DNA of 42,790 bases. Source: an uncultured Bacteroidota bacterium (GTDB lineage: Bacteria > Bacteroidota > Bacteroidia > Bacteroidales > P3). The stretch lies in assembly GCA_902778925.1 (NCBI GenBank), contig CACYZN010000031.1, positions 485 through 43,274 on the forward strand, given 5' to 3'. Below are positions 1-42,790 of the stretch, piece after piece; positions within the stretch are counted from its first letter, which is position 1; each line of letters starts with the position of its first letter. The notes beneath the pieces were generated by a model. That model did no database searches and was not told where the DNA came from. It worked only from the letters and a program-made list of their open reading frames with translations. The translations under genes were made by a program, and so were the position numbers.

Positions 1-1
1 C

Positions 2-118
2 AGCGCCGATGCCGCCACCACACACCGTGTCGAACTGACCGACTTTGCCCGTGGCGCCTACTTCGTGCGCATCTCTGGCCAAGACATCCAGTCCATACGC
101 AAACTTGTGGTGAAATAG
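2..118 (+). CDS. 3' end of a T9SS-secreted protein (C-terminal sorting domain), partial
   Basis: Only the last 38 codons are in the window; the gene enters from the left edge and ends at the TAG at 116-118. The peptide has the pattern of the type A sorting domain of the type IX secretion system: a V-x-L strand, D-F-A-R-G-A-Y-F-V-R-I, then a closing K-L-V-V-K. In cargo of this system that tail targets the protein across the outer membrane and is cut off there. What the protein does cannot be told from this fragment. A strong hairpin follows 24 bases downstream. Confidence 0.8.
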   Translation, partial: SADAATTHRVELTDFARGAYFVRISGQDIQSIRKLVVK

Positions 119-140
119 CGGGTACACGACACCCCAAAAG

Positions 141-174
141 AAAACCCCTGCCGGCTGGCAGGGGTTTCTTTTTA
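141..174 (+). terminator. Rho-independent terminator
   Basis: A perfect 11-bp stem (142-152 with 157-167, loop GGCT) is followed by CTTTTTAT. It ends the T9SS cargo gene. The stem starts with a run of A, so on the minus strand it also ends in U and could serve the converging kal gene: a bidirectional terminator. Confidence 0.85.
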
Positions 175-189
175 TCTTTCAGGGAAAGA

Positions 190-582
190 TTATTTGTTCT
201 TGCGCTGGCAATCCTTGGGGGTTACGCAGGTACCCGAGGCACGGCAAACAAGTATCTTTTCTTCGAGCACATCGGCGGCGCTGTCGCTGATGTCGGGACG
301 GGTCTTGATGACCTTGTAGGCCTCGAAGCTCATCTTGCGGCTGGTATTGCCAACATGGGTGATTTCGCCGTAAGCTTCGATATAGTCACCAGCGTAGACG
401 GGAGCCTTGAACTCGACCATGTCGTAGGCGCAGAAGAGACCTTCGTCGCCGTCCTGGATAATCAAGAGCTCGGTGGCTACATCGCCAAAGAGGTGGAGCA
501 TGTGGGCGCCATCGACGAGGTTTCCACCGTAGTGGGCGTCCTTGGCGCTCATGCGGACGCGGAGCATTGATTTAACTGCCAT
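190..582 (-). CDS. kal: 3-aminobutyryl-CoA ammonia-lyase (Kal-like hotdog protein)
   Basis: 130 residues, hotdog-fold size. The N-terminal part, with [17 protein letters not shown] and then [10 protein letters not shown], matches what I recall of Kal, which removes ammonia from 3-aminobutyryl-CoA to give crotonyl-CoA in lysine fermentation to butyrate and acetate. It is the second gene of a two-gene unit, 17 bases after the CoA-transferase alpha subunit, which fits the pathway. The aminomutases and the cleavage enzyme of the pathway are not in this window. A related acyl-CoA hotdog activity is the main alternative. Confidence 0.75.
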
Positions 583-599
583 AATCTTGTTTTGAATAG

Positions 600-1247
600 T
601 TATTTCTTGATGATGTAATCAACAAAGATGCCTGGGGTCTTGACGTTCTCGGGGGCGATGCTGCCGGTAGCGACAATCTCCTGCGGCTCGACGATTACGG
701 TGTCGGCGGCAGTGGCCATCATGGGGCAGAAGTTCTGGCTGGTGCCCTTGTAGACCAGGTTGCCTTCCTCGTCGCTTATGTTGGCGCCAATTATGGCGAC
801 GTCGGCACGAACAGGCTTCTCCAGCAAATACTCCTTGCCGTCGACAGTCACTTTCTGCTTACCGTTCTCGACTACAGTGCCAAGACCAGTCTGGGTGAGC
901 ACACCGCCCAAGCCAGCGCCGGCAGCGCGTATCTGCTCGGCCAAGGTGCCCTGCGGCTGAAGCGTCACTTTCAACTCACCGCTGTTCATCTGGTCGATGG
1001 TGTTGTTGTTGGTACCAATGTGAGTGGCGATGAGCTCTTTTACCTGATGGTTGGTGATGAGCTTGCCGACGCCGACCTCGGGATAGGCCGTGTCGTTGCA
1101 GATGATGGTCAAGTCCTTCACATTGCGGGCTACAAGTTCGTCGATCAGGGCTATGGGGTTGCCCACACCGAGGAAGCCGCCCACCATGACTGTCATACCG
1201 TCGTGAATAAGGTCGGCAGCCTCTTTTACATTAACAAATTTGCTCAT
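600..1247 (-). CDS. atoD: 3-oxoacid / acetoacetate CoA-transferase, alpha subunit
   Basis: 215 residues, the usual length of the alpha subunit of family I CoA-transferases. Seen: [10 protein letters not shown] near residue 22 (the glycine-rich CoA-binding stretch), and the E-G-N-L-V-Y-K-G and F-C-P-M-M-A region later. The alpha subunit binds CoA; the catalytic glutamate is in the beta subunit. The next gene is kal, so the enzyme probably moves CoA between acetoacetate or butyrate and acetate in lysine or butyrate fermentation. Oddly, no beta-subunit gene follows or precedes it: kal and a terminator come next, and the upstream gene is divergent. Confidence 0.85.
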
Positions 1248-1291
1248 AGGTTATACTTTTTTGTTTCGTTTTTCGTTAAATTTTCAGGTTG

Positions 1292-1299
1292 CAAATATA
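1292..1299 (-). promoter_or_regulatory. -7 box of the atoD-kal promoter
   Basis: On the minus strand this reads TATATTTG, a match to the Bacteroidota -7 box TAnnTTTG, about 45 bases upstream of the atoD start. I find no good TTTG box at the usual 19-21 base spacing. Confidence 0.45.
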
Positions 1300-1350
1300 C
1301 TACTTTTTTGTCAATTAGAAAAAAAAATCGCGCATATACCGAAATATTAG

Positions 1351-1358
1351 TATCTTTG
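1351..1358 (+). promoter_or_regulatory. -7 box of the secreted-protein/GtrA promoter
   Basis: TATCTTTG fits TAnnTTTG and is followed by CA as usual in this phylum. It lies 26 bases before the ATG at 1385. The -33 box is not clear. Confidence 0.5.
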
Positions 1359-1384
1359 CACCTGAAAAATAACAGACAAACCGC

Positions 1385-2020
1385 ATGAAGAAGACGCTGT
1401 TTTTGGTGCTTATAGCCCTCTTTCCTCTGCTTCGCGTGAGCGCGCAAGAGTATATAGAACCCGTAGAAAAATGGAAAACCGCCGAGGTCTGGGGCAACAA
1501 CTACCATGGTTGGGCCTTCCACCAGGACTGGGAGGTCGACTTCACCGTCGAAAACCAGGACGGTCGCTGCACCCTTACCGATGCCGAAATAGCCGAAGCC
1601 GAGAAACTGATACAACGTCGCATCGCCTACCTCAACCGCGACCATTACAATCAGCAGGGCATGTGCCCCGTGATCGACGAACATATGAACAAGTACCGCC
1701 GTCAGTATGTTGGATTCACCAACGACCGCGGTGACCATATTGTGTGGGCCAATTTCCTGTGGGACGAGTCGATGACTGATGAGAAACTGGCCTCGGACGT
1801 GATACTCACCCGCGGCGGCTGCGGCCACTTCTGGCATGTAAAGTGCAACCTCGCCACCCGCAAGGTCTACGGCCTTGAGGTGAACGAGGACGGCGACACA
1901 CAGATTGTGCCCCGCGTGGCCAAGCCCGCACCTCGCATCAGCAAGTCCAAGAGCAACAAGAAGCAGAAGGTCCGCAAGACCGGCATCATCCATTCGCCCG
2001 AAGAAAAGCTGTTCAATTAA
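1385..2020 (+). CDS. secreted protein of unknown function
   Basis: 211 residues. A clear Sec signal peptide covers residues 1-21 and ends V-S-A-Q, so the protein is exported. The mature part is rich in Trp, Tyr and charged residues and ends in a basic stretch (about 175-200, K-S-K-S-N-K-K-Q-K). I do not recognise a family. The stop codon touches the start codon of the GtrA-like gene, so the two are translated together. The pairing with a possible lipid-linked sugar carrier is suggestive but proves nothing about function. Confidence 0.75.
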   Translation: MKKTLFLVLIALFPLLRVSAQEYIEPVEKWKTAEVWGNNYHGWAFHQDWEVDFTVENQDGRCTLTDAEIAEAEKLIQRRIAYLNRDHYNQQGMCPVIDEHMNKYRRQYVGFTNDRGDHIVWANFLWDESMTDEKLASDVILTRGGCGHFWHVKCNLATRKVYGLEVNEDGDTQIVPRVAKPAPRISKSKSNKKQKVRKTGIIHSPEEKLFN

Positions 2021-2443
2021 ATGGAGCTCAAGCCGCTTTTCTTGAAGTTTGTCAAGTTTGGCATTGTGGGTGCCAGCGGTATGGTGGTGCACTTCGGAGT
2101 GCTCTATCTACTGAAGGAGGTGGTTCACCTCAACCCCTTTGTGGCCAACACCATAGGCTTCATCGCGGCTGCCTCGACCAACTATGTGCTGAACCGTATC
2201 TGGACATTCGGTAGCCACGACAAGCAGGTGGCTGTGGAATATCTCAAGTTCATCGCAGTCTCGGTGGTCGGCCTAGGAGTAAACAACGGCACAATGTGGC
2301 TCACAGGCAAACTGTTGCCCGATTGGTTCGACGACTGGCGTTTCTACCTAATATGGGTCTTCGCCGTCGGCGTAACTACCATCTGGAACTTCTTCGGCAA
2401 CATGCTTTTTACCTTCCGCTCGGCCGGTGCGAAGCAGGAATAG
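2021..2443 (+). CDS. GtrA family membrane protein
   Basis: 140 residues with four hydrophobic segments (about 10-30, 37-57, 77-95, 107-130). The stretch F-x-x-V-G-x-x-x-x-x-V-x-F at the start, the N-Y-V-L-N-R-I-W-T-F motif after the second segment and the closing N-F-F-G-N-x-L-F-T-F are characteristic of GtrA (PF04138). Members are thought to move or help move undecaprenyl-linked sugars across the inner membrane. No glycosyltransferase lies next to it; the partner is the secreted protein that ends directly before its ATG. Confidence 0.85.
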   Translation: MELKPLFLKFVKFGIVGASGMVVHFGVLYLLKEVVHLNPFVANTIGFIAAASTNYVLNRIWTFGSHDKQVAVEYLKFIAVSVVGLGVNNGTMWLTGKLLPDWFDDWRFYLIWVFAVGVTTIWNFFGNMLFTFRSAGAKQE

Positions 2444-2480
2444 CACAAAGCGTTTTCTTAAAGCCTTTTTCTGGGGAGCC

Positions 2481-2562
2481 GGTCCGTATCCGCTCCGTAT
2501 TTGGTCCGTATCCGGTCCGTATCAAGTCCGACTATTGCCGGTTTTGATGCGGAGAGGATACG
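2481..2562. repeat. 11-bp-period array A (unit GGTCCGTATCC) with an inverted copy
   Basis: Five units follow one another with an exact period of 11: 2481, 2492, 2503, 2514 and 2525. The units are GGTCCGTATCC, GCTCCGTATTT, GGTCCGTATCC, GGTCCGTATCA and AGTCCGACTAT. At 2550-2562 lies an inverted copy (12 of 13 bases) of 2486-2498, so part of the element can fold back. It fills the space between the ends of the converging GtrA and GH3 genes. The last three units recur, with 2 changes in 33 bases, at 14558-14590. Confidence 0.85.
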
Positions 2563-2601
2563 TCTGTGGAGCGAGGTGGATGCAGGGATGGTGGGCAGTG
2601 G

Positions 2602-3729
2602 CTAGCGTAGGACTACCTTGAGGGAACGCACGCGGTCGGCGCTGCGCCGCAGACGGGCAGCGTCGATGGTGCCGTCGGCCACCATCTGCTTAATTACTTG
2701 TACCGTGCGCGGAACCATGTCGGGGTTGTAGGTACCGCCGTTATTGCTCAAGCACAGCAGGTCGGCACCGGCAAGGACGGCCATGCGGACGGCTTGGTCG
2801 AAACTATATTGGCTAACTATGGCGCCCATAGCAAGGTCGTCGGTCACTATTACGCCTTGGAAACCAAGGCTGTCGCGCAGCAACGAGGTGATGGCAGGCG
2901 AGAGGGAGGCGGGCAGACCCGCGGGGTCGAGACGACGGTTGATGACATGGGCCGTCATAACCATCGACGTGGCCAAGTCGAGGCGACGGTAGGGGTCAAG
3001 CTCGCAAGACTGCCATGTGGCACTCACATCGACGAGGCCCTTGTGGGTGTCGCCACTGGCGCTACCGTGACCGGGGAAGTGCTTTAGGCAAGTAGCCACA
3101 TGGTGACGCGCCATCTCGCTGCTCCACAGCTCGCAGCAGTGCCTCACCCGCTCGGCGTCGGGGGCGAAGCTGCGCTCCAAGGCGCCTATCACCGGACACT
3201 TAGGGTTGACGTCGACATCGGCCACGGGTGCGAAATCGAGGTCGATGCCCACCTCGACGAGCATCTGTGCGGTCATGGCGGCGTAGTGGCGCAGGCTGTC
3301 GTCGTCCATGGTACCGAGGCGCTTGGCCGAGGGCAGGCGCTGGAAACCATAGCGGGGGCTGAGGCGGCTCACGTAGCCGCCCTCCTGGTCGACGCCCACA
3401 AGGAGGTCGGGACGGATGGCTCTCAGCTGGCGGCAGAGTTCGCCCAGCTGGTCGGCGCTCTGTATGTTGCGGCCTCGTGTGCCGGTCGGCACGTCGTAAT
3501 CGAACAGTATCACCGAGCCAACGCGGTATTGCTGCAGGTCACGGACCACGTGGTTGGCCGAGTCAATAGTCGTGCCGCGAAAGCCGACGAGGAGCATCTC
3601 GCCGATGTCGTCGTCGAGGGTATACACGGGTTCGGCAGCCGACAACGTGTCGGCGGCACCGGCAGCGGTGGGATGCTGGGTGCAGGCGGCCAGACCCAAC
3701 AGGGTAGCCAAGGTGAAAAGTATCTTCAT
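2602..3729 (-). CDS. glycoside hydrolase family 3 lipoprotein, beta-N-acetylhexosaminidase (NagZ-like)
   Basis: 375 residues. A lipoprotein signal ends L-A-A-C with Cys16. A single GH3 (alpha/beta)8 domain follows. The NagZ motif K-H-F-P-G-H-G-S-A-S-G-D-T-H provides the His of the Asp-His general acid-base pair, and V-I-V-T-D-D-L-A-M-G-A contains the nucleophile Asp. The likely role is removal of N-acetylglucosamine from muropeptides or other beta-linked GlcNAc at the cell envelope. The ATG overlaps the recR stop (ATGA), so it is translated with recR. Substrate is inferred from the motif only. Confidence 0.85.
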   Translation of the reverse strand: MKILFTLATLLGLAACTQHPTAAGAADTLSAAEPVYTLDDDIGEMLLVGFRGTTIDSANHVVRDLQQYRVGSVILFDYDVPTGTRGRNIQSADQLGELCRQLRAIRPDLLVGVDQEGGYVSRLSPRYGFQRLPSAKRLGTMDDDSLRHYAAMTAQMLVEVGIDLDFAPVADVDVNPKCPVIGALERSFAPDAERVRHCCELWSSEMARHHVATCLKHFPGHGSASGDTHKGLVDVSATWQSCELDPYRRLDLATSMVMTAHVINRRLDPAGLPASLSPAITSLLRDSLGFQGVIVTDDLAMGAIVSQYSFDQAVRMAVLAGADLLCLSNNGGTYNPDMVPRTVQVIKQMVADGTIDAARLRRSADRVRSLKVVLR

Positions 3730-4343
3730 TGTTCGAAAGGAATACGGTTGGCAATACTGCGGCCGAGGGTAATCTCATCGGCATACTCGAGGCTGTCGCC
3801 CACGGCCACACCGCGCGCCAAGGTGGTCACACGCACGCCGTAAGGCTGCAACAGCCGGTTTATGTAGTAGTTGGTCGTGTCACCCTCCATCGTGGTCGGG
3901 AGAGCCAGAATCACCTCGTCGACGGCGTAGGGGTTGCCAGTGGCCACGCGGTCCACAAGCGATGCAATCTCCAGGTCGTGCACCCCGATACCATCGATTG
4001 GCGAAATCACACCGCCCAGCACATGGTATAGCCCACGGTACTGCTGGGTATTCTCTATAGCCATCACGTCTTGCACATTCTCCACAACACACACCAAGCC
4101 GCGCTGGCGCTTCTCGCTGGCACAGATGGGGCATATCTCGGTGTCGCTCAAGTTGTGGCAATGGCGGCAGCGGTGCAGATCGGTCTTAAGGCGCACCATG
4201 GCATCGGCCAGATCGCGCACCGATCCCTCGTCGCGTCCCAGCAGGAAGAGAGCATAGCGTAAGGCAGACCGCTTGCCCACACCAGGCAAGGTGGCCAGTT
4301 GGTCGACTGCAGTTTGCAATATCTTCGAAGGCAGGTCAGTCAT
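3726..4343 (-). CDS. recR: recombination protein RecR
   Basis: 205 residues, normal RecR length. Order of parts: helix-hairpin-helix near residues 10-30 (L-P-G-V-G-K-R-S-A), the four-cysteine zinc motif C59-x2-C62 ... C71-x2-C74, the Toprim domain beginning L-V-C-V-V-E-N, and the C-terminal stretch T-T-L-A-R-G-V-A-V-G-D-S-L-E-Y-A-D that is typical of the family. RecR works with RecO and RecF to load RecA on gapped DNA. It overlaps its neighbours on both sides (8 and 4 bases). Confidence 0.95.
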   Translation of the reverse strand: MTDLPSKILQTAVDQLATLPGVGKRSALRYALFLLGRDEGSVRDLADAMVRLKTDLHRCRHCHNLSDTEICPICASEKRQRGLVCVVENVQDVMAIENTQQYRGLYHVLGGVISPIDGIGVHDLEIASLVDRVATGNPYAVDEVILALPTTMEGDTTNYYINRLLQPYGVRVTTLARGVAVGDSLEYADEITLGRSIANRIPFEQ

Positions 4344-4587
4344 CTGTCTTCTTCGCCTCGTTCATCTTGTCCCGCAGGTCGGCTATCTTGGCGGCAGCCT
4401 CAGCCTCACGCTTGCGAATCTTCTCACGCGAATTGTGGCCCAGAGCCATAACCGCCGCAATTATCACAAAGACCACGAGCGCCACGGTAATCACCACCTT
4501 CACAGCCACGGCCAGTTTAAGCATAATTACAGCCACCACATCGGCCAGCAGCAGTGCAAAGAACATCTGCCATCCTAAATTCTTCAT
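4336..4587 (-). CDS. small membrane protein of unknown function
   Basis: 83 residues from the ATG at 4587; a longer reading frame to 4719 exists but its extra part runs into the tRNA terminator and looks non-coding. Two hydrophobic segments (about 6-27 and 30-49) are followed by a charged, probably coiled-coil tail rich in Lys, Glu and Ala. It overlaps the recR start by 8 bases, so it is the first gene of the recR operon. I do not recognise a family. Confidence 0.65.
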   Translation of the reverse strand: MKNLGWQMFFALLLADVVAVIMLKLAVAVKVVITVALVVFVIIAAVMALGHNSREKIRKREAEAAAKIADLRDKMNEAKKTDD

Positions 4588-4694
4588 AGCATTTACAAAT
4601 AATATACAAACCAATAACGTCCACCGTGCGTGGATATTGTGTCGCGGTATCGAAAAAGGCATCGGTTGCGCCGGTATCGGTCGGCTGGAAAAAG

Positions 4695-4731
4695 CAAAAA
4701 GAAAACCCACAGCACTCATTGAGGCTGTGGG
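4695..4731 (-). terminator. Rho-independent terminator of the tRNA cluster
   Basis: On the minus strand an 8-bp perfect stem (4724-4731 with 4706-4713, 10-base loop) is followed by TTTTCTTTTTG. It lies directly after tRNA-Arg and separates the tRNA transcript from the recR operon. Confidence 0.85.
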
Positions 4732-4740
4732 CTAAGGGAG

Positions 4741-4814
4741 TGACCCTGCTGCGACTCGAACGCAGGACCTAGAGTTTAGAAGACTCTCGCTCTATCCAGC
4801 TGAGCTACAGGGCC
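4741..4814 (-). tRNA. tRNA-Arg (anticodon TCT)
   Basis: 74-nt cloverleaf: acceptor stem GGCCCTG with CAGGGTC, anticodon stem AGAGT/ACTCT around the loop CTTCTAA (anticodon TCT), and T-arm with GTTCGAGTC. The 3' CCA is not encoded. It reads AGA codons. Confidence 0.95.
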
Positions 4815-4818
4815 AACG

Positions 4819-4896
4819 TGGTCGGGGCACCCAGATTCGAACTGGGGATCTCCTGCTCCCAAAGCAGGCGCGATAACCGGGCTTCGCTATGCCCCG
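4819..4896 (-). tRNA. tRNA-Pro (anticodon TGG)
   Basis: Acceptor stem CGGGGCA with TGCCCCG, anticodon stem CCTGC/GCAGG around TTTGGGA (anticodon TGG), and T-arm GTTCGAATC. The triplet after the discriminator base reads CCA. Only four bases separate it from tRNA-Arg, so the two are cotranscribed. Confidence 0.95.
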
Positions 4897-4902
4897 GGGC
4901 CA

Positions 4903-4931
4903 CAAAAAAGGACGCCTCTTTGTGGGCGTCC
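4903..4931 (-). terminator. terminator or attenuator between tRNA-Ser and tRNA-Pro
   Basis: On the minus strand a 7-bp GC-rich stem (GGACGCC at 4925-4931 pairing with 4910-4916, loop of 8) is followed by six T and GTGG. It looks like a complete intrinsic terminator inside the tRNA cluster, after tRNA-Ser and before tRNA-Pro and tRNA-Arg. Confidence 0.7.
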
Positions 4932-4939
4932 CTTTCGTT

Positions 4940-5030
4940 TGGCGGAGAAGGGGGGATTCGAACCCCCGGTACCCTAATCGAGTACGACAGTTTAGCAAAC
5001 TGTTGGTTTCAGCCACTCACCCACCTCTCC
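4940..5030 (-). tRNA. tRNA-Ser (anticodon GCT)
   Basis: Class II tRNA with a long variable arm. Acceptor stem GGAGAGG with CTTCTCC, anticodon stem ACAGT/ACTGT around TTGCTAA (anticodon GCT), variable arm TCGTACTCGATTAGGGTAC, T-arm GTTCGAATC. CCA follows the discriminator G (included in the coordinates). It is the first tRNA after the promoter at 5055-5086. Confidence 0.95.
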
Positions 5031-5054
5031 GTGTGTCAGCTCTCAAAAGCGGTG

Positions 5055-5086
5055 CAAAAGTACAAACATTTTCCGAACTGACCAAA
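5055..5086 (-). promoter_or_regulatory. promoter of the tRNA cluster
   Basis: On the minus strand TTTG (5083-5086), 20 bases, then TACTTTTG (5055-5062). This is an exact match to the Bacteroidota primary-sigma promoter (TTTG, 19-21 bases, TAnnTTTG), 25 bases upstream of tRNA-Ser. Confidence 0.8.
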
Positions 5087-5265
5087 TTATTTTCAAAGAA
5101 GATTCACAAAACAAGAACCGATTGTTGATTTACAATATCTTAGCACACGCTTTTTTTAGCATCCAATGTAGAACTCCAACCCACATTTTTCTTCTTTACG
5201 CACTCCTTTTTATCGAATTAGCACCATCATGCAGGTAGGTAGCGTGCCAACTTTGACGATAAAGG

Positions 5266-5296
5266 AGCAGCCACCCCACGTTGTGGGGTGGCTGCT
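5266..5296 (-). terminator. strong hairpin after gpmA
   Basis: A perfect 14-bp stem (5266-5279 with 5283-5296, loop GTT) lies 23 bases after the gpmA stop. The T-tract behind it on the minus strand is short (CTCCTTTATC). The rest of the gap between here and the tRNA promoter (about 5090-5265) shows no gene or further structure that I can support. Confidence 0.65.
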
Positions 5297-5318
5297 ATAG
5301 GAGTATGCTATTTGTTTA

Positions 5319-6065
5319 CTATTTGCGCTTGGCCTGATTGGCCACACTCTGCATCTTGGCGGCTATGACCTCGGGGTCGCCGAGGAACTTGTCGCCTATG
5401 AGGTTCATCTTCTCGTCGAAAGTGAACACATAAGGTACTGCCGTGGGCAGGTTGAACTTGATGATCTCCTCGTTCGACATACCCTTGAGTTCCTTTACAA
5501 TGCCGCGCAGCGAGTTGCCGTGGGCCACCACCATGAGGGTGTTGCGGTTCTCGAAGGCAGGCATAATGGTGCCGCGGTAGTAGGGCATGAGGCGCTCGAT
5601 GGTGTCCTTCAAGCTCTCGGTGAGGGGGATGAGGTTGTCGGGGATTTCGTTGTAGCGCGGGTCCATGCGGGGGCTGCGCTCGTCGTGCAGGTCGAGCGCG
5701 GGGGGCTGCACATCGAACGAGCGGCGCCAGAGCAGCACCTGCTCGTCGCCGTACTTGGCGGCGGTGTCGGCCTTGTTGAGGCCCTGGATGGCGCCATAGC
5801 TCTTCTCGTTGAGGCGCCAGCTTTTCTGCACCGGCAGCCAGTCCATATCCATGGCGTCGAGCATCTGGTTGAGGGTCTTCACAGCACGCTTGAGGTAGCT
5901 GGTGAAGCAGAGCTCGGGGCGGTAGCCTTCGGCCACAAGCAACTTGCCGGCCTCCCAGGCTTCCTTCATGCCGGCCTCGGTGAGGTCGACGTCGGTCCAT
6001 CCGGTGAAGAGATTGAGTTTATTCCATGCGCTTTCGCCATGGCGTACAAGGATGAGTGTCTTCAT
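5319..6065 (-). CDS. gpmA: 2,3-bisphosphoglycerate-dependent phosphoglycerate mutase
   Basis: 248 residues, the usual length. The phosphohistidine motif L-V-R-H-G-E-S lies at residues 6-12 (His9). F-T-G-W-x-D-V-D-L-T, R-L-N-E-x-x-Y-G, the E-R-S-P-R-M-D-P-R-Y loop and the second histidine in V-V-A-H-G-N-S-L-R are all present. It interconverts 3- and 2-phosphoglycerate in glycolysis. Its ATG overlaps the lgt stop by four bases (ATGA), so it is the last gene of the rny-lgt-gpmA run. Confidence 0.95.
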   Translation of the reverse strand: MKTLILVRHGESAWNKLNLFTGWTDVDLTEAGMKEAWEAGKLLVAEGYRPELCFTSYLKRAVKTLNQMLDAMDMDWLPVQKSWRLNEKSYGAIQGLNKADTAAKYGDEQVLLWRRSFDVQPPALDLHDERSPRMDPRYNEIPDNLIPLTESLKDTIERLMPYYRGTIMPAFENRNTLMVVAHGNSLRGIVKELKGMSNEEIIKFNLPTAVPYVFTFDEKMNLIGDKFLGDPEVIAAKMQSVANQAKRK

Positions 6066-6937
6066 TTTTTCTTGTCGTTATCTTTGAATACATGTTTCTC
6101 TCCCTTGGGGAATGGCCCTTGGGGGAGCTTTTCTTTGTGGGCAAGCCATGCTATGGCAAGACCGCCGACGATGAAGGGCAGGCTGAGCAGCTGGCCCATG
6201 TTGAGCACCATGCCGGCTTCGAAGCCGACCTGGTCGTTCTTCACAAACTCGATGAGCAGCCTCATGCCGAACAAGGCCACCAGCCACCAGCCAAAGATGC
6301 TGCCCGTCCTGAAGGCTCCCTTCTTGCGGATGTAGTACCACAGGGAGACGCCGAAGATGACGAAGTAGCTGAGGCTTTCGTAAAGCTGGGTGGGGTGCTT
6401 GGCCTCGGTCTCGCCGTTGCGTTCGAAGACGAAGCCCCACGGCATATCGGTGGCCACGCCGTATATCTCGCTGTTGAAGAGGTTGCCGAGGCGGACAAAG
6501 GCACCGCCGAGGGCGACTACGACCACGAGCCGGTCGAGAATCCATACTGGGTTCATGGCATACTTGCGCCAATAGAGCCACAGTGCCAGCAGTATGCCTA
6601 TGGCGGCGCCGTGGCTGGCGAGGCCCTGGAAGCCTGTGTACTGACCATTGCTGAACGGCCAGACAATCTCGACCCAGTGGGCCGAGGTGAGGTAGTAGTC
6701 GGGCTCGTAGAAGAGGCAGTGGCCAAGGCGTGCTCCCACGAGCACGGCAAGGAATATGTAGACCAGCAGGCTCTCGAGGTAGTCGGTCGACACCTTCTCG
6801 CGGCGGAACATCCACTGTATGATGTAGTAGCCCAGCAGGAAGGCAAAGAGGAAGCCCAGCGAGTAGTAGCGCAGGCCGAACGACCCGATGTGGAACATCA
6901 CTGGGTCTACATTCCAATGTATGGCAGCTAGCATCAT
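6062..6937 (-). CDS. lgt: prolipoprotein diacylglyceryl transferase
   Basis: 291 residues with about seven membrane segments. Family marks seen: G-L-A-S-H-G-A-A-I-G in the middle, the signature G-G-A-F-V-R-L-G-N-L-F-N-S-E-I-Y-G with the essential Arg, and R-L-x-x-E-F near the C terminus. It transfers diacylglycerol from phosphatidylglycerol to the lipobox cysteine of prolipoproteins in the inner membrane. Several lipoproteins in this window (GH3, EEP, flavodoxin) would be its substrates. The gene starts nine bases after the rny stop. Confidence 0.93.
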   Translation of the reverse strand: MMLAAIHWNVDPVMFHIGSFGLRYYSLGFLFAFLLGYYIIQWMFRREKVSTDYLESLLVYIFLAVLVGARLGHCLFYEPDYYLTSAHWVEIVWPFSNGQYTGFQGLASHGAAIGILLALWLYWRKYAMNPVWILDRLVVVVALGGAFVRLGNLFNSEIYGVATDMPWGFVFERNGETEAKHPTQLYESLSYFVIFGVSLWYYIRKKGAFRTGSIFGWWLVALFGMRLLIEFVKNDQVGFEAGMVLNMGQLLSLPFIVGGLAIAWLAHKEKLPQGPFPKGEKHVFKDNDKKK

Positions 6938-6946
6938 CTTGCCTGT

Positions 6947-8488
<1,542 letters not shown>

Positions 8489-8499
8489 AGTGTGTTTGG

Positions 8500-8686
8500 G
8501 TGTTTTGTTTGTGGGAAGCGGTGTGGGCGGAGATGGGTGCGACGAGTGGAAAAAACTGCATCCGAAAGCCCTCCGGGAGTTATGGTAAACTCTGGAACGT
8601 TAGGATTTGAGCGCCGGGTGTATCAGCCATACAACCTACCCACCCCTGAGCCGACTCGGTTTGTAAAAGGTGTTGAGTTTACAAAC
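8500..8686 (-). ncRNA. ssrS: candidate 6S RNA (SsrS) between zapA and rny
   Basis: The gap between zapA and rny is about 190 bases, has no credible ORF and can form a long irregular stem on the minus strand: 8651-8657 pairs with 8515-8521 and 8638-8644 with 8532-8538, enclosing a large central region. That is the outline of 6S RNA, which binds RNA polymerase. Position is the main support: I recall 6S RNA next to zapA in many bacteria, and between zapA and rny in Bacteroidota. A 9-bp hairpin (8659-8686) that includes the zapA stop may mark the 5' end. Ends are approximate. It could instead be only a structured leader of rny. Confidence 0.45.
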
Positions 8687-8984
8687 TGTTTTGGGTCGGA
8701 TGCAGTATTCCGTCAAGTATCTGGTCGATCGAGGCGAGCCGCTGTTCCAACTCGGTGTCCTTGTAGCGTAGCGAGTCCTGCACCTTGACCAACTGTGTGA
8801 TTTGAGTCAGTGCCACCATGGCCAGCAAGTCCTGATGGTCGTTGTAGGCGTACATGTTGCCATACTGGCGGGCCTGGCTCTCAATGCTTTCGGCAGCCTT
8901 GCGCAATGCCGCCTCGTCGCCGGGGGCCACCCTCAGCCGATAGGTCCGTCCCAATATGTTCACCGATGCCTGTACCGTTTCCAT
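8679..8984 (-). CDS. zapA: cell division protein ZapA
   Basis: 101 residues. The N-terminal V-x-I-L-G-R-T-Y-R-L-R-V and the following helix with R-K-A-A-E-S-I are typical of ZapA; the C-terminal half is a long coiled-coil helix. ZapA binds and bundles FtsZ filaments at midcell. It follows the zapB-like gene by 14 bases and precedes the candidate 6S RNA. Confidence 0.88.
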   Translation of the reverse strand: METVQASVNILGRTYRLRVAPGDEAALRKAAESIESQARQYGNMYAYNDHQDLLAMVALTQITQLVKVQDSLRYKDTELEQRLASIDQILDGILHPTQNSL

Positions 8985-8998
8985 CGTTGTGCTTTGTC

Positions 8999-9289
8999 TC
9001 AGTTCTTGTCTATCATCTCGAGACTTCTGTCTATGATGCGTATCATCTGATTTATCTTCAACTTCAGTTCAGCGCTGTCGTTTCCTTCCGCCAGCCTATT
9101 CCCTAATTTAACTAATTTGTTCTCTTCTTTTAACTGGTTAATTACTATTTCTTTATTTTTCAACGCTTCTTCCAGTTCCCGCAAGCTACCTTCGCGCTCG
9201 GCCAGCAGTTGCCTGAGGTGTTTCACCTCGTCTGCCAACTGCCTCACTTTGAACTCTATCCCACTGACCGATGTCTCGAAGTCGAACAT
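8999..9289 (-). CDS. coiled-coil protein upstream of zapA (ZapB-like)
   Basis: 96 residues, almost entirely heptad-patterned coiled coil (about 10-60: L-A-D-E-V-K-H-L-R-Q-L-L, L-R-E-L-E-E-A-L, I-N-Q-L-K-E-E-N) followed by a second helix. Its small size and place directly before zapA suggest a ZapB-type division factor that links to the Z-ring through ZapA. This is inference from context; the sequence alone only shows a coiled coil. Confidence 0.7.
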   Translation of the reverse strand: MFDFETSVSGIEFKVRQLADEVKHLRQLLAEREGSLRELEEALKNKEIVINQLKEENKLVKLGNRLAEGNDSAELKLKINQMIRIIDRSLEMIDKN

Positions 9290-9324
9290 TTTCTTTTCAG
9301 CTTATGGTCCTATTAAAAGCGCTG

Positions 9325-9355
9325 CAAAAGTAATATATTTTTCGCAAATGGCAAA
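9325..9355 (-). promoter_or_regulatory. promoter of the zapB-like/zapA/rny run
   Basis: On the minus strand TTTG (9352-9355), 19 bases, then TACTTTTG (9325-9332). The match to the Bacteroidota consensus is exact, 36 bases before the ATG at 9289. Confidence 0.75.
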
Positions 9356-9389
9356 AAAAATCTTCTTCCCGGCCTCCTGTTACCGCATT

Positions 9390-9420
9390 GTTTCCGCCCA
9401 GTTTCCGCCCTTTTCCGCCG
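9390..9420. repeat. short 11-bp-period array C (GTTTCCGCCCA)
   Basis: GTTTCCGCCCA (9390-9400) and GTTTCCGCCCT (9401-9411) follow each other exactly, and a third CCGCC core comes 10 bases later. It lies 78 bases to the left of array D in the same 335-bp gap between the zapB-like gene and mazG. The stretch between C and D (9421-9497) is pyrimidine-rich and holds no gene. Confidence 0.6.
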
Positions 9421-9497
9421 ATGGCCGTTTTTAGCCCTTTTCGCAACAGCCTCATTACCAGCCTCCCGCCGCTTCCTCTCCTCTTCCCCTCCGGTAG

Positions 9498-9588
9498 TTC
9501 TTATGTCGTTCTTATGTATTTCTTATGTATTTCTTATGTTTTAAACATAAATACAACATAAGAAATACATAAGAACGACATAGGGGAG
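9498..9588. repeat. 11-bp-period palindrome D (unit TTCTTATGTAT)
   Basis: Four units start at 9498, 9509, 9520 and 9531, exactly 11 apart (TTCTTATGTCG, TTCTTATGTAT twice, TTCTTATGTTT). Inverted units follow at 9556, 9567 and 9578. The arms 9505-9528 and 9556-9579 are a perfect 24-bp inverted repeat. The centre holds a second palindrome of 17 bases (9534-9550). It lies 3' of mazG and upstream of the zapB-like operon. The central 12-mer TTCTTATGTTTT (9531-9542) recurs in the centre of palindrome E. Confidence 0.9.
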
Positions 9589-9624
9589 GGCGTGGCGAAG
9601 GGGTCGGCGTGGCCCTTTCGTCGT

Positions 9625-10332
9625 TCACTGTTCGGGATTGGAGTGGCGCTGGCGGAAGCGGAGATTGGCGGCACTTAGGGCGTCGTCGGCGTTGATGCCG
9701 TGGCGGCGGGCCCAGTCGACGAGGGCGAGGAGCAGGTCGCCAAAGGCGGCTTCGTCGGCCGGCGGGGTCCACTGGTCGGCCGGCGGCAGCAGGTGGCCGT
9801 CGGCCACACTGTCGGCTATGGGACCCCGCGGGCTGCCCGATTGCATGCCGGCCACCTTCTCCTGCATGCGGACGGCCTTGACGAGGGCAGGCAGCGAGTG
9901 GGGCACCCCCTCGAGCACGTTGCGACGGCCTTCGCGCATCTTCAGCTGCTCCCAGCTTTCGCCGTGGTAGGCGTCGCGGCGGTAGATGAAGGGGTGGCGC
10001 TCCACCAGCTTGTCGCACACGGCGTTGTAGACGTCGGCGGTGGTGAAGCGGCCTTCCTCCTCGGCGATTTTGCAGTAGAAGAGTATGTGCATGGCCAGGT
10101 CGCCGAGCTCTTTTTTCAGGTCGGAGTCGAGCGAGGTGCGGTCGGGAGCGGAGGGGTCGGCGGTCGACTTGGATTCTTCGATGGCCACGATGGCCTCGCT
10201 CAGTTCGTGCACCTCCTCGATGGTGAGGTAGCGGAGCGACTTGAGGGTCTGGGCGCGGTCCCACGGGCATTGGGTGCGCAGGGTGTCGAGTATGTCGCTC
10301 AGGCGCTGGAAGGCTGCTTGGTTGTCGTTCAT
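9625..10332 (-). CDS. mazG: nucleoside triphosphate pyrophosphohydrolase MazG, with an altered C-terminal half
   Basis: 235 residues. The N-terminal MazG domain is complete: C-P-W-D-R-A-Q-T near 22, the metal site E-E-V-H-E-L-S-E-A and K-K-E-L-G-D-L-A-M-H, then H-P-F-I-Y-R-R-D. MazG proteins hydrolyse NTPs to NMPs and limit the stringent signal. In the second half the usual V-G-F-D-W and its acidic helix are missing; a Pro-rich stretch with a repeated P-P-A-D takes their place (about 165-190) before D-L-L-L-A-L-V-D-W-A-R. It follows relA/spoT after nine bases. Confidence 0.85.
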   Translation of the reverse strand: MNDNQAAFQRLSDILDTLRTQCPWDRAQTLKSLRYLTIEEVHELSEAIVAIEESKSTADPSAPDRTSLDSDLKKELGDLAMHILFYCKIAEEEGRFTTADVYNAVCDKLVERHPFIYRRDAYHGESWEQLKMREGRRNVLEGVPHSLPALVKAVRMQEKVAGMQSGSPRGPIADSVADGHLLPPADQWTPPADEAAFGDLLLALVDWARRHGINADDALSAANLRFRQRHSNPEQ

Positions 10333-10341
10333 GGGTCGGGG

Positions 10342-12591
10342 TCAGATGCGGTGCACGTCTTCGATGCCGTCTATGCGCTTCAGCTTGTCGATGAGGCCGT
10401 TCAGCTTGTCGACGTCGCTCACGTAGAGCATGATGATGCCGCGGGCCACCCCTTCGGAGGCCTCGAGGGTGATGGCGCGCATGTTGAGGTCCATCTCGTC
10501 CGATATGTGGCCTGTGATTTCCTGCAGCAGGCCCTTGCGGTCGATGGCGGTGAGGGCGATACCGGTGAGGAGCGAGAGCTGTTCGCCGGCGCGCCACTTG
10601 GCGCGGACGGTGTGGTTCTCGTGGTTGGCCATCTCGTCCATGGCCACCTTGCAGCCGGTGCGGTGCACCATTATCTTGCCGTCCTGCACGATGCCCACCA
10701 CCTGGTCGCCGGGCACGGGCTTGCAGCACGGGGCGGTCTCGGTGGGCAGGTCCTCGTATTCCTGGTCGAGCAGGAAGGGGGTGGTATGGGGCAGCGCCGA
10801 GTCGACCGCGCTGGTGGCGAGGTGAGTCGTGTGGCCGGCCTCGAAGAGGTCCTTGTACTTGTCGAGGAAGAAGAGGCGCGGGGCGGGACGGGCCTTGCCG
10901 AAGCACTCGGCCACCTGGTGCTCGGTGATGGAGCCCATGGCGATGTCGTAGTAGAGGTCGACGTCGCTCTTCTGGTTGAGGAAACGCTTCAGCTGGCCGA
11001 AATTCTGCGGGTTGTCGCGCAGACGCAGGTTCTTGTAGTAGCCGGCCAGACGGCGGCGGCCTTCCTCGACGTACTCTTTCTTCTGCTGGCGCAGGAAGTC
11101 CTTGATGGCATCCTTGGCGCGCGGGGTCTGGCACTGGTCGAGCCAGTCGGGCTGGGGGCGTGTCTTTTTCGAGGTGAGCACCTGCACCTGGTCGCCGGTA
11201 TGCAGGCGGAAGCCTATGGCGGCGGGGCGGGCGTTGACCTTGGCGCCGATGCAGTGGTTGCCGAGGTCGCTGTGTATGGCGTAGGCAAAGTCGAGCACGG
11301 TGCTGCGGCTGGGCAACACCACGGTCTTGCCGCGCGGGGTGAAGAGGTATATCTCCTTGGTGTAGAGGTTCTCCTTGAACTCCTCGACCAGGTCGAGGGC
11401 GCTCTTGTCACTGCGCTCAAGCGAGGTGCGTATCTGCTGCAGCCATTCCTCGACGGGGTTCGAGTCCATCTCCTCGTCGGGGTGGGCCTCCTTGTAGAGG
11501 AAGTGGGCCGCCATGCCCTTCTCGGCTATGGTGTCCATGCGCTCGGTGCGTATCTGCACCTCGACCCACACGCCCTCGGGCGTCATCACCGTGGTCTGCA
11601 GGCTTTCGTAGCCGTTGTTCTTGGGGTGGTTGATCCAGTCGCGGAAGCGGGTGGGATTGGGTGGGAACTGGCCCGAGATGAGGCCGTAGACCTTGAAGCA
11701 CTCTTCCTTCTCGTGCTCGCGGGCTATGCCGCGCAGTATGATGCGCATGGCGAAGAGGTCGTAGATCTCGTCGAAGTCGACATGCTTGTTCTCGATCTTC
11801 TTCCAGCAACTGTAGACCGACTTGATGCGGGTCTTGATGGTGTACTGGTAGCCAGCCTCGTCGAGCATGTGGCGCACCGGCTCGTAGATGCACTCGCGCA
11901 GCTTTTCTGAGGTGGGGCTCTTGGCCGCTATCTTGGCCGCTATCTCGGCATATTTCTCGGGGTTGGTGTAGCGCATCACAAGCTCTTCGAGCTCGGTCTT
12001 GATGGCGTAGAGGCCCAGACGGTGGGCCAAGGGTATGTAGAGGTACGAGGTCTCGCTGGCGATGATGAGCTTCTTGGTGTCCTTCATCGAGCCGAGGGTG
12101 CGCATGTTGTGCAGCCGGTCGCAGAGCTTGAGGAAGATGACGTAGGCATCGTTGCACATCGAGAGCAGAATCTTGCGATAGTTCTCGGCCTGCTTGCTGT
12201 CGGTCTGCTGCATGAGCATCACGTCGTCGATCTTGGTGACGCCGTCGACAATGGTGGCCACGCGGTCGCCGAAGAGCACACGCAGTTCGTCGAGGGTGAT
12301 GTCGGTATCCTCGACAACGTCGTGCAGCAGGGCGCACACCACGGCGATGGGGCCGAGGCCCACCTCCTTGACCGCAATGAGTGCCACGGCGAGGGGGTGG
12401 AAGATGTAGGGCTCGCCGCTGCGGCGACGGGTGCCCTCGTGGGCGGTGCGGGCTATCTGGAATGCACGCAGTATCTGGGCTTCTTCCTCGGTGGTGAGGG
12501 GCTTCAGCTGGCGACAGGCGTCGAGCAGCTCGTCGAAACGGGCTTGTATGTCGCGCGCCTCGCGCGCCTCGTCGATTACATAGTCGGACAT
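10342..12591 (-). CDS. RelA/SpoT-type (p)ppGpp synthetase/hydrolase
   Basis: 749 residues from the ATG at 12591; a further in-frame ATG lies at 12624, inside the previous gene. Order of domains: HD hydrolase (L-L-H-D-V-V-E-D-T, with R-L-H-N-M-R-T), synthetase (F-D-E-I-Y-D-L-F-A-M-R-I), TGS (Y-L-F-T-P-R-G-K), a helical/zinc-finger region with C-C-K-P-V-P-G-D, and a C-terminal ACT domain. The complete HD site suggests both synthesis and hydrolysis of the alarmone. It is followed by mazG, which can counter its effects, and sits in one transcription unit with recA. Confidence 0.93.
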   Translation of the reverse strand: MSDYVIDEAREARDIQARFDELLDACRQLKPLTTEEEAQILRAFQIARTAHEGTRRRSGEPYIFHPLAVALIAVKEVGLGPIAVVCALLHDVVEDTDITLDELRVLFGDRVATIVDGVTKIDDVMLMQQTDSKQAENYRKILLSMCNDAYVIFLKLCDRLHNMRTLGSMKDTKKLIIASETSYLYIPLAHRLGLYAIKTELEELVMRYTNPEKYAEIAAKIAAKSPTSEKLRECIYEPVRHMLDEAGYQYTIKTRIKSVYSCWKKIENKHVDFDEIYDLFAMRIILRGIAREHEKEECFKVYGLISGQFPPNPTRFRDWINHPKNNGYESLQTTVMTPEGVWVEVQIRTERMDTIAEKGMAAHFLYKEAHPDEEMDSNPVEEWLQQIRTSLERSDKSALDLVEEFKENLYTKEIYLFTPRGKTVVLPSRSTVLDFAYAIHSDLGNHCIGAKVNARPAAIGFRLHTGDQVQVLTSKKTRPQPDWLDQCQTPRAKDAIKDFLRQQKKEYVEEGRRRLAGYYKNLRLRDNPQNFGQLKRFLNQKSDVDLYYDIAMGSITEHQVAECFGKARPAPRLFFLDKYKDLFEAGHTTHLATSAVDSALPHTTPFLLDQEYEDLPTETAPCCKPVPGDQVVGIVQDGKIMVHRTGCKVAMDEMANHENHTVRAKWRAGEQLSLLTGIALTAIDRKGLLQEITGHISDEMDLNMRAITLEASEGVARGIIMLYVSDVDKLNGLIDKLKRIDGIEDVHRI

Positions 12592-12595
12592 GGTG

Positions 12596-13279
12596 CTACC
12601 AGAGGAAAAGGAGACTGAGGGCACTGAGGGCCACTATGTCGAAGCTGATGCCGGCAGTGAGATAGACATCGCCGCGGACTGTGGCCAGACCCATCGAGGC
12701 CGAGGTCCAGCAGAAGCCAGTGCTACGGCGCGGCAAGGCAATCCGCAGGCCCGCTTCGGCGCCGACACTGCGTGTGGCGAAGAGAAGGCCGCCATAGAGA
12801 TGCCAGTCTATATTGCTCTCGTAGCCCGACAGTCGCAACACGGGGCCGAGCGACACGTAGCCGTCGCGCGCACCGGCACGGAGGGAGCCGTAGGCGCCCC
12901 AGCGCTGGGGCAGGTAGGCAAACGACACGCCACCGGCCACGTCGGCGGGGCCAAGCATTGTCTGTGCTTCGAGGAAGAAGGAGCAGTAGCGGTCCTCGAG
13001 GTTGTTGAGGAAGTGATGGCGCGGACGGTGGTACTCGCTCCACTGGCGCTTGCTACCAATAGCATTGCCGTTGGTGTCGTAATAGACGGGTGTGCCAAGC
13101 ACGTTGGGCTCGCGTTGCACGTTCTTGCTGCGCTGCGGGCGACCTCCGATGACGTTTTCCTCGTCGTCGTCGATGGTGTCGGTAGCGGTGGTGGGCGGCA
13201 CCACTGTGTCGCGCACCACGTCTTGCGCCCACACGCTGCCACCGGCAAGCAGAAGCATCAGTACTAAATATTTACGCAT
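12596..13279 (-). CDS. putative outer-membrane beta-barrel protein
   Basis: 227 residues from the ATG at 13279, chosen because it starts a good signal peptide (residues 1-19, ending V-W-A-Q). An acidic, Thr-rich linker follows (about 20-45). The C-terminal 130 residues alternate polar and hydrophobic residues with many Gly and aromatic residues and end in Trp, as in small outer-membrane barrels. I do not recognise a family. It sits between recA and relA/spoT, 44 bases after recA and within five bases of the next gene. Confidence 0.7.
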   Translation of the reverse strand: MRKYLVLMLLLAGGSVWAQDVVRDTVVPPTTATDTIDDDEENVIGGRPQRSKNVQREPNVLGTPVYYDTNGNAIGSKRQWSEYHRPRHHFLNNLEDRYCSFFLEAQTMLGPADVAGGVSFAYLPQRWGAYGSLRAGARDGYVSLGPVLRLSGYESNIDWHLYGGLLFATRSVGAEAGLRIALPRRSTGFCWTSASMGLATVRGDVYLTAGISFDIVALSALSLLFLW

Positions 13280-13323
13280 TGCTACGGGTTGTTTGGTTGA
13301 TGTTTTCCAGTGAAGATTGCCAG

Positions 13324-14355
13324 TCAGGCCTCGTCCTGTTTCTCTTTGAGGGCGGCACGTATCTTGGTCTCCAGCTCCTCGCACAGTTCGGGATTGTCGC
13401 GCAACAGCTGCTTCAAGGCTTCACGACCCTGGGCCAGTTTGCTCTCGCCGTAGCTGAACCACGAGCCGCTCTTGTGGATAATGTCGAGGTCGACACCGAT
13501 ATCGATTATCTCGCCCAGTTTCGAGATGCCCTCGCCAAACATGAGGTCAAACTCGCACTGGCGGAATGGCGGTGCCACCTTGTTCTTGACGATGCGCACC
13601 TTGACGCGGTTGCCGATGTTCTGGTCGCCATCCTTTATGGCCTGGACGCGGCGTATGTCGACACGGACCGAGGCATAGAACTTCAAGGCATTGCCACCGG
13701 TAGTGGTCTCGGGGTTGCCGAAGAGGATGCCTATCTTCTCGCGCAACTGGTTGATGAATATGCAGCAGCAGTTGGTTTTGCTTATGGTGGCAGTGAGTTT
13801 GCGCATGGCCTGGCTCATAAGGCGTGCCTGGAGACCCACCTTGCTGTCGCCCATGTCGCCGTCGATTTCGGCTTTCGGGGTGAGGGCGGCCACCGAGTCG
13901 ATGACTATGATGTCGATGGCACCCGAACGAATCAGGTTGTCGGCTATCTCGAGGGCTTGCTCGCCATTGTCGGGCTGCGAGACAAGCAGGTTGTCGATGT
14001 CGACACCGAGCTTTTTGGCATAGAAACTGTCGAAGGCATGCTCCGCATCGATGAAAGCAGCAATACCGCCCGTTTTCTGGCATTCGGCTATGGCGTGGAT
14101 GGCCAACGTGGTCTTACCGGAGCTCTCGGGGCCGTAAATCTCTATAACCCTGCCGCGAGGGAAACCGCCTACGCCCAGGGCATTGTCGAGGCTGATGCTG
14201 CCTGTCGAGATGACATCCAGTTGATCGTTGGGGCGGTCGCCGAGTTTCATTATAGAGCCTTTGCCGTAGCTCTTCTCTATCTTGTCGAGTGTGCTCTGCA
14301 GTATCTTTAGTTTTTCCTGCTTTACAATGTCGGCTTCATTAACTTCTTTTGCCAT
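13324..14355 (-). CDS. recA: recombinase RecA
   Basis: 343 residues. The ATG at 14355 is used; an upstream TTG at 14364 is in frame but less likely. Walker [10 protein letters not shown] near residue 75, the region [11 protein letters not shown], Walker B-type [10 protein letters not shown], and the loop 2 region [14 protein letters not shown] are present. It drives strand exchange in recombination and the DNA damage response. It is the first gene of recA-OMP-relA/spoT-mazG. No SOS box could be recognised. Confidence 0.97.
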
Positions 14356-14411
14356 AACTATCAAATATTTAATGTTATTGTACTTGCTTGTTGTGTCCGA
14401 TTAGACAACTG

Positions 14412-14419
14412 CAAAGGTA
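14412..14419 (-). promoter_or_regulatory. -7 box of the recA promoter
   Basis: On the minus strand TACCTTTG followed by CA, a match to TAnnTTTG, 56 bases upstream of the recA ATG. The -33 region is AT-rich without a clear TTTG. Confidence 0.55.
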
Positions 14420-14546
14420 CATATTTTTTTTGAAATACACATAGCCATATGAAAAAATACTTTGCAGAACACCGGGGCCTGTCTGCGGGATGCCTGGCCA
14501 CCAGGTGGTTTCCCATGCCTCGGCCCCACCACCCCCCTCCGAGTCC

Positions 14547-14590
14547 GGTCCGTATCCAGTCCGTATCCGGTCCGTATCAAGTCCGACTCT
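14547..14590. repeat. 11-bp-period array B (unit GGTCCGTATCC)
   Basis: Four units with an exact period of 11: GGTCCGTATCC, AGTCCGTATCC, GGTCCGTATCA and AGTCCGACTCT at 14547, 14558, 14569 and 14580. The last three are nearly identical to the last three units of array A, 12 kb away. It lies between the divergent recA and xer genes. A C-rich run (CCCCACCACCCCCCTCC, 14525-14541) precedes it. The rest of this 389-base gap holds the two promoters and nothing else I can name. Confidence 0.8.
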
Positions 14591-14703
14591 CGCCGTACAA
14601 AATACGTTCCGCACACACCGCCGGAACAGCTGGCAAACGCTCCGGCTGGCAGGGAGGAAGCGGCACATTGTTTTCGGATTAGAGCCTTTGCGACGAAAAA
14701 AAG

Positions 14704-14734
14704 TTTCATCGCATCGTTTTTTTTACTATCTTTG
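14704..14734 (+). promoter_or_regulatory. promoter of the xer-hpf-pgm run
   Basis: TATCTTTG (14727-14734) preceded at 19 bases by TTTC (14704-14707), one base off TTTG. It ends only ten bases before the ATG at 14745, so the transcript would have almost no leader. Confidence 0.6.
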
Positions 14735-14744
14735 CAGTCAGATT

Positions 14745-15641
14745 ATGACAATAGAAGAAGCCATAGAGCGGTTTCGTACCTATATCGCGACCGAGAGGCG
14801 TCTGGCAGCGGGCACCGTCGACAACTATGTCCGCGACCTTCAAGACCTCGCAGCATACCTGAAGCAGATGGACGTGGTAGAGATGGACGACCTCACGGCA
14901 CGCGACCTGCGGGCGTGGGAGATGGTGCACATGGAGAGCGGCGAGAAAGCCGGCACTGTGAAGCGGAGGCTTTCATCGGTGAGCAGCTGGCTGCGCTATC
15001 TACGTCTACATGGTTACTACCAGCACGACCTCATGTCGAAAGTGTCGGCTCCTCGTCAACCCAAACGGCTGCCGGTATTCTTCAAAGAGAGCGAGTTGGA
15101 GCATCTCTACGACGAAGGCCTCTTTGCGGACGACTTCGAGGGGCGGCGCGACCGGCTTATGCTGCGCATGCTCTATGAAACAGGCATACGTCGCTCCGAG
15201 CTGGCCGGTCTTCGAGACAACAGTGTGGACCTGCAGCGGCTAACCCTAAAAGTGCTTGGCAAACGCAACAAGGAAAGGCTTATACCTATAGAAAATGAGT
15301 TGGCACACAATATTTCCGAATACCTTTCGTTAAAGCGGCAGACCGTGGGTGAAACGGAATGGCTATTCGTCACAAAAGAAGGAAGCCAGATTACGGCCAG
15401 CATAATATACAAGCGAGTGAAGAAGTACATGACTGGCCTCACCACCGCCGACAGAGTGTCGCCGCATGTGTTTCGCCATAGCTTTGCGACACACATACTG
15501 AACCAAGGCGGCGACCTGGTGGCCATCAAAGAACTACTAGGCCACGAAGACCTGTCGACCACCGAGGTGTACACCCATGTGACCCGCGAGCACCTGAAAG
15601 ATGTGTACCGGCACGCACACCCTCGCGGCAGAAAGAAATGA
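14745..15641 (+). CDS. tyrosine recombinase, XerC/XerD type
   Basis: 298 residues, the normal Xer length. An N-terminal SAM-like core-binding domain (about 1-85) is followed by the catalytic domain with all six active-site residues: Arg149 (E-T-G-I-R-R-S-E-L), Lys173 (G-K-R-N-K-E-R), His241 and Arg244 (H-V-F-R-H-S-F-A-T-H), His267 (L-L-G-H) and the nucleophile Tyr276 (T-E-V-Y-T-H-V). Such enzymes resolve chromosome dimers at dif with FtsK. Context (hpf and a sugar mutase, no mobile genes) favours a housekeeping Xer over a phage integrase. Whether it is XerC or XerD cannot be settled here. Confidence 0.93.
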   Translation: MTIEEAIERFRTYIATERRLAAGTVDNYVRDLQDLAAYLKQMDVVEMDDLTARDLRAWEMVHMESGEKAGTVKRRLSSVSSWLRYLRLHGYYQHDLMSKVSAPRQPKRLPVFFKESELEHLYDEGLFADDFEGRRDRLMLRMLYETGIRRSELAGLRDNSVDLQRLTLKVLGKRNKERLIPIENELAHNISEYLSLKRQTVGETEWLFVTKEGSQITASIIYKRVKKYMTGLTTADRVSPHVFRHSFATHILNQGGDLVAIKELLGHEDLSTTEVYTHVTREHLKDVYRHAHPRGRKK

Positions 15642-15661
15642 CAATAATCAACCAATTAAAC

Positions 15662-15669
15662 AAAGGAGG
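15662..15669 (+). promoter_or_regulatory. strong Shine-Dalgarno sequence of hpf
   Basis: AAAGGAGG five bases before the ATG at 15675 is a near-perfect anti-16S match. Most genes in this window have no such motif, as usual in this phylum. Confidence 0.75.
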
Positions 15670-15674
15670 ATACT

Positions 15675-15962
15675 ATGAACACAATCATCAACACTGCCAA
15701 GTTCTCCATCGACGAGAAGCTTGAGAAATTCATCAATGAGAAGGTCGCCAAACTCGACCGTATGATTGACCGCGCCGTCAAGTGCGAGGTATTCCTCAAG
15801 ATAGACAAGCCCGAGAGCGACAACAACAAGATAGTCGAAATGAGACTCTACGTACCTGGCAACGACCTCTTTGTTACCAAGCAAGCAAACACCTTCGAGC
15901 AGGCCGCATCCGACTGCGTCGACGCCCTCAAGGTGCAGATAGAGAAATACAAGAACGCCTAA
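15675..15962 (+). CDS. hpf: ribosome hibernation promoting factor, short form
   Basis: 95 residues, the size of short HPF/YfiA proteins. Seen are the strand-helix opening (F-S-I-D-E-K-L-E-K-F-I-N-E-K-V-x-K-L-D-R), the L-x-x-D strand region and the closing helix with A-A-S-D-C-V-D-A-L-K-V-Q-I-E-K-Y-K. Such factors bind the 30S decoding site and store ribosomes in stationary phase. It has a strong Shine-Dalgarno sequence and lies 33 bases after the xer gene and three before the mutase. Confidence 0.88.
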   Translation: MNTIINTAKFSIDEKLEKFINEKVAKLDRMIDRAVKCEVFLKIDKPESDNNKIVEMRLYVPGNDLFVTKQANTFEQAASDCVDALKVQIEKYKNA

Positions 15963-15965
15963 GCC

Positions 15966-17717
15966 ATGGATATTAAGACCCTCAATATTGACGACAGCGC
16001 CAAGCTCAATGCACAGGCATGGCTCGACGGTGGCTACGACGAAGCCACAAAACAGGCCATCCGCGACATGGCAGAGAACAACCCTGCCGAGCTCAACGAG
16101 AGCTTCTATCGCCACCTGGAGTTTGGCACCGGTGGCCTGCGCGGCATCATGGGCGTGGGCACCAACCGCATGAACCGCTATACGGTGGCCATGGCGACCC
16201 AAGGCCTGGCAAACTATGTGAGAAAAGTGAATGCCGGCGAGCAGGAACTGCGCGCCGCCGTGAGCCACGACAGCCGCAACCACAGCCGCGAGTTTGCCGA
16301 GATCACCGCTGCGGTGCTGGCCGCCAACGGCTTCAAGGTGTACCTCTTCGACGGCATGCGCCCCACCCCTGAACTCAGCTTCGCCGTGCGGCACTATAAC
16401 TGCCATACCGGTGTCATGGTTACCGCCTCGCACAACCCCAAGGAGTACAATGGCTACAAAGCCTACTGGAGCGACGGCTGCCAGCTGACTGCTCCACACG
16501 ATACCGCCGTCATCGACGAGGTGCTCAAAATTAAAGCAGTCTCCGATGTCAAGATGAAAGGCGGCGAAGAGAACATCATAACCATCGGCGAGGAACTGGA
16601 CAAGATATACCTGGCCCGTGTGGCACAGAATTCGCTCTGTCCCGAAGTTATCAAGAAACACCACGATGTAAAGATTGTCTACACCCCGCTGCATGGCACC
16701 GGCATCACTCTCATACCACGCATGCTGAAGCAACTGGGCTTCACCAACGTCAGCGTGGTCGAGGCACAAGCCATACCCGACGGCAACTTTCCCACCACCC
16801 CAAGCCCCAACCCCGAAGAGAAAGCGGCCATGAGCATGGCCGTTGACTTGGCCAAGAAAATCGATGCCGACATTGTCTTCGCCAGCGACCCCGACGCCGA
16901 TCGCGTAGGCGTGGCTGTGAAACGCCCCGACGGCGAATGGATGCTCCTCAACGGCAACCAGACCATGAGTGTGCTGTTCTACTACATCGTCAAGCAATGG
17001 CAGGAGAAGCAGTTGCTCACCGGCAACGAATACATGGTAAAGACCATCGTGACCAGCGAACTGCCTGCCGACATCGCCACCCGCGCCGGCATCAAGATTT
17101 ACGACGTGCTGACCGGCTTCAAGTACATCGGCGGCAAGATACGCGACCTCGAAGGCATCGAGACCTTCATCGCCGGCGGCGAGGAGAGCTATGGTTACAT
17201 GATTGGCGACTTCGTGCGCGACAAAGATGCCGTGGCCGCCTGCTCCATGATTGCCGAAATAGCGGCCTGGGCCGTCGACCAGGGCAAGACCTTCTTCGAC
17301 GTGCTGGTCGACATCTACATGCAGTACGGCTTCTACAAGGAAGGCCTGCTGAGTGTGGTGCGCAAAGGCAAGAGCGGCGCCGAGGAAATACAGGAGATGA
17401 TGCGCCAGTACCGCGCCAACCCGCCGCAGCAAATCGACGGCGAGCGCGTGGTGACACTGAAGGACTACCAGAGCCTCGAAAGCAAAGACCTGCTGACCGG
17501 CCACGTGGAGAAGATAAACCTGCCGAAGAGCAACGTACTGCAGTTCTTCACCGAGGCCGGCAACAAGATTACCGTGCGCCCAAGCGGCACCGAGCCCAAG
17601 ATTAAGTTCTACTTCGGTGTCAAAGATAGCCTCTGCTGCAAGGAGTGCTTCGACAAGACCAACGATGCCCTCGACGCCAAGATAGAGAGCATCAAGCGCA
17701 GCATGAACCTGGCATAG
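15966..17717 (+). CDS. phospho-sugar mutase (phosphoglucomutase/phosphomannomutase)
   Basis: 583 residues, the long form of the alpha-D-phosphohexomutase family. The four functional loops are complete: phosphoserine loop T-A-S-H-N-P-K-E-Y-N-G-Y-K (Ser155), metal loop D-P-D-A-D-R (about 308-313), sugar loop G-G-E-E-S-Y-G-Y, and phosphate loop R-P-S-G-T-E-P-K. It interconverts hexose 1- and 6-phosphates for glycogen, envelope sugars and glycolysis. Sugar preference cannot be read from the motifs. It starts three bases after hpf. Confidence 0.93.
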   Translation: MDIKTLNIDDSAKLNAQAWLDGGYDEATKQAIRDMAENNPAELNESFYRHLEFGTGGLRGIMGVGTNRMNRYTVAMATQGLANYVRKVNAGEQELRAAVSHDSRNHSREFAEITAAVLAANGFKVYLFDGMRPTPELSFAVRHYNCHTGVMVTASHNPKEYNGYKAYWSDGCQLTAPHDTAVIDEVLKIKAVSDVKMKGGEENIITIGEELDKIYLARVAQNSLCPEVIKKHHDVKIVYTPLHGTGITLIPRMLKQLGFTNVSVVEAQAIPDGNFPTTPSPNPEEKAAMSMAVDLAKKIDADIVFASDPDADRVGVAVKRPDGEWMLLNGNQTMSVLFYYIVKQWQEKQLLTGNEYMVKTIVTSELPADIATRAGIKIYDVLTGFKYIGGKIRDLEGIETFIAGGEESYGYMIGDFVRDKDAVAACSMIAEIAAWAVDQGKTFFDVLVDIYMQYGFYKEGLLSVVRKGKSGAEEIQEMMRQYRANPPQQIDGERVVTLKDYQSLESKDLLTGHVEKINLPKSNVLQFFTEAGNKITVRPSGTEPKIKFYFGVKDSLCCKECFDKTNDALDAKIESIKRSMNLA

Positions 17718-17788
17718 CACACACCGCAGAATACCTCTGTGTCGAGTAGGCCTTGCCGGCTCTGCCGGGCTGGCGCAACCATTCGGCG

Positions 17789-18730
17789 ATGGAAGACCAT
17801 GACATACTCTATATGAGGCGGTGCCTACGCCTGGCGGCCGCCGGCGGGGGGCGGGTGCGTCCCAACCCCATGGTGGGGTGCGTGGTGGTGAAGAACGACA
17901 AAGTCCTCTCCGAAGGCTACCACCAGGAATACGGCCACAACCATGCCGAGCGCAACGCCTTGCTGCGCGACGGCGACTACCGAGGCGCCACCCTTTACGT
18001 CAACCTCGAGCCTTGCTCGCACTACGGACATACCCCTCCCTGCGCCGACCTGATCGTGGAGAGGGGTATAGCCCGTGTGGTATGCTGCAACGACGACCCC
18101 AACCCCCTGGTGGCCGGCAACGGCTTCCGCAAGCTTGAGGCCGCCGGCATCGAGGTGGTGCGCCACGTGCTAGAAGCCGAAGGCCGTGAGCTGAACCGCC
18201 GCTTCTTCACCTTCATGGAGCGACGCCGTCCCTACGTGATACTGAAATGGGCCGAGAGCGCCGACGGCTTCATGGCGCCGACGGCAGGAGAAATGCTGGA
18301 TGAGAAAGGCGAAAGGTACTGGCTTTCCACCCAACGGCAGAACCGCCTGAACCACCGTTGGCGCACCGAGGAGGCAGCCATACTGGTGGGCAGCGAGACC
18401 TACCTGCAGGACCACCCCAGCCTCACCCCGCGCCATTTCCTTGGTCCGGCGCCACAGCCCGTGGTGCTCGACCGCCGCAGCCGCCTGGCCGACGTGCCAT
18501 CCCACTGGCTGCACCTGCACACCCAGACCGCAGAAGAGACCCTGCAAGTGCTGTACGAACATAAGCTGCAGAGCGTCATCGTCGAGGGTGGACGCCGTGT
18601 GCTGGACGCTTTTATAGCCAGCGGCCTGTACGACGAAGTGCGGGTGCTGCGAAGCCCCCGGTCACTCGGCGCCGGCCTGCCGGCCCCGGCCATACCGCCG
18701 GTGGCGCCGCACCGCCTGCTGGTGGTCTGA
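17789..18730 (+). CDS. ribD: bifunctional riboflavin biosynthesis deaminase/reductase RibD
   Basis: 313 residues from the ATG at 17789; a start at 17753 is in frame but its extra residues do not look conserved. The N-terminal deaminase has the zinc site H52-A-E54 and P-C76-x8-C85. The C-terminal reductase starts P-Y-V-I-L-K-W-A-E-S-A-D-G and contains V-E-G-G-R-R-V-L-D-A-F. It catalyses two successive steps from the GTP-derived pyrimidine to the ribityl precursor of riboflavin. It is somewhat shorter than I expect, with a compact reductase half. The 71-base gap before it holds no clear signal. Confidence 0.93.
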   Translation: MEDHDILYMRRCLRLAAAGGGRVRPNPMVGCVVVKNDKVLSEGYHQEYGHNHAERNALLRDGDYRGATLYVNLEPCSHYGHTPPCADLIVERGIARVVCCNDDPNPLVAGNGFRKLEAAGIEVVRHVLEAEGRELNRRFFTFMERRRPYVILKWAESADGFMAPTAGEMLDEKGERYWLSTQRQNRLNHRWRTEEAAILVGSETYLQDHPSLTPRHFLGPAPQPVVLDRRSRLADVPSHWLHLHTQTAEETLQVLYEHKLQSVIVEGGRRVLDAFIASGLYDEVRVLRSPRSLGAGLPAPAIPPVAPHRLLVV

Positions 18731-18755
18731 ATAAGCCCCCTATAAACCTGAAATA

Positions 18756-18788
18756 AGCGAGGCCCGACGGTGCATGTCGGACCTCGCT
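18756..18788. terminator. hairpin between converging ribD and nrdJ
   Basis: Stem of 13 pairs with one mismatch (18756-18768 with 18776-18788, loop GGTGCAT). There is no T-run on the plus strand and only CTTATTTC on the minus strand, so it may be a bidirectional terminator of modest strength or a 3' stabilising hairpin. Confidence 0.55.
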
Positions 18789-18827
18789 CGGTGCATATGT
18801 GCTTGCTTAGAAAAAGATTTCAATGGC

Positions 18828-21407
18828 TTAGCTGCACTTGCTCCAGCCGCAGTTGGGGCAACTCTTGCAGCCGTCGACGTAGACCAGCTTGCTGCCGCAG
18901 TCGGGGCACACCTCGCCGGTCTCGGTGCCGTCTTTGATATAGCGCTTCAGCGCGCGCGCCACGCCGTTGCTCCAGGTGGTGATGCTGTCGGTGTCGAAGG
19001 TAAGTTTGCCGATGAGCTCGACCACGTTGGGTATGGGCATGCCGTGGCGCAGGATGCCGGATATGAGCTTGGCGTAGTTCCAGTACTCCTTGCGGAACAT
19101 GCGCGAGAGGCCCTCGATGGTGATGTGGTAGCCATCCTGGTCGGTGAACTGGAAGTCGTAGCGGGCGTGCTCCTGGCCTTTCTCCTTGACGCGGATTACC
19201 CAGCCCTTCTCGACGTTCCTTGGCAGCAGGAAACTCTCGGCGCGACCGGTGAAGATCTCGTAGGGACGGCCTTCGTACATGCCGACCACAGCAATCCAGT
19301 CTTCCTTCTCGTTCTTGAAGCGCACCACCTCGGCCTCCAGCTTCCTGGGGCGTTTGGGGGCTTTGCTCTCGCCGAAGCAGGGGTTGTCCTTCTTACCTTC
19401 GTTGTTGCTCACCAGCACGCCTGTGCGCGAGCCGTCGCGGTAGATGGTGCAGCCTTTGCAGCCATACTCCCAGGCCGTCTCGTATATCTTGCTCACCACC
19501 TCCTTGGTGGTCTCCTTGGGTATGTTGACGGTGACCGAAATCGAGTGGTCGACCCACTTCTGTATGGCGCCCTGCATCCTGACCTTGGCCACCCAGTCGA
19601 TGTCGGCGCTGGTGGCGTGGAAGTAGGGGCTCTTCTCGACGAGGGGCTGCAGCTCGGCGTCGGACATCTGCTTCACCTGCTCCACGTCGTAGCCGTTGAC
19701 GGCGGCCCAGGTGAGGAACTTGGGGTGGAAAACATTGTACTCCTCGAAATAGTCGCCGTTCTCGTCCTTGATGATGTTGTGGCCGCCGGGTTGGGTGCCG
19801 GTCTCGGGGCGGTTTATTTTCTTGCGGCGCTTGTAGCTCACCAGGAATACGGGCTCGATGCCGCTGGTGGTCTGGGTGCAGATGCTCACGGTGCCGGTGG
19901 GGGCGATGGTGAGCAGTGCTATGTTGCGTCGGCCGTACTTGGTCATCTCCTTGTACAGCTCTGGGTCGAAGTCGGCCAGGCGACGTATCAGGGGGTTGTT
20001 CTCCTCGCGCTTGGCATTGTATATGGGGAAGGAGCCGCGCTCGCGGGCCATCTCGACGCTAGAGGCGTAGGCCGAGCGGCAGAGCTCGCGCTGCACGCCG
20101 ACGGCAAACTCGGTGGCCTCGTCGGACCCGTATTGCAGGCCCATGGCGGCCAGCATGTCGCCCTCGGCGGTGATGCCGAAGCCGCTGCGGCGACCTTCGA
20201 GGCATTTCATCTTGATGTTGAGCCACAGGTTGTGCTCCACTTGCTTGATTTCGTCGCTCTCGGGGTCGTTCTCTATCTTGTGCAGTATCTGTTCCACCTT
20301 CTCGAGCTCGAGGTCAATCAGGTCGTCCATCAGGCGCTGGCCTTTGCGCACATGCTCGCGGAAGAGGTCGTAGTCGAAGCGGGCCTCCTTGGTGAAGGGT
20401 TTGTCGACGTAGCTGTAGAGGTTGATGGCCTGCAGACGGCAGCTGTCGTAGGGGCAGAGGGGTATCTCGCCGCAGGGGTTGGTGCTGACGGTGCGGTAGC
20501 CGAAGTCGGCATAGCAGTCGGGCACCGACTCGCGCAGTATGGTGTCCCAGAAGAGCACGCCGGGCTCGGCCGAGCTCCAGGCGTTGGCTATTATCTTGTT
20601 CCACAGCGCGCGGGCGTCGATAGTCTTGGTGTATATGGGGTTGGGCGAGTCGATGGGGTACTGCTGCACGAAGGGTTTGCCCTCCATGGCGCAGCGCATG
20701 AACTCGTCGGTAATCTTCACACTGACGTTGGCGCCGGTGATCTTGCCTTGCTCGAGCTTGGCGTCGATGAAATTCTCCGAATCGGGATGCTTGATGCTGA
20801 TGGAGAGCATCAGTGCACCGCGCCGGCCGCCCTGGGCCACCTCGCGCGTGGTGTTCGAGTAGCGCACCATGAAGGGCACTATGCCCGTCGAAGTGAGAGC
20901 CGAGTTCTTCACGGGGCTGCCGCCCGGGCGTATGTGGCTCAGGTCGTGGCCCACGCCGCCACGACGCTTCATGAGCTGCACCTGCTCCTGGTCGATCTTC
21001 ATGATGCCGCCGTAGGAGTCGCTGTTGCCCGAGTTGCCGATGACGAAGCAGTTGCTGAGCGACACCACCTGATATGAGTTGCCTATGCCGCTCATGGGGC
21101 TGCCCTGTGGCACTATATACTTGAAGTCCTTCAGCAGCTGGTATATCTCCTCCTCGCTCATAGGGTTGGGGTACTTGCGCTCGATGCGCGCATACTCGGC
21201 CGCCATGCGGCGGTGCATCATGTCGGGGTTGAGCTCGAAGATGCGCTCGCCGTCGCGCAGCGCATACTTGTTCATCCACACATTGGCCGCCAGCTCGTCG
21301 CCATGGAAATACTCCACCGACGAACGCATGATCTCATCCGTTGTGTACTGCTTCATTTCCTTGCGCTCCTCGACGGGAGCCACTGCCGAAAACAAGTCGC
21401 CTTGCAT
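18828..21407 (-). CDS. nrdJ: adenosylcobalamin-dependent (class II) ribonucleotide reductase
   Basis: 859 residues. The catalytic ten-stranded barrel shows S-L-S-N-C120 (redox cysteine), N-P-C-G-E-I-P-L (radical cysteine region), and A-P-T-G-T-V-S. The C-terminal tail has two C-x2-C pairs (C-P-D-C-G and C-P-N-C-G) that re-reduce the active site. It makes deoxyribonucleotides using coenzyme B12, with or without oxygen. It is transcribed alone. I see no cobalamin riboswitch in the roughly 200 bases upstream. The gap upstream holds the large palindrome E. Confidence 0.95.
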   Translation of the reverse strand: MQGDLFSAVAPVEERKEMKQYTTDEIMRSSVEYFHGDELAANVWMNKYALRDGERIFELNPDMMHRRMAAEYARIERKYPNPMSEEEIYQLLKDFKYIVPQGSPMSGIGNSYQVVSLSNCFVIGNSGNSDSYGGIMKIDQEQVQLMKRRGGVGHDLSHIRPGGSPVKNSALTSTGIVPFMVRYSNTTREVAQGGRRGALMLSISIKHPDSENFIDAKLEQGKITGANVSVKITDEFMRCAMEGKPFVQQYPIDSPNPIYTKTIDARALWNKIIANAWSSAEPGVLFWDTILRESVPDCYADFGYRTVSTNPCGEIPLCPYDSCRLQAINLYSYVDKPFTKEARFDYDLFREHVRKGQRLMDDLIDLELEKVEQILHKIENDPESDEIKQVEHNLWLNIKMKCLEGRRSGFGITAEGDMLAAMGLQYGSDEATEFAVGVQRELCRSAYASSVEMARERGSFPIYNAKREENNPLIRRLADFDPELYKEMTKYGRRNIALLTIAPTGTVSICTQTTSGIEPVFLVSYKRRKKINRPETGTQPGGHNIIKDENGDYFEEYNVFHPKFLTWAAVNGYDVEQVKQMSDAELQPLVEKSPYFHATSADIDWVAKVRMQGAIQKWVDHSISVTVNIPKETTKEVVSKIYETAWEYGCKGCTIYRDGSRTGVLVSNNEGKKDNPCFGESKAPKRPRKLEAEVVRFKNEKEDWIAVVGMYEGRPYEIFTGRAESFLLPRNVEKGWVIRVKEKGQEHARYDFQFTDQDGYHITIEGLSRMFRKEYWNYAKLISGILRHGMPIPNVVELIGKLTFDTDSITTWSNGVARALKRYIKDGTETGEVCPDCGSKLVYVDGCKSCPNCGWSKCS

Positions 21408-21607
21408 GACTTCAAAATTTGTTTTATGTTACACTCATACTGGTTGTTGCCGCGATACCGGGGGCCACAAATCCAGTCGCTAAATTACCAAGAAAAACCA
21501 TTCCGGCACCAACAAGTTATCAACACCCGCCCCCTCGGAAAGCCCACTCCACAGACTGCTCGCCGACTTGCATTGTTGAAAACCGTCGCGCCACCCGCCG
21601 GCCTTTA

Positions 21608-21699
21608 CCCCACCCCTGCCCGTCCCCCACCCCTGCCCGTCCCCTCCCCCACCGCTCGCCCACCCTTCCGCTCCCCTTCCGCTCCGGTCCCCCTCCGGC
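21608..21699 (-). other. G-rich tract with G-quadruplex potential upstream of nrdJ
   Basis: On the minus strand there are at least eight runs of three to five G separated mostly by one or two bases. A 17-bp unit is repeated in tandem (21608-21624 and 21625-21641), and near 21664-21685 a CTTCCGCTCC unit repeats with period 11. The tract lies between palindrome E and the nrdJ start. Most of 21408-21607 shows nothing I can name. Confidence 0.6.
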
Positions 21700-21809
21700 C
21701 GTTGTACTATCGTTGTACTATTGTTGTACTATTGTTGTACTATCGTTCTTATGTTTTCAATAGTACAACGATAGTACAACAATAGTACAACGATAGTAGT
21801 ACAACGGCC
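21697..21809. repeat. 113-bp palindrome E built from 11-bp units (GTTGTACTATC/T)
   Basis: Four units start at 21701, 21712, 21723 and 21734, exactly 11 apart. After a 14-base centre (21745-21758) come four inverted units at 21759, 21770, 21781 and 21792, the last with a 3-bp insertion. GGCC closes both ends. The arms (48 and 51 bases) differ by two single-base changes and the insertion. It lies between divergent nrdJ and the PorE-like gene, about 200 bases from the latter. The centre contains TTCTTATGTTTT, identical to the centre of palindrome D. Confidence 0.92.
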
Positions 21810-21891
21810 GGACCGGGTCCCTGCCGGAAGAGGAGAGACAAGGGGCGTGAGGGGGTGAAAAAGGCCGCCAAAGGTATTTTGGCAACATTTT

Positions 21892-21923
21892 TTTGCCCAG
21901 ATAAAAAAAAAGTAGTAATTTAG
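21892..21923 (+). promoter_or_regulatory. probable promoter of the PorE-like gene run
   Basis: TTTG (21892-21895), 20 bases, then TAATTTAG (21916-21923), one base off TAnnTTTG. It lies about 87 bases before the ATG at 22011. Confidence 0.5.
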
Positions 21924-22010
21924 CACACCGAATGAACCCGCTGTGCAGGTGCTTAAAGCACGCACAACGAGTTGATTATGGCATTTATAACATAGCATAC
22001 CAAAAGCAAA

Positions 22011-24758
22011 ATGGCACAAATGAAGACCCTCACCAAAGGACTAATACTGCTGGCGACAGCCCTCATGGTCGGCACCGGCGCTTTCGCGCAGAAGAAAAGC
22101 ATAGCGCAGAAAGCCGACGACCTGTTCGACCAAAACCGCTTCGTCGAAGCCGCCGTGCAATACGAGGCAGCCTACGAAAAAATCAAGGACAACAAGGCCG
22201 AGAAGAACCGCGTCTACTTCCAGCTGGCCGAGTGCTACCGCCTGATGTACAACTATCAGCGTGCCGAACGCATATACAAACGCCTCGCCGCCGACGGCTA
22301 CTACACCACCGAGCCCATGCTCTACTTCAACCTGGCCGAGATGTGCCGCTTCGAGAACAAATTCTCCGAGGCCGACGAATACTACGAGCTCTACCTCGCA
22401 GCCAACCCCTCCGACACCTACGCCGCCAAGCGCAAGTCCTCGCTCATCTACGCCAACCAGCTCTACAACAACCCCACCCGCCACGAGATACAGAAAATGA
22501 CCGAGTGGTGCACCGACTTCAACGACTGGGCACCCCGCTTCATAGGCAACGACACCACCAAGATCGTCTTCACCAGCTCGCGCTTCCCCGAAGGCGAAGC
22601 CCTCGACGCCGACCCCTGGACCAACCAGGCCTTCTCTGACTTCTACTACCTCTTCCAGGATCGCAACGGCGACTGGGTGTCGCACCCCGAATCCTGGGAC
22701 CGCACCGGCAAGATAAACACCGCCGTCAACGAAGGCGAAGCCTGCTTCTCGCCCGACGGCAACACACTCTACTTCTCGCGATTCGACATCGTCGACAACG
22801 AGACGTCTCACGCCCGCATCTACATGGCCACCCGCACCCCGGCCCAGCTCGAGAGCAAGAAAGACAAAAAGAAAGCCTCGGCCAAACCCAGAAAGACCAA
22901 GAAAAAACCGCAGGCCGACGACGAAACACCAGCCACCGGCTCGGAGACCCCGGCCGGTGAATGGAGCGACCCCGTGCCCCTCAACCTCGGCGACACCACC
23001 TACAACTACCTCTACCCCGCCATCAGCAGCGACGGACTGACGCTCTACTTCTCGAGCGACATGCCGGGCGGCTTCGGCGACTACGACCTGTGGAAGGTCA
23101 CACGCGCCTCGACGGCCGACGACTTCGGGCGCCCGGTCAACCTCACCTCCGTGGTCAACACCCGCGGCAAGGAGGTCATGCCCGTGCTCCGCGGCGACAC
23201 GGTGATGTACTTCTCGTCCGACGGCCACCCCGGCGTCGGCGGCTACGACCTCTTCCGCACCCACCTCAAAGCCAACGGCAAGTGGGACTTCCCCGAGAAC
23301 CTCGGCATCCCCATCAACTCGTCCTACGACGAGATGTCCATCGTCTTCTACCCCGACGACGCACTGCCCCGCAACATCATCGAGCGCGGCTTCTTCTCGT
23401 CCAACCGCCCCTTCGACGCACCCCACAGCAAGAAGGACGCCAACCAGAATAAGAACCAGACTCCCCCCATCAACAACAACATCTTCTACTTCGCACTGCC
23501 CGGCCTCAACTACGCCATCGAAGGCACCGTGCGCAGCGAGAAGTCCATGCAGCTGCTCAAGGACGTGCGCGTCAAGCTCGTGGGCTCCGACGGCACCGAA
23601 AGCGAGACCCGCACCGACAAGCGCGGCCACTACAGCTTCGACAGCACCGTGGTGCGGCGCGACGTGGTGTACAAAATCTACCTCTCCAAGAAAGACTACT
23701 TCAGCATCGAAGGCTCCGAGAGCACCAAAGGCTACACCACCAACAAGACCCTCGTGCACGACTTCCGCATGAACCCCGTGCCCACCCGCCCCGTGGTACT
23801 GCCCGAGATACGCTTCGACCTCGCCAAGGCCGACCTCAAGGGCGAGTTCATGGACTCGCTCATGGACCTCTACCTCGTCATGGAGAACAACCCCAATATC
23901 GTGGTCGAGATACGTTCGCACACCGACTGCCAGCCCTACATAGGCCTCACCAACGACACCCTCTCGCAGCGCCGCGCCCAGACGGTGGTCGACTACCTTG
24001 TGAACCGCGGCATCGAACGCGACCGCCTAGTGGCTAAAGGCTATGCCGACCGCATACCCCGCACCCTCGACGAGGACGTCACGGTGGTCTACAACGGCAA
24101 GCCCTACCGCTTCTCGGCCGGCTCGGTCATGGAGTGCGACTACATCAACACCCTCAGCGGCGACCGCCAGCAGGCGGCCCACTCGCTCAACCGTCGCATG
24201 GAGTTCCTCGTGCTGCGCACCGACTACGTCTCGCGCCGCCTGGTCGACAACATGCCGTCGTCCAACCCCACTGTGAAACAAACCGAAGACGGTAAGATTG
24301 TGGACCTCGTGAATCACCCCGACGACGACTTCGACGAGGTGAAGCCCACAATCGTACACGACGAGAGCGTGGTGCCCGTCACCATGGTCAACTCCACCCG
24401 CGGCGAGATACCGGCCATCATCAATGGCTCGCAGATGCCCATGCTCATCGACGAACGCTTTGCCGAGCCCGTGGCCATAGCATGGGAAGAGGCCATGAAC
24501 CTCCTCTATCAGGGCCGCATCACCAAGGACGACTTCCCGCGCCGCGACCTCTCCTTCGACCCCGAAGGCAACATTCTCGACAAAGAGATTGTCATCTTCA
24601 AAGAGATGCAAATCGGCGAACAGCGCGTGCAGAACATCGAGGTGGTGGTGGTGAAGAACGTCGACTACCGGTTCATCATCAACCGCATCGGCCTGCAGCA
24701 GTTTGGCGACTACGAGTTCGACAAGCAGCGCGCCAAGCTCATCTTCTTTGATGAGTAA
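22011..24758 (+). CDS. PorE-like TPR/beta-propeller/OmpA-domain protein with a retropepsin-like tail
   Basis: 915 residues. Parts in order: signal peptide (1-26, ends A-F-A-Q); TPR-like helices (about 27-150); a PD40-type beta-propeller (about 165-500, with repeated F-S-P-D-G-N-T-L-Y-F-S and S-S-D-G-L-T-L-Y-F-S); a carboxypeptidase-regulatory-like domain (about 505-580); an OmpA peptidoglycan-binding domain (about 596-730, with R-S-H-T-D and S-Q-R-R-A). This is the layout of PorE, which anchors the type IX secretion machine to the wall. An extra C-terminal domain (about 798-915) resembles an aspartic protease of retropepsin type, with L-I-D-E-R in place of D-T-G. There is no lipobox. The propeller has a Lys/Pro-rich insert near 280-310. 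Confidence 0.82.
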   Translation: MAQMKTLTKGLILLATALMVGTGAFAQKKSIAQKADDLFDQNRFVEAAVQYEAAYEKIKDNKAEKNRVYFQLAECYRLMYNYQRAERIYKRLAADGYYTTEPMLYFNLAEMCRFENKFSEADEYYELYLAANPSDTYAAKRKSSLIYANQLYNNPTRHEIQKMTEWCTDFNDWAPRFIGNDTTKIVFTSSRFPEGEALDADPWTNQAFSDFYYLFQDRNGDWVSHPESWDRTGKINTAVNEGEACFSPDGNTLYFSRFDIVDNETSHARIYMATRTPAQLESKKDKKKASAKPRKTKKKPQADDETPATGSETPAGEWSDPVPLNLGDTTYNYLYPAISSDGLTLYFSSDMPGGFGDYDLWKVTRASTADDFGRPVNLTSVVNTRGKEVMPVLRGDTVMYFSSDGHPGVGGYDLFRTHLKANGKWDFPENLGIPINSSYDEMSIVFYPDDALPRNIIERGFFSSNRPFDAPHSKKDANQNKNQTPPINNNIFYFALPGLNYAIEGTVRSEKSMQLLKDVRVKLVGSDGTESETRTDKRGHYSFDSTVVRRDVVYKIYLSKKDYFSIEGSESTKGYTTNKTLVHDFRMNPVPTRPVVLPEIRFDLAKADLKGEFMDSLMDLYLVMENNPNIVVEIRSHTDCQPYIGLTNDTLSQRRAQTVVDYLVNRGIERDRLVAKGYADRIPRTLDEDVTVVYNGKPYRFSAGSVMECDYINTLSGDRQQAAHSLNRRMEFLVLRTDYVSRRLVDNMPSSNPTVKQTEDGKIVDLVNHPDDDFDEVKPTIVHDESVVPVTMVNSTRGEIPAIINGSQMPMLIDERFAEPVAIAWEEAMNLLYQGRITKDDFPRRDLSFDPEGNILDKEIVIFKEMQIGEQRVQNIEVVVVKNVDYRFIINRIGLQQFGDYEFDKQRAKLIFFDE

Positions 24759-25665
24759 CCCCACCCTCATCACCATCCTGGGCCCGACGGCGACCGGCAA
24801 GACCGCCCTGGCCGCCGAGGTGGCCTACCGCCTGCACGGCGAGGTAATCAGCGCCGACTCGCGCCAGGTGTTCCGCGGCATGGACCTCGGCACCGGCAAG
24901 GACCTCGACGACTACCACCTGCACGGCACCGACATACCCTATCACCTCATCGACATCTGCGACCCCCACGAAGAGTACAACGCCTACCGCTTCATGGGCG
25001 ATTTCCGCACGGCATTCCTCGACATCGTGTCGCGCCGGCGCCAACCCATCATGTGCGGCGGCACCGGCCTCTATGTCGACGCTGTGGTGCGCGGCTACCA
25101 CCTGCCCGACGCGCCGGTCGACCCCGCTTTCCGTGCCTCGCTGGCCGACCGCACCGACGAGGAGCTCACCGCTCGCCTGGCATCGCTCATCAAGTTGCAC
25201 AACCACACCGACACCGAGACCCGCGACCGCCTGGTGCGCGCCCTCGAGATACAGGAGTTCGCACTGCACCACCCCGACGCCTACATACAGATGCCCCCGA
25301 TGCAGCACCGCGTGTTCGGCGTGGCACTGCCCCGCGAGGTGATCATAGCCCGCATCGAAGCACGTCTGCGTCAACGCCTCGACCAAGGCATGACCGACGA
25401 GGTGCAGCGCCTGCTCGACAGCGGGGTGCCGGCGGCTCGGCTGCTCAAGTTCGGATTGGAGTACCGCCATGTAACCCTCTTCCTCACCGGACAGTGTTCG
25501 CGCGACGAGATGTTCGAGCACCTGTTCACCGATATACGCCGGTTCGCCAAGCGGCAGATGACATGGTTCCGCCGCATGGAGCGCAACGGAGTGCCGATAC
25601 ACTGGATCGACGGCACGCTCGACACCGCAGCCCGTGCCGACCGCCTGCTCGAGGTATTACAGTAA
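24751..25665 (+). CDS. miaA: tRNA dimethylallyltransferase
   Basis: 304 residues from the ATG at 24751, which overlaps the end of the previous gene by eight bases. P-loop G-P-T-A-T-G-K-T (residues 11-18), the D-S-R-Q-V-F motif, the C-G-G-T-G-L-Y stretch, and the closing K-R-Q-M-T-W-F-R-R are all present. It adds the isopentenyl group to A37 of tRNAs that read UNN codons. It starts a tight run of small enzyme genes (gaps of five, three, minus four and two bases). Confidence 0.93.
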   Translation: MSNPTLITILGPTATGKTALAAEVAYRLHGEVISADSRQVFRGMDLGTGKDLDDYHLHGTDIPYHLIDICDPHEEYNAYRFMGDFRTAFLDIVSRRRQPIMCGGTGLYVDAVVRGYHLPDAPVDPAFRASLADRTDEELTARLASLIKLHNHTDTETRDRLVRALEIQEFALHHPDAYIQMPPMQHRVFGVALPREVIIARIEARLRQRLDQGMTDEVQRLLDSGVPAARLLKFGLEYRHVTLFLTGQCSRDEMFEHLFTDIRRFAKRQMTWFRRMERNGVPIHWIDGTLDTAARADRLLEVLQ

Positions 25666-25670
25666 ACACT

Positions 25671-26150
25671 ATGGCAAAGATTAACAAGACCAACGCCGCC
25701 CGTCTGCTCGACCAGCTGAAGATAGCCTACGAGCTTATCCCCTATGAGGTGGACGAGGAGCATCTTGGCGCAGAACATACTGCCGAAGTGCTGGGCGAGC
25801 CCATCGAACATATATTCAAGACCCTCGTGCTGCGCGGCGACCGCACGGGCCTCTTCGTCTGCGTCATCCCCAGCGCCGAGGAGGTGGACCTCAAAAAGGC
25901 CGCCCGGGTGACGGGCAACAAGAAGGTGGAGATGATACACGTCAAGGAGTTGCTGCCGCTGACGGGCTACATCCGTGGCGGCTGCTCGCCCATTGGCATG
26001 AAAAAGCCTCTGCCCACCTGGTTCCACCAGACTGTGACGGACTACGACACCGTCTACTGCAGCGCCGGCCAGCGCGGCCTGCAGTTCCGCCTCGGCCCGC
26101 AAGACCTCGTCCGCGCCGCCCACGGCACCCTCGCCGACCTCATTGTCTAA
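25671..26150 (+). CDS. ybaK: Cys-tRNA(Pro) deacylase, YbaK/EbsC family
   Basis: 159 residues. The start K-T-N-A-A-R-L-L-D, the K-T-L-V-L-R-G-D segment, the catalytic Lys region A-A-R-V-T-G-N-K-K-V-E-M and the G-Y-I-R-G-G-C-S-P-I-G-M-K-K motif match YbaK. The enzyme hydrolyses cysteine mischarged on tRNA-Pro. It follows miaA by five bases, so two tRNA-quality genes are side by side. Confidence 0.92.
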   Translation: MAKINKTNAARLLDQLKIAYELIPYEVDEEHLGAEHTAEVLGEPIEHIFKTLVLRGDRTGLFVCVIPSAEEVDLKKAARVTGNKKVEMIHVKELLPLTGYIRGGCSPIGMKKPLPTWFHQTVTDYDTVYCSAGQRGLQFRLGPQDLVRAAHGTLADLIV

Positions 26151-26153
26151 TAT

Positions 26154-26732
26154 ATGATCGAAACCGAGCGCCATCCATTGCAGCCCTTTCTGCCGCCCAA
26201 CGCGCGGCTGTTGATGCTCGGCAGCTTCCCGCCACCGCGTCGTCGCTGGGCTATGGACTTCTTCTACCCCAATAGGACAAACCAGATGTGGAGCATCTTC
26301 GGCCTCGTCTTCTTCGGCGACGCCGAACGGCTAGTGGATGCCACGCACAAGACGTTCCGACTCCTCGACATTCAGTCTCTACTGCTCGAAAAAGGCATAG
26401 CCATATACGATACCGCCTGCGCCGTGCGCCGACTGAGCGGCAATGCCTCGGACAAAGACCTCGAGATAGTCGAGAAGACCGACATACCTGCCTTGCTCTC
26501 GCAGATACCCGCGTGCCACGACATAGTCTGCACCGGCCAAAAGAGCTTCTCCGCCCTCACCGACGACTATGGCGTCCCCGTCCCGAAGATGGGCTGTTAC
26601 AACAAGTTTGCCATTGCTGACCGAGAGATGCGCCTCTGGCGCATGCCCTCCTCTTCCCGCGCCTTCCCCATGCCCTTGGCCGAGAAAGCCTCGTATTACC
26701 GCGAAATGATGACCCAAATAGGAATAATATGA
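26154..26732 (+). CDS. uracil-DNA glycosylase superfamily protein
   Basis: 192 residues. The stretch M-L-G-S-F-P-P-P-R-R-R-W near residue 20 followed by F-F-Y-P-N-R-T-N-Q-M-W resembles motif 1 of mismatch-type uracil-DNA glycosylases (G-S-x-P followed by the aromatic and Asn residues). V-C-T-G-Q-K-S-F near 125 and the M-P-S-S-S-R-A motif near 164 fit the later strand and the DNA-intercalating motif. It probably removes damaged bases; the exact base is unknown. It ends with an ATGA overlap on the next gene. Confidence 0.75.
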   Translation: MIETERHPLQPFLPPNARLLMLGSFPPPRRRWAMDFFYPNRTNQMWSIFGLVFFGDAERLVDATHKTFRLLDIQSLLLEKGIAIYDTACAVRRLSGNASDKDLEIVEKTDIPALLSQIPACHDIVCTGQKSFSALTDDYGVPVPKMGCYNKFAIADREMRLWRMPSSSRAFPMPLAEKASYYREMMTQIGII

Positions 26733-27376
26733 CATTACAGGAAGCTATCGTCGCACGGCATTCGGTGCGGCAATATCAGGAGAAGCCCATCGAAGCCACA
26801 GTTATCGACCGCCTCAACGAGGAGATAGCCCGCTGCAACAAAGAGGGCGGGCTGCACATACAGCTTGTGCTCGACGAGCCCAATGCATTTACCGGCGGCA
26901 TGGTAAAGTACGGCAAATTCAAGGGCGTGCGCAACTACCTGGCCATGGTGGGACCCAAGGGAGCCGACGAGGCCATAGGCTACTATGGCCAGCACCTTGT
27001 GCTGTTGGCCCAGACGTTGGGATTGAACAGCTGCTGGGTGGGCATGTCGGTGGGCAAGCAGCCCGACCGCTACCAGGTTGCCGCCGGCGAGAAGATGCAC
27101 TGCGTCGTCGCCCTTGGCTACGGTGCCAACCAAGGCGTGCAACACCCCATGCGACCTATGGAGAAGTTCATCAAGGCCTCGATGCCGCTGCCCGACTGGT
27201 TCCGTCGCGGTATGGAAGCCGCCGTTCTGGCTCCCACGGCTGTGCACCAGCAGAGGTTCGAATTTGAGCTGGTCGACGACCACACCGTGGGCTGGGCCAA
27301 ACTCGACCTCGGCATCGTCAAATACAACTTCGAAGTCGCCGCCGGCAAGGAAAACTTCGCCTGGAAGAAAGCATAA
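26729..27376 (+). CDS. nitroreductase family protein
   Basis: 215 residues. The FMN-binding start A-I-V-A-R-H-S-V-R-Q-Y, the central Y-G-Q-H-L-V-L-L-A-Q-T-L-G-L-N-S-C-W-V-G and the later V-V-A-L-G-Y-G are the marks of the family. It would be a cytoplasmic FMN-dependent oxidoreductase using NAD(P)H; the substrate is unknown. Its start overlaps the previous stop by four bases and the next ORF begins two bases after its stop. Confidence 0.85.
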   Translation: MTLQEAIVARHSVRQYQEKPIEATVIDRLNEEIARCNKEGGLHIQLVLDEPNAFTGGMVKYGKFKGVRNYLAMVGPKGADEAIGYYGQHLVLLAQTLGLNSCWVGMSVGKQPDRYQVAAGEKMHCVVALGYGANQGVQHPMRPMEKFIKASMPLPDWFRRGMEAAVLAPTAVHQQRFEFELVDDHTVGWAKLDLGIVKYNFEVAAGKENFAWKKA

Positions 27377-27378
27377 AC

Positions 27379-28166
27379 ATGAAACATGCTGCCCTTTATC
27401 CGATAGTTGCTCTGCTGGGGCTTTTGTCCCTGACAGGCTGTCGGACACAGGAATATGTGGTACACGGCCCCGAAGGTGGCATCGCCTTCGAGGTAACACT
27501 GCCCGAAGGCTTCGACACCACCACTGACCGCTGCCCGCTGGTGATACTGATGCACGGTATTTTCTCTAGCAAGGACTCCGCTTCGACTTCGACGGACAGG
27601 GGAAGAGCGAAGGTCGCAAACAGGACATGACCATCGAGAAGGAACTGGCAGATGCTCGCGCCATCTGGAACTACGTGCAGGGCTTGCCTTATATTAGCGC
27701 GGTGGGGCTGCTAGGGCACTCGCAAGGAGGTGTAGTGGCCTCAATGACGTCAGGACGGTTGGCGACCGAAGGTGGCAATGTCCCCACCGGAGTAGTACTT
27801 TTGGCGCCGGGCTCCGTCATCAAGGAGGCCTGCCAAGGAGGCAAGTTCTTCAACGCCCGCTTCGACCCCAAGAACCCGCCTGAATACATTCGCTGTTGGG
27901 GTCTGTATAAGCTCGGCCGCGAATATCTTGTAACCACCCAACAAATCGATATCTATGGCACCGCAGCTGCCTACGGCGGTCCCGTGCTCCTGCTTCATGG
28001 CGACCGCGACGGCATAGTGCCCATGTGGTGCAGCGAGCGATTCAAGCAGACCTACGGCGACCGTGCCACCCTCAAGGTCGTCGAAGGCGAGAACCACACC
28101 ATCACCCGCCGCCGCAACGAGGTCATAGCCCACACGGTGGACTTCTTCAAGCAGGCGTTCAACTAA
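27379..28166 (+). pseudogene. alpha/beta hydrolase lipoprotein, frameshifted by an internal deletion
   Basis: Two overlapping pieces make one gene. 27379-27630 gives a lipoprotein signal (L-L-S-L-T-G-C, Cys21) and runs to I-L-M-H-G-I-F-S-S-K-D-S, then leaves the frame. The other frame resumes at 27579 with R-F-D-F-D-G-Q-G-K-S-E-G and continues to 28166 with the nucleophile motif G-H-S-Q-G-G, the acid D in H-G-D-R-D-G and the His in G-E-N-H-T-I. The segment that normally joins these parts (about 15-20 residues) is absent and the frame shifts at about 27575-27580. As read, no full enzyme is made, unless this is a sequencing or assembly error. A restart at 27627 would lack the oxyanion region. 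Confidence 0.8.
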
Positions 28167-28228
28167 AAAGGGCCGACCAACAGCAACATCCCCATCTATA
28201 AAAGCGACAGCGCAAGGACATAAAATAT

Positions 28229-28256
28229 GGGGTTGCAAGTCAATACTTGCAACCCC
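28229..28256. terminator. hairpin between converging genes
   Basis: A perfect 12-bp stem (28229-28240 with 28245-28256, loop CAAT). T-runs are weak on both sides (ATATTTTA on the minus strand). It probably ends both the hydrolase transcript and the minus-strand pair that starts with the small lipoprotein ORF. Confidence 0.65.
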
Positions 28257-28277
28257 GTACCACATTGAAGGATTTGA

Positions 28278-28589
28278 TTATCGCTTGTCCTGTACACCAT
28301 ACTTGATCCACTCGTACTGCGGGTAGTGGCCTTTGACGGCTTTACGCATTGTTAGCATCTGTGCCTTTAGGTCAGCAATCAAATCCATGTTCTCGTGCGC
28401 CTTATTATTGGCCTGCCGACGCAGTTCATCCACTTCGGCGTCCTTTTGCCGCAGGGCCTTGGCAGCTTCTTCAAGACGGTTGAGGGCATCGGTGGTGATG
28501 CCGAGTTCTTGTGCCTCTTTGAGGTGTTTCCGCAGACCGGCCACGAGCACATCTGCCTTGTCGATTTCGTTCAAGTTTGTTACTGACAT
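28278..28589 (-). CDS. small coiled-coil protein of unknown function
   Basis: 103 residues, mostly helical and charged, with a heptad pattern from about residue 20 to 85 (L-R-K-H-L-K-E-A, L-N-R-L-E-E-A-A-K-A-L, V-D-E-L-R-R-Q) and an aromatic end (G-H-Y-P-Q-Y-E-W-I-K-Y-G). No signal peptide or membrane segment. It follows the DUF2798-like membrane gene after 33 bases. I do not recognise a family. Confidence 0.6.
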   Translation of the reverse strand: MSVTNLNEIDKADVLVAGLRKHLKEAQELGITTDALNRLEEAAKALRQKDAEVDELRRQANNKAHENMDLIADLKAQMLTMRKAVKGHYPQYEWIKYGVQDKR

Positions 28590-28622
28590 AATAATTGTTT
28601 TTGGTGATTTATCATTGGTATT

Positions 28623-29270
28623 TTAATCTGTAGCGGCAATCTCGTCTTCGCGGATGATTACATCGGCAATGGCCTCTGCCTCATCTGATGGTTTGACTGT
28701 CTTGTCGCTATTCTGTTCGTTTCGTTGCGCTATGTTGCTGGCGAAAAGCCGGCGTATGACAAACCTCACAAAAGGCTGGACAAAAAACATCTGCGAGAAG
28801 TAGGCAAACGGCAGGTTGTAGCATACCAAACGGAACCAACGGCACAAAAAGTCGATGACGTCAAACCCTTTATAATAAGGGAAATAAAAGGCATCGGCCA
28901 ACAGGCTCATCGAAGGACACATAAGGCAAACGGTGGCCGTGATGATAGCTGACTCGAAAATCATCGGGTGGTTGCGGCGTGGGTCGAACTTGCGGCTGGC
29001 CAACCGGAAGGCAAGTGGACTTCCCATTGCCACTGCAAGCACAAATGCGCAAACCGTCTCAATGATAATCATCAGCCAGATAGGCATATAAGTGCCGAAC
29101 ATATAGACACCACCTTGACTGTCGAGAGCCTGCAGTACCGAGGTCGTTCCGGTTGCCTGCATCAAGCTGTCGCCCTCGATAACATACAGGCTATAAAATA
29201 CAAACAGGTGAACGGTAATGAATACCGTAATTAGAGCATAGACTAAATGCTGAGTTCGATTTTTTGACAT
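28623..29270 (-). CDS. DUF2798-like membrane protein
   Basis: 215 residues with four hydrophobic segments arranged as a duplicated pair (about 10-32 and 62-85, then 108-130 and 145-170). The second half carries V-C-L-M-C-P-S-M-S-L-L and later N-L-P-F-A-Y-F-x-Q-x-F-F-V-Q-P-F-V-R, which I recall from DUF2798 proteins. The C-terminal tail (180-215) is acidic. Function is unknown. It follows the small lipoprotein-like ORF at 29280-29429 after nine bases. Confidence 0.65.
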   Translation of the reverse strand: MSKNRTQHLVYALITVFITVHLFVFYSLYVIEGDSLMQATGTTSVLQALDSQGGVYMFGTYMPIWLMIIIETVCAFVLAVAMGSPLAFRLASRKFDPRRNHPMIFESAIITATVCLMCPSMSLLADAFYFPYYKGFDVIDFLCRWFRLVCYNLPFAYFSQMFFVQPFVRFVIRRLFASNIAQRNEQNSDKTVKPSDEAEAIADVIIREDEIAATD

Positions 29271-29279
29271 GGGATTAAT

Positions 29280-29429
29280 TTATTTAAAGGGGAAAATATA
29301 CTTATTTTGTCGGTCGTGCACATAATTGCCTCCAAGGAAAGGTGGCTTTCCTGTGCTGTGACAGTTGTTGAAAAAAGTCGCCAGTAGGGCGACAAGAATG
29401 GTCGATTTCTTGCATTTCTTGCGTATCAT
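29280..29429 (-). CDS. 49-residue lipoprotein-like small ORF
   Basis: Reads M-I-R-K-K-C-K-K-S-T-I-L-V-A-L-L-A-T, then F-F-N-N-C-H-S, and ends F-P-F-K. It has a basic start, a hydrophobic core and a Cys23 preceded by F-N-N, a loose lipobox, then a 26-residue mature part. It lies nine bases before the membrane gene at 29270, in the same direction, downstream of a TATCTTTG box. The strong signal-peptide pattern and the placement support it; lack of known relatives and short length limit confidence. Confidence 0.5.
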   Translation of the reverse strand: MIRKKCKKSTILVALLATFFNNCHSTGKPPFLGGNYVHDRQNKYIFPFK

Positions 29430-29540
29430 ACCCTGTATGTTGGTTATTTTTTCGGTCAATTATCAGCGTTTATCTGGAACCTTTAACTGACCCCGTTTCA
29501 GAGTATTATACGTCTCGGTAGATTATACGATAAACTGATG

Positions 29541-29548
29541 CAAAGATA
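29541..29548 (-). promoter_or_regulatory. -7 box of the small-lipoprotein/DUF2798 unit
   Basis: On the minus strand TATCTTTG followed by CA. It would give a leader of about 100 bases before the ATG at 29429. Confidence 0.5.
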
Positions 29549-29552
29549 ACTG

Positions 29553-29575
29553 TTTTTTTCTGAATCAGAAAAAAA
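29553..29575. promoter_or_regulatory. palindrome between two divergent promoters (candidate operator)
   Basis: Eleven bases (TTTTTTTCTGA), one central A, then the exact inverse complement. It lies between the minus box TATCTTTG (29541-29548) and the plus box TACTTTTG (29578-29585), almost centred. It covers the place where both -33 contacts would be. Confidence 0.5.
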
Positions 29576-29577
29576 AG

Positions 29578-29585
29578 TACTTTTG
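29578..29585 (+). promoter_or_regulatory. -7 box of the DUF1905 gene
   Basis: TACTTTTG matches TAnnTTTG and lies 17 bases before the ATG at 29603. Confidence 0.55.
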
Positions 29586-29602
29586 TTGCCGAAAAAAGAC
29601 AC

Positions 29603-29887
29603 ATGGATATGGAACACCGTTTCACAGCCTGCATCGAACGCAGCGGCGACATGGACGCCGCCTATGTGGTGGTGCCCGTCGACATCCGCAAGGAATACGG
29701 CCGGGGACGCCTCAAGGTGGAGGCCACCTTCGACGGCGAGCCCTATAGCGGCAGCGTGGTCAATATGGGCGTGAAGGATGCTGATGGCAACATCTGCTAC
29801 ATTATCGGCATCACCAAGGCCATCCGCCAGCGGATTGGCAAGAGCTTCGGCGACACGGTAGAGGTAACGCTCATCTGCGAAAATTAG
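29603..29887 (+). CDS. DUF1905 domain protein
   Basis: 94 residues. The run A-Y-V-V-V-P-V-D-I-R-K-E-Y-G-R-G-R-L-K-V with the later K-A-I-R-Q-R-I-G-K-S-F-G-D-T-V-E-V is the signature of DUF1905, a small beta-barrel fold of unknown role often seen fused to YdeI-type domains. A YdeI-family gene does occur in this window (39212-39802), but 10 kb away. The gene is alone in its direction; about 140 bases of AT-rich DNA follow without any feature I can support. Confidence 0.85.
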   Translation: MDMEHRFTACIERSGDMDAAYVVVPVDIRKEYGRGRLKVEATFDGEPYSGSVVNMGVKDADGNICYIIGITKAIRQRIGKSFGDTVEVTLICEN

Positions 29888-30027
29888 GGTCAAAAATGCT
29901 GTTTTATGATGCTTTTGCCTGTAAAAAATTACAATTTTTCGATATACTTACTAAAATATATTATCATAATACACAGTTATTTATAAAATATTTTTCAAAA
30001 TAATTTAGTTTATATCATAAACTTGTT

Positions 30028-30035
30028 TATTTTTG
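30028..30035 (+). promoter_or_regulatory. -7 box of the membrane protein/regulator pair
   Basis: TATTTTTG followed by CA fits TAnnTTTG, 84 bases before the ATG at 30119. The -33 region reads ATTTAG, weak. Confidence 0.5.
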
Positions 30036-30118
30036 CATCGTGATTTTTTGAAAGCTGCGCAGCAATTGAAAACGTCACAATGTATAAAAATAATGTAAAA
30101 CATTTTAACATTAAAAAA

Positions 30119-30754
30119 ATGGACCAAAACAAAGAAATGTCTGCTCAGGAGAGCTTGTCGCTCATCACCGAGACGCTGAACAGCAGCCGCAAGGAGATTA
30201 CGCGTCGCAGCGCGAGGTACTACCTACTGTGGGGCACGTTGCTTACGGTTTTATCATTAATAATCTACTTCCTGTGGAAACAGACAGATAGTGCCGCATG
30301 GAACTGCCTGTGGTTCGCCATGCCCGTGATAGGATGGATTGTGGAAAGGGCACTTCGCCACAGAGGCGAGCAAAACAACGTGCAGAACGACGTGAGCCGC
30401 ATAACCGGCGGCATCTGGGTCGCCTTTGGCATCTTTGCCTGCACGGTGGCGGCCTTCACGCTTGCCTATTCCTATGTTAGCGACGGTGCCCTTGAACTTG
30501 GCAGAACCATACGCGCTATGGTGTCGGTTGCAAGTCTCACGGCCGAGATTGTGCTGCTGTTCGGCTTGGCCGAAAGCGCCTGCGGCGTGGCGCTGAAGAA
30601 CTGGGCCATGAAGATTGCCGGATTTGTGACCGGCATCGGTGGCCTGGCCATCTATTACATCACCGGTGCCAACGAAGAGCAGTTGTTCATCTTCACCTTC
30701 GCCGGGCTGGTGCTGGTAGCTACCGGGCTGATTATCAAACATCAATACAAATAG
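30119..30754 (+). CDS. multi-pass membrane protein paired with a winged-helix regulator
   Basis: 211 residues from the ATG at 30119; an in-frame ATG at 30080 would add 13 unremarkable residues. A short soluble N-terminus with S-A-Q-E-S-L-S-L-I-T-E-T-L is followed by about six hydrophobic segments (near 35-55, 60-78, 100-125, 135-152, 163-182, 188-206). I do not recognise a named family. The following gene, four bases later, is a small winged-helix protein, a pairing common for genes that respond to membrane or drug stress. Function is unknown. Confidence 0.7.
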   Translation: MDQNKEMSAQESLSLITETLNSSRKEITRRSARYYLLWGTLLTVLSLIIYFLWKQTDSAAWNCLWFAMPVIGWIVERALRHRGEQNNVQNDVSRITGGIWVAFGIFACTVAAFTLAYSYVSDGALELGRTIRAMVSVASLTAEIVLLFGLAESACGVALKNWAMKIAGFVTGIGGLAIYYITGANEEQLFIFTFAGLVLVATGLIIKHQYK

Positions 30755-30758
30755 TCCT

Positions 30759-31049
30759 ATGTTACCCAAATTGGACCCGCTACTACACTCCGAGTTGCGT
30801 CTGGCTGTGATGTCGATACTGGCCGGCGTCGACGAGGCTGATTTCAACTACCTGAAGGAGCAAACTGGTGCCACTTCGGGCAACCTGAGCGTGCAGATTG
30901 ACAAGCTGGCCGAAGCAGGATACATTGCGGTGGAAAAAGGCTTCAAAGGGAAGATGCCACGCACCACCTGCAAGATCACCCCGTCGGGAACGGAGGGCTT
31001 TAGAAACTATGTCAAAGCGTTGAAAAAATATATCGCAGCAGGAAAATAA
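30759..31049 (+). CDS. winged-helix transcriptional regulator (HTH_34 type)
   Basis: 96 residues made of one winged-helix domain: helix with L-H-S-E-L-R-L-A-V-M-S-I-L, recognition region A-T-S-G-N-L-S-V-Q-I-D-K-L-A-E-A-G-Y-I, and a wing with K-G-F-K-G-K-M-P-R-T-T-C-K-I-T-P-S-G. This matches the PF13601-type regulators of 90-100 residues. It probably controls its own promoter and the membrane gene before it. Confidence 0.85.
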   Translation: MLPKLDPLLHSELRLAVMSILAGVDEADFNYLKEQTGATSGNLSVQIDKLAEAGYIAVEKGFKGKMPRTTCKITPSGTEGFRNYVKALKKYIAAGK

Positions 31050-31054
31050 TATAC

Positions 31055-31089
31055 AACGGGGATGTCCCGCTACTGGAAACATCCCCGTT
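31055..31089 (+). terminator. hairpin after the regulator gene
   Basis: A perfect 11-bp stem (31055-31065 with 31079-31089, 13-base loop), six bases after the regulator stop. No T-run follows, so it may be a weak terminator or an mRNA-stabilising hairpin before the DUF1294 gene. Confidence 0.5.
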
Positions 31090-31106
31090 AACTAAGAACC
31101 GCAATA

Positions 31107-31391
31107 ATGTACCCACAGATAGTCCTGTACTGCCTTTTGACGGTCAATATATTGACATTTATCACCTACGGCATCGACAAATACAAGGCGCGCCACAACC
31201 ATTGGCGTGTGCGCGAAGCAACGCTTCTGCTGCTTGCTGCACTCGGTGGCAGCATAGGTGCCTTGCTGGCGATGAGAGCTTTCCGCCACAAGACGCAGCA
31301 CAAGAAGTTCCGCTACGGGGTGCCTGCCATCCTGCTTGTACAGTTGGCTATTGCAGCGTTTTGTTACTACCGATACACCTCAATGGTGTAG
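31107..31391 (+). CDS. DUF1294 membrane protein
   Basis: 94 residues with about three hydrophobic segments. The motif Y-G-I-D-K-Y-K-A after the first segment, then R-V-R-E-A-T-L-L-L-L-A-A-L-G-G-S-I-G-A and the H-K-T-x-H-x-K-F-R-Y-G stretch are diagnostic for DUF1294. Function unknown. Its last 25 bases overlap the end of the converging epimerase gene. Confidence 0.88.
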   Translation: MYPQIVLYCLLTVNILTFITYGIDKYKARHNHWRVREATLLLLAALGGSIGALLAMRAFRHKTQHKKFRYGVPAILLVQLAIAAFCYYRYTSMV

Positions 31392-32257
31392 GCGAAGGTA
31401 TACTTCTCTTTCGGTGCCAGACGGTGGATATACTGGCGCGTGGATATGTCGCCGGTGAAGCCATAAGGGTCGCAGATGCCGCACCATGGCTCGAGGCAAA
31501 CGAACGGACAACCCTCCTTATGTGATGCCCAAATGCCGTAGGCTTCGGCCTGCTGGCAATCGACACCCAGCACCTCGCGACCTTCTTTGTCGCAAAGCAC
31601 CGCCTTTGTAACCTGTCCGCCCTCGAACATCAGCGCATCATGGGCGAAGGTGTCGGCAGTAATGGGCATACAATCAGCTATATTGACTATTGATCTAGGA
31701 ACACGATTGCCGTCATCTAGCGCCGACACCATAACCGGACCGACTGGATTACCCTCGCGGTCGTAATAGCGTATAAATCCATGCGTAGCGGCCTCGGCAT
31801 GATAGTCGGGCAATAAAAAGCCTGGATGAGCACCAATCTGGAAATAAGCATCGCATTCGTCTAGGTTCTCCACCGTCCAAATCACCTCCACAGCACTGCC
31901 ACTCAACCGATAGCATACCTCCAACCCTAGACGGTAGGGATATTGCCGTATTGCATCGTTACTCGATTGGATAAGCGTCATCGTCCCCACAATACCACAT
32001 TCACACATTCCTGCATTCACACATTCAAATTCGCTGTCGCGGGCGAAGCCGTGCTGCTTCATGGGGTAGGCCTTCCCGTCCACATGGAGCTCATTGTTGT
32101 ATGGCTTTCCCACTGCGGGGAAAAGTATTGGCGCATGGCGGTTCCAATAGGCGGGGTCGCCGCTCCAAAGGTATTCGCAACCCTCTTTCCGGAGACTCAC
32201 CTGCTCGGCGCCATGTGCCGCAACCTCGATGGTGATAATATCGTTGCTGAGTTTCAT
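31367..32257 (-). CDS. aldose 1-epimerase (galactose mutarotase) family protein
   Basis: 296 residues, one beta-sandwich domain. Seen: the Y-L-W-S-G-D-P-A-Y-W stretch, H-A-P-I-L-F-P-A-V-G, the H-G-F-A-R-D motif, I-G-A-H-P-G-F with the second His, and a late F-V-C-L-E-P-W containing the catalytic Glu. It interconverts sugar anomers; related YeaD proteins act on phosphosugars. Around residues 77-90 an octamer repeat (31998-32030) has been taken into the reading frame as E-C-V-N-A-G-M-C-E-C-G. It overlaps the cupin gene by four bases. Confidence 0.85.
   Translation of the reverse strand: MKLSNDIITIEVAAHGAEQVSLRKEGCEYLWSGDPAYWNRHAPILFPAVGKPYNNELHVDGKAYPMKQHGFARDSEFECVNAGMCECGIVGTMTLIQSSNDAIRQYPYRLGLEVCYRLSGSAVEVIWTVENLDECDAYFQIGAHPGFLLPDYHAEAATHGFIRYYDREGNPVGPVMVSALDDGNRVPRSIVNIADCMPITADTFAHDALMFEGGQVTKAVLCDKEGREVLGVDCQQAEAYGIWASHKEGCPFVCLEPWCGICDPYGFTGDISTRQYIHRLAPKEKYTFAYTIEVYR
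31998..32030. repeat. 8-bp-period array inside the epimerase gene
   Basis: The 13-mer CATTCACACATTC occurs at 31998-32010 and again at 32014-32026. On the coding strand the stretch reads as four units of eight ending in GAATG: TTTGAATG, TGTGAATG, CAGGAATG and TGTGAATG. Confidence 0.7.
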
Positions 32258-32595
32258 AAGGCTTTCAATTCAGGTACTATGGCGAAGAAGATTAGCGGCT
32301 CGGCGTCGCTGGCGTTGATAAGCGAGTGCGAATGCCCCACGGGGCAGTAGTGGCACTGGCCTGGAACAAGCCGTTCCTCGCCGTCGTCAAAGAGGCAGCG
32401 GGCTTCGCCGCCAAGGATGAAGATGATCTCGCTGTTGGTCTCGTGGCTGTGGTAGCCGATGGAGCAGCCGGGGTCGAGGCGTCCACGCATAATCTTGTTT
32501 TGCCCGTCGTTGAAGGTGCGGAACATCGTGTCGCCCTCGCCGCCTTTGAACTGCGGGTTGGCGATCTCTTCCATCTTATTGAAATCTATAACCAT
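32254..32595 (-). CDS. small cupin-domain protein
   Basis: 113 residues, a single cupin barrel. Motif 1 reads I-G-Y-H-S-H-E-T-N-S-E-I-I-F-I-L-G-G-E-A, giving two His and a Glu for a metal, and motif 2 reads V-P-G-Q-C-H-Y-C-P-V-G-H-S-H-S. It could be a small metal-dependent isomerase or sugar-binding regulator; no substrate can be given. It stands four bases after the carbonic anhydrase and overlaps the epimerase start (ATGA). Confidence 0.82.
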   Translation of the reverse strand: MVIDFNKMEEIANPQFKGGEGDTMFRTFNDGQNKIMRGRLDPGCSIGYHSHETNSEIIFILGGEARCLFDDGEERLVPGQCHYCPVGHSHSLINASDAEPLIFFAIVPELKAL

Positions 32596-32599
32596 ATTC

Positions 32600-33145
32600 T
32601 TAGCTGTTTATTTCTTCCAAAGCACCAGTTTCGCTGTCGATGATGAAGCCTCGCACTTCGATGTCCTTGGGCACGAGTGGGTGGGTGCGGATGGTCTCGA
32701 CGGTACGGCGCACCGACTCGGGGGTGTCTTTGAATCCTTCGAGCCAGTGGTTGAGGTCGATGCCGCACTTGCGGATGGTGTCGAGAGTCTCTTCCGTCAC
32801 GCCGCGGGCGAGCATCTCGTCGTGGAAGTGGCTGTAGCTCATGTGGCAGGCGCCGCAGTGCGAGTGGGCCACCACCATGACGTGCTTCACGCCCAGCTCG
32901 TAGATGGCCACGATGAGGGAGCGCATGGCCGAGTCGAAGGCCGAGATGACGAGTCCGCCGGCGTTCTTGATGATTTTGGCGTCGCCGTTGCGCAGGCCGA
33001 GGGCGGCCGGCAGCAGCTCGGTGAGCCGTGTGTCCATACACGACAGCACCGCCAGCTTCTTGTCGGGGTACTTGTCGGTGCGGTATTGCTCGTAGCCCTT
33101 CGAAGCCACAAACTCGCGGTTGTATTGTACTATTTGGTCTATCAT
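32600..33145 (-). CDS. beta-class carbonic anhydrase
   Basis: 181 residues. The zinc and active-site motif is complete: S-C36-M-D38-T-R40 and V-A-H94-S-H-C97-G-A-C. K-N-A-G-G between them is also typical. It converts CO2 and bicarbonate in the cytoplasm. It belongs to the short-form beta enzymes. It is the third gene of the mutT run and has no signal peptide. Confidence 0.92.
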   Translation of the reverse strand: MIDQIVQYNREFVASKGYEQYRTDKYPDKKLAVLSCMDTRLTELLPAALGLRNGDAKIIKNAGGLVISAFDSAMRSLIVAIYELGVKHVMVVAHSHCGACHMSYSHFHDEMLARGVTEETLDTIRKCGIDLNHWLEGFKDTPESVRRTVETIRTHPLVPKDIEVRGFIIDSETGALEEINS

Positions 33146-33157
33146 AATGTTTGTCTT

Positions 33158-34078
33158 TTATTCTTGCCAAGTAAGTTCCCCGGTAACGACAACCCATTGG
33201 CCCTCATGTTTCTCCAGATACACATTGCCGCCTTCATAGATGAATCGGAATTCGACGATGGCACGCTGCATTGCAGCGTCGAAGATGATGGCGTTCGCCA
33301 TGGGGTAGGTCTCATACTGCCAGTAGCCTCCCCAGTGCCCATAGAATATCTGGGCGGCATTTTCGATGAAATCCATCCGTCGGGCGCTCTCCTCCTTGGC
33401 ATAGGCGGGTTGCATGATGTTTTCCGTCCCCAGGGCGACATGCTGGTTGCCGAGGAATGTGTTTAGCAACTGCTCATAGCCGGCGGACAGATGGACAATC
33501 TTCTTGTCGGAGAAATCCACCGATGGGCGAAAAGATATGTTTGAGTCCACCAATGTGGTGGGGATAGCACACCATTCTCCGGGAAACATATACTTCTCCC
33601 TTTTAAATTCTGCATACAGGTTACCGTATCCAATTATCCTCTGCAGACTTTCCAGCTCTTTTTTGCGTTTATGTTTGTTGGTGTACATCCGTTTGATACG
33701 GTTTGTGTAGTAATTCACCAACTCGTCGTCGCCGATAGGGATGGTCTCCGTTACATAGATTCTATAAAGAGTGTCCTGAACAATAAAAAAAGGATAATCC
33801 TGATAGGATATTCGGAACTCACCACAGCCTATCTTGTCAAGCTGGAGAGGCTGGTAGAAGGCGGCGAAGACCTTGTGTGCTTCTGCCACCCAGGGGTTTG
33901 GGGCTTCGCTTTCGTTGGAGGAGACATCGGCCGACCAGTTGTCGAAGAACTGATACAGCAGTGTTACGGAAGAATCTTGATAGGCTTTCTCCAGTAGAGA
34001 TGCTTGTGCAGTGCTCTGTCCGTAAAGGACAGGGCTCAAGAGCAGAAGGCAGCATAAGATAGCTAGAGAATGTTTCAT
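33158..34078 (-). CDS. secreted protein of unknown function
   Basis: 306 residues from the ATG at 34078, chosen because it opens a signal peptide (1-21, ends L-Y-G-Q) and overlaps the mutT stop by four bases. The body has many aromatic residues, a Lys/Arg-rich helix near 130-145 and ends with a strand-rich region (V-Y-L-E-K-H-E-G-Q-W-V-V-V-T-G-E-L). Its base composition looks more AT-rich than that of its neighbours, which may mean later acquisition. I recognise no family. Confidence 0.7.
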   Translation of the reverse strand: MKHSLAILCCLLLLSPVLYGQSTAQASLLEKAYQDSSVTLLYQFFDNWSADVSSNESEAPNPWVAEAHKVFAAFYQPLQLDKIGCGEFRISYQDYPFFIVQDTLYRIYVTETIPIGDDELVNYYTNRIKRMYTNKHKRKKELESLQRIIGYGNLYAEFKREKYMFPGEWCAIPTTLVDSNISFRPSVDFSDKKIVHLSAGYEQLLNTFLGNQHVALGTENIMQPAYAKEESARRMDFIENAAQIFYGHWGGYWQYETYPMANAIIFDAAMQRAIVEFRFIYEGGNVYLEKHEGQWVVVTGELTWQE

Positions 34079-34461
34079 ATGGATTGTTTTAGCTTTTCTA
34101 TAATCTGCACGTCGGCGGGCAGCCACTGCACGCTGTCAAGTTCCTCTTTTGTGAGCCATCGTGCCGCCTCGTGCTCGTTTAGGTGCATGGCATCCGTAAT
34201 TAGGGAGCACAGGAAACAGTGCATGGTTAGGTAGAACTTAGGGTAATCGTACTCTACGTTGCAGAGCATCTCATCCACGCTTATTTCCGTCGAAAGTTCC
34301 TCGCGTATCTCGCGCATCAGCGCCTCCTCAGCACTCTCTCCAGCTTCCATCTTGCCCCCGGGAAACTCCCACCAGTCCTTCCACTCACCATGTCCACGCT
34401 GGGTTGCGAAAACACGTCCTTCACGGCGGATTATGGCCGCCACCACCTCTATCCGTTTCAT
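34075..34461 (-). CDS. NUDIX hydrolase, MutT type
   Basis: 128 residues. The Nudix box is complete: G-G-K-M-E-A-G-E-S-A-E-E-A, then L-M-R-E-I-R-E-E-L. The start I-E-V-V-A-A-I-I-R-R-E-G-R-V and W-W-E-F-P-G-G resemble 8-oxo-dGTP diphosphatases that clean the nucleotide pool. It is the first gene of a five-gene minus run. Confidence 0.9.
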   Translation of the reverse strand: MKRIEVVAAIIRREGRVFATQRGHGEWKDWWEFPGGKMEAGESAEEALMREIREELSTEISVDEMLCNVEYDYPKFYLTMHCFLCSLITDAMHLNEHEAARWLTKEELDSVQWLPADVQIIEKLKQSI

Positions 34462-34538
34462 AGTCTGGTGACCATCCGGTCGTTGTATTTGTTAGTTTGT
34501 GCGTTCATCTGGTGTTTTAAAAAGCCATCTTTGTGTTG

Positions 34539-34567
34539 CAAAAGTACAAAATAAAAACCATCTGGCA
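34539..34567 (-). promoter_or_regulatory. promoter of the mutT run
   Basis: On the minus strand TTG (34565-34567), 18 bases, then TACTTTTG (34539-34546). It lies about 78 bases upstream of mutT and faces away from the GH97 promoter. Confidence 0.6.
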
Positions 34568-34599
34568 ATACTATTTTCCTCCATGTCGGGGAAAACCAG

Positions 34600-34607
34600 T
34601 ATCTTTG
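34600..34607 (+). promoter_or_regulatory. -7 box of the GH97 gene
   Basis: TATCTTTG followed by CA, 20 bases before the ATG at 34628. The -33 region (ATTTTCC near 34573) is weak. Confidence 0.6.
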
Positions 34608-34627
34608 CAGCCAGAAACAGTACGACT

Positions 34628-36640
34628 ATGAAAAGAATAACCCTGCTATTGATGGTGCTGACACTAGGTTTGTCGGCCGGTGCCAAGGAGAAAGAATGGG
34701 CCTTAGCCTCACCCAATGGGCGGCTGGTGGCTAGAATTGTCAATGACGAAGGATGCATCTACTATTTTGTTGCCTATGACGGCGATTATCTGATTACCGC
34801 AGCAAGCATTGGACTGCGCTACACGACGGGCAACAATGCCGAACAATGGCATACCGCAGCAAAGAAGGTTTCCCGCCGCACAATAGACGAAACAATCGCT
34901 TCGCCATTCTCGCGGCAGACCTCAATGCGCAACCACTGCAACGAGATGACAATGTACCTGAAGAAAGACTTGAGCATCGTGTTCCGAGCCTACAACGAAG
35001 GGTTCGCCTACCGCTTCGTATGGGAGGGTAAGCCTGGCAAGGTGTTTGAAGAGAAAGTGGATTATTCTTTCCCTCACAATTGGTTGGTCACGGTCTCCTA
35101 TGTCTCACAGTTCGACTCCACCGACCGCACGATACAGTACTGTTCATCGTTTGAGAGCCAATACAAGACCATGCGCCTCGAAGAACTAGACCCGCAACGG
35201 CTCTGCTTCTTGCCCATCATGGTACATTGCGACAATGGGATAAAGATGTGCATCACAGAATCGTCGTTATGCGACTATCCTGGGCTTTACCTTTATAAAA
35301 ATCCCCGTCCTGGATTTGCCGGTACGATTTACGGCGAGCATGCCCCGCTGCCCCGCCGTGTGGAGCAGGGAGGCCACAACAACCTGCAGCTGATTGTCAA
35401 GGAGCGTGAGAACTATATCGCCGAGATGGACCGCACCAAACATTTCCCATGGCGCATTATGATGGTGGGCACTGCCACGGAGATTGCCATGAACAACCTC
35501 AGCTACCTGCTGGGCGAACCCTCACGAGTTGAAGACATCTCATGGATTAAACCCGGCAAGGTGGCATGGGACTGGTGGAATAACTGGAATATCAGCGGAG
35601 TACCGTTCGAGGCTGGTATCAACAACGATACCTACAAGCACTATATCGACTTCGCCTCAAAGTATGGCATAGAGTACGTCATCCTCGACGAAGGATGGGC
35701 AATCAACGGCAAGGCCGACCTATTCCAGGTGGTGCCGGAGATCGACCTGCCTATGCTGGTGAACTATGCCAAGGAGCGCAACGTCGGCATCATTCTCTGG
35801 GCGGGTTACTATGCCTTCGACCGCGACATGGAGCACGTCTGCCAACACTACAGCGCGATGGGCGTCAAGGGCTTTAAGGTAGACTTTATGGACCGCGACG
35901 ACCAGATAGTGACCGACTTCTACCGCCGCACGGCTGAGACCTGCGCACGATACCACCTTGTGGTCGACTTCCACGGAGCCTTCAAGCCAGCAGGCCTCAA
36001 CCGCACCTTCCCCAACGTGCTAAACTTCGAAGGCGTATTCGGCCTGGAGCAGATGCGCTGGGCGGGGCTGGAGTGGGACCAGATGCGTTACGACTGTGAG
36101 ATACCCTTCATTCGGCAGAGCGCCGGCCCAATGGACTACACCCAGGGTGCAATGCTCAACGGTTGCCGAAACAGCTTCCACCCCTGCTGGAACGAACCCA
36201 TGAGCCAAGGCACCCGCTGCCACCAGCTGGCGCTCTACATCGTGCTCGAGTCTCCATTGAACATGCTGTGCGACTCGCCGACCAACTATGAGAAAGAACC
36301 CGACTACACGCGCTTTGTGGCCGAAATCCCCACAGTGTGGGACGAGACGCGCGTGCTGCAAGGCGAGGTGGGCGAATACATTGTCACCGCCCGCCGCAAA
36401 GATAATACCTGGTATGTCGGCGGCATCACCAACTGGACGGCTCGCGATGTGGAGATTGCTCTGCCTACTGTAGACCAGAACATCGGTAGCAATTACACAA
36501 TCGAACTCTATACCGACGGCGCCAACGCCCACCGCCGAGGCAGCGACTACAGCCATCAAACTATCTCCTCTCACCTTGCACCCCTCACCTTGCACCTCGC
36601 CCCCGGCGGCGGCTTCGTGGCGAAGATTACAACCGAATAA
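34628..36640 (+). CDS. glycoside hydrolase family 97, probable retaining alpha-galactosidase type
   Basis: 670 residues from the ATG at 34628, which opens a signal peptide (1-19, L-S-A-G-A-K). N-terminal beta-sandwich (about 22-280), central (beta/alpha)8 barrel (about 285-560) with W-D-W-W-N-N-W-N and Y-V-I-L-D-E-G-W, and a small C-terminal beta domain. K-V-D-F-M-D with Asp419 falls where the retaining members of the family have the nucleophile; the inverting SusB type lacks it. A periplasmic alpha-galactosidase is therefore likelier than an alpha-glucosidase. No SusC/SusD pair is near. The C-terminal end contains a translated heptamer repeat. Confidence 0.88.
   Translation: MKRITLLLMVLTLGLSAGAKEKEWALASPNGRLVARIVNDEGCIYYFVAYDGDYLITAASIGLRYTTGNNAEQWHTAAKKVSRRTIDETIASPFSRQTSMRNHCNEMTMYLKKDLSIVFRAYNEGFAYRFVWEGKPGKVFEEKVDYSFPHNWLVTVSYVSQFDSTDRTIQYCSSFESQYKTMRLEELDPQRLCFLPIMVHCDNGIKMCITESSLCDYPGLYLYKNPRPGFAGTIYGEHAPLPRRVEQGGHNNLQLIVKERENYIAEMDRTKHFPWRIMMVGTATEIAMNNLSYLLGEPSRVEDISWIKPGKVAWDWWNNWNISGVPFEAGINNDTYKHYIDFASKYGIEYVILDEGWAINGKADLFQVVPEIDLPMLVNYAKERNVGIILWAGYYAFDRDMEHVCQHYSAMGVKGFKVDFMDRDDQIVTDFYRRTAETCARYHLVVDFHGAFKPAGLNRTFPNVLNFEGVFGLEQMRWAGLEWDQMRYDCEIPFIRQSAGPMDYTQGAMLNGCRNSFHPCWNEPMSQGTRCHQLALYIVLESPLNMLCDSPTNYEKEPDYTRFVAEIPTVWDETRVLQGEVGEYIVTARRKDNTWYVGGITNWTARDVEIALPTVDQNIGSNYTIELYTDGANAHRRGSDYSHQTISSHLAPLTLHLAPGGGFVAKITTE
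36570..36597. repeat. 7-bp-period array in the 3' end of the GH97 gene
   Basis: Four heptamers in a row, CTCACCT TGCACCC CTCACCT TGCACCT; the 14-bp pair is repeated almost exactly. It is translated as part of S-H-L-A-P-L-T-L-H-L-A-P. Confidence 0.7.
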
Positions 36641-37463
36641 CCACCTCTATCGGATAGTGGTCGGAAATATAGGGCACGCCGTAGTCACCGTCGAGGGTAC
36701 GGAAACTTGCCACATCCATGTCGCGCACAAGGAAGTGGTCTATGACCGAGCCCTCACTTTGGCCGTAGGCATTGTAGGTGATGGCATGGCTAGTGCTGTC
36801 GGTCATAGTGCGGGCATCTTGAAGTCCTACACGGAAAAAGATGTTGAATGGTTTGTACTCCGAAGCATCCGCGTCGCAATTCATGTCGCCGCCCACGACG
36901 ACAGGAATAGAACCTAGACGATTGGCCACAATATCGCTGATGACTACGGCACCATAGACGCGTGCAGCGTCGCTTACGTGGTCCAGATGCGTGTTGAGGT
37001 AGGCGAATTCTTGTCCGTTCTGTTTGTCATGGAAGCGGGCCACAGTGACAGTACGGAAGCATCCGGCGCCCTCGTATTTCGACGGCACCTCGGGTGTCTC
37101 GCTGAGCCAGTGGGTAGTGCCTTCCAGCAGTGCAAGGCGCAAAGTGTCGTAGTAGATGGCCATAAACTCGCCGGCTTCCTGGCCGTCGTCGCGGCCCACA
37201 CCGATACGGCGATACTGCGGCAGACAGCTGTCAAGGTATTGCAACTGGTCGACGAGGGCTTCCTGCAAGCCAATGGCAGCGGGTCGCTCCTCGAGAATCA
37301 TTTTCACCACGGCATCCTTGCGGTAGGGCCACCCGTTGTCGCCGTCGATGTTGTCCCACGAATTATAGCGGATGTTGAACGAGATGACCTTCAACTCTTC
37401 GGCAGGCTTGTCGCAACCGCAAAAGAGCAGTGCTGCCGCCAGCAATAACAGTATCTTTTTCAT
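36627..37463 (-). CDS. endonuclease/exonuclease/phosphatase family lipoprotein
   Basis: 278 residues. A lipoprotein signal ends L-F-C-G-C, then the EEP fold begins V-I-S-F-N-I-R-Y-N. Metal and catalytic motifs: I-G-L-Q-E-A, N-T-H-L-D-H, V-V-G-G-D-M-N-C-D and the closing Y-I-S-D-H-Y-P-I. Such exported members act on phosphodiesters outside the cytoplasm; substrate unknown. Its end overlaps the end of the converging GH97 gene by 14 bases and its start overlaps the ThrE-like gene by four. Confidence 0.88.
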   Translation of the reverse strand: MKKILLLLAAALLFCGCDKPAEELKVISFNIRYNSWDNIDGDNGWPYRKDAVVKMILEERPAAIGLQEALVDQLQYLDSCLPQYRRIGVGRDDGQEAGEFMAIYYDTLRLALLEGTTHWLSETPEVPSKYEGAGCFRTVTVARFHDKQNGQEFAYLNTHLDHVSDAARVYGAVVISDIVANRLGSIPVVVGGDMNCDADASEYKPFNIFFRVGLQDARTMTDSTSHAITYNAYGQSEGSVIDHFLVRDMDVASFRTLDGDYGVPYISDHYPIEVVIRL

Positions 37464-38695
37464 TTTCTATTCTTAATTCTCAATTTCTGTATTCTCCCGG
37501 CGATGGCACCCACCAGTATGATGCCGCCGGCAATGGCAATGGTAACCTTGATGGCGGTGAAGCCGATGGTGGCGGCCAGACGCAACTGATCGCCGACCAG
37601 ATAATAGGCCGTCCAGAAGATACCACCACCAGGAACGAGCGGTATAATGCCGCATATAAGGAATACCGTGGTGGGACACCGCCGCACCACGGCGAGCACG
37701 CCGCTCATCGCAGCCACTGTCAGTGCACCCAGAAAAGCTGCTCCCACCGGCCCTGTGGTGACAGACAGCAGGTACACCGCCCACCCCAACATGCCCACGA
37801 TGCCGCAGTCTACATAATATCTGCGCGGCGCGCCGAACAGGGCCGAGAAGCCCACGGTACCGACGAAGGCTGCCGGAAGCTGTATGTACCAAGCCGATGC
37901 CACAGTGTCGATTGTCGGTGTAGTCAACTGTATCAATCCGCCGGCAAACAGACCTTCGGCAATAAAGGCCAGCGCAACGCCCAGTGCTATGCAGAGAAAA
38001 GCTAGAAAGGCGTCCATCAGGCGAGTGGCACCCGCGATATAGTCTTCGTTGGCCAAATCGCGCATGCCATTGGTGAACGGCACACCGGGCACCAAGGCAA
38101 TGATAGTGCCGATAATCATGTTGGGGAGGTGGAAGGTGTGTGGTGAAAGGTGATAGGCGATGATGCACAAAAGACCACCCACAAGACCGCCCAGCAGGTT
38201 GCCGAAGATGCGGCTCAAGTGTGCCCCCACGAAGGTCATGAAGGCTCCCAGCAGCAGGCCGCAGGCGAAGGTGGCCGCCGCATCTACCAGACTGCCGCCA
38301 AAGAGAATGCTGAACGAGGCAACACCCAGGGCGATGCCTGTGACGACCTCCCACCAGGGCTTTCCCCTGCCAGCACGTATGGCCTGCAGCCGCGACGCCA
38401 GAACGTCGAGCGGCATCCGTCCGTCACTCACGTCACGGCTCAGCTGGTTCACCTCCACCACACGGCTCAACTGCGTGCCGCGTATGGGTATAAACTCGGC
38501 GCGGGCGTATTGCTGCCCTGTTGTGATGATGCCGTTGCTGAGCACGAAGAAACTCTCGTCGCTCACCCCGTAGGCCGACGCTATGTGCTCCATTGTCTGC
38601 TCCACGCGGCTTATCTCCGCCCCGTTCTCGAGCAGTATATGACCTGCCTCGGTGGCCAGCCGCAGGGCTTTCTCTTGTTCTGTCGCTTCTGTCAT
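37460..38695 (-). CDS. threonine/serine exporter family protein (ThrE-type, both halves fused)
   Basis: 411 residues from the ATG at 38695. A GTG at 38713 overlaps the previous stop by four bases and is a real alternative. N-terminal soluble ThrE domain (A-L-R-L-A-T-E-A-G-H-I-L-L-E-N-G-A-E-I-S-R-V-E) is followed by about ten membrane segments, with L-V-P-G-V-P-F-T-N-G-M-R-D near the middle and I-I-P-L-V-P-G-G-G in the second half. It exports small amino acids or related acids. Two heptamer arrays are part of its frame: Y-H-L-S-P-H-T-F-H-L-P in a loop and the last residues K-L-R-I-K-N-R-K. Confidence 0.88.
   Translation of the reverse strand: MTEATEQEKALRLATEAGHILLENGAEISRVEQTMEHIASAYGVSDESFFVLSNGIITTGQQYARAEFIPIRGTQLSRVVEVNQLSRDVSDGRMPLDVLASRLQAIRAGRGKPWWEVVTGIALGVASFSILFGGSLVDAAATFACGLLLGAFMTFVGAHLSRIFGNLLGGLVGGLLCIIAYHLSPHTFHLPNMIIGTIIALVPGVPFTNGMRDLANEDYIAGATRLMDAFLAFLCIALGVALAFIAEGLFAGGLIQLTTPTIDTVASAWYIQLPAAFVGTVGFSALFGAPRRYYVDCGIVGMLGWAVYLLSVTTGPVGAAFLGALTVAAMSGVLAVVRRCPTTVFLICGIIPLVPGGGIFWTAYYLVGDQLRLAATIGFTAIKVTIAIAGGIILVGAIAGRIQKLRIKNRK
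37464..37490. repeat. 7-bp-period array at the 3' end of the ThrE-like gene
   Basis: On the coding strand AATTGAG AATTAAG AATAGAA AATG. It provides the last codons of the gene and runs into the start codon of the next one. Confidence 0.55.
38124..38156. repeat. 7-bp-period array inside the ThrE-like gene
   Basis: On the coding strand ATCACCT TTCACCA CACACCT TCCACCT. It is translated in frame as H-L-S-P-H-T-F-H-L-P, just before a membrane segment. Confidence 0.65.
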
Positions 38696-38709
38696 CGTTC
38701 TGTCTTTTA

Positions 38710-39198
38710 TCACTTCTCAGCAAAGCGCTTCAACGCCGTCTCGTCAAGCCGTTGCACCGTCCACTCGTCCATCGGTATGGCACCTATGCTGCGGTAGACC
38801 TTCAGGGCCGGCTGGTTCCAGTCGAGGCATATCCACTCCATGCGGCCGCAGTTGCGCTCCACAGCCAGCTGCGCCAGGTGCTTCAGCAGGGCTTTCCCAT
38901 AGCCACGGCCGCGTTTCTCTGGCACTATGAAGAGGTCTTCGAGGTAGAGCCCTTTGCGCCCCACGAAGGTGGAGAAGTTGTGGAAGAACAGGGCGAAGCC
39001 TATCACCACACCATTTTCTTCGGCGAATAGCACCTCCGCAGAACGCTCTACGAAGAGCGAGTGATACAGCGTTGCCTCGTCAGCCACCACTTCGTCGGCA
39101 CATTTCTCGTATGCCGCCAGTTTCTTGATGAATTCCAGCACAAGGCCCGCCTCATCGGCCCTCGCCGGACGTATATTGAACTTTCCTTCCATAATCAT
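38710..39198 (-). CDS. GNAT family N-acetyltransferase
   Basis: 162 residues (a second ATG lies two codons later). The fold marks are present: F-N-I-R-P-A-R-A-D-E-A at the start, L-E-D-L-F-I-V-P-E-K-R-G-R-G-Y-G-K-A-L-L for the acetyl-CoA-binding loop, then W-N-Q-P-A-L-K-V-Y-R-S-I-G-A. It resembles diamine or thialysine acetyltransferases of this length; the substrate is a guess. Its stop overlaps a possible GTG start of the ThrE-like gene. Confidence 0.88.
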   Translation of the reverse strand: MIMEGKFNIRPARADEAGLVLEFIKKLAAYEKCADEVVADEATLYHSLFVERSAEVLFAEENGVVIGFALFFHNFSTFVGRKGLYLEDLFIVPEKRGRGYGKALLKHLAQLAVERNCGRMEWICLDWNQPALKVYRSIGAIPMDEWTVQRLDETALKRFAEK

Positions 39199-39226
39199 TA
39201 ACCATTAATCTTTAACCATTAACCAT
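39190..39226. repeat. 7-bp-period array between the YdeI-like and GNAT genes
   Basis: On the coding strand AATGGTT AATGGTT AAAGATT AATGGTT AATGATT ATGG. It supplies the last codons of the YdeI-like gene (M-V-N-G and stop), the gap, and the start codon of the GNAT gene. Confidence 0.75.
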
Positions 39227-39802
39227 TTCACATAGTTCGTCTTCCCTGATGATCTTCGGTGCCGCCTTTCCGGCCAGCACCAGCACTTTCTTCCCGTTAC
39301 GGTAGATATGCAGCTGCCGCGAGCGCACTACGGCCGTCAGCTCTGGGTCATCCTGCATCGCCAGCCATAGGCGATGGTATTCGCCATTCTCGTCGAACAG
39401 CTTCCGCTGCAGGTGCGAGCACATATTTGTGGTATCGATAGTCATCATTCTTCGGAATTCATTATTCACTATTGGCAACGCCTTTCTTCCAGCCTCTGTC
39501 ATCAAGCCCCGTTGCTCCAGTTCCATGCACCGATCTTGGTTGCGCTCTGTCCAGTGGCTATTCTTCCTTCGCGGCGAGAGGCGCTGAGCCAATCGCCCGT
39601 CGGGCAGCCGCTTGCAGGTGGAGTCAATCCATCCATAGCAGAGCGCCTCCTCCACAACCTCCACATACGGCAGCGCGTCGGCCATCGGCTGCCGTCCGCG
39701 ATAGGTAGCTACCCACACCTCGCGCTCCTTCTGGTGGTTCTTCTCCATCCAGCTGCGCAACACCGTTCGGTCGTCCGTTTCCATGAGGGTCGTTATCTCC
39801 AT
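39212..39802 (-). CDS. YdeI/OmpD-associated family protein
   Basis: 196 residues. V-V-E-E-A-L-C-Y-G-W-I-D-S-T, R-L-S-P-R-R-K-N-S-H-W-T-E-R-N and the following helix with M-T-E-A-G are the hallmark of the family. Some members protect against antimicrobial peptides; for most the role is unknown. The C-terminal third differs from the standard form. It is cytoplasmic, and is seven bases after the flavodoxin-ferredoxin gene. Confidence 0.85.
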   Translation of the reverse strand: MEITTLMETDDRTVLRSWMEKNHQKEREVWVATYRGRQPMADALPYVEVVEEALCYGWIDSTCKRLPDGRLAQRLSPRRKNSHWTERNQDRCMELEQRGLMTEAGRKALPIVNNEFRRMMTIDTTNMCSHLQRKLFDENGEYHRLWLAMQDDPELTAVVRSRQLHIYRNGKKVLVLAGKAAPKIIREDELCEMVNG

Positions 39803-39809
39803 CTATCTG

Positions 39810-40640
39810 TTATTTTATCGTTTCTGCCACAAAGAACTCCGCCTGATTGGGGGCGGCGAAGGTGCGCTCAATCATGGCCACATGCGAGAGGTACTCGGGG
39901 TCGGTGAAGGCGATGGCACCGGTCGGGCAATGACGGCGGCAGGCCTGGCACTTGATGCAGATGCCGTCGAAGGCCGGCAATCCATCTTGCTCTCCTATGC
40001 TCCCCATAGGGCATATCTCCTGGCACTCGCCGCAACGCGTGCACAACCCGCTGTTGCACGAGGGTTTCGCTTTGAGGAACCCCGCGGGGGCGTTGTTGGT
40101 CTTCAGGGGGGTATAGTATCTCTCGGGATGCGCCTCGCCGGGAACGTCGATAATTGACAGTTGAGAGTTTATAGTTGAAAGTTTCTCCGCCACCTGTGCG
40201 GCGAAACGGTCAAGCTCCGCGAGGTCCTCTTCGTTAGGCCGTCCTGCACCAAGGGTGTCGCTGAAAACGTGGCGCGTCACCATAGCGGCGGCGCCGACGG
40301 GCCGCATACCGCCCTCCTCCATCAAGCCCACCAACTCGGCCAGCGCGTTGTCGTAGGCGCGGTTGCCGAAGGTGACGAGCGCCACAGCCGGATTGCCGTC
40401 GGCACGTAAAGCTCGCCGCACATAGTCGAGCGTCTTGTTGGGTATGCGTCCCGCATAGACGGGCGTCGCCCACACGACGACATCACCCGCCTCCACCTGT
40501 GGCAGCGTCTCGCGCTCACGCGGCAGGGTGTAGGAATGATACTCCACCTCGGCATCCAGCAGCGCACCCAGCCGGTCGCCCAAGTGCTGCGCCACCTGCC
40601 ACGTGCCTCCCGTAGGGCTGAAATAGAAGACCCTGATCAT
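39810..40640 (-). CDS. EFR1-type flavodoxin-ferredoxin fusion protein
   Basis: 276 residues. The N-terminal flavodoxin-like domain starts F-Y-F-S-P-T-G-G-T (phosphate loop for FMN) and has W-A-T-P-V-Y-A-G-R-I-P. The C-terminal part holds two [4Fe-4S] sites, C-T-R-C-G-E-C-Q-E-I-C-P and C-I-K-C-Q-A-C-R-R-H-C-P. Such proteins pass electrons in anaerobes. The linker between the domains contains L-S-T-I-N-S-Q-L-S-I-I-D, which is the translation of a heptamer repeat (40149-40184). Confidence 0.88.
   Translation of the reverse strand: MIRVFYFSPTGGTWQVAQHLGDRLGALLDAEVEYHSYTLPRERETLPQVEAGDVVVWATPVYAGRIPNKTLDYVRRALRADGNPAVALVTFGNRAYDNALAELVGLMEEGGMRPVGAAAMVTRHVFSDTLGAGRPNEEDLAELDRFAAQVAEKLSTINSQLSIIDVPGEAHPERYYTPLKTNNAPAGFLKAKPSCNSGLCTRCGECQEICPMGSIGEQDGLPAFDGICIKCQACRRHCPTGAIAFTDPEYLSHVAMIERTFAAPNQAEFFVAETIK
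40149..40184. repeat. 7-bp-period array inside the flavodoxin-ferredoxin gene
   Basis: On the coding strand CAACTAT AAACTCT CAACTGT CAATTAT. It is translated in frame within the linker of the fusion protein. Repeats of this look (S-T-I-N-S-Q-L-S) are common in Bacteroidota proteins as I recall. Confidence 0.7.
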
Positions 40641-40654
40641 ATCAATTTCTTAAC

Positions 40655-41134
40655 TTAAAATCTGCGGGTGCGACGACAATATTCCTTGTATTCGTCGCCA
40701 AAGTCACGTTGCAGGCGCCGTTCCTCGCTGATAACCTGCACCAGCATGATGGCGAAGAAGGCCACCCACACCAGTGCCGCCTGCCAGGTCCACAGCCACA
40801 CCACGCACCCAGCCAGGAAGGTCAGCGTGCCGGTGAGCATCGGGTTGCGGTTGAGGCGATAGGGGCCGTCGGTCATCAGGTGCTGCGTGCGCGGCGCCAC
40901 CTCGTGGCCGAAGGCGTCCATCGGGTTGCCCTTGCCGCGACGTTTCATATAGACAATCGTCCAGATGCTCAGCGACAAACCGCCAACCATAAGCACTCCC
41001 GTAATCACCGCCTTCAAGGCTCCGATGTGCACTATTGGCGACATTCCCGATGCCAGCCACATCACCGCCGGCATCAGCACCACGAAAAGCAACGCGCCCA
41101 GCAGATATCCAAATATTTCTTTCAAAGTTTTCAC
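40655..41134 (-). CDS. isoprenylcysteine/phospholipid methyltransferase family membrane protein
   Basis: 159 residues with four to five hydrophobic segments. The G-P-Y-R-L-N-R-N-P-M-L-T-G motif and the C-terminal S-E-E-R-R-L-Q-R-D-F-G-D-E-Y-K-E-Y motif are shared by the ICMT/PEMT-type methyltransferases. It probably methylates a membrane-bound substrate with S-adenosylmethionine. It lies between the flavodoxin lipoprotein and the flavodoxin-ferredoxin gene. Confidence 0.87.
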   Translation of the reverse strand: MKTLKEIFGYLLGALLFVVLMPAVMWLASGMSPIVHIGALKAVITGVLMVGGLSLSIWTIVYMKRRGKGNPMDAFGHEVAPRTQHLMTDGPYRLNRNPMLTGTLTFLAGCVVWLWTWQAALVWVAFFAIMLVQVISEERRLQRDFGDEYKEYCRRTRRF

Positions 41135-41161
41135 ACTTCCGTCATTTTTCCCGGCACCCCA

Positions 41162-41920
41162 TCATTGTGTTATAACACCTTCCGCCATCTTCCTTCCCGC
41201 CTCGAAGGCCCGCTGCAGGTCCTCCTGCCAATGCTCGTCGCGATAGCGGCGCTTGGCCTCTTCCGAGAAACCGCCAAGCTCGAAGCGGCTGTAGGCATTC
41301 ACCTGGTAGGTGTTGTAGGCATTCACGTGCGTAGGCTGCCCGAGGGCGCCGGCTATGCAATGCTCCATCGAGCCGTAGCCGTTGCTGTTGTTCCGCTCGG
41401 GCGTGCCGTTCATCGTCTCCATCAGCACCACGGGCATCCGCTTCGGTGCCGTAAGGCTATAGTCGTTGTACGAGAGCCAGGGGAACGCCAGCCGCTCCAG
41501 GAAGGTGCGCATCTGACCCGTCACATCGCCAAAGTATATCGGCGAGCCCAGCACCAGGCCGTCAGCCTGCGCTATCTCCTCCAATACGGGAGTCAGCGCA
41601 TCCTTGTAGCGGCACACGTTCGAGGCCTTGCCCTTCACTTTGCAGGCCATACACGACATGCAGCCCTTGTAGTCCATGTCGTACAGGCGCACGGTCTTCA
41701 CTTCAATCTGGTCACTGACAGAACTCGCCCCTTCGGCGAACTTTTGCAGCATCGAGGCCGTGTTGAAATTCTTACGCGGACCTCCGTCGATAATCATTAT
41801 CTTTTTCATATTTTGAGTATTTGTTGTCCCTTCACCATTTGCGCCAGAGGTCTGGCTCTTGTCGCCGCATCCGGCCATCAACGCCATAGCAGCACACAAT
41901 GCGAGTATTGCCTTTTTCAT
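41162..41920 (-). CDS. NADPH-dependent FMN reductase/flavodoxin family lipoprotein
   Basis: 252 residues from the ATG at 41920. Residues 1-18 form a lipoprotein signal (A-L-M-A-G-C18), followed by a Gly/Thr-rich spacer and a complete flavodoxin-like domain beginning K-K-I-M-I-I-D-G-G-P-R-K-N-F-N-T. It has the cysteine pattern C-M-S-C-M-A-C and G-S-P-I-Y-F-G-D-V-T-G of iron-sulfur flavoprotein relatives. Relatives are usually cytoplasmic; here the protein would be anchored outside the inner membrane. An internal ATG at 41809 would give a cytoplasmic version. First gene of the seven-gene minus run. Confidence 0.82.
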   Translation of the reverse strand: MKKAILALCAAMALMAGCGDKSQTSGANGEGTTNTQNMKKIMIIDGGPRKNFNTASMLQKFAEGASSVSDQIEVKTVRLYDMDYKGCMSCMACKVKGKASNVCRYKDALTPVLEEIAQADGLVLGSPIYFGDVTGQMRTFLERLAFPWLSYNDYSLTAPKRMPVVLMETMNGTPERNNSNGYGSMEHCIAGALGQPTHVNAYNTYQVNAYSRFELGGFSEEAKRRYRDEHWQEDLQRAFEAGRKMAEGVITQ

Positions 41921-41996
41921 AGTTTTAAATGTTTTTGTCTCCAAAAATCCACCGTCACCCAGACCCTCCTCCTTTTTCAAAATAAAAATACAATTG

Positions 41997-42027
41997 CAAA
42001 GATACACATTTTTCGCGAAACGGCAAA
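41997..42027 (-). promoter_or_regulatory. promoter of the flavodoxin-to-EEP gene run
   Basis: On the minus strand TTTG (42024-42027), 19 bases, then TATCTTTG (41997-42004). Exact match to the consensus. The leader to the ATG at 41920 would be about 70 bases and contains an AAGGAGGAGGG stretch far from the start. Confidence 0.8.
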
Positions 42028-42091
42028 ATAAATTCAACCTCGGCAGCAACGCATCCCACCGAACCCCCCATCGGCACACCACCTCTGCCAC

Positions 42092-42630
42092 TCACCTCAT
42101 CACCGACTGACTGACTCTAACGACAGTCACTTTTCGCCAACTTCCATTAACATAAAAACTGTTAATTCGGGTCGATCTTTTGGCCTTAAAGCTCGTATTG
42201 GAAATCAATCAGTTGCAGCGATATTTTAACATATAACACTCTGTATCAGTGGATAGTAGCCGACAAACAAACACTTAAGTGCCTATGACACAGCACCATC
42301 TCCTTATCAACTCCTACTCAAAGCCTAATCATCGCCTTATCAACTCCAACTATAGTAAGAAATGTTAAATTTTACATTATGTGATAAACCATTTTTGATA
42401 TGTTTTTCATACCTGCTCATCCCCTACCATACCCTTCCTTGCCCCCTCTTGGTCCAGACCACCTCCACCGTCCTGCACAAGTGGATAATCGGCATGATGC
42501 AGAAAGGCTCCTTCATGCATCTCTTTTTTCCACAATATGAAAAAATATCACAACAATCCCTTTTATCATCTTTGAATATTCACTTTGTGGCTGTTTTCCA
42601 TCTGGTTATATGGATAGCCGCGAAATAAAT
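42092..42630. other. long intergenic region upstream of the pyruvate oxidoreductase gene
   Basis: About 540 bases without a gene I can support. It holds a 10-bp palindrome CACTTAAGTG (42272-42281), array F (42302-42356) and AT-rich DNA. An 88-codon frame at 42362-42628 has no credible protein pattern. Confidence 0.6.
42302..42356. repeat. 11-bp-period array F (CCTTATCAACT)
   Basis: Units start at 42302, 42313, 42324, 42335 and 42346: CCTTATCAACT, CCTACTCAAAG, CCTAATCATCG, CCTTATCAACT and CCAACTATAGT. The first four share CCTNNTCA; the first and fourth are identical. No inverted copies were found. Confidence 0.65.
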
Positions 42631-42661
42631 TTTGCCACATCGGCAAAGTTTATTATATTTG
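42631..42661 (+). promoter_or_regulatory. promoter of the pyruvate:ferredoxin oxidoreductase gene
   Basis: TTTG (42631-42634), 19 bases, then TATATTTG (42654-42661): an exact consensus. The -33 box is the left half of the inverted repeat TTTGCC-ACATC-GGCAAA (42631-42647). The leader to the ATG is about 55 bases. Confidence 0.8.
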
Positions 42662-42722
42662 TACCCCCATAAATAGCGAATAATTGACAATAAATAATTA
42701 ATCCTTAAACGTTTAAGCAATT

Positions 42723-42790
42723 ATGGCAAAAGAAAAAAAGTTCATGACTTGTGACGGTAACTGCGCTGCAGCGCATGTGGCCTACATGTT
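42723..42790 (+). CDS. nifJ: pyruvate:ferredoxin (flavodoxin) oxidoreductase, 5' end only
   Basis: Only 22 codons and two bases are in the window. The start M-A-K-E-K-K-F-M-T-C-D-G-N-C-A-A-A-H-V-A agrees with what I recall of the opening of the single-chain pyruvate oxidoreductase of Bacteroides, in which D-G-N-x-A-A-A-H-V-A-Y begins the first domain. The enzyme turns pyruvate into acetyl-CoA and reduces ferredoxin. It is read from a strong consensus promoter. Confidence 0.8.
   Translation, partial: MAKEKKFMTCDGNCAAAHVAYM

What the first reader, a model, noticed from the sequence alone, without database searches (positions are those of the whole stretch)
2481..42356. A family of intergenic arrays with an 11-bp period
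Six separate intergenic sites (2481-2535, 9390-9420, 9498-9588, 14547-14590, 21697-21809, 42302-42356) carry tandem units spaced by exactly or almost exactly 11 bp. The unit sequence differs between sites (except A and B), but the period is kept. Eleven bases is about one helical turn, so all copies would face the same side of the DNA. That suggests a protein or bending element that needs phasing, or a replication process with an 11-bp step. I know of no described element like this.
Basis: partly seen in the sequence, partly recalled or inferred. Interest (0 to 1): 0.78.

Follow-up and report, generated by a model that had tools for sequence, protein, structure and literature searches.

The report
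Intergenic site arrays phased at 11 bp
Gaps between genes in this bacterium and its sister species carry rows of short DNA motifs repeated at exactly 11 bases; the motif changes from species to species while the 11-base step stays, which looks like landing sites for an unidentified protein that grips the DNA once per turn.

Summary
In the window plus 398 kb of its genome, 40 arrays have lag 11; all lie between genes by my gene calls, and 20 dinucleotide shuffles give none. Five of the six named sites stand up; 9390-9420 is weak. Main types: A, direct rows of TCCGTATC + 3 nt (16 sites); B and C, head-to-head palindromes of TTCTTATG and GTTGTACTAT units (107 and 31 centres). Nine of ten same-genus genomes sampled hold arrays, mostly with other units but the same period; period 7 is also raised in this genus.

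Three results shape the mechanism. Variation between A units sits mainly in a 2-nt spacer. Downstream of 19 A arrays is a hidden inverted arm in which little but CG is kept, in register every 11 bp. In B, variable spacers of the two arms do not match. Together these favour sites bound once per turn by an oligomerising protein over RNA hairpins, cruciforms or slippage. B/C favour divergent gaps (34 of 55). B and C were evidently copied around the genome; no mover and no binding protein was identified. My searches of open papers found no description.

The parts
2479..2532 (+). Type A array: (G)TCCGTATC units every 11 bp, ending in TCCGAC at 2527-2532; between convergent genes (GtrA-domain gene 2021-2443 + and glycoside hydrolase 3 gene 2602-3729 -)
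2533..2575 (-). Hidden inverted arm of this type A array: CG at 2539, 2550, 2561 and 2572, exactly 11 bp apart, otherwise little unit similarity
   Evidence: positions read from the sequence; statistics over 19 arrays
9390..9420 (.). Short TTCCGCC-like run, weak period 11 (2.8 copies; lags 21 and 10 also high); doubtful member
9494..9588 (-). Type B palindrome: two opposed arrays of TTCTTATG + spacer units around an asymmetric centre (TTGTATTTATGTTTAAAACATAA on the - strand), about 40 bp after the mazG stop
14538..14587 (+). Type A array in the divergent gap 14356-14744, upstream of a tyrosine-recombinase (Phage_integrase) gene called at 14745-15641 +
14588..14606 (-). Hidden inverted arm: in-register CG at 14594 and 14605; the next two expected positions are not CG
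   Evidence: positions read from the sequence
21608..21697 (.). Pyrimidine-rich outer arm beside the type C element, with 11-, 16- and 17-bp periods
21698..21810 (+). Type C palindrome: two opposed arrays of GTTGTACTAT(C/T), centre holding one B-type unit (GTTCTTATG), in the divergent gap 21384-22019
42297..42356 (+). Degenerate array resembling type A units of sister species (TATCAACTCCTACTCAA ...)

Best explanation
Each array is a row of short binding sites (a conserved core of about 9 bp in A and B, 10 in C, plus a free spacer of about 2 or 1 bp), one per 11 bp; in the own genome's main types a second row faces it in the opposite direction. A small DNA-binding protein would bind the sites cooperatively, one subunit per step, and build a filament on both arms from the centre outwards, in the manner of BldC or ParR on direct repeats. 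B and C copies, mostly between divergent promoters, would act as silencing, insulating or DNA-organising platforms; A copies, often soon after stop codons, as a second set. Shown: exact 11-bp period, intergenic restriction, phase-locked spacers in A and B, dyad arrangement of own A, B and C, in-register CG in the hidden arm of A, many B and C copies sharing one centre each, different units in sister species. Inferred: that a protein binds, that it forms a filament, what the bound arrays do. The protein is not identified.
For: Departures from consensus among 78 A units fall mainly in the spacer (positions 9-10 hold 85 of 184, chi-square P 4e-23; information 0.09 and 0.50 bit against 1.5-1.8 for TCCG and 0.9-1.1 for TATC); 55 B units next to an anchored unit vary in two adjacent positions (units are related and the B set was chosen by similarity, so these P values overstate). 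After the TCCGAC that ends 19 A arrays, information is 1.0-1.9 bit at +7/8, +18/19 and +29/30 and 0.5-1.6 bit at +40/41 and +51/52, with most positions between, beyond +11, below 0.5. Leaving out the first inverted site, 54 of 124 CG fall in one of 11 registers; rotated controls have 18.4 in their best register and 0 of 5000 reach 54. The consensus ACGG there is the dyad partner of CCGT in the other arm (my reading). Flanks beyond the arrays keep lag 11 in own (0.373, other lags 0.295, sd 0.012) and in ten sister genomes (0.364, others 0.280, sd 0.011), not in 67 array-free gaps (0.263) (for palindromes the flank can include the other arm). B/C lie in divergent gaps in 34 of 55 placed cases against 29 of 103 gaps of 150 bp or more (P 7e-5). 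GTTCTT recurs three times at an 11-bp step, with species-specific bases between, in 30 of 119 same-genus genomes, reversed control in 3.
Against: No binding protein was identified. Genes facing B/C elements show no shared function: the commonest Pfam families hit 3 of 86 proteins. Only 2 of 14 informative relatives have a lag-11 array in the stretch after mazG, where the window has B, so single sites look dispensable. 107 B centres share one asymmetric sequence, so part of the uniformity of B is common descent, not selection. In 89 of 119 same-genus genomes the GTTCTT pattern is absent, and G016 of ten sampled genomes has no array in its 100 kb. Many sister arrays show no strong second arm (34 of 44). 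BldC sites are 9 bp, not 11.
Confidence: 0.5

Rival explanations
1. B and C are non-autonomous mobile elements (MITE- or REP-like); the 11-bp units are binding sites for the protein that moves them, and the host gains nothing. Unit turnover follows changes in that protein.
For: 107 B centres share one asymmetric sequence and 31 C centres another, within one mismatch, so they were evidently copied. 12 of 14 informative relatives have no lag-11 array after mazG (the next gene often differs, so these are not strict empty sites). Match counts differ enormously between sister species (0 to 351). Two opposed rows of sites resemble sub-terminal transposase sites (recalled).
Against: No sharp ends: similarity fades outwards, and I saw no target duplication when reading the copies (no formal test). 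RAYT transposases (PF01797) are not found in the own genome (93% complete); of the 11 same-genus RAYT loci scanned (30 matches in all), 2 have a lag-11 array, about 0.35 and 1.3 kb away. No other transposase family was searched. The one closely spaced inverted pair of B copies examined shows no obvious transposase between, by eye.
Confidence: 0.27
2. The palindromes act as RNA hairpins or extruded cruciforms; 11 bp is one turn of A-form double-stranded RNA (recalled).
For: The window's B and C fold with z -11 to -15.5; strong inverted repeats in 18 of 40 own and 10 of 44 sister lag-11 arrays against 0 of 55 array-free gaps; divergent gaps, where negative supercoiling is expected, are favoured.
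Against: Where spacers vary, the two arms of B do not match more than chance (9 of 27, expected 10.3; 5 of 18, expected 4.7); for C, and for the innermost level of B, the test has no power. No excess of G.U over A.C (B 8 and 9; C 8 and 39, the latter mostly one fixed mismatch). The window's A arrays fold weakly (z -3.5 and -0.8), most sister arrays are not strongly palindromic, and the hidden A arm keeps only a few bases per turn. B/C lie at least about 100 bp from the nearest facing start codon in the placed cases.
Confidence: 0.12
3. Neutral minisatellites: polymerase slippage makes rows of 11-bp units that later decay.
For: Unit copy number varies, and several copies show duplicated or truncated centres.
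Against: In the own genome only 11 and its multiples stand out, in the genus only 7 and 11 with their multiples, not a spread of periods; departures in A are concentrated in the spacer; the hidden arm keeps mainly CG in register.
Confidence: 0.08

Closest known systems
BldC family direct-repeat binding (Streptomyces; PMC5859096, passages seen)
   Same: Site of about 9 bp in tandem, variable number of repeats, protected tracts one helical turn apart, head-to-tail cooperative filament
   Different: BldC repeats are 9 bp with an AATT core and few per site; no opposed second row or dispersed copying in the passages seen; no protein identified here
ParMRC centromere parC of plasmid R1, 11-bp repeats (PMC9426499, passages seen)
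   Same: Direct repeats of 11 bp; repeat sequence and spacing differ between systems
   Different: One plasmid locus of a partition system; here scores of chromosomal sites
BrickBuilt MITE of Porphyromonas gingivalis (PMC4596501; abstract, section 7 part 1 of 2 and section 8 read)
   Same: Bacteroidetes, intergenic, tandem units inside a dispersed element, predicted long stem-loops
   Different: 23-bp units, IS5-like terminal inverted repeats on some copies, 19 copies, limited to Porphyromonas; no 11-bp step
PINSR repeat of Prevotella intermedia (PMC4755523; passages and section 3.4 read)
   Same: Intergenic, lineage-specific, 177-184 copies, function unknown, no terminal inverted repeats
   Different: 188-bp consensus; no tandem 11-bp units described in the section read
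TAACTGA heptamer direct repeats (PMC4679880; abstract and section 12 read)
   Same: Intergenic tandem rows of a fixed short period, some in Bacteroidetes, unknown function
   Different: Period 7, one motif, mostly just upstream of start codons in the Beggiatoaceae genome; the period-7 rows seen in this genus are the nearer match

Membership tests
REP/RAYT palindromes | A RAYT transposase (Y1_Tnp) in the genome, flanked by the palindrome | tested here: not met
   No PF01797 match in the own genome (93% complete); arrays within 1.5 kb in only 2 of 11 same-genus RAYT loci scanned, none of them B or C type
MITE such as BrickBuilt | Terminal inverted repeats matching a resident insertion sequence, with target duplications | tested here: inconclusive
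   Palindromic throughout, but ends fade; no search for a matching insertion sequence was made
MITE such as BrickBuilt | Dispersed copies from one ancestor | tested here: met
   107 B and 31 C centres within one mismatch; not shown for type A
BldC-like site array | Tandem sites with a conserved core once per turn and free spacer | tested here: met
BldC-like site array | Bound by a BldC-family protein | not testable with these tools
   Needs binding experiments
parC centromere | Next to parM/parR genes | not tested
   No targeted search; the Pfam scan of 86 genes facing B/C elements shows 25 of 152 families, none of them ParM or ParR
Known structured RNA | Match to an Rfam family at its gathering score | tested here: not met
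   Only three tRNAs in the window

The most novel reading that the evidence does not exclude
A genus-wide system in which one oligomerising DNA-binding protein and more than a hundred two-armed arrays per chromosome co-evolve fast: the 11-bp step is kept while the recognised bases are replaced from species to species, much as satellite DNA and its binding proteins turn over in eukaryotes.
Probability: 0.3. Interest if true: 0.87.

Novelty: new variant of a known kind. Interest (0 to 1): 0.68.

Why it matters
Fixed spacing with changing sequence is unusual for bacterial repeats and gives a clean case of a site array whose recognition code may evolve between close species. If a binder is found, the many sister species are ready-made natural variants for reading out how an oligomeric DNA-binding protein changes specificity. 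If the arrays are selfish, they are a high-copy, sequence-shifting repeat family that also seems to break assemblies. In either case scans of intergenic DNA at a fixed lag find features that similarity searches miss.

Tried and rejected
RAYT/REP origin: searched PF01797 in 31 genomes; own genome none, and little link to arrays elsewhere. RNA stem selection: arm-matching and G.U/A.C tests negative for B, uninformative for C. Simple B-DNA phasing or bending: lags 10, 21, 32 not raised in the own genome; in the ten sister genomes lag 10 has 8 segments, lag 21 has 26 (a multiple of 7) and lag 32 has 4. Viral origin: one A and one B pattern absent from viral contigs. Known RNA families: three tRNAs only. 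Regulon of one function: no widely shared Pfam family in 86 facing genes. Autonomous element between a close inverted pair of B copies: open frames that look like serS and other ordinary genes by eye, no family search. Regular spacing of B along contigs: 44 intervals, coefficient of variation 0.74, not pursued. Spread outside the genus: 20 stretches from other families of the order (274 kb) have no lag-11 array; a TCCG-every-11 pattern hits 14 of 295 genomes of the order sample, own included, and its reversed control 10 by my count of the rows, so type A is not shown to be enriched outside the genus, though G304 has a convincing one. A 26-base type-A pattern found three named records: two Bacteroidales MAGs and one Deltaproteobacteria MAG. 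Palindromes are not special to period 11: 10 of 74 period-7 arrays scanned also have a strong inverted repeat. Literature: searches for 11-bp or palindromic intergenic repeats in Bacteroidetes, Prevotella or Bacteroidales found no description (open-licence PMC papers only); the REP and other papers not named above were seen as listings only, and PMC11963761 (RdfS) as passages. The organism's name was not determined; that the order is Bacteroidales is inferred from the array of G085 (same order) being identical to that of the named record L028.
Full report
What was checked. The six named sites were read and scanned for self-similarity at lags 4-44. Four are strong at lag 11 (2479-2530, 9494-9582, 14538-14585, 21613-21798), one is degenerate but above chance (42297-42356, strongest at lag 33), and one is weak (9390-9420). 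In the window plus 20 stretches of the own genome (440,717 bp; the genome is 2.23 Mb in 54 contigs) lag 11 gives 40 segments and lag 22 gives 32, while no lag outside the multiples of 11 exceeds 10. All 40 are intergenic by my gene calls; 20 shuffles of the intergenic DNA give none.

Types. A: direct rows of TCCGTATC + 3 nt; GTCCGTATC twice in tandem matches 27 times at 16 sites in the whole genome. B: opposed rows of TTCTTATG units around an asymmetric centre, 107 centres within one mismatch. C: opposed rows of GTTGTACTAT(C/T), 31 centres within one mismatch, with one B-type unit in the middle. One further long array of another unit lies at L044 8197-8304. The window's B and C fold almost perfectly (z -11 to -15.5); its A arrays do not (z -3.5 and -0.8). 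Copies of B and C differ by lost arm parts and, in a few, doubled centres.

Sister species. Ten same-genus genomes, 100 kb each, have 44 lag-11 arrays (0 to 10 per genome; G016 none), with units that mostly differ from the own ones although type-A-like TCC units recur in several; none lies mostly inside a called gene. In the same megabase lag 7 has 78 segments, so 11 is one of two raised periods in the genus. TTCTTATGTNNTTCTTATGT is found 428 times in the own genome and in only 2 of 98 others. GTTCTT three times at an 11-bp step with free bases between occurs in 30 of 119 genomes, own included, up to 351 matches in one; the reversed control matches in 3 of 119. Corresponding gaps show turnover. 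Upstream of the gene at 13324-14355, where the window has type A, 5 of 13 relatives have a lag-11 array and each is different: a TTGTTCAGTCG palindrome, a TTGTTCTTCGA palindrome, CTGATCAACGC rows, CTCCTACTCAT rows, and a pyrimidine-rich run. Downstream of mazG, where the window has B, 2 of 14 informative relatives have one (GGATGCCTGGG rows; a two-unit run); for a fifteenth the stretch ended inside the gene. The gene on the far side of these gaps often differs, so they are not strict empty sites. In 274 kb from 20 other families of the order lag 11 gives 0.

What is constrained. Among 78 A units the departures from consensus fall mainly in positions 9 and 10 (85 of 184), among 55 B units in two adjacent positions. 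Downstream of 19 A arrays lies a second arm: after TCCGAC the CG at +7/8, +18/19 and +29/30 is mostly present, at +40/41 and +51/52 less strictly, with near-random bases between. In the window the first array has CG at 2539, 2550, 2561 and 2572; the second keeps two of four (read). The consensus ACGG is the dyad partner of CCGT in the strong arm, so own A, like B and C, is two opposed rows. Leaving out the first inverted site, 54 of 124 CG fall in a single register against a mean of 18.4 in rotated controls (0 of 5000 reach it). Beyond the detected arrays the flanks still show lag 11 in both own and sister genomes, and array-free gaps do not; for palindromes this can include the other arm.

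Against pairing. If the palindromes worked as stems, variable bases in one arm should be matched by the other. In B (32 copies) they are not: 9 of 27 and 5 of 18 at the two informative levels, expected 10.3 and 4.7; the innermost level hardly varies. C has no informative level. Mismatches are not skewed towards G.U. What is kept in B is the core of each unit and the step, not the pairing of the spacers.

Place in the genome. I placed 28 of 107 B centres (first contigs of the list) and 29 of 31 C centres; of the latter one fell in a called gene and one at an edge. Of the 55 left, 34 lie between divergent genes, against 29 of 103 gaps of at least 150 bp (P 7e-5); 2 of 55 lie between convergent genes against 10 of 103 (P 0.22). 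In the ten sister genomes 18 of 38 placed arrays (6 at edges dropped) are in divergent gaps against 60 of 255 gaps (P 0.003). Of 18 type A arrays, 6 lie within 35 bp and 10 within 112 bp after a stop codon by my gene calls, while 4 are in divergent gaps. Genes facing B/C elements share no common family (86 proteins).

Mechanism. The simplest reading is a protein that contacts a short core once per 11 bp and assembles on two opposed rows. BldC on 9-bp direct repeats and ParR of plasmid R1 on 11-bp repeats show that such assemblies exist. OmpR-type regulators with an 11-bp step are recalled, not looked up. Placement between divergent promoters would suit an insulating, silencing or DNA-organising role; that is inference. 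B and C also behave like copied elements, so a selfish mover's binding sites are the main rival, held back by the lack of sharp ends and of any mover found, though only one transposase family was searched.

Limits. B copies are related by descent, so P values on B units overstate independence. Only a fifth of the own genome was scanned for lags; whole-genome counts are from patterns. Ten same-genus genomes were sampled for lags over 100 kb each; ten more gave one short stretch each. No experiment was possible.

Noticed in passing
window 39192-39227; L042 15308-15478; L046 8404-8582; sister genomes: Rows with a 7-bp period (units such as TTTTCAA, CTCTCCA, TAACCAT) are as characteristic of this genus as the 11-bp rows: 78 lag-7 segments in 1 Mb of ten sister genomes, 25 of them inside my gene calls. 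They resemble published heptamer repeats.
   Followed up: partly
L044 8197-8304: The highest-scoring lag-11 array of the sample (score 72), made of CTTGGCAACAC and an opposed GCGTGCCACGA row, unlike types A, B and C.
   Followed up: no
G111 and G000 contig ends: Several arrays sit within about the first 100 bases of contigs (among the listed places, G111 contigs 1, 2, 8, 10, 11, 16, 17, 18; own C3 and C28), so these palindromes probably break assemblies.
   Followed up: no
L050 2614-2765, L162, L177, L199: B and C copies with doubled or shifted centres, as might be expected from template switching in a palindrome.
   Followed up: partly
L028, L029, L030: The same GTCCGTATC unit in 11-bp rows in two other Bacteroidales MAGs and one labelled Deltaproteobacteria; in L029 and L030 it appears to lie soon after the end of a reading frame.
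   Followed up: partly
L243 1113-1153 and L234 109-163: Two sister-species RAYT loci have a type-A-like or other lag-11 array about 0.35 and 1.3 kb from the transposase match; too few to call a link.
   Followed up: no
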